Source: Antarcticibacterium sp. 1MA-6-2 (GTDB lineage: Bacteria; Bacteroidota; Bacteroidia; Flavobacteriales; Flavobacteriaceae). From it: a stretch of DNA of 64,000 nucleotides. Below the pieces are notes generated by a model. It was not told where the DNA came from. It saw only the letters and a list, made by a program, of their open reading frames with translations, and did not search any database. A program made the translations under genes and the position numbers. The stretch is from NCBI RefSeq assembly GCF_021535135.1, contig NZ_CP091036.1, positions 3,658,001 to 3,722,000 of the forward strand, written 5' to 3'. Shown here piece by piece: positions 1 to 64,000 of the stretch; position 1 is the stretch's first letter; each line of letters opens with the position of its first letter.

Positions 1-528
1 CAACGTGGCGTTCAAAGTGACGTGTGGTTTATCAGGTATCGTTATGCAGAAGTATTATTAAACGCAGCTGAAGCAGCCTTTGAATTGGGTCAAACAGGTA
101 TTGCTGCAGATTATATGAACCAGGTACGTTCCAGAGCAGGAATTATTACCGAACTTACTCCGGGAGACATTAATTTTGACAGAATTGCCCATGAGAGATA
201 CGTAGAGTTTGCCTTTGAAGGTCTTTATTTCTTTGATCTAAAAAGATGGAGATTAGCCCATACTGTTCTGGATGGAACCGCTATGTCTGAAGGTGATGTG
301 GTTGAAGATGTTTGTGATCCAACAGATAAAAATACTCAACCTTATGGTCTATGGCCATACAAAATTTACAATCCTGGGAGTGAAGATCATGAAGATTGGG
401 TTTATGATATTGTCCTTCCCTCAAGAGTAACAGGAGCCTACCGTTTTAGGTTAGGAAATTATTATTCCGAAATAGGGCAGGATATTCTCAACAACAATCC
501 GTTGATAGTAAGAAATCCAAATCAATAA
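1..528 (+). CDS. SusD/RagB nutrient-binding lipoprotein, C-terminal part
   Basis: Only the last 175 codons are present; the frame is open from base 1, so the start lies upstream of the window. The stretch RYAEVLLNAAEAAFE followed by MNQVRSRAGI and then ERYVEFAFEG-YFFDLKRWR is the conserved C-terminal helical region of SusD-like proteins. SusD proteins are surface lipoproteins that cap a SusC channel and present glycans to it. The stop is 20 bases before the DUF3823 gene, so both are probably co-transcribed and close the SusCD part of the locus whose enzymes follow to 14433. The family call is firm; the glycan is inferred only from the neighbouring hydrolases. Confidence 0.93.
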   Translation, partial: QRGVQSDVWFIRYRYAEVLLNAAEAAFELGQTGIAADYMNQVRSRAGIITELTPGDINFDRIAHERYVEFAFEGLYFFDLKRWRLAHTVLDGTAMSEGDVVEDVCDPTDKNTQPYGLWPYKIYNPGSEDHEDWVYDIVLPSRVTGAYRFRLGNYYSEIGQDILNNNPLIVRNPNQ

Positions 529-548
529 CAGAAACAAAAAGTAAACTT

Positions 549-1223
549 ATGAAAACTATATATTTTATTTTATTTCTTGGAGTCATCCTGTCACTGGGAT
601 CCTGTGAAATTGATAATTATGACGAACCGGATGCATTATTTTCCGGTCAGCTTACATATCAGGGTGAGCCTGTAAGGGTTGCAGCAGATGAGGTGAGATT
701 TCAGCTTTGGCAAACTGGATTTGGGAATGAAGGTCCTTTAGATGTTCATGTTGCGCAGGATGGATCATTTAGTGCAGTTCTTTTTAGTGGAGAATACCTG
801 CTGAGTCTTCTAAGTGGAGAAGGTCCATTCCAGGCAAACACTGGTGAGGAACAGATAATTATTAATGGGAATACAACTATGGATATCGAGGTAACTCCCT
901 ATTATATGATCAGCAATGCAGCCTATAATGTTTCAGGAAATGTAGTTGAAGGATCTGCAAGTTTAAATCAAATCATTACAGGAGAAGGTGGAAGAAATGT
1001 TGAGCGGGTAACACTTTACCTTAACGACGCACAATTCGTTTCAGAAAATAGTGATGAAAATATTGCGGGAGGTGATGCAAACCTGGAAGATTTAAGTAAC
1101 CTTATGATGAGCGTTGAAATTCCAGGCGACTATGACAGGAACTATATTTTCGCCCGAATTGGAGTGAAAATAGAAGGAGTTGAAGATATGTTATTTTCTC
1201 CTGTCCAAAAATTAACTTTGTAG
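549..1223 (+). CDS. DUF3823 surface lipoprotein
   Basis: A 224-residue protein with a lipoprotein signal (hydrophobic segment then LGSC, lipidation Cys near residue 19). The body starts with a carboxypeptidase-regulatory-like fold (FSGQLTYQGEPV, then QLWQTGFGNEGPLDVHVAQD) and continues in a second beta domain (DIEVTPYYMI). This matches DUF3823 lipoproteins, which usually lie directly after SusD and probably act as accessory glycan-binding proteins at the cell surface. It follows the SusD gene by 20 bases. Function beyond glycan binding is not established. A stem-loop region separates it from the GH2 gene. Confidence 0.82.
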   Translation: MKTIYFILFLGVILSLGSCEIDNYDEPDALFSGQLTYQGEPVRVAADEVRFQLWQTGFGNEGPLDVHVAQDGSFSAVLFSGEYLLSLLSGEGPFQANTGEEQIIINGNTTMDIEVTPYYMISNAAYNVSGNVVEGSASLNQIITGEGGRNVERVTLYLNDAQFVSENSDENIAGGDANLEDLSNLMMSVEIPGDYDRNYIFARIGVKIEGVEDMLFSPVQKLTL

Positions 1224-1246
1224 CAAGTACCCAAATATTAATCCCC

Positions 1247-1325
1247 TTAGAAGGAGTACGGTAAAATTGTTAGATAGAATTTCTAAGAAAATCTACAGAA
1301 CAAAATTATGTGTACTCCTTCTTAA
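1247..1325. promoter_or_regulatory. Long-range inverted repeat between DUF3823 and GH2 genes
   Basis: The arm TTAGAAGGAGTAC (1247-1259) is answered by GTACTCCTTCTTAA (1312-1325), complementary apart from one extra T. The 52-base loop itself contains TAGAATTTCTA, an odd palindrome. The structure ends 15 bases before the GH2 start codon and is not followed by a T-tract, so it looks more like an mRNA stability or processing element, or an operator, than a simple terminator. No function is demonstrated. Confidence 0.5.
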
Positions 1326-1340
1326 ATAAAGAATTTAAAA

Positions 1341-3168
1341 ATGTTTAAAAAGAGAAATAATCAATTCTTAATTATTGTATTGCTGTTAATATTCCTATCA
1401 CCTGCTCTGCAAGCTCAATGGAAACCAGCTGGAGATAAGCTTAAGACCACCTGGGGTGAAAATCTGGATCCCAACAATGTTCTTCCGGAATACCCCCGGC
1501 CAATTATGGAGCGAAACGATTGGCAAAACCTGAATGGACTTTGGGATTATAAAATAACAAAACGAGGAGAGCCACGGCCAACCCAGATGGATGGAAAAAT
1601 TCTGGTTCCTTTTGCGGTTGAATCCAGTCTTTCCGGAGTAATGAAAACCGTGGGTACTGATCAGGAACTTTGGTACAATACCAGCTTTAATGTGCCAAAA
1701 TCGTGGAGAAATAAGAGCATTATGCTCAATTTTGGAGCTGTAGACTGGCGAGCTGATGTTTGGATTAATGACATCAAAATTGGTTCTCACGAAGGTGGTT
1801 TTGATCCTTTTTCTTTTGATATTTCACCTTTCCTTGTAAGTGGGCAATCTCAGAAACTAACTGTTAAAGTATGGGATCCTTCTAATGACGGACCTCAACC
1901 TAGAGGAAAGCAGGTAAAAAATCCTGAAGGAATTTGGTACACACCTGTTACAGGTATTTGGCAAACAGTTTGGCTGGAGCTAAGTAAATAAGAAGAAAAT
2001 TGAAGACCTAAGATTTATCCCTAACATTGATCAAAATGTGGTAAAATTTTCTGCTGAAACTTCCAATTCTGCCTATGGAGATCTTGTTGAAGTTACTGTT
2101 TATGATGGTTCAAAAGAGATCAAAAAGGTGAAAGCATCTGCTGATCAGGATTTTGAAATTTATATAGATAACCCGAAGTTGTGGTCCCCGGAATCTCCTT
2201 TTCTTTATAGAACAACCGTAAAACTTATAAGTGACGGTAAGGTAACAGATGAGGTGAAGAGTTATTTTGCCATGAGGAAAATCTCTAAAAAACGGGACGA
2301 AAACGGCATCGTTAGGATGCAACTTAATAACGAAGATTATTTCCATTTTGGACCACTGGACCAGGGATGGTGGCCTGATGGTTTATACACCGCCCCAACA
2401 GACGAAGCTCTTAAATATGATATCGTAAAAACCAAAGAAATGGGTTTCAACATGATTCGTAAGCACGTTAAAGTAGAACCTGCAAGATGGTACACGCACT
2501 GTGATGAACTTGGAATTCTGGTTTGGCAGGATATGCCAAATGGTGATGCTCAACCCAATTGGCAAATGAGAAAATACTTTGAAGGGAATGAACTTCAAAG
2601 ATCGGCAGAATCAGAAGCTATTTTCCGAAAAGAATGGAAGAACATTATGGATTACCTGTACTCTTATCCCAGTATAGTGGTGTGGGTACCTTTTAATGAA
2701 GCCTGGGGACAATTCAAAACTGAAGAAATTACTGAGTGGACGAAGAATTACGATCCTTCCAGGTTGGTAAACTCTGCCAGTGGCGGGAATCATTTCCAAA
2801 CAGGAGATATTCTTGATCTTCATAATTATCCAGATCCTTCCTTATACCTTTATGACGCGCAAAGAGTAACAGTTTTGGGAGAATACGGTGGAATAGGCCT
2901 GGCTTTGGAGGACCACCTGTGGGCAACCGACAGGAACTGGGGTTATGTAGAATTTAAAAATTCAAAAGAAGTTACCGACCAGTATGTGAAATTTGCTGAA
3001 AAACTGGAGCGCCTGGTGAAAACTGGATTTTCTGGGGCGGTGTATACTCAAACCACCGATGTTGAAGGAGAGGTGAATGGTTTGATGACTTATGACAGAA
3101 AAGTAGATAAGTTGGATATCGAAAGAATAAGACAAGCGAACCAGGAAGTCATTAATGCCTTAGATTAA
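1341..3168 (+). CDS. Glycoside hydrolase family 2 enzyme (frame interrupted)
   Basis: About 608 residues once the frame is restored: signal peptide ending LQAQ, jelly-roll sugar-binding domain (W-DYKI, LWYNTSF), immunoglobulin-like middle domain, and a TIM barrel. The acid/base Glu lies in VPFNEAWGQ (about residue 453) and the likely nucleophile Glu in VLGEYGG (about residue 514). GH2 includes beta-galactosidases, beta-xylosidases and alpha-L-arabinopyranosidases; the specificity is not readable here, but a periplasmic side-chain enzyme fits the locus. The frame breaks at 1980-1984: CTAAG gives a stop eight bases on, and replacing TA by C restores the conserved [12 protein letters not shown]. 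This is one of the recurrent lesions described in the findings. It is followed after 16 bases by a GH43 gene. Confidence 0.85.
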
Positions 3169-3184
3169 AGTATTTCTCCATTAA

Positions 3185-4784
3185 ATGAAGAACTTTTATT
3201 TTATCATCCTGGGTTTAGTAGCCATAATGATTGTTTCCTGTAAACAAGATCATTCGGCTGCTGAACCAGTTGATGAAGCTGCGGTAAGTTTAAATTATTC
3301 GAATCCCGTAATTTCCGGAGATTTCGCAGACCCTTCAGTTATTCGGGTAGAGGATACGTACTATGCTGTTGGTACATCATCAGAATGGGCGCCACATTTT
3401 CCCTTATTCACTTCAAAAGATCTGAGAACCTGGGAACAGCAATCTTATGCATTACCTGAAACACCCGAGTGGGCATCTTCCTCTTTTTGGGCGCCTGAAT
3501 TATTCCATTACAACAACACCTTTTATTTGTACTACGTGGCGAAAAGGAAAAGTGATGGTATCTCCTGTATTGGAGTAGCAACTTCTAAAGATCCACTCCA
3601 GGGTTTTGAAGATCAGGGTGTACTATTATCCTATGGGAATGAAGCCATAGATCCTTTTATTATAGAAGATGAGGATCAGCTTTACCTTAGCTGGAAAGCT
3701 TATGGCCTTGCAGAAAGGCCAATAGAAATTCTTGCTGCAAAACTTTCAAAAGATGGTTTGGAAGTGGAAGGTGAACCTTTTTCGTTATTAAAAGATGAGA
3801 ATTCCCGCGGAATTGAGGGGCAATACATAATTAAAAAGGATAATTTTTATTACCTCTTTTATTCTGAAGGTGCTTGCTGTGGCAGAAACTGTGATTACGA
3901 TATTCGGGTAGCCCGGGCAGAATCTTTTTCCGGTCCGTATCAAATTTATAAAGGTAATCCCATTCTGAAGGAAAATAAAGAGTGGAAGTGTCCCGGGCAT
4001 GGAACTATGGTTCAGGCTGAAGACGGGAGGTGGTTTTATATGTATCATGCCTACAGTCAGGAAGACGATGTTTATACCAGTAGACAGGCGTTGTTAGACG
4101 AAATTAGCTGGGATCAGGATTCAGGTTGGCCGCAATTTAAAAGTGCAGATGCTCCTTCCTCCGTGGCAGATATTTCTGAGCAGGCAGAGAAGCAAAAAGT
4201 CAATAACTCCTTTCGGGATGATTTTAAGTCTTCTTCTCTTTCTCCTGTTTGGCAATGGGATTTTAGAAATGCTGAGCCTGAAGTAAAACTGGAAGATGGG
4301 AACCTTATTTTATCAGGAAATACTAAAGAGGATAACAAGGCAGGAACAGTTCTCACTGTAAGGCTTGGCTTTTGGTGATTATGAAATTAGCACCGAAGTG
4401 ATAAACAGAAACCCTTCCTATAAAGGACTGGTTTTATATGGAGATGCAAATCAGGCAGTACTTTTTGGACTAGAGGCAGGTAAACTTCAGCTAGTGGAAA
4501 TAAAAGATAACGTGAAAACTGTTTTAGCTGAAGAAGCTATTAGTTCAGAAGCAGCTTTGAACATAAAAATGCTGGTTGAAGATGGTTATAAATGCAGGTT
4601 CTTTTGGAGCCTGAGTGAAGATCAATGGAAGGAAATCCAGGGTGCCACTACCGATTTCTATGATGGCAATTATCTTCCGCAATGGGACAGGAGCGCCAGG
4701 CCCGGCTTGTTCCATAATGGAAGTAATCAGGAGCTTACGAAATTTTCATTTTTTGCTATCAGCTATAACATTGAAGAATTATGA
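3185..4784 (+). CDS. GH43 lipoprotein with C-terminal beta-sandwich (frame interrupted)
   Basis: About 533 residues. SPII signal with lipidation Cys in MIVSCKQ, then a five-bladed GH43 propeller with the catalytic triad visible: base Asp in GDFADPS, pKa-modulating Asp in AIDPFII and acid Glu in RGIEGQY. A C-terminal beta-xylosidase-type sandwich domain starts near SFRDDF and WQWDFRN. Activity is probably beta-xylosidase or alpha-L-arabinofuranosidase. The frame shifts by +1 near 4358-4366 (GTAAGGCTTGG); both halves are needed for the C-terminal domain. The stop overlaps the next start (ATGA at 4781), indicating translational coupling. Confidence 0.85.
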
Positions 4785-5818
4785 TTCGGGAGCTATATTT
4801 AATAATGTGCTTTGTGCTTATTGCTTTCTCCGGATCTGCACAGGAAAAAACGTTTACTAATCCTCTAATGCCCTCGGGAGCCGATCCTTATAGTACTTAC
4901 CACGATGGCCATTATTATTATACAAATACGGCAGGCAATCGCCTCGTGCTTTGGAAAACAAAAAGCCTTGCCGATTTAAAATCTGCTGAGAAAAAAACAA
5001 TTTGGGTACCTCCTCCAAATACTCTCTATTCAAAAAATATTTGGGCGCCGGAGGTACATTTCATTGATAACAAATGGTATGTCTATTTTGCTGCAGATGA
5101 TGGCCAAAATGAAAACCACAGGATGTATGTGGTGGAAAATACTTCCGAAGATCCTTTGACGGATAACTGGGTGTTTAAAGGGAAGTTGGCAACAGAATCA
5201 GATAAATGGGCTATAGACGGAAATGTCTTCAGATATAAAGATCAATTATATATGATCTGGTCCGGCTGGGAAGGCAACGAAAATGGACAACAGAATATTT
5301 ATATCGCCAAAATGAGAAACCCTCACGAAATGGAGGGAGAAAGAACTTTAATAGCGCAGCCCGTAAATTCCTGGGAAACTTATGGGTATTTAGGTGCTGG
5401 CTCAAATCCTTCCCACGTTTACGTGAACGAGGGGCCGCAGTTTCTTTCAAGAGGAGGTGAAGTTTTTATCGTTTTTTCTGCCAGCGGATGTTGGACAGAT
5501 AATTACAGTCTTGGTCTGTTAAGTTTTGATGAAACAAAAGACCTGTTGGATCCTTCTGCCTGGACTAAGCATAAAAAACCCATTTTTCAGCAGTCGGGTG
5601 AAAATGAAGTGTATGGTCCCGGGCATAATTCCTTTTTTAAGTCACCTGATGGTACTGAGGACTGGCTGCTGTATCACGCTAACTCAGAACCGGGCGAGGG
5701 TTGTGGAAGAGAAAGATCGCCAAGAATGCAGAAAATTTCATGGAATAAGGACGGTACTCCCAATTTAGGAATTCCTGTTCCCGAAGGCAGGGAACTACCT
5801 GTACCTTCAGAACCATAA
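4781..5818 (+). CDS. GH43 arabinofuranosidase/xylosidase-type enzyme
   Basis: A 345-residue protein with a signal peptide cleaved after GSAQ. It is a single GH43 propeller: base Asp in SGADPYS, modulating Asp in WAIDGNVF and general acid Glu in NEGPQFL. The length and the motif IWAPEVHFIDNKWYVYFAAD fit the small single-domain GH43 subgroup that includes alpha-L-arabinofuranosidases. The frame is intact. The start overlaps the upstream stop by four bases. It is likely secreted or periplasmic and removes arabinofuranose from xylan- or arabinan-derived oligosaccharides; the exact linkage is inference. Confidence 0.87.
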   Translation: MIRELYLIMCFVLIAFSGSAQEKTFTNPLMPSGADPYSTYHDGHYYYTNTAGNRLVLWKTKSLADLKSAEKKTIWVPPPNTLYSKNIWAPEVHFIDNKWYVYFAADDGQNENHRMYVVENTSEDPLTDNWVFKGKLATESDKWAIDGNVFRYKDQLYMIWSGWEGNENGQQNIYIAKMRNPHEMEGERTLIAQPVNSWETYGYLGAGSNPSHVYVNEGPQFLSRGGEVFIVFSASGCWTDNYSLGLLSFDETKDLLDPSAWTKHKKPIFQQSGENEVYGPGHNSFFKSPDGTEDWLLYHANSEPGEGCGRERSPRMQKISWNKDGTPNLGIPVPEGRELPVPSEP

Positions 5819-5853
5819 ATAAGATGATTATTAATAGCTAAAAAAAGAGAAAA

Positions 5854-6882
5854 ATGATAAAGAATTTTATTTTAGCCCTTACTGTACTTTTTACATTTCA
5901 AACTGTTGCTTCCCAGGAAGTAGCATCTCTTGTAGAAAATAACAGATGGTCTATAGAAAAGGCAGAAGAATGGTACGCCGAACATGACTGGATTACAGGA
6001 GCCAATTTCATTCCCAGTACTGCAATTAACCAGCTTGAAATGTGGCAGGCTGATACTTTTGATGCTGAAACCATAGACCGGGAATTGGGTTTTGCTGAAG
6101 AGATTGGCTTTAATACCATGCGGGTATATCTTCATAGCCTTGTTTATAAAGCTGACAAAGAAGGATTCAAAAAGAGAATTGAACAGTATCTTAAAATTGC
6201 AGACAAACATAACATCAAGACCATTTTCGTCTTTTTTGATGACGTTTGGGATGCAAATCCCAAAATTGGGAAACAGCGAGCACCGAAGCCTGGAATCCAT
6301 AATTCCGGCTGGATGCAGGATCCCGGGTATCCTGCTTCAAATAATGAGGCCCTCTTTCCGGAGCTGGAAGTTTATGTAAAAGATATTTTGAGGACCTATG
6401 CCAATGATGAGCGTGTTCTTTTCTGGGATTTATACAATGAACCCGGCAACAATAATAAAGGAAATGAATCCCTTCCTTTGCTTAAAAAGGTTTTCACCTG
6501 GGCAAAAGAAGTAAACCCTTCCCAACCTGTATCTGTTGGACTTTGGGCGTGGAATTTAACCGATCTTAACGCCTACCAGGCATTACATTCTGATATTATT
6601 ACCTACCACGATTATGAGTCGCCGGACTGGCATAGGAGGGTAATCGAACTTTTGAAATCTCACGGCCGTCCTATGATATGTACGGAATATATGGCTCGTA
6701 CCCGTAATAATTATTTTCAGAACACTTTACCAATGTTGAAAGAATACAATGTTGGTGCTATTAACTGGGGATTAGTAAACGGAAAAACAAATACGATCTA
6801 TGCCTGGGATACCCCTATTGAAAGTGGCGCTGAGCCTGAGGAATGGTTTCATGATATTTTCAGAAAAGATGGCACTCCTTAA
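5854..6882 (+). CDS. Clan GH-A hydrolase (GH5/cellulase-like, 1,4-beta-xylanase type)
   Basis: A 342-residue secreted TIM-barrel protein; the signal peptide ends near VASQ. Motifs are WITGANFIPSTAINQLEMWQ at the N terminus, WDLYNEPGN carrying the presumed acid/base Glu, and MICTEYMAR carrying the presumed nucleophile Glu, a GH5-like arrangement. Such proteins are often annotated as 1,4-beta-xylanase in Bacteroidota but I cannot place it in a characterised subfamily. It sits between a GH43 and an aldose epimerase gene, so a role in oligosaccharide trimming is likely. The frame is intact. Confidence 0.8.
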   Translation: MIKNFILALTVLFTFQTVASQEVASLVENNRWSIEKAEEWYAEHDWITGANFIPSTAINQLEMWQADTFDAETIDRELGFAEEIGFNTMRVYLHSLVYKADKEGFKKRIEQYLKIADKHNIKTIFVFFDDVWDANPKIGKQRAPKPGIHNSGWMQDPGYPASNNEALFPELEVYVKDILRTYANDERVLFWDLYNEPGNNNKGNESLPLLKKVFTWAKEVNPSQPVSVGLWAWNLTDLNAYQALHSDIITYHDYESPDWHRRVIELLKSHGRPMICTEYMARTRNNYFQNTLPMLKEYNVGAINWGLVNGKTNTIYAWDTPIESGAEPEEWFHDIFRKDGTP

Positions 6883-6951
6883 GCAGGAAGAAGTAGATCT
6901 AATTAAAAAATTGAACAAAGAAGCTTCCGAATAATCAAATTAAAGGATAGA

Positions 6952-6959
6952 TACTTTTG
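6952..6959 (+). promoter_or_regulatory. Possible -7 promoter box (TACTTTTG)
   Basis: TACTTTTG matches the Bacteroidota -7 consensus TAnnTTTG and lies 55 bases before the epimerase start, in the first sizeable gap (132 bases) after the upstream gene. No convincing -33 TTTG was seen at the usual distance, so this is a suggestion that epimerase onwards forms a second transcription unit. Confidence 0.35.
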
Positions 6960-7014
6960 TAGCATTACATTCAAATATTAATAATACTTATAAAATCTGC
7001 ATAATACTTTAGAG

Positions 7015-8205
7015 ATGATACAATCTAAAAAACTTTACATTCTCCTTATTGGCGCTCTTGTGCTGGCAGCTTCCTGCAAAGAGGACAAAAAAGTTGAAAA
7101 TCCCGATAACAATATGACTACAAAAGCAGAAACTTCTGAGCACAATTTACAAGCTAAAAATTTTAACACTGTAATTGATGAAAAAGAAGTGAAACTCTAC
7201 TGGATAAAGAATGACAGCATAGAAGTAGCATTTACGAATTTCGGTGGTCGAATAGTAGGACTATGGGTTCCCGATGAAAATGGAGAGATGACAGATGTTG
7301 TTGTCGGGATGAACAGTGTTTTCGGATTTGCTAATTCAACTGAGCCTTATTTTGGTGCTACCATAGGGAGGGTAGGTAACCGTATTGCAAAGGGGAAGTT
7401 TCAGCTCAATGGGCAGGAATATACAATTCCAGCCAATAACAATGGAAATTCCCTTCATGGAGGAAACAAAGGTTTTCAATATGTTGTTTGGGATGCGGAG
7501 CAGCCGGATGATAAAACTCTAATACTTACATATAGGTCACCCGATGGAGAGGAAGGATTTCCTGGAAATCTTGATGTAAAAGTTACTTATTCGGTAACTA
7601 CCGACAGGGCAATAAAAATGGAGTATGAAGCTACTACAGATAAATCTACTCCTGTAAATCTTACTAATCATGCCTTTTTTAATCTCAATGGCGAAGGCAG
7701 TGGAACAATCCTGGATCACAAAGTTGAAATTTATGCCGACAAGTTTACTCCGGTAGATGGAGGATTAATTCCTACGGGTGAATTAAAAGATGTAGAAGGT
7801 ACCCCTTTTGATTTTCGGGAGCCGCATACTATAGGAGAGTTTATTGAAGCTGATAATGAACAGCTGAAAAACGGGGATGGTTACGATCATAACTTTGTTC
7901 TGAATGGCACCATGGAGAACGGTATGAATAAAGCCGCCACTTTTATTGGAGACAAATCCGGTATCAAAATGGAAGTTTTTACTGAAGAGCCGGGAGTTCA
8001 GTTTTACAGCGGTAATTTTATGGAGAGCAAAAATACGTTCAAAGGTGGAGCTAAAGATGATTATCGAACAGCCTTTGCTTTGGAAACCCAACATTTCCCT
8101 GATGCCCCAAACCAAAAAGATTTTCCTTCTATTACACTGGAACCGGGGGAAGAATACAATACAGTTTCTATTTATAAATTCTCTACTGTTGGAGATAAAA
8201 ATTAA
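7015..8205 (+). CDS. Aldose 1-epimerase (galactose mutarotase) lipoprotein
   Basis: A 396-residue protein with an SPII signal (LAASCKE). The mutarotase fold is shown by NFGGRIVGLWVP, GRVGNRIAKGKF, the catalytic His in NLTNHAFFNL and the catalytic Glu in ALETQHFPDAPN. It interconverts alpha and beta anomers of aldoses such as galactose, xylose or arabinose, here as a membrane-anchored protein. An exported mutarotase beside hydrolases suggests it speeds presentation of the right anomer to transporters or kinases. It is followed after nine bases by the DUF4965 gene. Confidence 0.9.
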   Translation: MIQSKKLYILLIGALVLAASCKEDKKVENPDNNMTTKAETSEHNLQAKNFNTVIDEKEVKLYWIKNDSIEVAFTNFGGRIVGLWVPDENGEMTDVVVGMNSVFGFANSTEPYFGATIGRVGNRIAKGKFQLNGQEYTIPANNNGNSLHGGNKGFQYVVWDAEQPDDKTLILTYRSPDGEEGFPGNLDVKVTYSVTTDRAIKMEYEATTDKSTPVNLTNHAFFNLNGEGSGTILDHKVEIYADKFTPVDGGLIPTGELKDVEGTPFDFREPHTIGEFIEADNEQLKNGDGYDHNFVLNGTMENGMNKAATFIGDKSGIKMEVFTEEPGVQFYSGNFMESKNTFKGGAKDDYRTAFALETQHFPDAPNQKDFPSITLEPGEEYNTVSIYKFSTVGDKN

Positions 8206-8214
8206 ATTTTTGTT

Positions 8215-10650
8215 ATGAAGAAGTTCCTTCTTATTGCACTTATAGGCTTAAGTAATTTACTCTACGCCCAGGACCGGGAAGCTCCTGCTTATCCGCTAAT
8301 TACACATGATCCATATTTGAGTATATGGTCATTTACAGATGAAATTAATACTCAGCCCACAAAACATTGGACGGGAACAGATCATGACCTCCTCGGCTAT
8401 ATAAATGTGGATGGTGTTAATTACTGGTTTTTGGGGAGCGAAGTCCGTAATTATCAGGATGTGCTTTCAGCTTCAGATCAAAAAAAATATCAGGCTCAGA
8501 TAACTGAAAAAAAGCCTGCACAGGGGTGGGAGAAGAACAACTTTAATGACAGGAACTGGAAATCGGCTTCTGCTCCTTTTGGCAATACTCAACAGGCAGA
8601 AACACGTTGGGAAAGTGATAATTTATGGTTGAGAAGAAAATTTGATCTTGAACAGGTGAAGGATGAAAAACTTTATCTCAAACTCAGCCACGATGATAAT
8701 GTAGAGGTGTTTCTAAATGGAGAACAAATCTTCAGCAGAAATGGTTGGAATCATAAGTATGAGTATTTTGAAATCCCACAGGCTGCAGTTAAAAAACTAA
8801 AACGCAAGGACAATATTTTGGCGGTTCACGTAAACAATACCGCAGGAGGCCAGTTCCTTGATATAGGAATAGTACGGGAGTTGGAAGACAAAAGTAAAAA
8901 AGAAGCTGCAGAGCAATTATCGGTGGAATTTAGAGCTACCCAAACCGAATATGTTTTAAGATGTGGGGGAGTAGATGTGAATCTTACTTTTACCTCTCCA
9001 CTCCTTATGGATGATCTTGATGTTCTTGCAAGACTAGTTTCTTATATTTCTATTAAAACTACTCCTAATGATAATGAAGCACATGAGGTGCAGGTGTATT
9101 TTGGAGCTTCAACGGCTATCGCAGTTAACGAATCTAATCAAATAGTTACAGCAGAATTATCTTCTACAAATGAACTCAGCTATTTAAAAGCCGGAACAAA
9201 ATCTCAGGAGATATTAGAAAAAAGCGGAGATGATCTAAGAATAGATTGGGGATATTTATACGTAGCAGCTTCAAAAGATGCTAATGCAAAACAAACTGTT
9301 TCTCTGGCTAACGATGCTTTTAATGCTTTTAAAGGTTCAAAAGTACAGCCAGTAAGAGAAGGCCAGAATTTAATTCTTAATACTGTATTTCCTAAAACCA
9401 AAATAACTTCAGAAAAAGATCATCTTGTACTTCTGGGTTATGACGACGAATATTCTATTAATTACTTCGGAAAAAACCTGCGTCCATGGTGGAATTCAGA
9501 TGGTAAAAACACTTTGGAAAAGGAGCTGAGTAAGGCATATCAAAACTATTCTTCAATAATAGAAAAATGTAAGGCATTTGATAAAAAGCTTTACGAAGAT
9601 GGTATTGAAGCCGGAGGAAAAGAATATGCTGAATTACTTGAAATAGGCTACCGTCAAAGTATTGCGGCCCACAAACTGGTAAAAAGTCCGGAAGGGGAAA
9701 TTCTATTCCTGTCTAAGGAGAATAATAGTAACGGATCCATTAATACTGTAGATGTAACTTATCCATCTGCTCCATTATATCTGGTCTATAATCCAGACCT
9801 TTTAAAAGGTATGCTTAACGGAATCTTTTATTACAGCGAGAGCGGAAAATGGAAGAAGCCTTTTCCGGCTCACGATTTAGGTACATATCCAATTGCAACA
9901 GGACAAACTTATGGAGAGGATATGCCTGTTGAAGAAGCAGGAAACATGATAATTCTTACTGCTGCTATAGCAAAAGCTGAAGGCAATGCACAGTATGCAA
10001 AGGAACATTGGGAGTCACTAACCCAGTGGGCAAATTATCTTGCAGAAGAAGGACTTGACCCGGCCAATCAATTGTCTACTGATGATTTCTCCGGGCACCT
10101 GGCAAGAAATGCTAATCTATCTGTTAAAGCTATTGTAGCAATTGGAAGCTATGGATATATGGCAGAACAAATTGGAGAAACTCAAACGGCTGAAGAATAT
10201 ACAATTATGGCCAGATCTATGGCTAAAAAGTGGATGGAACTTGCAGATGCCGGAGATCATTACGCCCTGACTTTTGATGATAAGAATACCTGGAGTCAAA
10301 AATATAATCTTGTATGGGATAAGGTAATGGATCTAAATATCTTCCCCAGGGAAGTTTTTGATGAGGAGCTTAAATTTTACCTCACAAAACAAAATGAGTA
10401 TGGGCTACCCTTAGATAATCGCGCCGATTATTCAAAATCTGACTGGATAATATGGACGGCTACACTTGCCGAAAGTGATGAAACATTTAAAAAGTTTATT
10501 ACTCCCGTATACAAATTCGCGACAGAGACAGGTGGAAGGGTTCCTATGAGTGACTGGCATTTTACTACCAGTGGGGACGTGAGAGGTTTTAAGGCCAGAA
10601 GCGTGGTGGGAGGTTATTTTATAAAGCTTTTACAGGAAAAGTGGGAATAG
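8215..10650 (+). CDS. DUF4965/DUF5127 glutaminase-A-like secreted protein
   Basis: An 811-residue protein with a signal peptide (LLYAQ). It opens with PLITHDPYLSIWS and HWTGTDHDLLGYI, typical of the glutaminase-A/DUF4965 group, and carries an inserted galactose-binding-like beta sandwich around residues 95-225 (WEKNNFNDRNW, DNVEVFLNGEQIF). The C-terminal half is an alpha/alpha toroid like those of glycoside hydrolases (MNGIFYYSESG, HDLGTYPIATGQTYGEDMPV). The fold and the locus suggest a carbohydrate-active enzyme rather than a glutaminase, but the reaction is unknown. The frame is intact over 2.4 kb. Confidence 0.8.
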   Translation: MKKFLLIALIGLSNLLYAQDREAPAYPLITHDPYLSIWSFTDEINTQPTKHWTGTDHDLLGYINVDGVNYWFLGSEVRNYQDVLSASDQKKYQAQITEKKPAQGWEKNNFNDRNWKSASAPFGNTQQAETRWESDNLWLRRKFDLEQVKDEKLYLKLSHDDNVEVFLNGEQIFSRNGWNHKYEYFEIPQAAVKKLKRKDNILAVHVNNTAGGQFLDIGIVRELEDKSKKEAAEQLSVEFRATQTEYVLRCGGVDVNLTFTSPLLMDDLDVLARLVSYISIKTTPNDNEAHEVQVYFGASTAIAVNESNQIVTAELSSTNELSYLKAGTKSQEILEKSGDDLRIDWGYLYVAASKDANAKQTVSLANDAFNAFKGSKVQPVREGQNLILNTVFPKTKITSEKDHLVLLGYDDEYSINYFGKNLRPWWNSDGKNTLEKELSKAYQNYSSIIEKCKAFDKKLYEDGIEAGGKEYAELLEIGYRQSIAAHKLVKSPEGEILFLSKENNSNGSINTVDVTYPSAPLYLVYNPDLLKGMLNGIFYYSESGKWKKPFPAHDLGTYPIATGQTYGEDMPVEEAGNMIILTAAIAKAEGNAQYAKEHWESLTQWANYLAEEGLDPANQLSTDDFSGHLARNANLSVKAIVAIGSYGYMAEQIGETQTAEEYTIMARSMAKKWMELADAGDHYALTFDDKNTWSQKYNLVWDKVMDLNIFPREVFDEELKFYLTKQNEYGLPLDNRADYSKSDWIIWTATLAESDETFKKFITPVYKFATETGGRVPMSDWHFTTSGDVRGFKARSVVGGYFIKLLQEKWE

Positions 10651-10687
10651 GATTTAAAAAACCCACTGGAATTTAATATTTCTGAAC

Positions 10688-12851
10688 ATGAAAACACTTC
10701 TGTCCTGCTTGTTTTTGAGCCTGGTAATTTTTATGATTTCCTGTCAAACGGAAAAGTCGCAGGTATTGAACATTCAGAATGTAATAATTCCAGATACCAG
10801 CTCTACGAACTCAAATTATTTAAGTAACCGTTCTCCTCTCACATCGAGTGTCCTTATAAAACTCCCGGTAGGAGCAGTCACACCCGAAAACTGGCTGAAG
10901 GTCGCTCTGGAGAGACAGGCCAATGGGTTGATGGGAAACCTGGGAGAAATCAGTGCCTGGCTTCAAGAAGAAGACAATGCCTGGCTTTCAGAAGACGGAA
11001 CAGGATCCTGGGGTTGGGAAGAAGTACCTTACTGGCTTAAAGGATATGGCAATACAGCCTATATTTTGAAAGATGAGGAAATGATTGCGGAAACCAAAAA
11101 ATGGATAGAAGCTGCGCTTTCGAGTCAGCGGCCCGATGGAAATTTTGGCCCCAAGATGATCGGTAAGGATGGGACTCAGGATTTCTGGTCTAATATGATC
11201 ATGTTATATTGCCTGCAATCTTACTATGAATATAGTGGTGATGAGTGGGTAATAAATTTTATGTCCAGGTATTTTAAATACCAGTTACAGGTGCCTGATG
11301 AAGAATTCTTATCTAAAAGTCATTACTGGCAACGCATAAGGGGAGGTGATAACCTACATAGTGTCTTTTGGCTCTACAACAGAACAGGGGAGGAATGGCT
11401 TTTGAATTTGGCTGAAAAAATTCACCGGAACACTGCTCCCTGGTCTAAAAGAGACAATACCCTGGAAGAAATAGGAAATTGGAAGGAAACCAGGGAAGGC
11501 ACAGATTGGCCTTCCTGGTATTCTAACCTGGTGGACTGGCATAATGTTAATGTTGCTCAGGGATTTCGTGAACTAAGCACAATATTACCAGTTAAGCCAT
11601 AACGGGGAGGATCTGGAGGCAACGTATGAAAACTTTAGGATAATTAGAGAACATTTTGGCCAGGTACCGGGTGGAATGTTTGGAGCAGATGAAAACGCCC
11701 GACCGGGTTATGATGACCCACGACAGGGGATAGAAACCTGCGGCGTGGTGGAGCAAATGAATTCCAATGAAAATCTTCTACAAATAACGGGAGACATTTT
11801 TTGGGCTGATCATACTGAAGAAATTACCTTTAATACGCTTCCGGCGACAATGATGCCAGATTTTAAAGCTTTAAGGTACATCACCAGTCCTAATATGGTT
11901 CTAAATGATGACCAAAATCACCGTCCGGGAATTATGAACGACGGACCATTTCTTATGATGAATCCTTTTAGTTCACGTTGCTGTCAACACAACCACGGGC
12001 AGGGATGGCCGTATTTAATAGAAAACCTTTGGATGGCTACCCCTGATAATGGTTTGGCTGCAGTCATTTATGCTCCGAGTACTGTTAATGCCAAAGTTGC
12101 TGATGGTAAAGAAGTGACAATTACCTCTGATACCAAATATCCATTTGAGGAGGATCTGGAATTCAAACTAAATTTAGACAGCACAGAAGTTAATTTCCCT
12201 CTGTATCTAAGAATTCCCGGTTGGGCTGCCTCAGCTTCTGTTTCTATCAACAATAAACAAATTCAAGCAACTCCTGAAGCAGGAAAATATCTTCGTATTT
12301 CCCGAAACTGGAAAAATGGAGATGTGGTCAAATTGTCCTTACCAAAAGAATTGAAATTAACCACCTGGGAGAAAAACCACAACAGTATTAGTGTCGCATA
12401 CGGTCCATTGACGTTTTCCCTCAAAATAGGGGAAGATTATATTAAAAAAGAGAGCGATGAAACGGCAATAGGTGATTCCAAATGGCAGGAAGGGGTGAAT
12501 AAGGAGGAATGGCCGTCATTTGAAATACACCCTACAACACCTTGGAATTATGGGCTAATTATAAATAAAGACGATCTTCAGGAATCTTTTACTATTGAGA
12601 ATCGGGCGTGGCCGGAAAATAATTTTCCATTCACGGTTGAATCTGCGCCCATAGTTATTAAGGCTAAAGCTAAAAAAATTCCTTCATGGAAGATAGATGA
12701 ACATGGATTGGCAGGTGAATTAAATGACAGTCCCGTAAAGTCTAATGAACCCGTTGAGACGGTAGAATTAATTCCTATGGGCGCAGCAAGGTTAAGAATA
12801 AGTGCTTTTCCGGTTATTGGAGAGGGAGAGGGAGCAAATGAATGGAAATAA
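10688..12851 (+). CDS. GH127 beta-L-arabinofuranosidase-type protein (frame interrupted)
   Basis: About 720 residues: SPII signal (MISCQTE), an alpha/alpha barrel and C-terminal beta domains. The zinc-binding catalytic site of GH127 is recognisable as ETCGVVEQMN (Glu-x-Cys) and SRCCQHNHG (Cys-Cys). GH127 enzymes release beta-L-arabinofuranose, although this large family also holds other activities. The frame breaks at 11573-11577 (CTAAG): replacing TA by C yields FREPAQYYQLSHN, conserved in the family, and joins both halves. A signature lesion. It overlaps a possible upstream start of the next GH43 gene. Confidence 0.85.
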
Positions 12852-12883
12852 GATTTAAGATTTATAAGATAAGAAAGCGAAAG

Positions 12884-13853
12884 ATGAAATTTATAATAAC
12901 CTTTTTATTGTGCTTTGTACTCAAACAAGGTTTTTCGCAGAACACAAACTACCTAAAGGCCAACGCTCAAACAATTTTACTTGCAGATCCCACTGTATTT
13001 GAAAATGAAGGAACATATTATTTGTATGGTACCAATAATGATCCTTCCATTAAAGAACAGGGCTTCCTGGTGTACACTTCAAAGGACCTGAGGGAATGGA
13101 AGGGACCTGTAGGTGCGAAGGATGGTTTTGCACTAAAAAAGGGGGATTCTTTTGGAACTAAAGGTTTTTGGGCACCACAGGTATTCAAATATAAAGGTAT
13201 ATTTTACATGGCATACACTGCCGATGAACAAATCGCCATAGCAACTGCTAAAAGTCCTCTGGGGCCCTTTTTAAATTCTTCAGCAAAAGCTTTAGAAGCC
13301 CCGGTAAAACAAATAGATCCATTTATATTTATTGATGAAGAAGGCAAAAAATATCTTTACCACGTTCGTCTCCAGGATGGAAACAGGATCTTTGTTGCTG
13401 AAATGAACGATGATTTCAAAAGTATTAAAACAGAAACTCTTCAGGAAATTATTTCTGGGGAGGAAGAATGGGAAAATACTCAAAATGTTGAGTGGCTTAT
13501 GAACTGAAGGTCCTACTGTAATTAAATATCAGGAATACTATTACCTTATTTATTCTGCCAATGATTTTCGAAATCCAGATTATGCTGTTGGCTATGCAAC
13601 CAGTAAAAGTCCGCTGGGGCCGTGGAGAAAAGCTAATAACGGCCCCATCATTTCCCGAAGCTTTATGGGTGAAAATGGTCCTGGCCATGGGGATCTTTTT
13701 AGGAACAGTAAGAATGAATTGCTATACGTTTTCCATACTCATTACTCCGGCAGCGAAGTACACCCTCGAAAAACAGCAATTACCAAACTGATCTTCGAAG
13801 ATTCCGGAGCTGTTCCGGTTCTGAAAATGGATCGGGGTAGTTTTAAGCTTTAG
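12884..13853 (+). CDS. GH43 hydrolase (frame interrupted)
   Basis: About 322 residues. The start at 12884 is chosen because it gives a clean signal peptide (FIITFLLCFVLKQGFSQ); an in-frame ATG at 12842 would add 14 charged residues before it. Catalytic residues are base Asp in LLADPTVF, modulating Asp in KQIDPFIF and acid Glu in TEGPTVIK. The last motif is reached only after a frame correction at about 13497-13506, where removing one A from ATGAACTGAA gives WLMTEGPTVIK. This break does not carry the RCCRGY signature. Likely an arabinofuranosidase or xylosidase. Confidence 0.83.
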
Positions 13854-13934
13854 CGGAAAGAGGGAGAATCTTTCTGGTTTTTTCTTCCCAAAATTTTTTT
13901 AACTTCAGAAGAAGAACATTTACAACTACATCTT

Positions 13935-14433
13935 ATGGAGCTGAAGAAGTATAATTTCAAAGACGACGGAAAAATTCCCAATAACAAACTCCCTTTATTA
14001 CTCTACAAAGGAGCATTTATCGAAAGCGGAGAAGAAGCTGCGAATATGCTTGAGGAGAACTTTACATCGAACAATTGGAAGAATTCCTGGAGAAATGGAG
14101 TATACGATTTCCACCATTACCACAGCAATACCCACGAAGTACTGGGAGTTTATAGCGGCAAAGCTTTGTTGCACCTTGGTGGGGAAGAAGGAGAGAAAAT
14201 TGAAGTAGTGGCAGGAGATATAATTGTAATTCCTGCCGGAGTTGGCCACAAAAATTTAGGAAGTGAAAATTTTAAAATTGTTGGAGCTTATCCTGATGGA
14301 CGGGACTATAATATGAACTACGGAAAAGAGGGAGAAAGACCTAGCAGCTGATAAGAACATTTCAAAAGTTCCAATTCCTGATACTGATCCTTTCTTCGGA
14401 AAAAAAGAAGGTGTTCCTGAAATTTGGAAATAA
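13935..14433 (+). CDS. Cupin-domain protein (frame interrupted)
   Basis: About 165 residues, no signal peptide. The double-stranded beta-helix is shown by FHHYHSNTHEVLGVYSG and GDIIVIPAGVGHKNL, which contain the metal-binding His residues. The frame is broken at 14340-14344 (CCTAG): replacing TA by G gives GERPAADKNISKVPIP and extends the protein to the stop at 14431-14433, ending in GVPEIWK. Signature lesion at an inferred ACCGGC. Cytoplasmic cupins at the end of sugar loci are often isomerases or of unknown function; no reaction can be assigned. Confidence 0.8.
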
Positions 14434-14473
14434 TAGATATCACTTAAAAACTTTATTATTTGGTTTTAATACA

Positions 14474-14499
14474 GGCCCCACCCGGGGCTTATTTTTTTG
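14474..14499 (+). terminator. Rho-independent terminator after cupin gene
   Basis: GCCCC (14475-14479), loop ACCC, GGGGC (14484-14488), followed by TTATTTTTTT. It lies 41 bases past the cupin stop and probably ends the 1-14433 transcript. Confidence 0.8.
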
Positions 14500-14655
14500 C
14501 CTATTTCTGAATGCAAACGTTGTAGTTGTCATCTTCTGAAAAGCTGTAGCAGTAAAGGTTTTCAGAATCTTTTGAAAACATTCCAAAACCTGATACTCGT
14601 CATAATTTATCCTGCATTCCTGGTGCAACTTTGTATCAAATTAAAAAGGTAAATC

Positions 14656-15245
14656 ATGAAAACTTTAAAGAACATTAAACTGGTAGTAGGAACTGTACTA
14701 ATGATGGTGGTAACTGCTCAATTTTCTATAGCCCAAACTTATAATCTAAATAATACAGCTTCCACTTTAAAAGTAGAAGGAACCTCTAACGTTCACGACT
14801 GGGAAGTAGTGGCAAAAGACCAAAAAGGAAACTCGTGGCAGAGTTTGCCGATGGGCAACTGGTAAAGATAAACCAACTGGAGTTTGCAGTACAGGCTGAA
14901 AGCTTAAAGAGTGGAAAATCCGGGATGGATAAGAATACTTACAAAGCTTTGAAGACAGATAGTAACAAAGACATCACTTATAAGCTAAACAAGGTAAACA
15001 ACATAGACTGTGTCACTGCCGGAAGCTGTAAAGTAACCACCAGCGGAACTCTCACCATAGCCGGAACATCAAAACCTGTAGAGATCACTTTTGACGCTAA
15101 AGTAACAGGGGACAAAGTAACCCTTACCGGAAGCAAAAGCTTAAAAATGACTGAATTCAAGGTAGATCCTCCAACAGCGATGTTTGGTACCATTACTACC
15201 GGGGACCAGGTCAACATAAAATTTCAATCAACATTTTCTAAATAA
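14656..15245 (+). CDS. YceI-family periplasmic protein (frame interrupted)
   Basis: About 196 residues: signal peptide (QFSIAQ), then the YceI lipocalin-like barrel with EGTSNVHDWEV at the start and MFGTITTGDQVNIKF at the end. YceI proteins bind amphiphilic or isoprenoid ligands in the periplasm. The frame shifts by -1 (or +2) near 14826-14836 (GGAAACTCGTGG); beyond it the protein continues as VAEFADGQLVKINQ. This lesion does not carry the RCCRGY signature. The gene is 32 bases before a porin gene and probably co-transcribed. Confidence 0.85.
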
Positions 15246-15277
15246 AACTATCCACAACAACAATTAATTCTATCACA

Positions 15278-16563
15278 ATGAAAACCTCAGTTAAATATTT
15301 AAGCATCGCACTTCTGGCTCTAGTTGGTTTACAAGCCCAGGCACAACAACGCGACCTTGAGAACTACAGACTTCCTGACCAACGTGGGATCAACCAGTTT
15401 GAAGCTCCAAAAGATACTACCGATACCTTTGATGGTGTAAACGTGAGAATGGGAGGAGCCTTTGCCATCCAGTTCCAGGCTCTTGACCACGAAAGTACAG
15501 GATCCCCTGTGAACGCAGCCGGAGAACCTGTAGGACTTATAGAGATTGGAGATAACTTCAACCTTCCTACTGCCAACCTTGACCTTGATGTTGAGCTTTA
15601 TGATGGGGTGAGAATGCACCTTAGAACTTACCTTTCTTCACGTCACCACCCCGAGCCATACGTAAAAGGCGGGTATATCCAAATAGACAAACTTGACTTT
15701 ATAAGCGAAGGCTTTATGCAGCCCCTTATGAATAATATGAGGATTAAGATTGGTCATATGGAGAACAATTATGGTGATATGCACTTTAGAAGAAGTGATA
15801 ACGCAATGGCACTTTACAATCCCTTCGTTGGAAACCTTATAATGGATGCCTTTACTACCGAAGTTGGTGCAGAGGTGTACTACTTCAACAATGGCCTTAT
15901 CGCTATGGGTAGTGTAACAAACGGTAAACTAAACCAGGCTGTAAGCAATCCCGATGTAACAGGACCTTCTTACATAGCAAAACTTGGATATGACAACAAT
16001 GCCGAAGAAGGACTAAGATTCCGCTTAACAGGATCTGTATACCACACCAACAAGAGTGCTAACGCATACCTTTACAGTGCAGACCGTGCAGGATCAAGAT
16101 ACTATCTTGTAATGGAAGCCACAGGAGCAACCCCTGCAGCCAACTTTAGCTCAGGCAGGTTCAACCCCGGCCTAAGAAATGAACTTACCGCCTTTATGGT
16201 AAACCCGTTCTTAAAGTATGGCGGACTTGAATTCTTCGGAACCTATGAAAGAGCTACCGTAAAGCAACAGCTGAGCCAGATACAAGAACCTTCAACCAGT
16301 ATGCAGGTGAGCTTATCTACCGCTTTGGAAATAACGAGAACTTCTATGTAGGTGGTCGTTACAACCTTGTAGACGGAGAGTTAACTGCAGGTAAAGAAGT
16401 AGATATCACCCGGTACAATCTTGCAGGTGGATGGTTTATGACAAAGAACATCCTTGCAAAACTTGAATACGTGAACCAGGAGTACAATGGATTTGCCAAT
16501 ACAGATATAAGAAACGGCGGCGGATTCAACGGACTTATGTTTGAAGCAGTAATAAGCTTCTAA
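15278..16563 (+). CDS. Outer-membrane porin-like beta-barrel protein (frame interrupted)
   Basis: About 428 residues: signal peptide (LQAQAQ), then a barrel with many short amphipathic strands (VRMGGAFAIQFQALDH, DLDVELYDGVRMHLRTYLSS, YIAKLGYDN) and a terminal Phe after MFEAVIS, the classical outer-membrane sorting signal. Family is a phosphate-selective-porin-like group common in Bacteroidota; substrate unknown. The frame shifts by -1 at about 16283-16290; after it the protein resumes as TFNQYAGELIYRFGNNENF to the stop at 16561-16563. The lesion is not of the RCCRGY type. Codon use resembles highly expressed genes (AAC, CTT, ACC rich). Confidence 0.85.
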
Positions 16564-16586
16564 AAAGAAAATGTTGATCTAATAAG

Positions 16587-16610
16587 GAGGGGCAATCGCC
16601 CCTCTTTTTA
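16587..16610 (+). terminator. Rho-independent terminator after porin gene
   Basis: GAGGGGC (16587-16593), loop AATC, GCCCCTC (16598-16604), then TTTTTA. Perfect seven-base-pair stem 24 bases past the porin stop. Confidence 0.88.
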
Positions 16611-16821
16611 ATTTCCTGTTTCTTCTATAGAACAACTACTAATTTTACCAATTATAAAAAAGTAATGCCAGGTGAGAAGTCTATAATTTCGAATTAGCAA
16701 TCTATGTTAACTGGAATCTTAAACATTCCCTAAAAAAAACTTAAGAAGCGAATAGTTTCGTAATATTGAGGTCTCATCAGCGGCTTGAAATAATTTAGGT
16801 TTGACTGAAAAAGCCAAATTA

Positions 16822-19221
16822 ATGAAATCTATTTTTTCGTCCGGTAAGATCGAGAAGGTGCAAACAGAAGTAGAGGATCTCCAGAAAAAAAATATATTGA
16901 AGGAACTTCAGCATTTTCACGACAATTCTCTTGTTGCTTTTTATGCCTGCGACAGCCAGGGCCGTATCATTTATTATAATCCTGCAGCTGCCCGTTTATG
17001 GGGGGTTGAACCCGTCTTAGGTGAGACGTTTTGGTGTGGTTCGTGGAAAACCTTTCACCCCAACGGCCAGCCTATGGAGAGAGAGGAATGTCCTATGGCG
17101 AAGGCTATTGGGAATGAAGACCCATTAATAAAGCAGGAAATATACATTGAAAGACCTGATGGATCAATTAAAAATCTTCTGGCATTTCCACAGCGCATTT
17201 TTGATGAAAATCAAAACATAATAGGCGCATATTGCTCTCTTGTTGATGTTACAGACCAGCAAAGTGGGCAAATAAAACAGTCTACTCTTTCAGCAATTGT
17301 AGAATCTTCCGATGATGCAATTATAAGTAAGGATCTTACGGGAAAGATCATTAGCTGGAATAGAAGTGCCCAAAGAATATTTGGGTATACAGAAGAAGAA
17401 GTCCTGGGTAAACACATTACTATTCTCATTCCGGAATACTTGTTAGAAGAAGAAACACAAATTCTTTCAAAAATAAGACAGGGAAGAAGGGTAGATCATT
17501 TTGAAACTATTCGAAAAGCTAAAAATGGTAAAGAAATACCATTATCCATCACCGTTTCTCCCCTCAGAAATTTTAAGGGTAAAGTGGTGGGAGCCTCAAA
17601 AATTGCAAGGGATATTTCAGATAGAATAAAGGTCGAAGAAAAGCAGGCTATGCTTTCAGCAATTGTAGAATCTTCAGATGATGCTATTATTAGTAAAGAC
17701 CTAAACGGAATCATCAGAAGCTGGAATCCGGGAGCACAGAGGATCTTCGGATATTCAGAAAAAGAAGTGGTAGGCAAATCCATCACTATTCTTATTCCTA
17801 AAGAAAGGCTTCAGGAGGAGGCTAAAATTCTTTCAAAAATAAGAAACGGCGAGAGTCTGGACCACTTTGAGACAGTGCGTAGGACGAAATCAGGCAAAGA
17901 GATTCCTATTTCACTTTCTGTATCACCTATTAAAGATAGCAAGAATACTATCATTGGAGCATCAAAAATAGCACGTGATATTACGGAACAGGTAAGGGCA
18001 CAGGAGGAGATTAAGAGATATACTGAAAATCTGGAAATTCTTAATTCAATAGGAAAAAGTATTTCTGAAAACCTGGACGTTCAGGCAGTACTCCAGCGCG
18101 TTACTGATGCTACAACTAAACTCACAGGAGCTCAATTTGGAGCCTTTTTTTATAACCATATTAATGAAGAGGGCAGGGCTATGATGCTCTATAATTTATC
18201 TGGGGCCCCAAGGGAGGCATTTGAAAAATTCGGGATGCCACGGCATACAGATGTTTTTCGGCCAACATTTACGGGAGAGGGTCCTATTAGGGTAGATGAT
18301 ATTACAAAAGATCCCAGGTACGGGAAGAATTTTCCTCTTTCAGGAATGCCACTAGGACATCTTCCGGTGGTAAGTTATCTGGCGGTTCCTGTTATTTCAA
18401 AATCTGGTTTAGTTATAGGTGGTCTTCTATTTGGGCATCCCGAAAGTGGGGTTTTTAAACATGAACATGAAGAAATGGTGGTGAACATTGCTGCTCAGGC
18501 TGCTATTTCACTGGATAATTCTAAACTCTTTGAGCAGGTGAAATCCTTAAGTGATAAGAAAGATGAATTCATCGCTTTGGCCAGTCACGAATTGAAAACT
18601 CCCTTAACTACTATTAAAGGATATCTGCAGGTTCTGGAAAAGAAAGAAAAGGACCAAATGACCGCACTTTTTATTGACAAAGCACTTAACCAGGTAAATA
18701 AGCTAAACACACTTGTAGAAGATCTTCTTAATATGTCGCGGATAGAGGCGGGAAAACTGGACTTTACTCTCGAGGATTTTGATCTTCGTGAGATGGTATT
18801 GGAAATTATTGAAACTTTTAGTTACTCCTATAGTACGCATCAAATTTTGTTCGATTTAGGCGTAGGGTCTGCCATGGTTCATGGAGACAGGCAGAGAATT
18901 GAACAGGCAGTTATAAACCTTGTGACTAATGCTATAAAATACTCACCTGAAGCTGACAGGATTTACCTGAAAATTGAGGTTCACAAAGATAGGGTGGTGG
19001 TAAAAGTTAAGGACCAGGGAATAGGCCTTTCTGAAGAACAACAAAAACAACTTTTTACAAGATTTTACAGGGCCGAGAACACAAAAGGTATAAGTGGTTT
19101 GGGAATTGGATTATATCTCACCAAACAAATTATTGATCGGCATAAAGGAGAGATAAGTCTATCAAGTACTCTGGGAGAAGGGTCAGAATTCAGCTTTTAC
19201 CTGCCACTTAAAAATGAATAA
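16822..19221 (+). CDS. Multi-PAS/GAF sensor histidine kinase
   Basis: About 799 residues from ATG at 16822 (an in-frame TTG at 16801 would add seven). Order: PAS domain (VAFYACDSQGRIIYYNPA), two near-identical PAS domains starting LSAIVESSDDAIISKDL with IIGASKIARDI-type ends, a GAF domain (VLQRVTDATTKLTGAQFGAFF), HisKA with phospho-acceptor His in ASHELKTPLTTIKG, and HATPase with INLVTNAIKYS, DQGIGLS and GLGIGLYL. No transmembrane segment is visible, so it is a cytoplasmic sensor. A single-domain response regulator follows after 89 bases and is the likely partner. The signal is unknown. Confidence 0.9.
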   Translation: MKSIFSSGKIEKVQTEVEDLQKKNILKELQHFHDNSLVAFYACDSQGRIIYYNPAAARLWGVEPVLGETFWCGSWKTFHPNGQPMEREECPMAKAIGNEDPLIKQEIYIERPDGSIKNLLAFPQRIFDENQNIIGAYCSLVDVTDQQSGQIKQSTLSAIVESSDDAIISKDLTGKIISWNRSAQRIFGYTEEEVLGKHITILIPEYLLEEETQILSKIRQGRRVDHFETIRKAKNGKEIPLSITVSPLRNFKGKVVGASKIARDISDRIKVEEKQAMLSAIVESSDDAIISKDLNGIIRSWNPGAQRIFGYSEKEVVGKSITILIPKERLQEEAKILSKIRNGESLDHFETVRRTKSGKEIPISLSVSPIKDSKNTIIGASKIARDITEQVRAQEEIKRYTENLEILNSIGKSISENLDVQAVLQRVTDATTKLTGAQFGAFFYNHINEEGRAMMLYNLSGAPREAFEKFGMPRHTDVFRPTFTGEGPIRVDDITKDPRYGKNFPLSGMPLGHLPVVSYLAVPVISKSGLVIGGLLFGHPESGVFKHEHEEMVVNIAAQAAISLDNSKLFEQVKSLSDKKDEFIALASHELKTPLTTIKGYLQVLEKKEKDQMTALFIDKALNQVNKLNTLVEDLLNMSRIEAGKLDFTLEDFDLREMVLEIIETFSYSYSTHQILFDLGVGSAMVHGDRQRIEQAVINLVTNAIKYSPEADRIYLKIEVHKDRVVVKVKDQGIGLSEEQQKQLFTRFYRAENTKGISGLGIGLYLTKQIIDRHKGEISLSSTLGEGSEFSFYLPLKNE

Positions 19222-19310
19222 GAAGTTTAGAGATTAATTAAATCCGAAGCCTTAAAAAACTTTAACAAGATTTTTTCACTGTAGGATTAACTGGTTTTTA
19301 TTTTTATGGA

Positions 19311-19664
19311 ATGAAACAAATCTATATTGTTGAGGATGATAACGGCATTAGGGAGTTACTGGAGTATCTTCTCTCCAGTGCAGATTATTCAGTTGCTTCC
19401 TTCCCAACTGCCGAAGCTTTTAGAAAATCTATAGCTCTTCAACAACCAGATCTTATTCTTATGGATATTATGTTACCAGATGGCAATGGTCTTGATTTGT
19501 GCAGGGGACTGGGTGAAAAACAAGAAACTAATAATGTGCCCGTTGTCTTAATGTCTGCCCACGCCAATCTTGAAAATCTGGCAGAAAATCACGCCAGTGA
19601 CTTTATTGCAAAACCTTTTGATATAGAAGAACTTCTTTTAAAAATACAGCAGCAATTAAGGTAA
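19311..19664 (+). CDS. Single-domain response regulator (CheY-like)
   Basis: A 117-residue receiver domain with no output domain. The acidic pair is in IVEDDNG, the phospho-accepting Asp in LILMDIMLPDGNG, the Thr/Ser position in VVLMSAHA and the conserved Lys in FIAKPFD. It probably takes phosphate from the kinase encoded just upstream and passes the signal by protein contact or a phosphorelay. Confidence 0.9.
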   Translation: MKQIYIVEDDNGIRELLEYLLSSADYSVASFPTAEAFRKSIALQQPDLILMDIMLPDGNGLDLCRGLGEKQETNNVPVVLMSAHANLENLAENHASDFIAKPFDIEELLLKIQQQLR

Positions 19665-19686
19665 TTAGTTCTATTTATTATTCTTT

Positions 19687-22413
19687 CTATCTTCTCCTTC
19701 CGCCTCTATCATTTTGATTTCCTCCTAAATTATTTAACTTATAAGTGAAGCTAAGCATAGCATAGCGCGTAAGAATAAGGCTTCTTGTATCCTGGATAAA
19801 GTCATCTCCTATTATTCGCCTTGTGTCTACATTTTGATCCAGGAGATCATAAACATTTACTTTTACTGTGGCATTTTCATCCAAGAACTGGTAGCCAAGG
19901 CTCAGGTTCCAGAGGATAGAAGTATTGTCAAAGCCGGGAGAGACATTTCCAAATCGATTATACGAAATATCATTTCCAAAGATTAAATTTTTAGGCCAGT
20001 AAGTAGTTGTTTCCAAACCTATTCGATGGTTTGTTGCTTCTTCATCCCTGTTTGAACTTATGTCATAACTACTCGTGGTGTAATTCAGGGAATAATTAGG
20101 ATTAATATCCAGGACTTCATCTATTACATAGCTAAATCTAATATTTGGATTTATGCCATACCTGTTTGCCTGGTATTTTTCCCCATTTATAAATCCAATA
20201 TTTTTATTATAAGAAGTGTTTACTCCACCTCTAAACCTTAGCTCGTAAGTTTCTCTTTTTATTTGTTTGTTGAAAAAAGTACCAATCCCGGCACTCATTG
20301 CACCATCAACATTAGTAAAGGTGGTGTATCTCACAAGATCTTCATCTACTGTAGTTATTGGCACCACGTTGTTATTTGTAAAATCTACATCTACCCAGGC
20401 AGCATATCCGCTCCTTGTAGCATGGTCAAAATTGCGATAATCCAGGTCGATACTTTGGCGATAAGCTACTCCAGGGAAGGATTTCCAACCACAATATTTA
20501 AGGGATTAGTGCGGTCTACCACAGGCTGTAATTGTCTTATAGAAGGAACGTTTATATTAGTGCCGTAGCGAAAGGAAAGATTCTTTGATCTTTCAATTTC
20601 ATATCTTAGCCTTGCCTCAAGGAAAAGGTTGTTATATGTATTTTTAAAGCCGCTTTCTTCAAGAAAATTTTCATTTTCAAGCTTCGTGTGGAGAAGCCCT
20701 ATGTTAGTATTAATTCTCCAAATTTCTCCTTCATAATTTAACCCCAGGTTGGGTGTGTGCCTAAAACTTTTTACTTCAAAATCACTGCTCAAAACATTAT
20801 TTAAAATCGTATAGTTCCCGTCTTCGTTTTCGCTCTCGTAGACGTATCTTTTGTTGGCTGAAGTAGAATAGTCAAAATCGTAGGAAATATTTAGGAAAAA
20901 ATCTTCAGCCAGTACACTTCTGTTACTAATATCAAAGGAATAAGAGTTCTCCTTCTCATCTTCATCTATAAATTGATCCTGAATTTCTGTCACCTCGTCA
21001 CCTTCAACAAAAAATATACTTTCAGAATAATAAAAATTATCATTTCTCTGGATGCTGTGATTTTGATCTGCCCCCAATCTTAAATAAGCACCCCTGCTAC
21101 CAAAACGCTTAATAAAATCTATATTATTTCTAAAGTTCTCCCTTTCCAAAAGCTCATTTTCGCGGCTCTCGGTATTATTGATCAAATTGCGGTTTTCATC
21201 AAGTGATTCTTCAGTCCTGGAACTATAGGATTCTCCATAGTTTGCATTAAACCTGGGGCTAATGGAAAGCCTGGTAAGCGTGTCAAATTCAACTTCAAAG
21301 CGCAAATTTGCACGGTGACTGTCATTAAGCAAATTACTTCTGTTATCGGAGTTGGTAAAATAACGGGAGCCCGGCAGTATATTTTCTCTGGCTGCTGTGG
21401 TTCTTCTCTCAGTATCATTTCTCCCAAAAAAATAATCGGCACTAAGTTCCAGTTCATTATCCCATTCGTTCACAAAATTTATCCCGGCAGTTTCCGATTT
21501 TGTAATTCCTCCCCCGTTGCCATTAAAAACATTTCTGCTTAAGCATTCCTGCCCATCATTCCAAAAACTTCGTCATAACTAAACCCTGAACTGTTAATAT
21601 TATTGGAACTGGCCAATGCACTTAACCTTAGTTTGTCACGAAAGTAATTTGCAATAGCACTTAACTCATACCTTTCATCTGTCCCTCCACTAAGCAGTGG
21701 CACGGGCAAAATAACCTTTATTCTTATCTTCTTTGATGGTGATATTAACAGTTTTATTATCGGGGTCACCCGGTTCTCCAGTAAATTCCTGGGATCTTGT
21801 TTTGGTGTCCATCACCTGTATCTTTTCAATTATTTCCTTCGGAAGGTTTTTTGTTGCGATCCTATGATCATCTCCAAAGAATTCCTCTCCATTTACAAGA
21901 AATTTATTTACAGGTTTACCGTTTACAGTAATATTTCCTTCAGTATCTACTTCTACTCCCGGAAGCTTCTTCATGAGCTCTTCCAGATTAGCATTGGGCC
22001 GGGTGGTAAAAGAATCGGCATTGTACTCCAGGGTATCCTTCTTTATTGTAACAGGAGGGGTTGATGCTGTGACAGTAACCTCGCCTAATAAATTTTCTGA
22101 AATCTCCAGCACAACAGGTTCCATTACCATACTTTTTTCAAGGGAAATTGTTCGGCGAATAGTTTTATAGCCCGTGTAGGAAACAGATAGATATGCTTTA
22201 GGTTCACTGGACCTTCCCTTCAAAACAAAATCTCCACTTCTTTCTGAAATAGTGTAGGTAACAAGGCTGCTGTCAGAAAATTTTTCAACAAAAATGGTGG
22301 CAGATTCCAGTGGCTCGCCATCTACATCTACAATTTTGCTTAGTGATATTAAATTCCTGTGAGTGAATAATTCCTGAAAATAATAAGAAGATGAAAGTAA
22401 TCTTTGAGGGCAT
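19687..22413 (-). CDS. OMP_b-brl_3 family outer-membrane receptor (frame interrupted)
   Basis: About 908 residues on the minus strand. I place the start at 22413, which gives the signal peptide KITFIFLLFSGIIHSQ and a carboxypeptidase-regulatory-like domain (KIVDVDGEPLESATIFVEKF), then a plug (EELMKKLPGVEVDTEGNITV, VNGEEFFGDD) and a beta barrel. Four lesions break it: 22338-22344, 21691-21697, 21537-21544 and 20464-20470. The first two become conserved sequence (ITSKIVDV, RATAGGGTDERY) when TA is replaced by one base; the last two are one base short. All four fit inferred RCCRGY sites. The family has TonB-dependent-receptor architecture; substrate unknown. Confidence 0.83.
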
Positions 22414-22697
22414 AGGTGAAATTTTGAAGGTAAATTATTAGGAGTGCTATAAGGATTTAATTTTTAGACTGCTAAATGTGTGGATGGTTTAAATAATTCT
22501 CAAAACTTTTTAAATTGCTTCATTTGTTAAATAAATAATTTTAAATCAGGATTCAATCGTTGTAGTGGAATTCTGTTCATTTATTTGGATAAAATATTTA
22601 CTTATGGATTTTGTCTTTCCTAAAATTTAGAGTAGGTTAGTCAATTAATTCAGGAGACAGTTAAGCTAATTTGTTTCCTCACAACTGAACAATTATA

Positions 22698-24272
22698 ATG
22701 GAATCAAGAGACTATCAAATCACAGATTTACTACACCAGGAAACTTACCTCGCGAATGGAGAATTGATCAAGTGGAACGGAAAAAAAGATGAAGTTTATT
22801 CCACTATTTCTTCTTCAGAAAAATATGAACCAACATTATTGGGAAGCGTCCCACATATGGATGCTTCAACAGCCATAGAAGTATTGGAATTTGCTTCAAA
22901 AGCTTATGATAAAGGCAAGGGAGATTGGCCTACAATGAAGGTAGCGGAGAGAATAGAGAATATGCAATCCTTTGTTAGGGAAATGAGAACCCAACGCGAG
23001 CAGGTCGTAAAACTATTAATGTGGGAGATAGGAAAAACTTTAAAAGATTCACAAAAAGAATTTGACAGGACAGTAGAATATATTGAGGATACTATAGAAG
23101 AGTATAAGCAGCTGGACAGGGACAGTGCTAAATTTTATAAGCGTGAAAATGTCAATGCTCATATTAGGCGTGGGCCTTTGGGGGTTGTGCTTTGTCTCGG
23201 TCCATATAATTATCCGCTCAATGAAACCTTTGCTTTGTTAATTCCTGCTTTAATAATGGGAAATACAGTTGTATTTAAACCTGCCAAACATGGGGTGCTT
23301 TTACTTTCACCTCTGTTGGAGGCGTTTAGAAACAGTTTTCCTAAAGGTGTCGTAAATATTATCTACGGTAGAGGACGGGAAGTTGCTGCGCCAATAATGA
23401 AATCAGGAAAAATAGATGTTCTGGCTCTCATTGGTAACAGTAAATCTGCTATTGCTCTCCAGGATCAGCATCCAAATAAAAACAGGTTACGTCTTGTATT
23501 AGGTCTTGAAGCAAAAAATCCGGCAATTATTCTTCCAGATGCAGATCTTGATCTCGCAATCCAGGAATGTCTCACAGGTACGCTTTCATTCAACGGCCAG
23601 CGTTGTACAGCTTTAAAAATTATACACGTGCACGAGAAGATACGGGAAGAATTTACAAGAAGATTTGCTGAAAAAGTAGATGAACTAAAATTTGGAAATC
23701 CGTGGGAAGATGGAGTAAGTCTCACTCCCTTACCCGAACCTGAAAAGCCAGGATACATCAACGAATTAATAGAAGATGCCAAAAGCAAGGGAGCATCTGT
23801 TTTAAATAAGCGAGGTGGTGAAATTTCAGATAATTTTATTTTTCCCGCCGTTTTGTATCCCGTAACCCAGGAGATGAGAGTTTATCAGGAAGAACAGTTT
23901 GGTCCTGTTATTCCAATAAAATCATTTACTGATATTGATGAGCTTCTGGATGAAATTGCAGATTCTAATTATGGGCAACAAGTGAGTTTGTTTGGAGAAA
24001 ATATTGAAAAACTTGCTCCGCTAATAGACATTTTGGTAAACCTTGTATGTAGAGTTAATTTAAATAGTTCCTGCCAGCGAGGACCAGATGTTTTTCCATT
24101 TACCAGTAGAAAAGATTCGGCAGTTGGGACTTTAAGTGTTCATGATGCATTGCGTTCATTTTCAATTAGAACATTTGTAGCTTCTAAAGACAATGAAAAG
24201 AATAATGAAATAATAAGAAGTTTGCTACAAAGCAGTAATTCTAATTTCATGAGTACAGATTATATTCTCTAA
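22698..24272 (+). CDS. GapN-like NADP-dependent aldehyde dehydrogenase
   Basis: A 524-residue aldehyde dehydrogenase with the conserved Asn region ([19 protein letters not shown]), the cofactor-binding [12 protein letters not shown], the active-site Glu in GLEAKNPAI and the catalytic Cys in [10 protein letters not shown]. The whole length resembles non-phosphorylating NADP-dependent glyceraldehyde-3-phosphate dehydrogenase, which makes 3-phosphoglycerate and NADPH. The neighbouring gal genes and pfkB make a glycolytic role plausible. Function within the superfamily is inferred. The frame is intact. Confidence 0.8.
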
Positions 24273-24314
24273 GACACGCACTGGCAGAATTAAAGAATAA
24301 AATAGTAACGGATA

Positions 24315-24342
24315 AGCGGCTTTGTAATAAAGCCGTTTTTTC
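24315..24342. terminator. Terminator between gapN-like and Nudix regulator genes
   Basis: CGGCTTT (24317-24323), loop GTAAT, AAAGCCG (24329-24335), then TTTTTT. It ends the + strand dehydrogenase transcript; the convergent Nudix regulator ends 11 bases on. Confidence 0.85.
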
Positions 24343-24352
24343 GTTTATAAAA

Positions 24353-25057
24353 TTACATTATTTCGAAGTTGTAACCAGATTCCTGTAATTTAGTGTAGTT
24401 CTTGTGATCAAATTTATAAAGAAATGCTCCTCTTCTCGAGCTGGATTTATCTTTTTCGTCCAGCTTTATTAGCACGTTGAGAGAAAGTACCTTTTTTCTA
24501 AAATTTCGGGAATCCAGCCGGGTTCGGTAAATAGCCTCGTAAAGTTGCTGCAATTGGGGAATTGTAAATTTTTCTGGTAGTAATTCAAAGCCAATAGGTT
24601 TGTACCGGGCTTTTCTTCTAATCCTTAACAGGGCATCTTCTACCATTTTATCATGATCCAGCACAAGCTCGGGCACCTCATCAATGTCGTACCAGTGAGC
24701 GCCATGCTTTTCTACAAGTTCTTTGTCGTAATCATTAATTCTTATTAAGGCATATTGACCAATGGATATACATCTATAACCGGGATCCCGTTGGGCTGCA
24801 CCGTATGCACGTAGTTCTTCCATAAATACATTCTCCAACCCGGTGATTTCCTTTAACACCCTTTTGGCCGCATCTTTAATATCTTCATCAATCCTTACAA
24901 AGCTTCCAATTAAAGACCACACCCCTTTTAGTGGTTCTACACGTCTTTTAAAAATCAATAGTTTAAGGTTGCCATCATCAAATCCAAAAATAATACAATC
25001 GGTTGCGACATACATTTTGTCTTTATTGGCATAATAATCCATTGTAAATTCAGCCAT
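24353..25057 (-). CDS. Nudix-type transcriptional regulator (NrtR/AraR-like)
   Basis: A 234-residue protein with an N-terminal Nudix fold (residues about 15-150) and a C-terminal winged helix (FTIPQLQQLYEAIY, DSRNFRKKVLSLNVL). The Nudix box reads GSFVRIDEDIKDAAKRVLKE: the central Arg is kept but the next Glu is Val, so hydrolysis is unlikely. This degenerate box plus winged helix is typical of NrtR relatives; one of them, AraR of Bacteroides thetaiotaomicron, represses arabinose genes. It lies divergent to galK with a 91-base gap, so it may control gal and pentose genes here. The effector is not readable. Confidence 0.83.
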   Translation of the reverse strand: MAEFTMDYYANKDKMYVATDCIIFGFDDGNLKLLIFKRRVEPLKGVWSLIGSFVRIDEDIKDAAKRVLKEITGLENVFMEELRAYGAAQRDPGYRCISIGQYALIRINDYDKELVEKHGAHWYDIDEVPELVLDHDKMVEDALLRIRRKARYKPIGFELLPEKFTIPQLQQLYEAIYRTRLDSRNFRKKVLSLNVLIKLDEKDKSSSRRGAFLYKFDHKNYTKLQESGYNFEIM

Positions 25058-25143
25058 GAATGAGCGTTTTGGTATTTATGCTAAATATATGCAATTGCTT
25101 TTATTTTTTTAAAGATTCAATTAAAGGTATGGTTTACGTTTAT

Positions 25144-25151
25144 TATCTTTG
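25144..25151 (+). promoter_or_regulatory. Possible -7 promoter box overlapping the galK start region (TATCTTTG)
   Basis: TATCTTTG is an exact TAnnTTTG match between the divergent Nudix regulator and galK genes. It overlaps the only non-ATG start (TTG, 25149) available at the N terminus of galK, so either transcription begins after that codon or the box is fortuitous. Confidence 0.4.
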
Positions 25152-26351
25152 GAATTTAGGAAGAATCAGCAACAATTTAAAATAGAGCTTTTGGATTTAC
25201 CAAAACAAAAGGACATCCCACACCTTTTTAAAAATTTTTCGGGGAGTATATCTGTAGAATCTCCGGGCCGTATTAATTTTATAGGTGAACATACAGATTA
25301 TAATATGGGCTTTGTACTGCCCACGGCCATTGACAAAAAGATCTATTTCGAATTACAGAGAAATGGCCATTCCCACACCTGTAACATCTATAGTAAAACC
25401 TTTAGTTCCTGGTTTTCTTTTAACCTTCGGGATTTTAGGAAAAGCAGTTCCAATTGGGAAAATTATATTTTGGGAGTAGTGGATGAGATACAAAAACTGG
25501 GAAAAACTCTCGATGGATTTGATTGTGTAATTAACAGTGAACTTCCCATTGGAGCCGGAATTAGTTCTTCTGCCGCCCTGGAATGCGGGCTGGCATCGGG
25601 GTTAAATGAGTTGTTCCAATTAAATTTGTCAAAGCAGGAAATAGTATATCTTTCCCAGGCGGCCGAAAATAATTTTGTGGGTTCTAACTGCGGAATTATG
25701 GATCAATACGCATCTGTAATGAGTAAGAAAGATCATTTGCTACTTCTCGACTGTCTTTCCCTGGAAGCAGATTTTATTCCTGCTGATTTTAATTCCTGCA
25801 AAATTCTTTTAATTAACACCGGGGTTTCCCACAGCCTTGCAGAAGGAGAATATAATACCCGAAGGCGTGAGTGCGAGTCTGCTTTGGAAATTTTGCAGAA
25901 GAAATATGATAAAGTGCAAACCTTGAGAGATGTATCCCTGGAGATGTTGCAAGAAGCCCGGGACCTTCTTAACGAAAAACAATTTAATAGGCTTAGTTTT
26001 GTATTAAGTGAAAACAAAAGGGTGTTGAAGAGTAGAGAACACCTTATGGCAGGAGAGCTCCAATCATTTGGAAAATTGATGTACCAATCTCATTATGGGC
26101 TAAGGGATCTATATGAAGTAAGTTGTAAAGAATTGGATTTTTTGGTAAAAGCTACTGAGGATAAAAGTTTTATTCACGGTTCCCGAATGATGGGAGGTGG
26201 TTTTGGGGGTTGTACCATAAATCTTATCGAGGAAGATAAAATTGCTGATTTTGAAATTGAAATTTCAACAGCGTATGAGAAACAATTTGGTATTAAACCC
26301 GAATTTATTACGGTTGTGCCGGGAGAAGGAACTATAGTAAACAAAATTTGA
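25149..26351 (+). CDS. galK: Galactokinase
   Basis: About 400 residues. The GHMP signature is clear: SPGRINFIGEHTDYNMGFVL near residue 37, the ATP loop LPIGAGISSSAALECGLA, the active-site Asp in NCGIMDQYAS and the C-terminal MMGGGFGGCTI. It phosphorylates alpha-D-galactose with ATP, the first step of the Leloir pathway. The start is doubtful: the frame has only a TTG at 25149, which overlaps a -7-like box, and no ATG before the signature; a nearby non-standard start may be used. It is followed after 68 bases by galT. Confidence 0.93.
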   Translation: MEFRKNQQQFKIELLDLPKQKDIPHLFKNFSGSISVESPGRINFIGEHTDYNMGFVLPTAIDKKIYFELQRNGHSHTCNIYSKTFSSWFSFNLRDFRKSSSNWENYILGVVDEIQKLGKTLDGFDCVINSELPIGAGISSSAALECGLASGLNELFQLNLSKQEIVYLSQAAENNFVGSNCGIMDQYASVMSKKDHLLLLDCLSLEADFIPADFNSCKILLINTGVSHSLAEGEYNTRRRECESALEILQKKYDKVQTLRDVSLEMLQEARDLLNEKQFNRLSFVLSENKRVLKSREHLMAGELQSFGKLMYQSHYGLRDLYEVSCKELDFLVKATEDKSFIHGSRMMGGGFGGCTINLIEEDKIADFEIEISTAYEKQFGIKPEFITVVPGEGTIVNKI

Positions 26352-26419
26352 CAATTTATTCTTCCCCTGTAGGTTTAACTATTGCAGAAATAAAATTTTA
26401 TTCCTAATATTCGAGTGCT

Positions 26420-27472
26420 ATGAGCGAAACCTTAAATTCTGCACCTCACAGGAGGTATAACATTCTTACAGGAGAATGGGTTTTGGTATCTCCCCATCGC
26501 ACCAAAAGACCCTGGCAGGGAAAATCTGAAAAAGCTGCTGTTGAGAAAAGGCCTCAGTACGTTCCAGATTGTTATTTATGTCCCGGAAACACCCGTTCAA
26601 GTGGTGCTGTAAATCCCGATTATAAGGAGCCATTTACGTTTGAAAATGATTTTCCTGCTTTGATGCCCGAAGGTCCTTCAGAAAAGATTAGCAACGGCTT
26701 ATTACAGGCAGAATCTGAAACCTGTATTTGTAAAGTTGTTTGTTTCTCGCCAGATCATTCTCTCACGCTTCCTTTAATGGAAATTCAGGATATCGTAAAA
26801 GTCATCGAAACCTGGAAGAAAGAGTATAAGGAGCTGGGTTCGCAGCCGGGAATAAATTATGTCCAGATTTTCGAGAATAAAGGAGACGTAATGGGTTGTA
26901 GCAACCCTCATCCTCATGGTCAAATATGGTCCCAAAGATCGCTTCCGCCAGAAATTGTAAAGAAGTCCAAACATCAACTGGAGTTTTGGGAAGTAAACAA
27001 AAAGAGTTTGATCAAGGCATATCTTGAGCAGGAGCTGGAAACCCAGGAAAGGGTAATTCTTCAAAACGATCATTTTGTTGCCCTGGTTCCATATTGGGCG
27101 GTATGGCCTTATGAAGTAATGATCGTTCCAAGGGAGCATTATCAACATATTGGACAGCTCAATACTGAAGAGGAATCAGCCTTTGCTGAAATTATAAAAC
27201 AACTCTGCATACGCTACGACAACCTTTTTAATACCTCCTTTCCTTATTCTTCAGGGATTCACCAGGCTCCTACTGGAGGGGAAGATCATCCTGAATGGCA
27301 TTTTCATATGTTGTTTTATCCGCCCTTACTTAGATCGGCAACTGTTAAGAAATTCATGGTGGGTTATGAGTTATTCGCCAGCCCCCAAAGAGATATTACT
27401 GCCGAACAGGCTGCAGAAGCTTTACGAAACTTACCCGACATTCACTATACCAGGCTTCAAAATGAGAGGTAA
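26420..27472 (+). CDS. galT: UDP-glucose--hexose-1-phosphate uridylyltransferase
   Basis: A 350-residue HIT-superfamily enzyme with the active-site His-Pro-His in CSNPHPHGQIWS, the zinc-site Cys pair in PDCYLCPGN and the C-terminal His cluster in EDHPEWHFHMLFYP. It swaps UMP between UDP-glucose and galactose-1-phosphate, the second Leloir step after galK. Its last ten bases overlap the LacI-type regulator start (ATGAGAGGTAA), which shows translational coupling. Confidence 0.95.
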   Translation: MSETLNSAPHRRYNILTGEWVLVSPHRTKRPWQGKSEKAAVEKRPQYVPDCYLCPGNTRSSGAVNPDYKEPFTFENDFPALMPEGPSEKISNGLLQAESETCICKVVCFSPDHSLTLPLMEIQDIVKVIETWKKEYKELGSQPGINYVQIFENKGDVMGCSNPHPHGQIWSQRSLPPEIVKKSKHQLEFWEVNKKSLIKAYLEQELETQERVILQNDHFVALVPYWAVWPYEVMIVPREHYQHIGQLNTEEESAFAEIIKQLCIRYDNLFNTSFPYSSGIHQAPTGGEDHPEWHFHMLFYPPLLRSATVKKFMVGYELFASPQRDITAEQAAEALRNLPDIHYTRLQNER

Positions 27473-28494
27473 GACCACTTTAAAAGATTTAGCAAAATTA
27501 TTGAATTTGTCTATTTCTACTGTTTCAAAAGCTTTAAACAATAGTTCAGAAATTAGTGAAATCACCCGCCAACGTGTAAAAGAGGTGGCTGCCTTTCACA
27601 ATTACAGCCCGAATCCTTTAGCACAAAGTTTACAGGGATCAAATACGAAGACGATTGGGGTAATAATTCCTGACGTTTTAGCCCACTTTTTTGCCAAGGC
27701 TATGCACGGTATTGAAACTACAGCAAATGAAAATGGCTATAAAGTATTTATATGTCTCTCCAATGAATCCTTGCAAAAGGAAGCTGAAAGTCTTAAAAAT
27801 CTTATTAATGGGAATGTAGACGGGGTTATTATGTCCCTTTCCAAAGAGACACAATCTACAGGGAATTACGATCATTTTAATGATGCGGTAAGGTATGACC
27901 TGCTAGGTAGTATTATTTGACAGGATTACCGGAAGATTTCCCTGTGATAAAGTTACCATTAATGATAAGGAGGCCGCAAAAAAGGCTACCCATTATCTCT
28001 ATAATACAGGATGCAGGAATATTATTTTTCTCTCCACTATTCACGGCACCAGCGTAGGTAATAGAAGGGAAAACGGTTACAATGAGGCTATGAAATCATT
28101 AGGTATTACAGCCTTCTCAGTCTACATGGAAAACTATTTGTGTTTTGAAGAAACATTAATAAAGGTTCTAAAGGAAAAGAAAGTTGACGCGGTTCTTGCT
28201 TCAGACGAGCTCTCTGCTATTTCGGTTATTAAGAATGCTTTAAAGCACAAGTACAAAATTCCTGAACAGTTATCGGTCATAGGATTTACAAACGGAATAA
28301 TGGCAGAAAATTTTGTTCCCTCTCTCACTACTGTGGAACAACATGCAGAGGAGCAGGGAGCTTTGGCAGCAGAAATTATGATAAAGAGGATCGAAAAAAA
28401 ATTAGCTGCACCAATGGTTCAGGAAATCCTTGATACCACTATTGTTGAGAGAGAATCAACACTTCCGGTTAAAAATTTTAATCCTGTCATTTAA
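27462..28494 (+). CDS. LacI-family transcriptional regulator (frame interrupted)
   Basis: About 344 residues from the ATG at 27462 inside the end of galT. The N-terminal helix-turn-helix is TTLKDLAKLLNLSISTVSKA with hinge YSPNPLAQSL, followed by a periplasmic-binding-like effector domain (TIGVIIPDVLAHFFAKAMHG, VIGFTNGIMAENFVPSLTTV). It is co-transcribed with galK and galT, so it probably senses a galactose-related sugar. The frame breaks at 27903-27907 (CTAGG); replacing TA by C gives DLPVVLFDRITGRFPCDKV. A signature lesion at an inferred GCCGGT. Confidence 0.87.
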
Positions 28495-28555
28495 TTTCCC
28501 GGTTAATTTTCACCCAAAGAGCATTCCAGTCCCTGTTCAATTTTAGAATTTTTTG

Positions 28556-28563
28556 TATTTTTG
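28556..28563 (+). promoter_or_regulatory. Possible -7 promoter box (TATTTTTG)
   Basis: TATTTTTG fits TAnnTTTG, 42 bases upstream of the 28605 start codon in the gap after the LacI gene. No clear -33 element was seen. Confidence 0.38.
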
Positions 28564-28604
28564 ACAAATTTGGTATTCCAAAAAGAACATTAAATTCGAA
28601 AAAT

Positions 28605-28955
28605 ATGAAAAAGACGTTGTTGATTGCATTTATGATAATATTAGCCCTTGAAGTTCAGGCTCAGGAACTAAAAACTTTAGAGGTAGGAACTATAGTTACC
28701 ATTGAAAAACCTTCAGGACAGGAATTTCAACATATTCATTTTCCGAAGAAAAATTTTATAATTAAAAGGGGTGGAATTGTGAATTATAAAAGAGAATTTG
28801 GCAATGAGGTTGAAATAGTTTCTCTTGAAACAAAAAAAGATGGAATAAGGCAGGCCAGGTTAAAAAGGGGTGATGGGAAGAAATTTTTTCAAAGCCATAC
28901 CAGCGTTCTTGTAGATCTTGATAAGGCTATAGCTGCAGGTGAAATAAGTATTTAA
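28605..28955 (+). CDS. Small secreted protein of unknown function
   Basis: A 116-residue protein with a clear signal peptide (LLIAFMIILALEVQAQE). The mature part is beta-rich and basic (FQHIHFPKKNFIIKRGGIVNY, RQARLKRGDGKKFF) without a recognised catalytic motif. It is flanked by its own -7-like box and a strong terminator, so it is probably a monocistronic gene. I do not recognise a function. Confidence 0.75.
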   Translation: MKKTLLIAFMIILALEVQAQELKTLEVGTIVTIEKPSGQEFQHIHFPKKNFIIKRGGIVNYKREFGNEVEIVSLETKKDGIRQARLKRGDGKKFFQSHTSVLVDLDKAIAAGEISI

Positions 28956-28958
28956 TTA

Positions 28959-28993
28959 AAAAAGCCTGGTAAGTTAATTTACCAGGCCTTTTT
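28959..28993. terminator. Bidirectional terminator between convergent genes
   Basis: GCCTGGTAA (28964-28972), loop GTTAAT, TTACCAGGC (28979-28987), with an A-run before and CTTTTTAA after. Nine-base-pair stem serving the + strand gene ending at 28955 and the minus-strand gene ending at 29010. Confidence 0.9.
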
Positions 28994-29009
28994 AAATTAT
29001 ACATACTGT

Positions 29010-29255
29010 TTAAATAACAATTTTCTTTTCACCATTAGTTTCTGGATGATTAGCATCAATATCATCTATGTGAGTAATTGTACCGTTCTTTTTATTGCTA
29101 AAGTAGTTGTAAGCCAGATAACCCGCACCTGCGGCTGCACCTATACCCAGTCCAATAAATCCTGCCCGTCTTGTCAGTAAATATTTTCCTGCTTTAATAG
29201 CCACTTTACCTTTTAAATATTTTTTTCCCAGTTCTACAATTGTATCGGTATTCAT
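29010..29255 (-). CDS. Small membrane protein of unknown function
   Basis: An 81-residue protein with one glycine/alanine-rich transmembrane helix (AGFIGLGIGAAAGAGYLAYN), a basic N-terminal half and an acidic, soluble tail (THIDDIDANHPETNGEKK). No family recognised. It is 26 bases downstream of the SDR gene on the same strand and may be co-transcribed with it. Confidence 0.7.
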   Translation of the reverse strand: MNTDTIVELGKKYLKGKVAIKAGKYLLTRRAGFIGLGIGAAAGAGYLAYNYFSNKKNGTITHIDDIDANHPETNGEKKIVI

Positions 29256-29281
29256 AATTTCTGATTTTTAAATTAGTAATC

Positions 29282-30013
29282 CTATGATTTGCCAGTTGGC
29301 TTTATTAATATTTCATTTACGTTTACAGTTTCGGGTTGGGTAAGAGCATAAAATACTCCATCTGCAATATTTTCCGGCTTTAGCTTTGCCTCCCCATTTC
29401 CATAATCTTTATCATCCAGCAACTCCTGGTCTGTAATATCCTTTCTCAGGTCAGTATCAACAGTGCCGGGTTCTATTGCCGTAATTCTAATGTTGAATTC
29501 AGGAGAAAGTTCCATTCTCATGGCCGTTGATAATGCAATTAAAGCAGCCTTTGACGCGCCATAAACCGCTCCGCCGGGATATACTTCTTTTCCGTCTACA
29601 GAAGCAATGTTTACAATATGCCCACTGTTTTGATCCTTCATAAAAGGAAGCACTTCATGTATACAGCGTAAAGTACCTTTAACATTAACTTCAATGGTTT
29701 CCAGCCATTCCTCAAGGTGCCTGTTCTTTAAGTAAGTTAACGGCATTACTCCCGCACAGTTTACCAGGATGTCAATTTTATTATATTCCGTTTTGATCCT
29801 TCTAAAGGCTGCGGCAACGCTATTAGAACTGCTTACGTCCATTTCTGCCACCATGCTCTCACCCTTTAAACTGTCGCTAATCATCTGCAGTTTTTCTTTG
29901 CTCCTGCTCGCAAGCACTACTTTACAGCCATACTCAGATAATTTATACGCTATAGCTTTTCCAATTCCGCTACTGGCTCCTGTTACTACAGCCACTTTGC
30001 CGTTTAATGTCAT
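29282..30013 (-). CDS. Short-chain dehydrogenase/reductase
   Basis: A 243-residue Rossmann-fold oxidoreductase with the nucleotide motif TGASSGIG near the N terminus, NCAGV for NNAG, the catalytic Ser in IVNIASVDG and Tyr-x3-Lys in VYGASKAALIAL. Residues ASRSKEKL after beta-2 suggest NADP preference. The closest look is to the YdfG/serine-dehydrogenase-like group, but the substrate cannot be assigned. Confidence 0.88.
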   Translation of the reverse strand: MTLNGKVAVVTGASSGIGKAIAYKLSEYGCKVVLASRSKEKLQMISDSLKGESMVAEMDVSSSNSVAAAFRRIKTEYNKIDILVNCAGVMPLTYLKNRHLEEWLETIEVNVKGTLRCIHEVLPFMKDQNSGHIVNIASVDGKEVYPGGAVYGASKAALIALSTAMRMELSPEFNIRITAIEPGTVDTDLRKDITDQELLDDKDYGNGEAKLKPENIADGVFYALTQPETVNVNEILIKPTGKS

Positions 30014-30134
30014 TAATGTTTTTTTATAGTTATCTAATTTCGGGTTTTTGAAGCTTAAAGAGTTAAGGGAGTTTGAAATAACACAGTTTTAACTAGGCTA
30101 ACCTTCTTTTAAAGAAAAATTATAGGTTTAGGAT

Positions 30135-31007
30135 TTAGTAATTTTCTTCGGCATAAACTTCAGTTTGAGCATTAACTTCGGCACCAATTAAAATTATGAA
30201 GCTGGTAAGAAACAACCATAAAAGCATAATTACCACCGCGCTTATAGAACCATACATTTCTCCATAGTTCCCAAAATTACTTACGTAAAAGGAAAAACCC
30301 AGGGAGGCAATAAGCCATAAAATGGTAGCTAATGATGCACCTAACATTACCCATTTAAATTTTGGGATTCCCCTGTCTGGTGCAAATTTATAGATGAGGC
30401 TAATAACGAATATTACTATACCTGCTAAAAGTGGCCAGCGCAACCAACTAACTAGAAGATCAATCTTTTCAGGAAGGCCAAATGCGTGGACGACAGCCGG
30501 GAAAATTACGATAAGTGCCATACTTAAAAACAGGGTAATAATAGCTCCTAAGGTAAAGACGAGAGTGAGAGCATTCTGTTTAATAAATCCTCTTTTGTTT
30601 TTGGTATTGTAAGCAATGTCTATTCCTGCAAAAAGAGATTTTGTGCCTGCATTTGCACTCCACAAACTTATTAAAATTCCCAATGCAGTTCCCCAGCCTA
30701 GTGTACTACCCGATGTTTCAAGAAAATTATCTATTCTTTCCTTAATAATTGAAAAAGCTTCTTTAGGCATCATGCCTGATAGTTGGGTAATTTGTTGCTC
30801 AGCCTGCTGTGGATCTACAGCAAGACCATAAATGGAAAGTAAGGCGACCAGGGCAGGAAAAATGGCCAGAAAAGCATAAAATGCTACACCTGCTGCAACA
30901 ATTGTAAGATTATCTTCTGCAATTCGATCTTTTACTTTTACAATAATTTTCTTCCATCCGGAAAATTTGATTTTTTTGGGGGATTTGATTTTTTTGATCC
31001 TTTTCAT
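30135..31007 (-). CDS. YihY/BrkB-family inner-membrane protein
   Basis: A 290-residue protein with a basic N terminus (KKIKSPKKIKFSGWKKI) and about six membrane helices. The motifs AAGVAFYAFLAIFPALVALL and the C-terminal MLLWLFLTSFIILIGAEVNA are characteristic of the YihY/UPF0761 family. The role is not established. A possible operon with the SDR gene is unlikely given the 121-base gap. Confidence 0.88.
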   Translation of the reverse strand: MKRIKKIKSPKKIKFSGWKKIIVKVKDRIAEDNLTIVAAGVAFYAFLAIFPALVALLSIYGLAVDPQQAEQQITQLSGMMPKEAFSIIKERIDNFLETSGSTLGWGTALGILISLWSANAGTKSLFAGIDIAYNTKNKRGFIKQNALTLVFTLGAIITLFLSMALIVIFPAVVHAFGLPEKIDLLVSWLRWPLLAGIVIFVISLIYKFAPDRGIPKFKWVMLGASLATILWLIASLGFSFYVSNFGNYGEMYGSISAVVIMLLWLFLTSFIILIGAEVNAQTEVYAEENY

Positions 31008-31147
31008 TTTATAGCCTTTAATACTGTGTATAATCTCTTCTCTTTAAGATAAGTCGCAACAATAGAAGATTAAAAATTTTAATACTATTTGTGAAATGTT
31101 TAGAGAAGAGATCCTCCTCCAAAGGAAAGTCCGGATACTGTTATTGT

Positions 31148-32415
31148 TTATTCAGCCTTGCCTGATTTTTCAGGTTGTTCTTGGGTTCTGGAATCTTTAA
31201 AATATTCAATAATAGAAGGTGCAGTAATACCGTGTAATACAATAGAAATTAATATAACATAGGCGGTAATGCCGTAAAGTTCTGTTCTGCTTTCGAATTC
31301 TTCAAATTTCACCATAGCCCAGGCCAGGTAAAACACAGAACCAATTCCCCGTATACCCAAAAAACCTACTGCAAGTTTCGACCTAATAGGATCTTTAACT
31401 CCTGCAAGTCCTATTAAACCTGCAAGAGGTCGAATAATAAGGATAAAAATAAGAGCAAATACCAAGCCGCGCCAATCGGTCATTTCCAGGACACCATTAA
31501 TTAAGGAGCCACCAAAGAGAATAATCCAAACTGTTAGAAGCAGCCGTTCAATTTCGTGAATGAAATCGTGCATTTTCTTTTTATAGTCCCCACTTATCTT
31601 TTCATAATACCTCAGGGTTAGGCCTACAAAAAAAACTGCAAGAAATCCATATCCATGGAGAAACTCGGTTAAGCCGTAGGTCATAAAAGTGAGAGAAAGA
31701 GAAACAAATCCATCAAAAGTCTTTACGCCAGTAACTACGTGTAAACGATCAAGCAAATAGCCCATTAATCTCCCTATTATAATTCCAATTACGACCCCTA
31801 TAATGATCTTCAACAACAATTTATCCCAAAACCAGTTGCTGAAATTTAAAGTGGCCCAACCCCTGCTTGTGCAACCATTACTGCTAAATAAGTAAAGGGA
31901 AAAGCCATTCCGTCATTTAAACCTGCCTCTGTAGTAAGTGTAAAGCGGCGTTTATCTTCGGGTTCTTTTTCCCGGGTGGGTTCATCCAACTGTACTTCAG
32001 CAGCCAGGACGGGATCTGTAGGTGCAAGTATAGCTGCCAGTAAAAGGGCAGAAGGGACGCTAAGCGCCAGAAAATAAATTCCTAAGAAATAAGCAGCAGC
32101 CATTGCCAGTGGCATTGTAACGAATACCAACAACAGAGGTCTTTTCCAGGAAGAAAAGGAGAAAACACTCCCTATTTTCAAACCTGCACCCATTAAAGCT
32201 ATAATTACTATAGCTTCAGAGAAATACATCATTTCCTCATCACCCCATAAAGGGTCAGGCCACTTTAGTGGAGTGCCTATATAAAATAGTGCAAAGCCTA
32301 TGAACAGGAGAAGAATTGGAAAGCTAATTTTAATCTTTTTGGAAATAGAAGGAAGCCAGGCCATTACAAGTGTAGCAAAACCTATAGCCGCCAAAATAAG
32401 GTAATGTTCTTCCAT
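31148..32415 (-). CDS. Cation:proton antiporter, CPA1/NhaP-like (frame interrupted)
   Basis: About 422 residues with 11-12 membrane helices. The N-terminal half includes LLAAILAPTDPVLAAEVQ, the conserved TDP ion-binding region, and EAGLNDGMAFPFTYLAV with the conserved Asn-Asp; the C-terminal half has LGIRGIGSVFYLAWA. This is an Na+ or K+/H+ exchanger of the CPA1 type. The frame shifts by -1 (or +2) near 31847-31857, between VGPL and LNFSNWFWDKLLLKIIIG. This break does not fit the RCCRGY signature. Confidence 0.85.
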
Positions 32416-32899
32416 AGAAAATAAAAATAATCAATAATTTAATGGAGGCTATCTACCTTGGGAAAAGTGTAACATTTGTGGAGTTATCGAGTATTTGAAT
32501 TGCTCCTAAACGTATTGGATTTTGGAATGAACTGGAAAAATGTGAAGAATAGGAGTTTGACACTAATTTCCTTTAGCGGCTTTAGTGGAAAAATTACCTT
32601 AAAATAAGAGCTTTCTTCTGAGGAGCAGGTTTGAATTTCGTAATTCGGTAGTAGAGGTATTTTTTTCTGAAGAAGGTGAAGCCTTGTTTTCTTTGAAGCT
32701 TGTATTTGTTACCAGGAAGGTGAATGCTCTAAAAGAAGAGTGGCTAAAAAGAATATAGGGACAGTAGATCTTTCAGAATAAAATTTTCAATTTATGCAGC
32801 ATAATCTGAAAATGAAAGGCGGTGATTTATCCAGGGCTGGGAACGTATTGAAGCATTATAAAACCATGTATTCATAATTCATACATGGATTTAGACTTT
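32416..32899. other. Intergenic stretch without recognised gene
   Basis: A 484-base gap between the antiporter start and the end of the pfkB-like gene. Frames are closed by stops throughout; no terminator, repeat or conserved peptide was seen. The part next to 32415 must hold the antiporter promoter. Confidence 0.5.
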
Positions 32900-33844
32900 T
32901 CAGCTCTCCTGTTTTACCCGCTCTACGAGCTTCGCGTATAATTCTTCTACATCCTCTTTTTTGAGAAGTTCTGTTCCGGGAGATTTAATAGTAGCGCTTC
33001 CACAGGAGAGGCCGTATAGAACAGCATCCTCAAGAGATTTTCCTTTACATAGGCGGGAGACAATTCCTGCGACCATACTGTCACCCGCACCAATTGAACT
33101 TACAAACTCAACTTTAGGTGCAGGAAAATGATTAATTCCCTTACGGGTGGCGAGAAAGGCGCCGTCCGGCCCCTGCGAAAGAACAATAGCTTCAACAGGA
33201 AATTTTTCCAAAACTTCCCTTAGCAGCTCTTTTTGCTCCTCGTTATTAGATGCTTTTTTACCTATTATATCCTGCAACTCTTCACTGTTTGGCTTAATTA
33301 GAAAAGCACCTTCTTTTAATGCTTCACATAAAGCATCTCCAGAGGTGTCCATGATTAATTTTAATCCCTGCTCTTTAGCCACTCGTGCTACTCTTGTGTA
33401 GAAATTTTTTGGTGCCCCGGGAGGTAAACTACCACTGGCGACAAGGAATTTAGCTCCCTCAATATTTTCAAGTTTTTGTAGGATCCTGTTATATGCATCT
33501 TCTTCGAGTTCCGCCCCCGGAAATCCGAATCTAAAAATATTTCCTGTGGAAGTCTCACTTACTGCGAAATTTTGCCTTAGGTCATTTTTCACCTCTACAG
33601 GATCCTGGCTAATATTCTCTTTTTTAAGAAGCTCTCCAAAAATTTCTCCTGTATAGCCGCCGCGGGTGTAAATTGTCCTGGCGTCATGTCCCAATCTTTT
33701 TAAAACACGGGAAACATTAACCCCACCTCCTCCTGCGTCCTTAGAGGAGGGAGTGCAGCGTAATTTTTTTTCAGGTTCGAGCTTTTCTACTGTTGTATAA
33801 ACATCCAGGGCTGGATTTACTGTGAGAGTGATTAATTTTTCCAT
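32900..33844 (-). CDS. pfkB: PfkB-type 6-phosphofructokinase/1-phosphofructokinase
   Basis: A 314-residue ribokinase-fold kinase: LTVNPALDVYTTVEKLEPE at the N terminus, substrate region KDAGGGGVNVSRVLKRLG, and the C-terminal anion-hole motif SSIGAGDSMVAGIV with the catalytic Asp. The extended similarity to E. coli Pfk-2 (for example the IGAGDSM context) favours 6-phosphofructokinase; 1-phosphofructokinase or tagatose-6-phosphate kinase are alternatives. It would take hexose phosphates from the sugar loci into glycolysis. It is monocistronic on the minus strand. Confidence 0.82.
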   Translation of the reverse strand: MEKLITLTVNPALDVYTTVEKLEPEKKLRCTPSSKDAGGGGVNVSRVLKRLGHDARTIYTRGGYTGEIFGELLKKENISQDPVEVKNDLRQNFAVSETSTGNIFRFGFPGAELEEDAYNRILQKLENIEGAKFLVASGSLPPGAPKNFYTRVARVAKEQGLKLIMDTSGDALCEALKEGAFLIKPNSEELQDIIGKKASNNEEQKELLREVLEKFPVEAIVLSQGPDGAFLATRKGINHFPAPKVEFVSSIGAGDSMVAGIVSRLCKGKSLEDAVLYGLSCGSATIKSPGTELLKKEDVEELYAKLVERVKQES

Positions 33845-34008
33845 AGTGGGCTAAATCATTTCTCCTAAATTAGAATATCTGCACTGTAACTCCATAAGAT
33901 AAAACAGGTTTGGAATTTATTTAACACCAGGTGAAGAAGGAGCAAGCTTTTTTAGCCTATCTGAAATTTTTCCCGGGTTTTGTGAACAGAAGAATTTTTT
34001 CTACTCTA

Positions 34009-36078
<2,070 letters not shown>

Positions 36079-36133
36079 AATCGAAATACATAAGTTGCTG
36101 TTTTATCTGAATAAGTGAATATTACCATAGTAA

Positions 36134-36164
36134 AATTCGCCGGAGGAGGATCTTCCGGCGAATT
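36134..36164 (-). terminator. Stem-loop terminator after ssb
   Basis: AATTCGCCGGA (36134-36144) and TCCGGCGAATT (36154-36164) form an 11-base-pair perfect stem with a nine-base loop, 11 bases downstream of the ssb stop on the minus strand, followed by a short T-run (AATTTTA in minus-strand sense). Confidence 0.75.
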
Positions 36165-36174
36165 CTGGAACCTG

Positions 36175-36507
36175 TTATTTGCTAAGCAAAAGCAATTCAT
36201 TGCAAACTACTTCCGTAGTGTATCTCTTTTGCCCGTCTTTATCTTCCCAGGAGCGATTGGTAAGCTTTCCTTCTACTGCAACCTCTTTACCTTTATTGAC
36301 AAATTTTTCTATAATCTCGGCAGTCTTTCCCCAGGCGACAATATTGTGCCAGTCTGTGTGTTCAACTTTTTCACCTTTAGCATTGGTGAAGTTCTCATTG
36401 GTGGCGATGGAAAACTTCGCCAGTTTTTTTCCGGTTTCCAGGTTTAAAATTTCAGGATCCTGTCCTACTCTTCCAATCAACTGTACTTTGTTTCTAAGTG
36501 CGTTCAT
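36175..36507 (-). CDS. ssb: Single-stranded DNA-binding protein
   Basis: A 110-residue OB-fold protein: NKVQLIGRVGQDPEI, the strand FSIATNENF, then HTDWHNIVAWGKTAEIIEKF and a DGQKRYTTEVV strand. It has the core of bacterial SSB but lacks the acidic C-terminal tail of the replicative SSB, so it may be a second, accessory SSB. It binds single-stranded DNA as a tetramer. It lies upstream of recQ in the same direction, with a terminator between. Confidence 0.92.
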   Translation of the reverse strand: MNALRNKVQLIGRVGQDPEILNLETGKKLAKFSIATNENFTNAKGEKVEHTDWHNIVAWGKTAEIIEKFVNKGKEVAVEGKLTNRSWEDKDGQKRYTTEVVCNELLLLSK

Positions 36508-36941
36508 AATTTTAAATTTTTAAATGTTAAACAGTTAATGCAATTGAATTCCTATGATTCAACGAGACAAACTTAGATGAGGTGTAAATCTTTATTCGGT
36601 AGATAAATATTTACTTTCATTTATGGTCGTTTGCAATTGTTTGTTGTCGTTTGCTGTCGGCTTAAATGGTCTTTAAATTGGAGGAATGTCGAAAGGATAA
36701 TTTAAAGTTGGACAATTGTAGATGGTTAAGAGACTAATCGAATTAGAGGAAGAACAGGAGATTGGGAAAGATGTCCAATTGAATAGAATTCTGTTCCTAA
36801 TAATTCAGGAGTTTAAAATGATGTTGCTCTTAAGCTGTTTTTGAAAAGAATATGGAAATCCTACAGAACCTGATAATCCTCATATTTAGAGCTGAACATA
36901 GTCTATACCTTTGAGTAAAATAATTCCTAAAACTTCAGATT
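36508..36941. other. Intergenic region with GTCGTTTGC direct repeat
   Basis: A 434-base gap between divergent ssb and the HPF-like gene. GTCGTTTGC occurs at 36626-36634 and 36646-36654 (20-base period), a possible binding site. A 40-codon open frame from 36722 (VKRLIELEEEQEI) lacks support from any family and is not called. TACCTTTG at 36906-36913 is a -7-like box for the + strand gene. Confidence 0.5.
36906..36913 (+). promoter_or_regulatory. Possible -7 promoter box of HPF-like gene (TACCTTTG)
   Basis: TACCTTTG is an exact TAnnTTTG match 28 bases before the ATG of the ribosome-hibernation gene. No clear -33 box. Confidence 0.42.
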
Positions 36942-37241
36942 ATGAATATTAATGTACAATATGTGAAGATGCCCTTTAGTGAAACTATGACGCAATATGT
37001 GGTAAGTAAGGTGGAAAAATTAGGTGAAAGATATCAGTGGATAACTCAGGCCCGGGTATTTTTTAAAAAAGAAAATGATCCATCTGGAAACGGTAAGATC
37101 TGCGAAATAGAACTGAGTACACCAGGGCCCAAAATATTTGCCTCCTCCAGGGATCATAATTTTGAATTAGCCGCAAAAGAAACTACCCGTGAGATTGAAA
37201 AACAGCTGAAGAAGAGAAAAGCTGTAATTATGGCCCATTAA
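36942..37241 (+). CDS. Ribosome hibernation-promoting factor (HPF/RaiA family)
   Basis: A 99-residue protein, the short HPF form: NVQYVKMPFSETMTQYVVSK with alpha-1, VFFKKENDPSGNGKICEIEL in the beta sheet, and the basic end KQLKKRKAVIMAH. Such proteins bind the 30S decoding region in stationary phase and stabilise idle ribosomes. Its own -7-like box and a terminator indicate a single-gene unit. Confidence 0.88.
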   Translation: MNINVQYVKMPFSETMTQYVVSKVEKLGERYQWITQARVFFKKENDPSGNGKICEIELSTPGPKIFASSRDHNFELAAKETTREIEKQLKKRKAVIMAH

Positions 37242-37278
37242 TACCGGAAACGGTATTGTTTATTTTGTTTTTTGTGTT

Positions 37279-37308
37279 AGAGCCCGTTGTTTTGTAGCGG
37301 GCTTTTGC
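37279..37308. terminator. Terminator between HPF-like and DUF456 genes
   Basis: AGCCCG (37281-37286) and CGGGCT (37298-37303) with an 11-base loop, then TTTGCTT. It sits between convergent genes. Confidence 0.72.
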
Positions 37309-37806
37309 TTAAAACAGCACTTCCCTGAAATCCCACACCTTATAAAGAAACAGGATAAGGAAACCACAGGCCACAATAAATTCCATGAAGCTGGAGGCAA
37401 GTAAACCTATGAATGATCCATAGGCTGCTTTTAAAGCCGAATTACGATCACTTTTATTAATGATCTCTCCAATAAATGCCCCAATAAATGCTCCTAAAAA
37501 AATTCCAAAGGGTATAGGTGTAATTAGGCCCGCTACTAAACCAATAGTAGCACCAATCATTCCTGTACGGCTGCCACCATATCTTTTAGTGCCCATTGCC
37601 GGAATTACGAGATTTAACCCATAAATAAATGCTGCTATTACAAATGTTATTCCCAGGAACCAGTAATTCATAGGAACAGAAGGGGAGAGGTGCAAAAGGA
37701 GCAAGCCAACCCAGCTAACAGGAACTCCCGGTAAAACAGGTAAAAAACTTCCCAGGATCCCCACTATCATTAAAATCCCGCCTATAGCAGTTAAAATTAT
37801 GTCCAT
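37309..37806 (-). CDS. DUF456-family membrane protein
   Basis: A 165-residue protein with four to five hydrophobic helices and glycine-rich repeats (GIFLGAFIGAFIGEII, GGSRTGMIGATIGLVAG) that are diagnostic of DUF456. Function unknown. Its ATG overlaps the stop of a 59-residue upstream gene (TAATG), so the two are translationally coupled. Confidence 0.87.
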   Translation of the reverse strand: MDIILTAIGGILMIVGILGSFLPVLPGVPVSWVGLLLLHLSPSVPMNYWFLGITFVIAAFIYGLNLVIPAMGTKRYGGSRTGMIGATIGLVAGLITPIPFGIFLGAFIGAFIGEIINKSDRNSALKAAYGSFIGLLASSFMEFIVACGFLILFLYKVWDFREVLF

Positions 37807-37985
37807 TAATTAGCCCTGTTTTTAAAGAGGCTGGGATCAACTTTAATGTCTTTGGTGAAATCTAATTGTGGAATAGATTTTTTTGCTTTTCTGTCTTTTA
37901 GGAACTGTAAAAAATCCTTAATAGTTTCGTCTGAAGCTGAATCCAGGAACTGATTAAATTCTTTTTTGATCTCTTCTTTATCCAT
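37806..37985 (-). CDS. Small acidic/helical protein coupled to DUF456 gene
   Basis: A 59-residue open frame on the minus strand starting MDKEEIKKEFNQFLDS, continuing ETIKDFLQFLKDRKAKKS and ending LFKNRAN. It is strongly helical and charged with a basic second half. The stop (TAA, 37808-37806) overlaps the DUF456 start as TAATG. Codon use and coupling support a real gene; function unknown. Confidence 0.7.
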   Translation of the reverse strand: MDKEEIKKEFNQFLDSASDETIKDFLQFLKDRKAKKSIPQLDFTKDIKVDPSLFKNRAN

Positions 37986-38111
37986 TTCTAGAAAATTAAA
38001 TTTAAAAATAAGGAATTTATTTATAGCGGCTTCTCAAACTGTGTTAAGTAAGAAAATTATTTTTATTATAATTATTCAACTAAAAAATTAGGTGAAACTA
38101 ATTATTTAGTT

Positions 38112-38119
38112 TAAATTTG
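38112..38119 (+). promoter_or_regulatory. Possible -7 promoter box of blaI-like operon (TAAATTTG)
   Basis: TAAATTTG fits TAnnTTTG, 29 bases before the BlaI-like start. The surrounding AT-rich sequence repeatedly reads TTAGT/ACTAA (around 38080-38110), which resembles the dyads bound by BlaI relatives, but no clean palindrome was defined. Confidence 0.38.
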
Positions 38120-38148
38120 AAATTGAGTCCTTTGAATTAAAAGAAGAA

Positions 38149-38520
38149 ATGGAGAAAATAAAACAACTAACCAAAGCCGAAGAAGAGATCATGCAAATTC
38201 TCTGGCAGCTTAAGAAAGCCAATGTTGCTGCAATTATAGATGTAATGCCGGAACCTAAAGCCGCCTATAATACGGTTTCAACAATTGTACGAATCCTGGA
38301 AAGCAAAGAATTTGTAGACCATGAAAAGAAGGGAAAAGGCTACCTCTATTTCCCTCTGGTGGATAAGGAAACTTACACCAACCAAAGTATGAATAAACTA
38401 ATGGACAGCTATTTTAATGGTTCTTTTAAAAGTATGGTTTCCTTCTTTATGAAGAAAAATGATCTTGATACCAAAGAGCTGGAAGCAATATTAAAGGAAA
38501 TTAATAAAAAAGATCAATAG
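38149..38520 (+). CDS. BlaI/MecI/CopY-family transcriptional repressor
   Basis: A 123-residue winged-helix repressor: LTKAEEEIMQILWQLKKANV, AAYNTVSTIVRILESKEFV with the recognition helix, and the C-terminal dimerisation helix. In this family the partner BlaR1 protease triggers loss of the repressor. The next gene starts after one base and encodes a BlaR1-type protein, so the regulator and sensor form one operon. The antibiotic or stress signal is unknown. Confidence 0.92.
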   Translation: MEKIKQLTKAEEEIMQILWQLKKANVAAIIDVMPEPKAAYNTVSTIVRILESKEFVDHEKKGKGYLYFPLVDKETYTNQSMNKLMDSYFNGSFKSMVSFFMKKNDLDTKELEAILKEINKKDQ

Positions 38521-38521
38521 G

Positions 38522-40019
38522 ATGATTGGCTATTTTTTGCAGGTCGTATTTTCTCAACTCCTGTTTTTACTGGTGTATGAAGTGCTGCTTAAAAGAGAAA
38601 CTTTTTTTAACTGGAACAGGTGGTATTTAATTATGACAGCAGCCATTTCATTTCTATTGCCTTTTCTCAAGCTGGAAGAGCTTTCCTTTCTTATCACTCC
38701 TAATGCTCTTCCGGAAATTTCAGATATATGGTGGTCTAATTTAGCATTATTGGAATCTGGAATTTCTGGATCTACTCCTGCAAGAGAGATCAATGGAGGG
38801 GGTGCAGAGATCAATTGGTTTATCATCATTTATTCTGCAGGTGTCTTCGGAAGTATTTATCTGTTAAAGAAGAAATATAATGAACTGGAGAGATTGTTCA
38901 GGTTTAGAACTATTGCTTCGGAAGAAGGTTGGAAGATCATTGAAATTCCCAATTCTAATATTGCCAGTACATTTTACAAAACCATTTTCCTTGGTGATCA
39001 ATTAACCGAAAATGAGAGACAACAAATTTTTCCTCACGAACTGGTACACGTAAAGCAGAAACACAGCATCGACCTTCTTTTCTTTGAATTTCTAAAAGTA
39101 GTTCTTTGGTTTAATCCCCTGGTTTATATCTATCAAAACAGAATTTCCACTCTGCACGAATTCATCGCCGATGCAGCTGTTGTCAGGGAAACCGGGAAGC
39201 GCAATTATTATGAGCAGTTGCAACAGCGCCTTCAGTTCCCGGGACATTTCATTCATCAATCAATTTTTTAGTCATTCATTAATCAAAAAACGAATCATTA
39301 TGTTACAAAAATCTGAATCAAAAGCTATAGCTAAAACCAAATTCCTGGTGGTTTTACCTCTAATGTTGATAATGCTGTCATTTACAGGTTATTCTTTTGA
39401 GCAACAAATAGGATCAATTGATACTTCATCTAAAGATTTAGTTATTGAAGTTAAAGATCTCGACCAGCTTTCCGTAGAACAAAAAAGGATGTTGGAAAAC
39501 AAGGTTTCCCTGGTAATGGAAAAGAGAGCCTATAAATCCTTAGTTGTAAAAGATGATAAAAAAACATTGGAATTTAGCGTAGACCCTGTAACAGGAGAAC
39601 AGCAGGGAAAGATCTCTCCAAATCCGGGCACAAGCATTTCTTCACAACCTGTGCCTGATGTGCCTTTCGCAGTAGTCGGGGAAGCACCCGTTTATCCGGG
39701 ATGTGAAAAATTTGATTCCAGTGATGCGCGTAAAAATTGTATGGCAGAAAAAGTAACAAATTTCGTAAAAACTAATATTTCCGAAGACACTGTAAATTTA
39801 TTTACACAACCTGAAGGGGGAAATGTAACTGTGGTATTTAGAATAGATGAAACAGGAAAAGTAACAGGTGCAAAGGCAAGGGCTACTTCTCCAAAACTTG
39901 ATGTGGATGAAAGATCAATCCTTGAAAGGGAAGCAATCAAGGCAGTAAATTCCCTTCCGCAGATGGAGCCAGGAAAACACAATGGTCAGGTCGCTGGAGT
40001 ACTTTATGCTGTACGATAA
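38522..40019 (+). CDS. BlaR1-type M56 peptidase fused to TonB C-terminal domain (frame interrupted)
   Basis: About 499 residues: N-terminal membrane helices (YFLQVVFSQLLFLLVYEVLL), a cytoplasmic M56 domain with the zinc motif HELVH in FPHELVHVKQKHSID, a further helix (FLVVLPLMLIMLSFTGYSF) and a periplasmic TonB-like C-terminal domain (VVFRIDETGKVTGAKA). The frame shifts by +1 (or -2) near 39203-39212 (CAGTTGCAACAGC), within YYEQLLNSAF as judged from the paralogue downstream. Not an RCCRGY-type lesion. BlaR1 proteins cleave BlaI repressors; the TonB part suggests an additional role. Confidence 0.85.
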
Positions 40020-40102
40020 TAATGAGTAGCATAAGTAAAGCCCCTACCAATTCAAGTACAGAAAAAGATCTTCGTTAAGTGTGATATCTTAAATTTTAAA
40101 AA

Positions 40103-41674
40103 ATGACTGCATATATTTTACAAGTCGTATTTTTTCAACTCCTGTTCTTACTGGTGTATGAAGTGCTGCTGAAGAAGGAAACTTTTTTCACTTACAACAG
40201 GTGGTATTTACTTACTACTTCAGTATTAGCACTTTTATTACCGTTCTTAAAAATTGAAGCACTTGCTTATATAGTACCTGCAGAGGCTATGGCGGGAAAC
40301 TACCTCATCTGGTTGCCGGAAGTTTTTATTGGAGATGCGCTTAGTAGCGGCTCAAAGTCGTTTTACTACTGAAGCTTCTGCGGAAATTGCTAAGATTAAC
40401 TGGTGGCTGCTGGTTTATGGAACGGGAGTAGTGGTAAGCCTGGGGATTTTCTTCAGAAAATTTCAGAATTTGAGCCGATTATTCCGTTTTAGGGCAATTT
40501 CTGCTGAAAAGAATCTGCGCATTATTGAGGTTCCAAATTCCAACATCGCCTGCACGTTTTACAGAACAATCTTTTTAGGTGATCAATTAACTGAAACCGA
40601 AAAACTTCAAATCCTGTCTCACGAATTAGTCCACGTTAAGCAGAAGCACAGTCTGGACCTTTTGTTCTTTGAGATACTAAAGATCATTTTCTGGTTTAAT
40701 CCGCTCGTTTATATCTACCAGAACAGGATGGCGGCTGTTCACGAATTTATTGCCGATGCAAGCGTGGTGAAGAGTACACCTAAAAGATCTTATTACGAAC
40801 AACTATTAAATTCAGCTTTTAACACCACAAATATTTCATTCATCAACCAATTTATAAATCAATCATTAATCAAAAAACGAATTGTTATGTTACAAAAGTC
40901 AAGATCAAAAACAACAGCAAAATTAAAGTATCTGGTAATGATACCGCTAGTGATGGCAATGCTCACTTACGTGGCCTGCTCAGATGAGAATTCTTCTATG
41001 AATTATCAAGAAGAGGATTCACTTTCCCAGTATAGTTATACCATGAACAAACAAGAGGAAATGTCCAATGAAAAGAGGGAGATCCACAAAAAATATGAGG
41101 ATTTTCTCATTAACAATCCGGATTATGTAAGCTGGGCAACCATTGAAGGAAATCAAATAACTTATTCTGTCCATAGTAGGAATGAGGAAGTACCAGAAGG
41201 ATACATAAAATTAGAAGTTAGTGACAAGTATGATATGTATATAAATTTACCCGGAAGTACTAAGAATGCTAATGGAGAAGAAAAATCTGAAACCATAAAA
41301 TACGAGAAAGGCGACGATATTCCTTTTGCTGTAATTGAAGAGGTGCCAGTATTTCCTGGATGTGAAGGCCTTGAAACAAACGAAGAACGAAAAAATTGTA
41401 TGTCTCAAAAGATTCAGGAACACGTACAAAAGGAATTTAATACAAGCCTGGGTAAACAATTAGGTTTAACAGGGCGTAATAGAGTAATTGCAATTTTTAA
41501 AATAAATTCTCAGGGGCAGGTAATAGATGTTCGTTCCCGCGCACCACATCCTGCTTTGGAAGAAGAAGCTAAACGCGTAATCAACAGCTTACCGTAATAA
41601 CGCCTGGAAAACATAATGGTCAGGAGGTAAACGTGTCTTACTCGCTACCTATAGTATTCCAGGTAGGTGAATAA
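40103..41674 (+). CDS. Second BlaR1-type M56 peptidase with TonB C-terminal domain (frame interrupted)
   Basis: About 523 residues and paralogous to the preceding gene: same N-terminal helices, SHELVHVKQKHSLDLL zinc site, FIADASVVKS, then a lipoprotein-like segment (MLTYVACSDE) and a TonB-C domain (VIAIFKINSQGQVIDVRSRA) ending in LPIVFQVGE. Lesions: 40340-40344 (CTTAG; replacing TA by G gives DALVAAQSRF; signature) and about 41595-41598 (one base missing before ITPGKHNGQ; not a clear signature). It overlaps the TPR gene by eight bases. Tandem duplication is evident. Confidence 0.83.
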
Positions 41675-42820
41675 GCTGGTAATAACCTTTATTATTTTGT
41701 TAGCTGTCAGGGCCGGAGCACAAACTCCGGCTTTGGCTGTTGCAGATAGCCTGTTTACTGTAGGAGAGACCGCAAAAGCCATAGAGATGCTGGAAGGTTC
41801 TAACCCTGCCACTATTTCTATCATTCTTAAACTGGCGCAGTATAATGCTGCCAAAGGAAATATTAAAGAAGCAGTAGGATATTATGAAAAAGTCCTGCAC
41901 CAAAATCCTGAAAAAATTTTGGCAACAATAGAGTATGCGAAAGCTCTTGTAAAAGATAATCAGCTAATGAAAGCTGACAGTGTTTACAGGGAATTGAATA
42001 AAAAATATCCTGAAAATGCAAATTTTTACTACCAGCGTGGATTAATAAAGGAGCAGGAACAGGAGAATGATGAAGAGGCCCTGCCCTTCTATAAACTTAC
42101 GATTGAGAAAGACCAGTCTCACCAGCCAGCTTTGTACAAGCTTGCAAAGAATGAGCTTCAAAACAGGAGTTATGACATGGCCAAGAATTACTCCTTAATG
42201 GGACTTGAGCACCATCCGGAGAATGTGTCCTTACTTTCTATTCTTGCTCAGGCATACTCTGCACGGGCATTATATAAAAAAGCTATTCCTCCTTTTGAGA
42301 AACTCGTCGAACTGGGGGAGAAGAGTGAATTTATTTTTACCAGGCTTGGCTACGCTTATCTTCACGAAGGCAATCTGGAAGATGCCATAACAGCTTATAC
42401 CTGAGCGCACTTGAAATTGAGGATAAAAACTTCGGAACTCATTACTCTCTGGGAAAATTATACGCTCTTCAGGGTGAACTTGAAAAATCTGAAGCACATT
42501 TATTAATGGCTATTCTTATAAAAAAACAACCCGTGGATGCAGAATATCTCAGCCTGGGAATAACTCTTAAGTATAAGAAAGAATTTAAGGATGCATTGGA
42601 ATACTTGAATAAAGCTTTGGAAGAAAACCCACAAAATGAACGCGCACTATATGAACGTGCGGTTGTAGCAGATAATTATTTTAAGGATTTATCTACAATT
42701 ATTTCCTACTATCAATCCTATCTCGACAAATATAATTCTATAGGAGATGAGCGCTTGCTGAATTTGGCTGAATCAAGAATTGCAGATCTAAAAAAGCAAC
42801 GTCATTTGGAGGGAGAATAA
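41667..42820 (+). CDS. TPR-repeat protein coupled to BlaR1-TonB gene (frame interrupted)
   Basis: About 384 residues starting GTG AAT AAG inside the end of the preceding gene. Signal peptide (LVITFIILLAVRAGAQ), then at least eight tetratricopeptide repeats (AVGYYEKVLHQNPEKILATI, ALEYLNKALEENPQNERALY). The frame breaks at 42393-42402 (GCTTATACC): one base is missing; restoring GCTGGT gives AITAGYLSALEIEDK, an RCYGGY-type lesion. TPR proteins after M56-TonB genes probably form a periplasmic complex with them; the role is inference. Confidence 0.82.
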
Positions 42821-43758
42821 AGTACATCTTCTACTCAAGCTTAATTTGCTGTGAGCTATATTTTCATTTGAGAACAAAATGCCTGTACTATGGATTTAGG
42901 CTTCTCTAATTTATTTTTCCCTTAAAGATTGAGTAGGTTTTCGGGATTGTTTTTAAAAATCTCCTGGGTAAGCTATAGTATGATGGAATTTGCTACTATT
43001 ACATTTGAGTGTCTTGTTTCTTCTGTAATTTATCTTCCTAAGAATAGCTAGACAATAATTAGTTTTTTATTAAAAATAATATCCCTTCTTTTTGCGTATT
43101 TACACTTTTTCCAATTAAGGATAATTTGACTCTTCCGGTGTTAATTTGAGGATTAGGAACAAAATGGGTAAAAATACAGGCGCGAAACACAGCCCTAAAA
43201 TAAAAATATCGGCTTAATAAAACCTTTTACCAAACCTGTACTCCTTTTTAAAGTGTAAAATTAACATTTACTTTAAGCTGTTCCTTCAACTCTCAAGTAA
43301 TTCTCTCAAATGCCTCTTGAATAAAGGGATGAGCTATTTTTATCTATCTAAATATTCTATCAAATTAACCCTCATTTTTCATTGCTTTTATAGCCATGTA
43401 ACATAGCGTAAAGGATTTGTAACATAGCGGGCCGGGTTTAATTCATTTAAAAAATATATTTGATTTTAAGATTTTAAAGAAACTTTCACATTTAAGGTTA
43501 TAAAAGGTATCTGGTTCTTAAGATTATCTTAAAAAATTAATCTATAAAATGAGGAAGTGAAAAAAGTTAATCGAAAAATCACTTAATATGATTCTAAATT
43601 ACTCTCCAATATCCAGGAGCAAATTTCCCTCAGCTTATAAAATATTCATCTGTTATGGCTGAAGTTTATCTTTCTACTATATCGATATCGTATTTGTGTA
43701 CTAAGCACCTTGTAGTGATCTGGTGTCATTTTAATCAAGTTTTAAAATATTTTATAAT
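42821..43758. other. Long regulatory gap before the xylan locus
   Basis: A 938-base gap between the TPR gene and the first susC-like gene with no supported gene; a 17-codon frame at 43164 is not called. It contains the direct repeat described separately and must hold the promoter of the 43759-62066 operon. No clean TAnnTTTG box was found close to 43759. Low GC and stop-rich throughout. Confidence 0.6.
43397..43429. promoter_or_regulatory. Direct repeat TGTAACATAGCG, putative operator
   Basis: TGTAACATAGCG occurs twice, at 43397-43408 and 43418-43429, a perfect 12-base repeat with a 21-base period (two helical turns). It lies about 330 bases upstream of the first SusC-like gene of the xylan locus. 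Such spacing is typical for a dimeric regulator binding in tandem, for instance an HTCS or AraC-type protein, but no regulator gene is next to it. Confidence 0.6.
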
Positions 43759-46700
43759 ATGAGAATAGGAATTCAAAAATTTCCATATCTGACAAAATTG
43801 ACAGTTATAGGACTAATAGTTCAATTTCTGCTTACTACCACTATTTATGCTAATGAAAACGAGCTGAGAGGAGAAGGTGAGCAACAAAAAACTATTAGTG
43901 GAACAGTAATAGCTGCTGAGGATAACTTAGGTATACCGGGAGTAAATGTGATCGTTAAGGGTACTTCTATAGGAACTGTTACTAATATTGACGGGGAATA
44001 TGAAATCACTGTGCCCGCGTCAGCTACTACCTTAACCTTCAGTTTTATAGGTTTTGAGACTGTAGAAAGGGAAATTGGAGATAACACTGAGATTGATGTC
44101 ATAATGCAAACCGATCAAAGTTCTCTTGAAGAAGTTGTCATCGTAGGATACGGAACGCAGAGGAAGGAAACTGTTGTGGGTGCCGTTGCTCAAACCACTA
44201 GCGAAGTCCTGGAACGTACCGGTGGAGTATCAGATCTTGGTGCTGCAATGACAGGTGCTTTACCCGGTTTAGTAACCACTGCCAGTACAGGTATACCCGG
44301 AGGGGAAAGTCCCCAAATTGTGATAAGGGGCCAAAATAGCTGGAATGGTGCATCTCCTTTGATTTTGGTGGATGGAGTAGAGCGGCCTGAATTTTTCAAT
44401 AACATGTCTATAAGTTCCGTTGCGTCAATATCTGTTTTGAAAGATGCTTCGGCTACCGCGGTATTTGGTTCCCGGGGTGCCAATGGGGTAATCATTGTAA
44501 CGACAAAAAGAGGACTTACAGGTAAGGCAGAGATCACAGCCAATTTTAGTTCAACCGTGAAGGCGGTTTCTAAATTGCCTGGTAAATATGATGCTTACGA
44601 TGCCATTGGGGTTAGGAACAGGGCAATTGAATATGAACTTTCCGACAATCCCTCCAGCTGGGGCGATATTATTCCTGAAGCAACGAGGTATAAGTACCTT
44701 AATCCGGCCAATATTGAGGAAATGGAACGTTATCCTAATGTTAATTGGCAGGAAGTATTGTTTAAGGATTATGCCATGGCTTACAACGCTAACGTAAACA
44801 TCCGCGGAGGGACAGAATTCGTTAAATATTTTGCTACTCTCGATTTTCAGAATGAAGGAGATTTGTTTCGGGATTTCACCAATAACAGGGATTACGATCC
44901 TGGTTATGAATATAATCGCCTTAATTTCCGTAGTAATTTAGATTTTCAACTTACATCCACTACTAAATTACGAACTGACCTTGGAGGTACCTACGGTGTC
45001 CGGAGAAGTCCCTGGGGTGGGGGTAATGATTATGGTTTTTGGGATGCCGCTTATCGGGGTGATCCTACCCTTTTTATGCCACAATATTCAGACGGTCTCT
45101 ATGGGTACTATGCTCCTAATATACAACTAGGGTATAACTCTGTCCGGATTCTGGCCATTAGTGGAGTAGAAATGGAAACTACTGCCCGTATCAATACAAC
45201 CTTTGTGCTTGATCAGGATTTAGGAATGCTATTAGAAGGATTGACTTTTAATGGTACACTGGCTGTGGATAACACCTTTATAGAAAATGACAGGGGAGTT
45301 AATGACCAGTTCAATGCCGCCCAGGAAAAGTGGATTGATCCCGAAACCGGGCGGGTAGTTCTTGCCCAGGGTGTAAGTTCTACCACAGGGCTGGATTTTT
45401 ATACTCCAGGCCCACAATGGTCTCCTGCCAGTGGAAGTGTTGGTGCGGCCTGGCGTAAGATTTTCTATCAGTTAAAGCTGGATTATGCAACTACCATTGC
45501 AGAGGATCATAACTTTAACCTGATGGGACTGATGAACTAAGCAGAAAGATGCCAGGGGCAATGGAATTCCAGAATTTCGCGAAGACTGGGTTTTCCGGAC
45601 TACCTATAATTATAGAGGAAAATATATGCTGGAGTATAACGGTGCTTACAATGGATCGGAAAAATTTGCTCCTGAATATCGGTTTGCTTTCTTCTCTTCA
45701 GGAGGACTTGCCTGGATGATATCTGAAGAAAATTTTATGGAATCGGTTTCTTTCCTGGACACCTGGAAATTGAGAGCTAATTATGGAGAAGTGGGAGACG
45801 ACCAAATAGGTGCCCGGTTTCTGTTCATGGATGAGTGGGCTTACGGAGGAAATTCTCAACTTGGCTTAGTTGGTGAGGGTGGTGAAAGAAGCCCTTATAC
45901 CTGGTACACACAGGAACAGGTGGGTAACCCTTTTGTTCGTTGGGAGACAGTATACAAGACTAACCTGGGTATGGATTTTGGTTTTTTCCAGGGTTTAATT
46001 GATGGGTCTGTAGACGTCTTCAGGAATGACAGAAAGGATATCCTTATGAGGGATGACAGGGCAGTACCTACCTATTTTGGAGTAAATGCTCCTGCAGCCA
46101 ACCTGGGTCGGGTACGTACGCAGGGTTATGAAATTACTGTAGGACTTGACCACACCTTTACAAATGGATTAAACGTATGGGGCGACTTTACAATGACTCA
46201 TGCAGAGAATGAAATAATTGATCGGGATGATCCCGCCTTGTTACCCGACTATCAAAAGCAGGCGGGATATGCACTGGGGCAGACCCGTACCCATATTGCA
46301 AGTGGGTATTACAATACTTGGGACGAACTATATGCGAGCACCGTCCACAATACCAATAACCTCAATAAAATTCCCGGGAACTACCAGATCCTTGACTATA
46401 ATGGTGATGGAGTAATTGATACTTTTGATGCAGCCCCTTTCGGATATTCCGGCGTGCCGGAGAATACCTTTAGCACCAATCTGGGATTTGGGTGGAAAGG
46501 CTTTAGCGTATTTGCGCAGTTCTACGGAGTAAATAATGTTACACGTAATGTACCGCTTACCAGCCTTGGAGGACAAACCAATACAGTTTTTGAGCAGGGT
46601 ACCTACTGGTCCCAAGACAACCCAAATGCCGATACGCCAATGCCACGTTGGAGTTCGGTTCCTCCCGGAAACTTTATGGGGAACCGGTATTTCTACGATG

Positions 46701-46924
46701 GTTCATACCTCCGCCTGAAGAATGCAGAAATTGCTTACCGTTTCGATACTGATGTGGTGAGTAGGTTTGGTCTTCAAAACCTGCGGGTGTATGTAAATGG
46801 TAATAACCTTTTGCTGTGGACTGAAATGCCTGACGATCGGGAATCAAACTTTTCGGGAATAGGTAACCAGGGAGCATACCCAACGGTTAAAAGGTTTAAT
46901 CTAGGTTTAAATGTTACATTTTAA
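43759..46924 (+). CDS. SusC/RagA-type TonB-dependent transporter, first copy (frame interrupted)
   Basis: About 1055 residues: signal sequence, carboxypeptidase-regulatory-like domain (ISGTVIAAEDNLGIPGVNVI), TonB box and plug (LEEVVIVGYGTQRKETVVGA, VFGSRGANGVIIVTTKRG), then a large beta barrel ending in NLGLNVTF. It imports oligosaccharides across the outer membrane using TonB energy with its SusD partner. The frame breaks at 45537-45541 (CTAAG); replacing TA by C gives GLMNQQKDARGNGIPEF, a signature lesion. By position it corresponds to XusA of the known xylan cluster. Confidence 0.9.
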
Positions 46925-46934
46925 ATTCATTTTT

Positions 46935-48824
46935 ATGAAAGTATATATAAAAATTATATTTAAGAGCATCTTTTTTATAGCAATGCTCATGATAGTTTCC
47001 TGTGAGGACTATCTGGAGAGATCACCAGAATCGGTTTTATCAGAAGAAACTGCCTTTCGCAATTTTCAAAATTTTCAGGGATTTACAGAAGAGCTTTATA
47101 TGGTGGTTCCAAACTTTACTACCACTTACTATACTTCTTCCTGGAACTGGGGGGACGATGAGATCCAATCTCCTGGTCCTAACTTTCATTTTGGGGTTAA
47201 AATTGAAAATGGAGACTTCTGGGGGTGGCAAGCTGAGCATGACGGCTGGGGTGCTTAAGCTGGATGGACGGGAGTGCTGCTACCGACGGTAGTGGAGGCT
47301 TATGGGCGCTTGCCTGGTATGGAATTAGAAAAGCAAATATTGGTCTGGCCAATCTCGACCTCATGACAGATGCTACGCAGGAGGAAAGAGACCTGATTGA
47401 AGGTCAACTACTATTTTTCAGGGGCTGGTGTCATTTTCAATTGATCCAGTACTTTGGAGGCATGCCTTACATCGACAGGGTGCTCCCTTCAGATGAACCA
47501 TTATGTGAACCCCGTCTGAGTTATCATGAGAGTGCAGACCGCGTTGCAACAGACTTAAGAGCGGCTGCTGACCTTTTGCCGATCAATTGGGACAATACAG
47601 TGGCAGGTAGGCGTACACTTGGAAAAAACGGTTTGCGCATCAATAAGATAATGGCCCTGGGTTATTTAGGCAAAAACCTCCTTTGGGCTGCCAGTCCCTT
47701 AATGAATTATGAATCAACCGGAAGTAGGACTTATAATTCGGAATATGCTAAACGGGCGGCAGTTGCATTCGGGGAATTATTGTCTTTGGTCGAAGCTGGG
47801 GAAACTCAATATGCCCTGCTTCCTTTTGACAGGTACAGTGAGAATTTTTATACAACCTAGTCAGAACTGGGCTATCCCGGGTGGTACTGAAGCTATTTTC
47901 CGCCCAACTTATATTTCTGCTAATGCTTCGAACTGGAGAATTAGCGCTCAATATCTGCCTTCTGTAGTAAATGACCATGGGGATCCTTCCAGATTTTATC
48001 CTACGGCCAATTATGTTAATTACTATGGTATGGCCAATGGATTGCCCTTGCCTGATGATATAACACAGGCCGATCCTGAATCTGGATATGATCCTCAACA
48101 TCCCTGGGAAGGACGTGATCCCCGTTTTTACCACGATATTCTTTATGACGGGGTACAGGTTGTCGAAGGATCCATACCTCCAGGTGAACAAAATCCGCAG
48201 CAGCTACGTTATGCAAGTCTTTTCACTGGAGGTGCTTACCGTGATGAGATTAACGGAAGCCGTACTGGTTATGCTAATCATAAATTTATTCCCTTAACAG
48301 CCAACCGATTTGACCGAAGGTTTGATTATGGCTATGCCCTTCACCTTATGGTGCCTTATATGCGTTTGGCCGATGTTTACCTGATGTATGCCGAGGCTAC
48401 CGCAGTTGGTTATAATCCCACTAGTACTGCGGGAGGTTTTGGCCTAACAGCAGTGGAAGCGGTGAATGTTGTGCGGGCCAGGGCTGGTGTAGATCCTGTA
48501 CATAGTCAATTTACTGGCTCTGTAGATGCTTTCTTGCCGGAACTGAGACGTGAACGTGCCGTGGAACTGGCTTTTGAAAGTCACCGCTTTAATGATCTTC
48601 GCCGTTGGTTGTTGTTAATTGAAGAGCCTTATACCATTAAAACATCCCACGAATTTGACAGGGCAGCATCCTTTGATCCGGAAACCCCCAGGGAAAACCG
48701 TGTACTGAATCTCAGAGAAGAAGTCATTCTTGAACGAAATTTCAGTGAGAAACACTACTGGTTGCCTCTAAAAGTATCGGATGTTAGTATATGTCCAGAT
48801 TTCTACCAAAATCCGGGATGGTAG
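46935..48824 (+). CDS. SusD/RagB-type xylan-binding lipoprotein, first copy (frame interrupted)
   Basis: About 629 residues with an SPII signal (IVSCEDYLER). Helical SusD repeats are visible (ADVYLMYAEATAVGYN, RRERAVELAFESHRFNDLRR). It would bind polysaccharide at the surface over the SusC barrel encoded just upstream. Two lesions: 47253-47260 (GCTTAAGC; one base missing, WGA-x-SWMDGSAATDG) and 47856-47860 (CCTAG; replacing TA by G gives FYTTGQNWAIPGG). Both fit RCCRGY-type sites. The position corresponds to XusB. Confidence 0.88.
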
Positions 48825-48885
48825 CGGGTAATGAAATGGTTTAATTCTTAGGTATTAAAAGATCTTAACGACGAAACACTAACTA

Positions 48886-51800
48886 ATGAAATATATAACA
48901 CTAAAAATTGCTTTGTGCGCTATTGTGATTCTACTTCCTGTATTGCTTTTCGCACAAACTACCACAAAGATAAATGTAATGGCGGTGGTACGAACGGAGG
49001 AAGGATTGCCTGTTAAGGGAGCTGTTGTAAGTAGTGAGCAGGATGATGTTTCAACGCTTACTGATAGTCTTGGAAATTTTTCTTTGGAAGTCTCGCCTAA
49101 TGCTATCCTGTCAATTAGTACTGCTGAATATGGAACTAAATTTGCTGCTGCAACTCAGGACCTGCAGGAAATTGTGCTAAGCTCAGGTATGGAGCTGGTA
49201 CAGGTAGCTTATCGTAAAGAAGAAAAGGAGGACCTTTTGGGGGGCATATCTTATATAAATATGCCTGAATTACTGGATAAAAATTATATCACTTATCCTC
49301 TGGACAATATGGAAGCCCTGGTAGCGGGTTTTCACGGTAACCTTTGGGGTATGGACGAGTACCTGGTGCTGGTAGATGGTGTACCTCGTGATGTAGGTAG
49401 TGTTCAACCTACTGCAATTGATCAAATTACTTTTCTAAAAGGAGTTTCCGCGGTAGCATTGTATGGTAGCCGGGCTGCCAAAGGCGCGATCCTTATCACC
49501 ACGAAAAGGGGGAAATAGGCGAACAAACGGTAGATGTCAGGGTTAATGCAGGGCTTTCTGTTCCGAAAAGTTATCCCAGGTTTCTGGGTTCTGCGGAATA
49601 TATGACGCTTTACAATGAAGCCCGGGAAAATGACGGGCTTGGCACCTTATTTTCTGAGGAAGAAATCTATAACCACGCTGCAGGTATTAATCCATACCGC
49701 TACCCTAACGTGGATTATTATTCAGACGATTATTTAAAAAAAGCTTATAGCCGCTATGATGGAACGGTGGAAATTGCTGGTGGAAACCAAAAGGCCCGTT
49801 ACTATACTAACATGGGGTTTCTTACAGAAGGTTCGCTACTGGATTTTGGTGAAGCTGAGAACAATAAAAATCAAAGGTTCAATATCCGGGGTAACGTAGA
49901 CATGGAATTGAGTGATTATATTACTGCCAATGTAGACTTAGGTGCTATATTCTCCAATAATATAGGTGTCAACACCGACTATTGGGGAGGTGCTGCTAGT
50001 TTAAGACCACACTAGTTTACCCCGCTTATCCCAATCAGTATGATCGAAGAAAGTGATGAGGCTTCCTGGGACCTGATAGAAGGGACCGATAATTTAATAG
50101 GCGGGCAGTACCTGCTAGGAGGTACGCAACTGGATCAAAGCAATCCAATTGCAGGTATCTATGCTTAGTGGTTCTAATACATTTACAAGCTAAGCAATTT
50201 CAATTCAATGCTGGTGTTGATGCCGACTTACAAAATGTATTGGAAGGCTTGTCTTTTAGTTCCATGTTTGGGATAGATTATGCCACCTCATATACTCAAG
50301 CCTTTAATAATGAATATGCAGTATTTCAGCCAAACTGGACCAACTACGCGGGAACTGATATGATAAGTTCTCTAACTCAGTATGGACAGGATGCCCGCTC
50401 GGGTGATCTAAATGTTAGCAATAGCTCGTATCGTCAAACACTGGCCTTTTCCGGACAATTGAACTATGAAACTCTGTTTGCTAATGATCATAATATAACT
50501 GCAATGTTAATTGCGGGAGGCTTTCAAAGGTCTCAATCTGGTATCTACCAGGGCATCAATAATGCTAATCTTGGTTTACATCTGGGATATGACTTTAAAA
50601 ATAAATATTTCGCACAATTTAATGGTGCCATGATATACTCTACGAGAGTACCGGAAGACAACAGGACTGCATTTTCTCCTACATTATCTTTAGGCTGGAG
50701 GATTAGCGAAGAAGACTTTTTGGCGTCTTCCTCTGTTATCAACAATTTAAAGTTGTCTGTCTCGGCGGGTATATTACATACCGATTTGGATATTGATGAT
50801 TATTACCTTTATGAAGCTATCTATACACAAACAGATGGAGCCTGGTACGGATGGGCAGATTTATCTGCGCCCGCCCGAAGCACCGATTCACGTCGGGGTG
50901 AGAATCTGGGTCTAACTTTGCCAAAGCGTGAGGAAATTAGCCTTGGTCTGGATGCTGCTCTTTTTAATAATTTTTTGGTCTTTAATGGAAATATTTTTAT
51001 GAGCAGGATGACAGGGCTTGTAGATCAACTCTCTTCTTTATATCCCAATTATTTTCAAACCGGATGGCCAAATTCATCTTTTATCCCGTATGTGAATTAT
51101 AATGAAGATATACGCTCAGGATTTGATTTTAGTCTGAACCTGAATAAACGCACCGGAGAAGTAGACTGGACGGTTGGGTTAGTGGGAACTTATTACACAA
51201 CTGAAGCTTCCAAACGAGCCGAATTTTTTGAGAATGAATATCAGAACAGGCAGGGAAGACCCGTAGATGCCATTTGGGGTTTAGAAAGTGATGGCTTCTT
51301 TGAAAGTGCTGAAGATATTGCTAACTCACCAGAATCTGCGTTTGGTGCAGTGCAAGCGGGGGATATTAAATATATAGACCAAAATGAAGATGGTGTAATT
51401 AATGCCCAGGACGAGGTATACCTTGGAAGAGGCGGTTGGGTAAGTTCTCCTTTTACCGGGGGAGTTAACTTAACGGCAAAATGGAAGAACCTCACGTTCT
51501 TTGCTCTTGGAGTTGCTCGTATGGGTGCAATAGGTATAAAAAACAACAATTATTTCTGGGTAAACGGTCAGGATAAATATTCAGAGGTTGTTAGGAATCG
51601 TTGGACTGAAGAAACTATGGAAACAGCTACATATCCACGACTCACAACCGGGGGCGGGGATAATAACTTCCGGAATTCAGATTTTTGGCAGTACAGCACC
51701 AACCGTTTCGATCTGGCAAGGGTTCAGGTTTCCTATACATTTCCGGAATATTTTTTCGGCGGCGATTTGGTAAAGGAATTCGGGGTGTATCTAAATGGAG

Positions 51801-51904
51801 CTAATTTATTAACAATTGCTCCCAATAGGGACATCTTGGAATTAAATATAGGAAGTGCACCTCAGACACGCTTTTACAATATTGGTGTTACAGCCACCTT
51901 TTAA
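48886..51904 (+). CDS. SusC/RagA-type TonB-dependent transporter, second copy (heavily interrupted)
   Basis: About 1006 residues: signal peptide (LLPVLLFAQ), short regulatory-like domain (NVMAVVRTEEGLPVKGAVV), plug (YLVLVDGVPRDVGSV, ALYGSRAAKGAILITTKRGK) and barrel ending YNIGVTATF. Four lesions: 49516-49520 (TAGGC; GCC GGC restores KRGKAGEQT), 50011-50016 (in-frame TAG; CAG would give RPHQFTPL), 50164-50168 (CTTAG; GCT GGT restores IYAGGSNTF) and 50190-50194 (CTAAG; GCC AGC-type site restores the KQFQF/QQFQF frame). All fit RCCRGY. By position it corresponds to XusC, the second transporter of the xylan cluster. Confidence 0.87.
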
Positions 51905-51927
51905 TGGAATTTAAAAATTGAAAAATT

Positions 51928-53688
51928 ATGTATAAGAAAATACTCTTTTTTGTTTTGGTTGCCCTGGGATTGTCTTCTTGTGAAGCGGACTTTCTTGAAC
52001 CAGCAATTGAAAACAATCGTGACCTTAACGATATTCAGGATGAGCCGAGTTTTGCCCTGGGGTTGCTTTATAATGGATACACTCGTTTACCGGGAGGCTT
52101 CTCATTCAATGATATGGCTACAGATGATGCTGTAAGTAGTGACGAGGATAATGCTTATTCTGATATGGCCACTGGGCAATGGGCTGCCAATTTTAACCCT
52201 GTAAGTCAGTGGCAAAATTCATATGCCGCGATCCAGTATTTGAATCTGATGCTTTCAAAGGCTGATACAGTTACCTATGCTGAGAGCCCTGCAGTGAACC
52301 AGATGTTTAAGGACCGTACTAAAGGGGAAGTATATGGATTGCGTGCCTTTTTTATGCACAACCTCCTGCAAGCCCACGGTGGTATGGCTGGAGGTGAGAT
52401 CCTGGGAGTTCCCATTTTCCTTGAACCACAAGATTCCAATACAGATTTTTCAAGTCTGCAGCGAGCTACCTTTGAGGCTGTTATGCAGCAAATTTACAGT
52501 GATATACAAAATGCCATTGATTTGCTTCCGCTTGACTACGAAGACATTGGTAGTGAAGCTGGAATCCCGGACGTATACCTGAATATGGATGCAAATGTTA
52601 ACGATTATAACCGGGTTTTAGGAAAAACTAATCGCCTTCGTATGACCGGACGTGTTGCTCTTGCAATTCGTTCAAGAGCTGCCTTGTTGGCGGCCAGTCC
52701 TGCCTTCAACCAGGGTACGACCACTACCTGGGAAGATGCGGCTAACTATGCTGCAGATGTTATAGATGAAAACGGCGGGAATGTCCTGGCTTCAAATGGT
52801 GTAACCTGGTACGATAATAGATCAGAGATTGATAATCTTGCTGCGGGCATTAACCCGCCTGAGATTCTTTGGCGTTCCAATATGCCCGGGCCAAGTAGTG
52901 CGCTTGAAGAGCAAATCTATCCTCCCTCACTTTTTGGAGATGGATTGGTTAATCCTACCCAGAATCTGGTTGATGCTTTTCCAATGGCCAATGGTTTTCC
53001 AATTACACATCTCGAAAGCGGATACGATCCTGCAAATCCTTATGCTAATCGCGATCCGCGCTTACTGGAGTTTATTGTAGTGAATGGCAGTCAACTTGGA
53101 CCTTTTAATGAAACTATCCTTACCGCAGTTGATGGAGGTACAATTGATGGGTTAAATATTGTAGAATCTTCGACCCGTACGGGTTACTATCTTCGCAAGC
53201 TGCTTCGGGAGGATGTTAATCTTAATCCTCAAAGCGTGAATCAGCAGAGACACATTAATCCACTTATTCGATACACTGAAATCTACCTGAATTATGCAGA
53301 GGCTGCTAACGAAGCCTGGGGTCCCATGAACAGTGGAGGGAACACATATTCAGCTTATGATGTAATTAGAGCCATACGTGAGCGGGCAGGACTCAGTGAA
53401 AATGGTGGTGATGTTTATCTGGAGTCTATTAAAGCTGATCAGGATGCAATGAGAGAACTCATTCGGAATGAACGAAGGCTGGAACTTAGTTTTGAAGGTT
53501 TCCGTTTCTGGGATTTACGCAGGTGGAATGAAGACCTTTCAGAAATGGCAATGGGAGATAAGATTGAAAACGGGAATCATACAATTATTCCGGTTGAACC
53601 CAGACTTTATGCCGACTATATGATTTACGGTCCCATCCCGTATAGCGAAATATTGAAGTTTGGATTTACACAAAATATGGGATGGTAA
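51928..53688 (+). CDS. SusD/RagB-type lipoprotein, second copy
   Basis: A 586-residue protein with an SPII signal (GLSSCEADFLEP). Typical SusD features: LYNGYTRLPGG, RAIRERAGLSENG and RRLELSFEGFRFWDLRRWNED near the C terminus. It partners the second SusC. The frame is intact over its whole length, in contrast to the first copy. The position corresponds to XusD. Confidence 0.93.
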   Translation: MYKKILFFVLVALGLSSCEADFLEPAIENNRDLNDIQDEPSFALGLLYNGYTRLPGGFSFNDMATDDAVSSDEDNAYSDMATGQWAANFNPVSQWQNSYAAIQYLNLMLSKADTVTYAESPAVNQMFKDRTKGEVYGLRAFFMHNLLQAHGGMAGGEILGVPIFLEPQDSNTDFSSLQRATFEAVMQQIYSDIQNAIDLLPLDYEDIGSEAGIPDVYLNMDANVNDYNRVLGKTNRLRMTGRVALAIRSRAALLAASPAFNQGTTTTWEDAANYAADVIDENGGNVLASNGVTWYDNRSEIDNLAAGINPPEILWRSNMPGPSSALEEQIYPPSLFGDGLVNPTQNLVDAFPMANGFPITHLESGYDPANPYANRDPRLLEFIVVNGSQLGPFNETILTAVDGGTIDGLNIVESSTRTGYYLRKLLREDVNLNPQSVNQQRHINPLIRYTEIYLNYAEAANEAWGPMNSGGNTYSAYDVIRAIRERAGLSENGGDVYLESIKADQDAMRELIRNERRLELSFEGFRFWDLRRWNEDLSEMAMGDKIENGNHTIIPVEPRLYADYMIYGPIPYSEILKFGFTQNMGW

Positions 53689-53745
53689 ACACCGATGAAA
53701 TCGGTATTACCGGATATCTAATTGAAATTAAAATAACTGAAAAAC

Positions 53746-54777
53746 ATGAAAAAGATAGCTTATTTATTCTCAATCTTATTTGTTTCTATATTCTTCGTTT
53801 CATGCGAGAATGAAGATTGGGAATTTCCGGATTTTGAGTACCAGACGGTGTACTTTGCCCATCAATATCCTGTAAGAACAATTACATTGGGTGAGGATAT
53901 TTTTGATACCACTCTGGATAATGAATGGAAATTTCAAATTATGGCCACAACAGGTGGGGTCTATGAAAATGTAAATGACGTAATCATAGACATAACAGTT
54001 GATAATAATTTGGTCAATGATTTAGCTTTTGCAAATGGAGGAGAAGTATTGGCAATGCCCGGCAATTACTATAGTTTGGCTTCTGACAATATTATTATTC
54101 CTAAAGGTAGGGTAACAGGAGGTGTTGAAGTTCAACTCACAGAAGCGTTTTTTGCAGATTCGCTGTCAATACATAGAAATTATGTAATTCCAGTGAGAAT
54201 GACCAATGTTCAGCAGGCTGACTCTATTCTGGTGGGGGAACCGCTGGCTGGAGAAGGGAGAAGAACGGTAGCGGGTGATTGGGCAGTCCAGCCTAAAGAC
54301 TTTGTATTATATGCTGTAAAGTATATAAATCGCCTGCACGGATATTACCTGCGCAGAGGCGAGGATGTTATTGTAGGGAATAATGGAAATTCTGAACTTG
54401 ATCAGACGATTGTTAGAAGTGAAGAATTTGTTGAAGATGATGAAGTAGTTATGCTGGCTACTCAATCCCTGAACGAAGTCTTGTTTTCTCTAACTTTTAA
54501 AGCCAGCGATGAAACCGATATTGATGTGCCGCTAATCCTGAGTTTTGATGAGGAAGGAAATATTACAGTGCGAACTAATTCTAATGATTTCACTGTTACT
54601 GGCAGCGGAGAATTTGTAAAGGATGGAGAAGTAAATAGCTGGGGTAATCAGGACCGCGATGCTATCTATCTAAATTACGAGGTTGAGTTGGAAAACTTTA
54701 GCGTTTCCTCTTCTGACACTTTGGTATTAAGAAATCGGGGTGTAGAAATGGAACTGTTTACTCCTGTCCTCGAATAA
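53746..54777 (+). CDS. Surface lipoprotein of XusE type (DUF1735/DUF5627-like)
   Basis: A 343-residue lipoprotein (SPII in FFVSCENEDW) with a beta-rich N-terminal DUF1735-like domain (WEFPDFEYQTVYFAHQYPVR, ITLGEDIFDTTLDN) and a C-terminal lipocalin-like DUF5627 part (INRLHGYYLRRGEDV, VTGSGEFVKDGEVNSWGNQD). In the known xylan cluster the gene at this position, XusE, encodes a surface xylan-binding protein just before xyn10C. The same role is inferred here from order and domain type. Confidence 0.78.
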   Translation: MKKIAYLFSILFVSIFFVSCENEDWEFPDFEYQTVYFAHQYPVRTITLGEDIFDTTLDNEWKFQIMATTGGVYENVNDVIIDITVDNNLVNDLAFANGGEVLAMPGNYYSLASDNIIIPKGRVTGGVEVQLTEAFFADSLSIHRNYVIPVRMTNVQQADSILVGEPLAGEGRRTVAGDWAVQPKDFVLYAVKYINRLHGYYLRRGEDVIVGNNGNSELDQTIVRSEEFVEDDEVVMLATQSLNEVLFSLTFKASDETDIDVPLILSFDEEGNITVRTNSNDFTVTGSGEFVKDGEVNSWGNQDRDAIYLNYEVELENFSVSSSDTLVLRNRGVEMELFTPVLE

Positions 54778-54803
54778 TCAAATAATATAAAGATGAAAAT
54801 TGT

Positions 54804-56944
54804 ATGAAAAGTTTATATAAAATAGGATTTTGTGTGGCAGGATTATCTCTGATAACCTCGTGCACAGATTATGAACCCCTTGATAATTTTCAGGTAGAAA
54901 AGCCTGAAAGCATAGCAAATCAGGAAGAGTTAAACAGTTACGATGCTCTAAAAACTTATTTGGGAGAAGATGCCTCTAATATCACTTTGGGCGCAGCAGT
55001 TAGCATCCAGGAATATAACACTAAGGGGGTAATGTATCGCCTCGTCAATTCAAATTTCCAGGAGGTGACGGCGGGATATGGAATGAAACATGGGGCCGTG
55101 GTAAGGGAGGACGGAAGTCTTAATCTAGCGGATGTCGGGAAATTTCTCGAAACTGCAAATGCAGCCGGATTATCTGTTTATGGCCATACCCTTGTGTGGC
55201 ATGCCAACCAAAATGCTGAATACCTGAACAGCACTATTGCGCCAACGGTAACAGGAGGCGGACCAAGCTGGGATGAGGTTACCAGTGCTGACTTTGAAAC
55301 AGATGAGGCAGCAAATTATGAGAGTAACGTAAACGCTGTAATTTCTTATACGGCTGACGGAGAAGGTGCAGACGGTGAGGGCAGGGCATTGGCTGTGACC
55401 AATGAAGAAGTTCGGGCAAACGATTGGGAAAGCCAGTTCTTTTTAAAGTTTTCTCCGCCTATGGTAGTAGGGGAAGAATATGAACTTACTATGGATGTTC
55501 GTTCAGATGTTGATGCTTCTTTTGCTACGCAGGCTCATATTCAACCTGGCGAATATAAACACTGGGATTTTTTTGGTGCTATTCCCTCCTCACCTGAATG
55601 GACAACTTTCACCAAAAGAATTATTGTCTCTGAAGAAGTTGCAGGGACAAGTACTATTGCTTTTAATCTCGGCACTGTTGCCACTACTTATTACTTTGAT
55701 AACATAAGCCTGAAAAAATATAACGAGGAGGGCAGCGGTGGTGGTGGTCCCGCATTGGATCCAAGTGTAATTACCAATTCTGATTTTGAAAATAGCATCG
55801 ACGGCTGGGGTGGCTGGGGAAATGGCTCTACCAGGGAGCGCTCAGCAGAAGGTGAAGGCTATGGTGGTGCTGGTTATGCTTTTACTTTTACAAATCCCTC
55901 CGCTGTGAATTTTTGGGAGGCACAGATTGCTTATGATTTTCCAATATTAGAAATGGGGGCAACTTATGTATTGAATTTTAAAGTAAAGGCAAATACTGCT
56001 TAGTACTATTCGTGCCGAGATACAATCGCCATCTGATTATTCAAGTGATGCGTTTGGGACATTTAATGTATCGGAAGACTGGGAGGAGATTACTTTGCAA
56101 ACGACGATTACCAAGGATGACCGTTCACGATTTATTATTAGCTATGGTGACTTTGCAGGCACGGTTTATATTGATGACGTAACTCTTTCGCGTGTGAACC
56201 CCAATGCTGGAGGTGTTATAGAGAAAACACCGGAAGAAAAGGAGGAGATAATTACCGCCGAAATGGAAAGATGGATTGCGGGCATGATGGAAGTTGCCAA
56301 CGACTATGTTCATGCCTGGGATGTAGTAAATGAACCCATGGACGATGGAAATCCTTCTGAACTTAAAACAGGTGTTGGAAGGGAATTAGCGGCCGATGAG
56401 TTCTACTGGCAGGACTATTTAGGTAAGGATTATGCAGTAAAGGCATTTAACCTTGCCAGGCAATATGGAGATCCGGACGACCTTTTATTCATAAATGACT
56501 ACAATCTGGAATATAACCTGGATAAAACCCGTGGTATTATTGATTTTGTTGAATACATCGAAAGTCAGGGTGCAACCGTCGATGGAATAGGCACTCAAAT
56601 GCATATAAGTATAGATTCTGATAAAGATAAAATAGCAGAAATGTTCCAGCTTCTTGCTGCAACCGGGAAACTGGTAAAAGTTTCTGAACTGGATGTAAGA
56701 ACAAATGTTTCTGAACCTACAGCTGAAATTTTACAACAACAAGCCGATATGTATAGGTATGTCGTGGAGGCTTACGAGGAAAATGTTCCACAGTCGCAAA
56801 GATATGGTATTACTGTTTGGGGAGTTACTGATAGTCCTGCAAATGCAAACTGGCTTCCGGGAGAATTTCAGGGCTTATGGACGGTTAATTTAAACAGGAA
56901 ACCTACCTTATGCAAGTTTTGCAGATGCACTGAAAAATCTATAA
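54804..56944 (+). CDS. GH10 endo-1,4-beta-xylanase with inserted CBM pair (frame interrupted)
   Basis: About 713 residues. SPII signal (LITSCTDYEP), then the first part of a GH10 barrel (GAAVSIQEYNTKGVMYRLVN, VYGHTLVWHANQN). The barrel is interrupted by two tandem CBM4/22-like modules (residues about 150-300 and 315-470, each with a YYFDNISL or VYIDDVTL end), and resumes at ITAEMERWIAGMM with the acid/base Glu in WDVVNEPMDD and nucleophile Glu in VKVSELDVRTN. This is the Xyn10C/BACINT_04215 architecture. Lesions: 55999-56003 (CTTAG; GCT GGT restores KANTAGTIRAEIQ; signature) and 56907-56911 (an extra T; KPTYASFADALKNL then stop at 56942). Confidence 0.9.
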
Positions 56945-57330
56945 ACCAAAAACAGAACCTGGAAAGAAATTATTTTAATCCTGCAGTTCCCCTCTTTTTT
57001 AAAGGAGTTTAAACAGGGAAGGTACATACCTTTAATTGCTACTCTTGATTTAATAATAGTTCTCCTAAGGCTCATTAACACCAAAAGGAAAGATTGGCTA
57101 CAGTGATGGTTTACACCTTAATGAACAGCCTGTTTAAACTTGAGGTGAGAAATTCACATTTTAAATTAGCCTTAATGAGCCATTGGAGAATTTTGTAGTT
57201 GAAGCTGGGAGTTAAGGGTTCCCATGGTGTAAATTATAAACCAGGAATAGGAAATAGTGCTAAACCAGTACAAACATTTTATAGAAGCAGGGAATTTAAA
57301 AATTAGAAATTTATTTTAAAACTTATAAAA
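56945..57330. other. Intergenic region with imperfect inverted repeats
   Basis: A 386-base gap between the two GH10 genes. TTCTCCTAAGGCTCATTAA (57060-57078) is mirrored by TTAATGAGCCATTGGAGAA (57172-57190), with 17 of 19 positions complementary. A related word, CCTTAATGAACAGCC, lies between them (57116-57130), and GGTTTACACC (57108-57117) pairs loosely with GGTGTAAATTATAAACC. It could be a folded RNA, a processing site that changes GH10 stoichiometry, or a decayed element. No gene was seen. Confidence 0.5.
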
Positions 57331-58490
57331 ATGACCTTTAAAAATTGCAAACGTCTCTTGTTTGTTTTGCTTGCCTGTGTTTGTGTATCACTGGTAAGCT
57401 GTAAAAGTAATAAGGACCTGGATCTCACAACAGTATCAGGCGATAAAACTTTGAAGGGGGCATTTGAAAATAATTTCCATATTGGAACCACCCTTAACGC
57501 ATGGCAAATTAGGGGAAGACAGCCGGAGGAAGTAAAAGTTGCAAAGGAACATTTCAATTCTATTGTTGCTGAAAATATAATGAAAAGCGGCAGAATTCAA
57601 CCTAAACAAGGGGAATTTGACTTTTCTCTTGCCGATGAATTTGTAAAATTTGGTGAAGAAAACAATATGCATATTCATGGACATACTTTAGTATGGCATT
57701 CCCAAACTCCCGACTGGTTTTTTGTTGGGGAAGATGGAAATACAGTTTCTAAAGAAGTCCTTATTAAACGTATTAAAGATCATATTCAAACGGTAGTAGG
57801 GCGGTATAAGGGCAGAGTCCATTCCTGGGATGTGGTAAACGAAGCCATTGAAGATGACGGAAGTTTTAGAAAGAGTAAATTCTATGAGATAATAGGTGAG
57901 GATTTTATCAGGCTGGCTTTTGAATTTGCCCATGAGGCTGATCCTAATGCGCAGCTTTATTATAATGACTATTCTATGGCCAATCCCCGAAAACGGGACG
58001 GTGTTGTCAAAATGGTTAAAAAGCTACAAAGTGAAAATATTCCAATTCACGGAATAGGAATGCAGGGACATATAGGCTTAAATAATCCTGATATTAGAGA
58101 ATTTGAAAAAAGCCTGGAAGCTTATGGGAATCTTGGTAAAGTTATGATTACAGAACTTGATCTCAGTGTTTTACCATCCCCCTGGGGAGATGCTTAAGCG
58201 CAGAAATTTCAGATAATTATGAATATGAAGATAAGATGAACCCGTTTCCCAACGGCTTACCTCAAGAAGTGGAGCAACAATTCACTAACAGATATTTGGA
58301 GTTTTTTAAACTTTTCCTGAAACATCAGGATAAAATTTCACGCGTCGCTCTTTGGGGAGTGAACGATGGAAATTCCTGGAAAAACAACTGGCCAGTAAGA
58401 GGAAGGACCGATTATCCCCTGCTGTTCGATCGTGAAAACAAGGCAAAGCCAGTGGTAAATGCACTTATTGAACTAGCTTCAGCAAAATAA
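57331..58490 (+). CDS. GH10 endo-1,4-beta-xylanase (frame interrupted)
   Basis: About 386 residues: SPII signal (LVSCKSN), then a single GH10 barrel with [28 protein letters not shown], the acid/base Glu in [26 protein letters not shown] and the nucleophile Glu in [10 protein letters not shown]. It cuts the xylan backbone to short xylo-oligosaccharides, probably in the periplasm or at the inner leaflet of the outer membrane. The frame breaks at 58192-58199 (GCTTAAGC; one base missing, [14 protein letters not shown]), an RCCRGY-type lesion. It ends ALIELASAK, 21 bases before the GH97 gene. Confidence 0.9.
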
Positions 58491-58511
58491 CCTGATGAAA
58501 TTCTAAAATTA

Positions 58512-60447
58512 TTGATGAAGAATCTTATTTTTCTTATAAGCCTGCTACACCTCTTCAATTGTGGTTTTTCCCAGGAGGCTGTAATAAATAGTCCTGATGA
58601 AGCCATAAAACTACAAGTATACCTTGAATCAGGAAAACCTTTGTATTCAGTACATTACAAGGAAGATATTGTGCTGGAAAAATCTCCTTTAGGATTAAGA
58701 ACCAATATTACCAATTATTCCGAAGATCTAAGCTATAAGGGAAGTGAGACTAAATCTGTAGAAAAAACTTACGAATCTCATAAGCTTAAAGAATCAAAGA
58801 TTGAATATAAGGCACAGGAATTAACCTGCACTTTCGTAAATGAAAAAGGGCAGGAAATGGATGTGATTTTTCAGGTGAGTAATAACGATATAGCTTTTAG
58901 ATATCACCTTCCCAAATATAATGATACCGTTGCTCATATAATCACAACGGAATTTACGGGTTTTGATTTTCCACAAACAGCCAAAAGTTTTTTAACACCC
59001 CAATCGAAGTCTATGGTAGGTTTTCAACGTACCAAACCAAGTTATGAGGAAGGCTACTATTTGGACAAGGATATTACTACAGCTTCAGTCAATAATCATG
59101 GCTATACTTTTCCGGGTTTATTTAAAACTGAAAATAACTGGGTATTACTTTCAGAAACAGGCGTAGACGGGACCTATGTAGGATCTCATTTGAGCGATCC
59201 CACTGAGGAAGGTGAATACAGTATTGCTTTTCCTCACAGTACAGAAAATAATGATTTTGGAAGTACTTGCGCGGCAATTTCACTTCCCTTTAGCACTCCC
59301 TGGCGTACTATTACTGTAGGAGAAAGCCTTAAACCAATAGTAGAAACGACTATTCCTTTTGATGTGGTAGAGCCGCTTTATGAGGCTTCTGAGGATTACA
59401 GTTTTGGTCGGGGCGTGTGGAGCTGGATTATGTGGCAGGATCAAAGTATGAATTATAATGACCAGGTTACTTATATAGACTTTGCTGCCGAAATGGGTTA
59501 TGAATATATTTTAATTGATGCACTTTGGGACCAGAAGATTGGTTACGAAAGAATGGAAGATCTCATTAAGTATGCGAAGAGTAAAAATGTGAATGTGTTT
59601 TTATGGTACAACTCCAACGGAGTGGCCAATGACGCACCCATGACTCCCAGGAATAAAATGCACAGGGCTATCTCCAGAAAAAAGAAATGCAATGGCTGCA
59701 GGAAAATGGCGTGAAAGGTTTGAAAGTTGACTTTATGGGAGGGGATAAACAAGAGACCATTCAGCTATACGAAGATATTATGTCCGATGCCAATGATCAC
59801 GGATTGATGATGATCTTTCACGGAGCCACAATTCCAAGAGGATGGGAGATAATGTATCCTAACTTTATTAGTACCGAAGCCGTTCTTGCTTCAGAGAATC
59901 TTATGTTTAGTCAGTACGCTAATGATCAGGAAGCCCGAAGTGCCGCAACTCACCCTTTCATACGTAATACTGTGGGAAGTATGGATTTTGGGGGAACTGT
60001 TTTAAATGAAAGATATAACCGAAACAATGATGGAGGGAATTTTAGAAAAACATCTGATGCTTTCCAGTTAGCAACGGCTGTTTTGTTTCAAACTCCTGTC
60101 CAGTTTTTTGCACTTACCCCCAATAATCTCAAAGATGCTCCCGAATTTGCTATAGATTTCATGAAAAATATTCCCACTACCTGGGATGAAACTATCTTTA
60201 TAGAAGGCGAACCGGGAAAGTATAGTGTTATAGCCAGGAGACATGGGGAAGAGTGGTATATCGCCGGGATTAATGCTTCAGAAGAGCCCCGGAAAATTAA
60301 TTTTTCCCTGCCACAGCTTCAGGGAAGTAACTTTAATATAATAAACGATACCGGGAAAGGAAGATCTGAAAAAAAGAAATTAAACGAAAGAGCGGAAAAT
60401 TTGAAGTAATCCTTCAACCGCAGGGAGGTTTTGTAATTACAAATTAA
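58512..60447 (+). CDS. GH97 alpha-glycosidase (frame interrupted)
   Basis: About 646 residues: signal peptide (NCGFSQ), N-terminal beta super-sandwich (VINSPDEAIKLQVYLESGKP, NDIAFRYHLP), central TIM barrel (GMGYEYILIDALWD-type motif, GVKGLKVDFMGGDKQE with the conserved Asp), and a C-terminal beta domain. GH97 includes alpha-glucosidases (inverting) and alpha-galactosidases (retaining); the Asp after the KVD strand favours the retaining type. Two frame losses lie in A-runs: about 59681-59690 (A6 for expected A7, RKKEMQWL) and 60402-60408 (GAAAATTTG for expected GAAAAATTTG, then EVILQPQGGFVITN). These look like homopolymer errors, unlike the other lesions. Confidence 0.86.
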
Positions 60448-60488
60448 ATAATACTCCAGGTTAATAATCAGGATTGTTACAAACTTAT

Positions 60489-62066
60489 ATGAAAATTAAC
60501 AACTTACTGCTTATACTATTAAGTCTGTTTTTAGGCAATGTATCTTCAGCACAAAAGAAGGCTCATAATCCTATTATTCATGCCGATGTTCCCGATATGT
60601 CTATAATCAGAGTAGGGAATAATTATTACATGAGCAGTACCACAATGCATATGAGTCCCGGGTTACCAATAATGAAATCTAGTGATTTGGTTAACTGGGA
60701 AATAGTCAATTATGCCTATAATATTTTAGGAAACGAAGATGCTCTTCAATTGGAAAATGGTGAAGATGCCTATGGCGCTTAGTTCCTGGGCAAGTTCCTT
60801 GCGGTACCATAAAGGAGTTTTTTATGTGACCACTTTTTCCAAAAATACAGGTAAGACCCATATTTTTAAAACAAAGGATATTGAAAATGGTTCATGGGAA
60901 GAAATTTCCTTTTCTCCCTCATACCACGATAATACATTATTTTTTGATGATGACGGTAAAGTTTATCTCATTTGGGGAGGTGGGAATTTAAGAATGGTTG
61001 AGCTTAAGGATGATCTTACAGGGGTGAAAGAAGGAACAGAAAGAGTGTTAATAGAGAATGCTACTGAGCCTATTGGATCAAAAATTATTCTACCTGCAGA
61101 AGGTTCTCAATTATTTAAGGTTAAAGGTAAATACTATTTATTCAATATCGCCTGGCCAAGGGAGGGGATGAGAACAGTCATCATTCATAGAGCCGATAAG
61201 ATTACTGGTCCTTACGAAGGAAAGCTTGCTTTTCAGGATAAAGGCGTGGCACAGGGAGGCTTAATTGACACACCAAACGGGGATTGGTTTGCTTACTTGT
61301 TTCGGGATTATGGCGCAGTAGGACGAATTCCTTATCTGGTACCTACAGTGGGAAGATGCCTGGCTAGGTTTTAGGGGAAAATGGAAAAGTGCCCGAAAAT
61401 TTAAATTTACCAGCGAGTGAAGGTTTAATTCCAGGAATTGTGGCCTCAGATGATTTTAGCAGAAAGTCTGGTGAAAGAGATTTACCCCTGGTTTGGCAAT
61501 GGAACCATAATCCGCAACAGGATTATTGGTCTTTAAAAGATAAAGAGGGTTACTTAAGATTAACTACTGATAGGGTTGACACCTCTTTTTTGAATACAAG
61601 AAATACCCTTACGCAACGAACTGTTGGTCCAGAGAGTACTGCAATTACTAAAGTTGACATTGCAGGAATGAAGGAAGGGGATTATGCTGGACTTGGACTA
61701 CTTCAGAAAAATTTTGGGTTCGTTGGTGCCAAGATCGAAAACAATCTTAAGCATGTTGTTATGATCAATGGTGCTTCTGAAAAACCTTTGGAGGTTGAGA
61801 GAATCCCGTTGGAACAGGAGGTGCTATATCTCAAAGCTGTGTGTGATTTTAGGAATAGGAAAGATACTGCGGAATTTTATTATAGTCTGGATGGTAGAAA
61901 CTGGAAATCAATAGGTAACGAACTTAAAATGTCTTACACGCTTCCTCATTTTATGGGCTATAGATTTGCTTTGTTTACTTACGCTACTCAGGAGGCGGGA
62001 GGCTTTGCTGATTTTGATTACTTTAAAATAGAGGATGCCTCTACCTTAAACAGGAAGGAAAAATAG
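60489..62066 (+). CDS. GH43 enzyme with C-terminal beta-sandwich (frame interrupted)
   Basis: About 525 residues from ATG at 60489 (an upstream in-frame TTG at 60474 is unlikely). Signal peptide (GNVSSAQ), GH43 propeller with base Asp in IIHADVPDMSI, Asp in SYHDNTLFFDDDG and Glu in PAEGSQLFKV, then a GH43_C2-like sandwich (SDDFSRKSG, PLVWQWNHNP). It resembles GH43_12-type arabinofuranosidases/xylosidases. Lesions: 60778-60782 (CTTAG; GCT GGT restores DAYGAGSWASS; signature), about 61342-61347 (two bases missing in the VPVQW region or one extra) and 61364-61368 (CTAGG; CCG GTT restores AWPVLGENGKVP; signature). Confidence 0.86.
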
Positions 62067-62161
62067 TTAATATATCCCGTAATGTCCCGGAACTAAGTGA
62101 TTTTGGAGAAATAGATTTTTTAATTAACCAGCTCAAATCTTTGAGAGATGAATATTAATAA

Positions 62162-64000
62162 ATGAAGATGCTTATGAACATTATTTTCAGGTACCGCATT
62201 TTCGTATTAATAGGAGTTTTTTGCCTGTTATCGACCTTCCAGGTGCAGAGCCAGGAAAAGTCTGCATTAACACTTTGGTATGATAAGCCTGCAGAAAAAT
62301 GGGTGGAGGCACTTCCAATAGGAAACGGTCGTTTGGGCGCAATGGTTTATGGAAATCCTGTTGAGGAGGTAATTCAATTAAATGAAAATACGGTTTGGGC
62401 AGGACAGCCTAACAGAAATGATAATCCCGAAGCCAAAAAATACTTATCAAAGGTACAGGAACTTTTATTTGAAGGGAAGAGCGGGGAAGCCCAGGAGCTG
62501 GTCAATCAACATTTTATAAGCAAAACCTCTCACGGTATGCCGTATCAAACCGCGGGAAACTTAAAATTATCATTTCCCGATCATCAAAATTACTCCGATT
62601 ATTATCGTGAACTCAATTTAGAAAATGCGGTCACCACAACCCGGTATAAAGTTGGAGAGGTAGGCTATGAAACTCAAGTTTTCGCTTCACATCCAGATCA
62701 GGTAATTGTTGTTCAAATCAAAGCAGATAAATTGGGATCGCTCAATTTCACGGCAACAATGGATCGTCCCGAAGGCGCTATTATTTCTACTACCGATAAT
62801 GGTGAATTAAAACTACACGGTAAGACCAGTGATTTTGAAGGAGTGGAAGGGAAAATAAAATTTCTGGCCATTACAAAAATTAAAAATGAAGGTGGAGAAA
62901 TAATTGCAGAAAACGATGTTCTTAAAATTCAGAATGCAGACAATGTCACCATTTATATTTCCATCGCCTCTAATTTTAAAAATTATAAAGACTTAAGTAT
63001 AGATGAAATTGAAAAAGCGGCAGGATACCTTTCTGCTTTAAAAAATAAAGATCAGGAAAAAATCTATCAAACACACCTCGAAGATTATCAATCTTATTTT
63101 AATAGAGTCTCCTTTGATTTAGGTCAAACCGCAGCAGCAAAATTACCCACAGATGAAAGGATCAAAAATTTTAAAACCGGAGATGATCCTGCCCTTGTCT
63201 CCCTCTATTTTCAGTTTGGTCGTTATCTTTTAATCACTTCTTCCAGGCAGGGAACCCAGCCAGCAAACCTTCAGGGAATATGGAATGACCAGCTAACTCC
63301 TGCCTGGGATAGTAAATACACTGTCAATATTAATGCAGAAATGAATTACTGGCCTGCGGAGATCACCAATTTAGCCGAATTCCATGAACCCCTTATACAA
63401 ATGGTTAAGGAGCTTTCAGAAGCCGGAAGAGAAACCGCCCGGGAGATGTATGATGCAGAGGGTTGGGTGATGCACCACAATACAGATATCTGGCGTATGA
63501 CTAAGTGCAATAGACGGCTCTTATTGGGGAATGTGGCCTATGGGTGGAGTGTGGCTGTCTCAGCACTTATTTGATAAATATGAATTTTCAGGCGATAAGG
63601 AATTTTTAAAATCTGTATACCCCGTAGTAAAAGATGCTTCTAAATTCTACCTGGATTTTATGATCAAAGAACCGGAAAATAACTGGTTAGTAGTATCCCC
63701 TTCCATTTCTCCGGAACATGCACCTACAGCACATCCGGAATCTTCTTTAACCTATGGGACGACAATGGATAATCAATTGATATTCGATCTTTTTTCTAAA
63801 ACCGCAAGAGCTGCAGAAATTCTTGGAGATGATAAGGAGTTTATAGCTGCCTTAAATAATAAAATTAAGCACTTGCCTCCTATGCATATTGGAAGTTGGG
63901 GACAGTTACAGGAATGGATAAAAGATTGGGATGATCCTGAGACTGATCATAGACACGTGTCTCACCTCTACGGTCTTTACCCTTCAAATCAAATTTCTCC
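62162..64000 (+). CDS. GH95 alpha-L-fucosidase/galactosidase, partial (frame interrupted)
   Basis: The first 612 or so residues of a GH95 enzyme; the gene runs off the window. Signal peptide (FQVQSQ), N-terminal beta domain opening LTLWYDKPAEKWVEALPIGN, then an alpha/alpha barrel. Catalytic-site motifs are TVNINAEMNYWPAE (the Asn pair), VSPSISPEHAP and DPETDHRHVSHLYGLYPS. GH95 releases alpha-1,2-L-fucose or alpha-L-galactose from glycans, the latter occurring in some xylan side chains. The frame breaks at 63501-63505 (CTAAG); replacing TA by C gives WRMTSAIDGSYWGMWPMGG. A signature lesion at an inferred ACCAGT. Confidence 0.87.

What the first reader, a model, noticed from the sequence alone, without database searches (positions are those of the whole stretch)
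1980..63505. Recurrent, sequence-specific lesions at inferred RCCRGY sites break about 15 genes
Seen: 15 frame breaks share one product word, R-CTA-R-G-Y or its complement, at 1980, 11573, 14340, 21692, 22338, 27903, 40340, 45537, 47856, 50164, 50190, 55999, 60778, 61364 and 63501. In each, replacing TA by one C (or G on the other strand) restores conserved protein such as WLEPVN, FREPAQYYQLSHN, RATAGGGTDERY and GAGSWASS. In five more (21537, 42393, 47253, 49516, 58192) the frame is one base short and is cured by assuming RCC became TA. Two variants (20464, 50013) also fit. So 22 of about 34 lesions converge on RCCRGY. Random decay or homopolymer error would not do this. Inference: a consensus error at modified cytosine (for example 4mC/5mC in that motif) in a long-read assembly, or a strand-asymmetric mutational process at a methylated site. 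Many other RCCRGY sites (for example 1424, 1679, 44216) are intact, so it is partial.
Basis: partly seen in the sequence, partly recalled or inferred. Interest (0 to 1): 0.85.

Follow-up and report, generated by a model that had tools for sequence, protein, structure and literature searches.

The report
Assembly errors at methylated RCCGGY sites
About twenty genes in this stretch look broken most likely because a methylated DNA word, RCCGGY, was misread during sequencing all over this genome; the breaks are an assembly artefact rather than biology, and they point to the enzyme that marks the word.

Summary
The window keeps 2 RCCGGY among 184 CCGG; 400 kb elsewhere in the genome keep 8 of 1045; same-genus genomes keep 154/513, 147/560, 59/247. 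Product words are R-C-(Y)-TA-(R)-G-Y. A frame scan blind to the motif, outside the window, finds such a word at 57 of 170 breaks and the flank-swapped control at 0 of 170. rpoB and rpoC, found in no other copy, are split at these words, as are rplA and rplK; one word lies in a tRNA-Gly T-arm. No viable cell should carry this, so the lesions are consensus errors. The one C5 methyltransferase found is 65% identical to a protein named NmeDIP and 51-54% to enzymes beside Cfr10I/Bse634I-type, RCCGGY-class nucleases. A genome with the same system keeps RCCGGY (78 of 280). Best reading: uncorrected long-read, probably nanopore, basecalling error at methylated RCCGGY. Reads, platform and signal could not be checked.

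The parts
1979..1985 (.). product word GCTAAGT at a frame break
11572..11578 (.). product word ACTAAGC at a frame break
14339..14345 (.). product word ACCTAGC near an ORF end; no HMM call
20465..20469 (.). one-base-short variant word at a frame break (HMM call 20470)
   Evidence: site identity inferred
21537..21544 (.). product word GCTTAAGC (+2) at a frame break
21689..21695 (.). product word ACTAAGC at a frame break
22338..22344 (.). product word GCTTAGT; no HMM call
27902..27908 (.). product word GCTAGGT at a frame break
40339..40345 (.). product word GCTTAGT at a frame break
42399..42406 (.). variant product word ACCTGAGC (+2) at a frame break; reader gave 42393
44218..44223 (.). surviving ACCGGT, one of two RCCGGY left in the window
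45536..45542 (.). product word ACTAAGC at a frame break
46683..46688 (.). surviving ACCGGT, the other RCCGGY left in the window
47253..47260 (.). product word GCTTAAGC (+2) at a frame break
47855..47861 (.). product word ACCTAGT at a frame break; L006 (Salinimicrobium) has ACCGGC here
49516..49520 (.). one-base-short variant word at an ORF end (nearest HMM call 49496)
   Evidence: site identity inferred
50011..50016 (.). length-neutral product ACTAGT at an ORF end; L006 has ACCGGT here
50163..50169 (.). product word GCTTAGT at a frame break; L006 has GCCGGC here
50189..50195 (.). product word GCTAAGC, 26 bases after the previous one; no separate HMM call
55998..56004 (.). product word GCTTAGT at a frame break; L006 has GCCGGT here
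58192..58199 (.). product word GCTTAAGC (+2) at a frame break; L006 has GCCGGC here
60777..60783 (.). product word GCTTAGT at a frame break
61363..61369 (.). product word GCTAGGT at a frame break
63500..63506 (.). product word ACTAAGT at a frame break

Best explanation
The lesions are not in the cell; they are in the assembly. The host carries a type II restriction-modification system whose C5 cytosine methyltransferase modifies the palindrome RCCGGY on both strands (by analogy with characterised RCCGGY enzymes, m5C at the first C). The genome was assembled from single-molecule reads, most likely nanopore, with a basecaller that did not know this modified context. The altered signal was read as R-C-(Y)-TA-(R)-G-Y, usually one or two bases too long, and consensus polishing kept the error. 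Wherever a misread site changes length inside a gene the frame breaks. Shown here: the site, its near-total loss in the sampled genome, the product words, the breaks in indispensable genes and in a tRNA, and the methyltransferase and its family. Inferred: that this enzyme marks RCCGGY, that the base is m5C, that the platform is nanopore, and that basecalling is the step that fails.
For: (1) CCGG with RY flanks is the strongest RY deficit among 27,025 word centres in 464 kb (10 seen, 116.9 expected, z -14.3). Own 8/1045 and 2/184 against G011 154/513, G003 147/560, G002 59/247 and L006 21/73. (2) Blind frame scan, 171 breaks outside the window: the top-ranked words are product words or parts of them, e.g. 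GCTTA/TAAGC 45/171 vs 220/6000 controls, CTAAG/CTTAG 37/171 vs 129/6000, GCTTAAGC 10 vs 1. Repeat with controls: own 57/170 breaks carry a product word, relatives 0/31, 1/13, 2/22; swapped control words at a break 0/144. (3) Where four relatives have RCCGGY in a 40 kb block, own has a product word in 18 of 75 alignments (10 places; 13 are +1, 4 are +2, 1 is neutral) and RCCGGY in 0 of 75; other NCCGGN keep CCGG in 85 of 242; 26 more RCCGGY alignments with flanks under 70% alike were left out. (4) rpoB is split at profile 2-255 / 252-1238 and rpoC at 1-386 / 382-1146 (its second part in two matched stretches), no other copies listed; both breaks lie on product words, where relatives have RCCGGY (rpoC: G003, G001; rpoB: G001, G005). 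rplK 1-87 / 75-139 and rplA 1-88 / 82-225 likewise. tRNA-Gly is 75 nt with the word in its T-arm against 74 nt in G003 and G001. (5) One PF00145 enzyme found in the genome, beside a type II REase and Vsr; 65% to a protein named modification methylase NmeDIP; 54% and 51% to enzymes next to Bse634I-family REases. The NmeDI system is RCCGGY with Vsr, its m5C seen with MspJI (PMC7973814, passages). (6) G183 has the same system (methyltransferase 63%, REase 76%) yet RCCGGY 78 of 280.
Against: No reads, platform or modification signal could be inspected. The motif-centred errors in the paper I read most of were mismatches, not indels (PMC10687267, Results part 1 of 2). PMC12392509 (passages) finds only some occurrences of a methylated motif affected, whereas here about 98% of the expected sites are gone. 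57 of 75 aligned relative RCCGGY meet neither RCCGGY nor a product word; most are other substitutions, 5 are RCTGGY/RCCAGY, which could be real deamination or length-neutral miscalls. Genuine product-like words exist: nusG and tuf in L086 are intact with one each. 112 of 170 breaks carry no product word even with the variant allowed; 90 of these have an ATG and a stop within 30 bases (natural overlaps possible), and poly-A is mildly enriched. Distant G621, which has the methyltransferase family (61%), shows 45 product words against 35 controls in 111 kb, unlike the other genomes, although it keeps RCCGGY 48 of 270. Whether G183 methylates its sites is unknown. PMC7973814 notes that M.NmeDI was also reported as RCCGGB. 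Specificity of this exact enzyme was not tested.
Confidence: 0.95

Rival explanations
1. Real lesions: a strand-specific or repair-linked mutational process at methylated RCCGGY (deamination with faulty Vsr repair, or self-restriction and end joining) has inserted bases throughout the chromosome.
For: The site is a target of the methyltransferase family, and a Vsr gene lies near it. 5 of 75 aligned positions show RCTGGY or RCCAGY, and some L006 sites do too, as deamination would give.
Against: rpoB and rpoC have no other copy; rplA, rplK and a tRNA are also hit. Deamination changes C to T and does not add one or two bases (general knowledge). G183 with the same R-M system keeps RCCGGY, 78 of 280.
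Confidence: 0.02
2. Ordinary restriction avoidance explains the RCCGGY deficit, and the frame breaks are unrelated gene decay or homopolymer error.
For: Palindromes cut by a host's own R-M system can be avoided (recalled, general knowledge). Residual breaks show mild poly-A enrichment.
Against: Breaks concentrate on one word family, 58 of 162 against 0 of 144 controls, at places where relatives have RCCGGY. G183 and G621, with the same methyltransferase family, still hold the word (78 of 280; 48 of 270).
Confidence: 0.02
3. Programmed recoding: the words are frameshift or readthrough signals and the proteins are made whole.
For: Profile coordinates run on across the broken frames.
Against: The word also lies in a tRNA gene, takes +1, +2, neutral and apparently -1 forms, and comes with the loss of RCCGGY. 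Relatives hardly show it at breaks: 0/34, 1/19, 2/40 words.
Confidence: 0.005

Closest known systems
Modification-mediated nanopore errors (Chiou et al. 2023, PMC10687267: abstract, Results part 1 of 2 and Discussion read)
   Same: Many errors left after polishing, centred on short lineage-specific motifs (GCAGC, GCTGG), linked to modification systems and removed by whole-genome amplification.
   Different: There the errors were mismatches and homopolymer indels were not the cause; here the words at breaks are one or two bases too long, in the palindrome RCCGGY, so genes are broken rather than altered. Raw reads were available there, not here.
NmeDI restriction-modification system (RCCGGY) of Neisseria meningitidis (PMC7973814 and PMC4081073, passages only)
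   Same: C5 methyltransferase, type II REase and Vsr together; a homologue at 65% identity is named modification methylase NmeDIP.
   Different: Different phylum. The M.NmeDI and R.NmeDI sequences were not in hand, so direct identity, and the double-sided cleavage reported for NmeDI, were not tested.
Cfr10I/Bse634I-type R-M systems (Moraxella osloensis plasmid, Nostoc sp. HK-01 plasmid)
   Same: Methyltransferases 51-54% identical over about 90% of the length.
   Different: Their REase is PF07832; the REase here has no Pfam hit (PF27126 as precomputed for its homologues), and PF07832 was not found in the genome (that search's controls were silent too).
VchM, orphan m5C methyltransferase of Vibrio cholerae (PMC8559950, passages)
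   Same: Methylates RCCGGY, first cytosine.
   Different: Orphan, without REase; sequence not compared here.

Membership tests
Modification-mediated long-read consensus error | Errors centre on one short motif across the genome | tested here: met
   (400 kb sample plus window)
Modification-mediated long-read consensus error | Correct motif present at the same places in relatives | tested here: met
   L006: 5 of 10 alignable listed sites have RCCGGY, none RCCAGY; 18 of 75 relative RCCGGY alignments meet a product word, 0 of 75 RCCGGY
Modification-mediated long-read consensus error | Errors hit indispensable genes and RNA genes alike | tested here: met
   rpoB, rpoC, rplA, rplK, tRNA-Gly
Modification-mediated long-read consensus error | Host encodes a methyltransferase for that motif | tested here: inconclusive
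   met by homology; activity not tested
Modification-mediated long-read consensus error | Errors vanish with short reads or amplified DNA | not testable with these tools
   no reads available
NmeDI-type RCCGGY R-M system | C5 methyltransferase + REase + Vsr gene set | tested here: met
   published gene set from PMC7973814
NmeDI-type RCCGGY R-M system | Recognises RCCGGY | tested here: inconclusive
   agrees with the lost word and with family neighbours; no enzyme assay
NmeDI-type RCCGGY R-M system | REase cuts on both sides of the site (12/7 RCCGGY 7/12) | not testable with these tools
   published property, PMC4081073
Cfr10I/Bse634I R-M system | REase of family PF07832 | tested here: not met
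   no PF07832 in the neighbouring REase or the genome (controls silent)
Pseudogene decay | Indispensable single-copy genes remain intact | tested here: not met

The most novel reading that the evidence does not exclude
The RCCGGY mark in this host is not plain m5C but a further or unusual modification. It displaces the reading signal so strongly that misread sites are mostly one or two bases too long, unlike the mismatches described for other motifs.
Probability: 0.06. Interest if true: 0.6.

Novelty: new member of a known kind. Interest (0 to 1): 0.35.

Why it matters
A single-contig genome held in the species collection carries, scaling 57 motif-linked breaks in 400 kb, roughly 600 false frame breaks, including rpoB and rpoC, so its pseudogene counts, protein predictions and any pathway reading of this sugar-degradation region are unreliable. 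The error pattern also reads out a methylation specificity from an assembly alone. Loss of one palindrome together with stereotyped insertion words is a simple screen for other affected public genomes and a way to suggest targets for methyltransferases.

Tried and rejected
RCCRGY as the site: rejected, because RCCAGY is not depleted and L006 has RCCGGY at 5 and RCCAGY at 0 of 10 alignable listed sites.

m4C by a PF01555 enzyme: no match in the genome (11 of 14 control genomes rang). Other methylase families were not searched.

Bse634I-type REase in this genome: none found, but the controls were silent too, so this alone shows little.

Solved structures: no sequence relative of the REase; the methyltransferase's best matches (HaeIII, HhaI enzymes) cover only its first half, which says nothing on specificity.

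Counting product words genome-wide without a coding frame is weak: natural RCTWAGY words are common, and the flank scan did not list the product words among its 25 largest RY excesses.

Second error motif: none stood out among 112 residual breaks except A/T-rich words.

Literature searches. Of the three papers holding both RCCGGY and nanopore, passages of two concern VchM, not errors; the third was seen in the listing only. A report of RCCGGY read errors outside this library, or in papers I saw only in listings, is possible.

Full report
What was checked. 20 of 22 carry a word of the form R-C-[C/T/-]-TA-[A/G/-]-G-Y or its variant RCCTGAGY, and two (20464, 49516) are one-base-short variants. 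The window is bases 3658001-3722000 of a 4.38 Mb single-contig genome. Its nearest named match is Salinimicrobium profundisediminis MT39 (L006, 85% for the query protein; 77-78% in DNA over three aligned stretches), so the host is probably a member of the Flavobacteriaceae (inference).

The true site. CCGG flanked by R and Y is almost missing: 2 of 184 CCGG in the window, both ACCGGT, while the twelve other flank pairs number 10 to 24 each. In 20 stretches of 20 kb spread over the genome it is 8 of 1045. Same-genus genomes: G011 154/513, G003 147/560, G002 59/247; L006 21/73. From the ratios in G011, G003, G002 and G183 the 400 kb should hold 325 to 445 RCCGGY. In a scan of 27,025 word centres of 3-8 bases, CCGG has the largest RY deficit. 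RCCAGY is not depleted (67 against 53.9 expected), so RCCRGY was a near miss.

Frame breaks follow the word, also outside the window. A 7-state coding HMM trained on the genome's own ORFs, with no motif input, called 207 frame changes in 464 kb, 36 of them in the window. Among the 171 calls outside the window the top-ranked words of 5 to 8 bases are product words or parts of them. A repeat, trained anew on each genome, with three same-genus controls: own 170 calls in 400 kb, 57 with a product word; G011 0 of 31, G003 1 of 13, G002 2 of 22. Product words in coding DNA at a break: own 58 of 162; swapped flanks (Y..R) 0 of 144; relatives 0 of 34, 1 of 19, 2 of 40. Words with one wrong flank reached 23 of 267, which fell to 9 of 236 once those nested in a longer product word were dropped. 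Forms at breaks are led by GCTTAAGC, ACTAAGC, ACTAAGT, GCTAAGC, ACCTAAGT and ACCTAAGC.

Relatives show what should be there. In L006, 10 of the 22 places are alignable; 5 have RCCGGY and none has RCCAGY. Seen from L006, 15 RCCGGY could be aligned: the window has a product word at 5, RCCGGY at 0 and other words at 10. In a 40 kb block around rpoB, four relatives give 75 RCCGGY alignments (26 more with poor flanks were left out): own has a product word in 18 (10 distinct places; 13 one base longer, 4 two longer, 1 neutral), RCCGGY in 0, RCTGGY or RCCAGY in 5, and other words in the rest. For other NCCGGN, CCGG is kept in 85 of 242.

The lesions are very unlikely to be real. rpoB is found only as two pieces in different frames (profile 2-255 and 252-1238 of 1238), and rpoC as 1-386 in one frame and 382-1071 plus 1045-1146 of 1147 in another. 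Both breaks lie on product words, and at both some relatives have RCCGGY. rplK and rplA are split at product words too; second copies of these two were not searched for. A tRNA-Gly gene has the word in its T-arm and is one base longer than in two relatives; ARAGORN still calls it. That rpoB and rpoC cannot be lost is general knowledge. Counter-examples exist: nusG and tuf in the same block contain a product-like word each and are intact, so not every such word is a lesion.

The source of the mark. One PF00145 methyltransferase was found in the genome, none of PF01555. It lies at about 3.945 Mb with a 359-aa protein called type II restriction enzyme by PADLOC, a Vsr endonuclease and a phage-type integrase. 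It is 65% identical to a protein named modification methylase NmeDIP, 54% to a Nostoc enzyme beside a Cfr10I-type REase and 51% to a Moraxella enzyme beside a Cfr10I/Bse634I REase; both REases match PF07832, and Cfr10I recognises RCCGGY (PMC4081073, passage). The published NmeDI system is RCCGGY with Vsr; in that strain m5C was detected with MspJI but not by SMRT sequencing, and RCCGGB is mentioned as another reported specificity (PMC7973814, passages). RCCGGY m5C is also reported for Anabaena and Bacillus strains (PMC8112702, passages) and for Vibrio cholerae VchM (PMC8559950, passages). That this exact enzyme methylates RCCGGY is inferred.

Is the loss caused by the enzyme or by the assembly? 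In a sample of 299 genomes of the family one other, G183, has the methyltransferase at 63% with an REase 76% identical; it keeps RCCGGY, 78 of 280 in 255 kb. In the class sample of 395, G621 (61%) was added and keeps 48 of 270; its product words (45) exceed the swapped control (35), against the pattern in the other genomes, and I have no explanation. So carrying the system does not in itself remove RCCGGY; the loss is peculiar to this assembly among those looked at. Whether G183 and G621 methylate their sites is not known.

Mechanism. Most likely a basecaller not trained for this modified context read each site as C-(Y)TA(R)-G, and polishing kept it. The kind is known: Chiou et al. (PMC10687267; abstract, Results part 1 of 2, Discussion) found up to 5,670 mismatches in a genome, motif-centred, that nearly vanished after amplification; here the words at breaks are insertions. 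Product words exceed the number expected from the R..Y to Y..R ratio of G011, G003, G002 and G183 by roughly 36 per 100 kb (61.2 against about 25), about 1,600 in the genome; with G621's ratio there would be no excess. The HMM count, which does not rest on that ratio, scales from 57 in 400 kb to roughly 600 motif-linked frame breaks.

Limits. No reads, platform record or signal were available. HMM calls include natural overlaps: 90 of 112 residual calls have an ATG and a stop within 30 bases. About 10% of the genome besides the window was sampled.

Noticed in passing
window 34009-35742 (minus): ORF that I read as a RecQ-like helicase (by eye, no profile run) with 29 glutamines in a row near its C-terminal end (count).
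   Followed up: no
L001:381-3974 (genome about 3.944-3.947 Mb): Vsr endonuclease and a tyrosine recombinase lie with the methyltransferase and REase: the R-M system may be a mobile island.
   Followed up: partly
L022-L041: Residual frame breaks without a product word are mildly enriched in poly-A (AAAAAAA 10 of 112 vs 96 of 6000), as a long-read assembly without short-read polishing might show.
   Followed up: partly
L113-L122 (G621): A distant genome with the same methyltransferase family has more product words than swapped controls (45 vs 35 in 111 kb) although RCCGGY is kept (48 of 270).
   Followed up: no
L086:6508-6582 (minus): tRNA-Gly(TCC) with one extra base in the T-arm; ARAGORN still calls it, so tRNA counts alone would not reveal the error.
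   Followed up: yes
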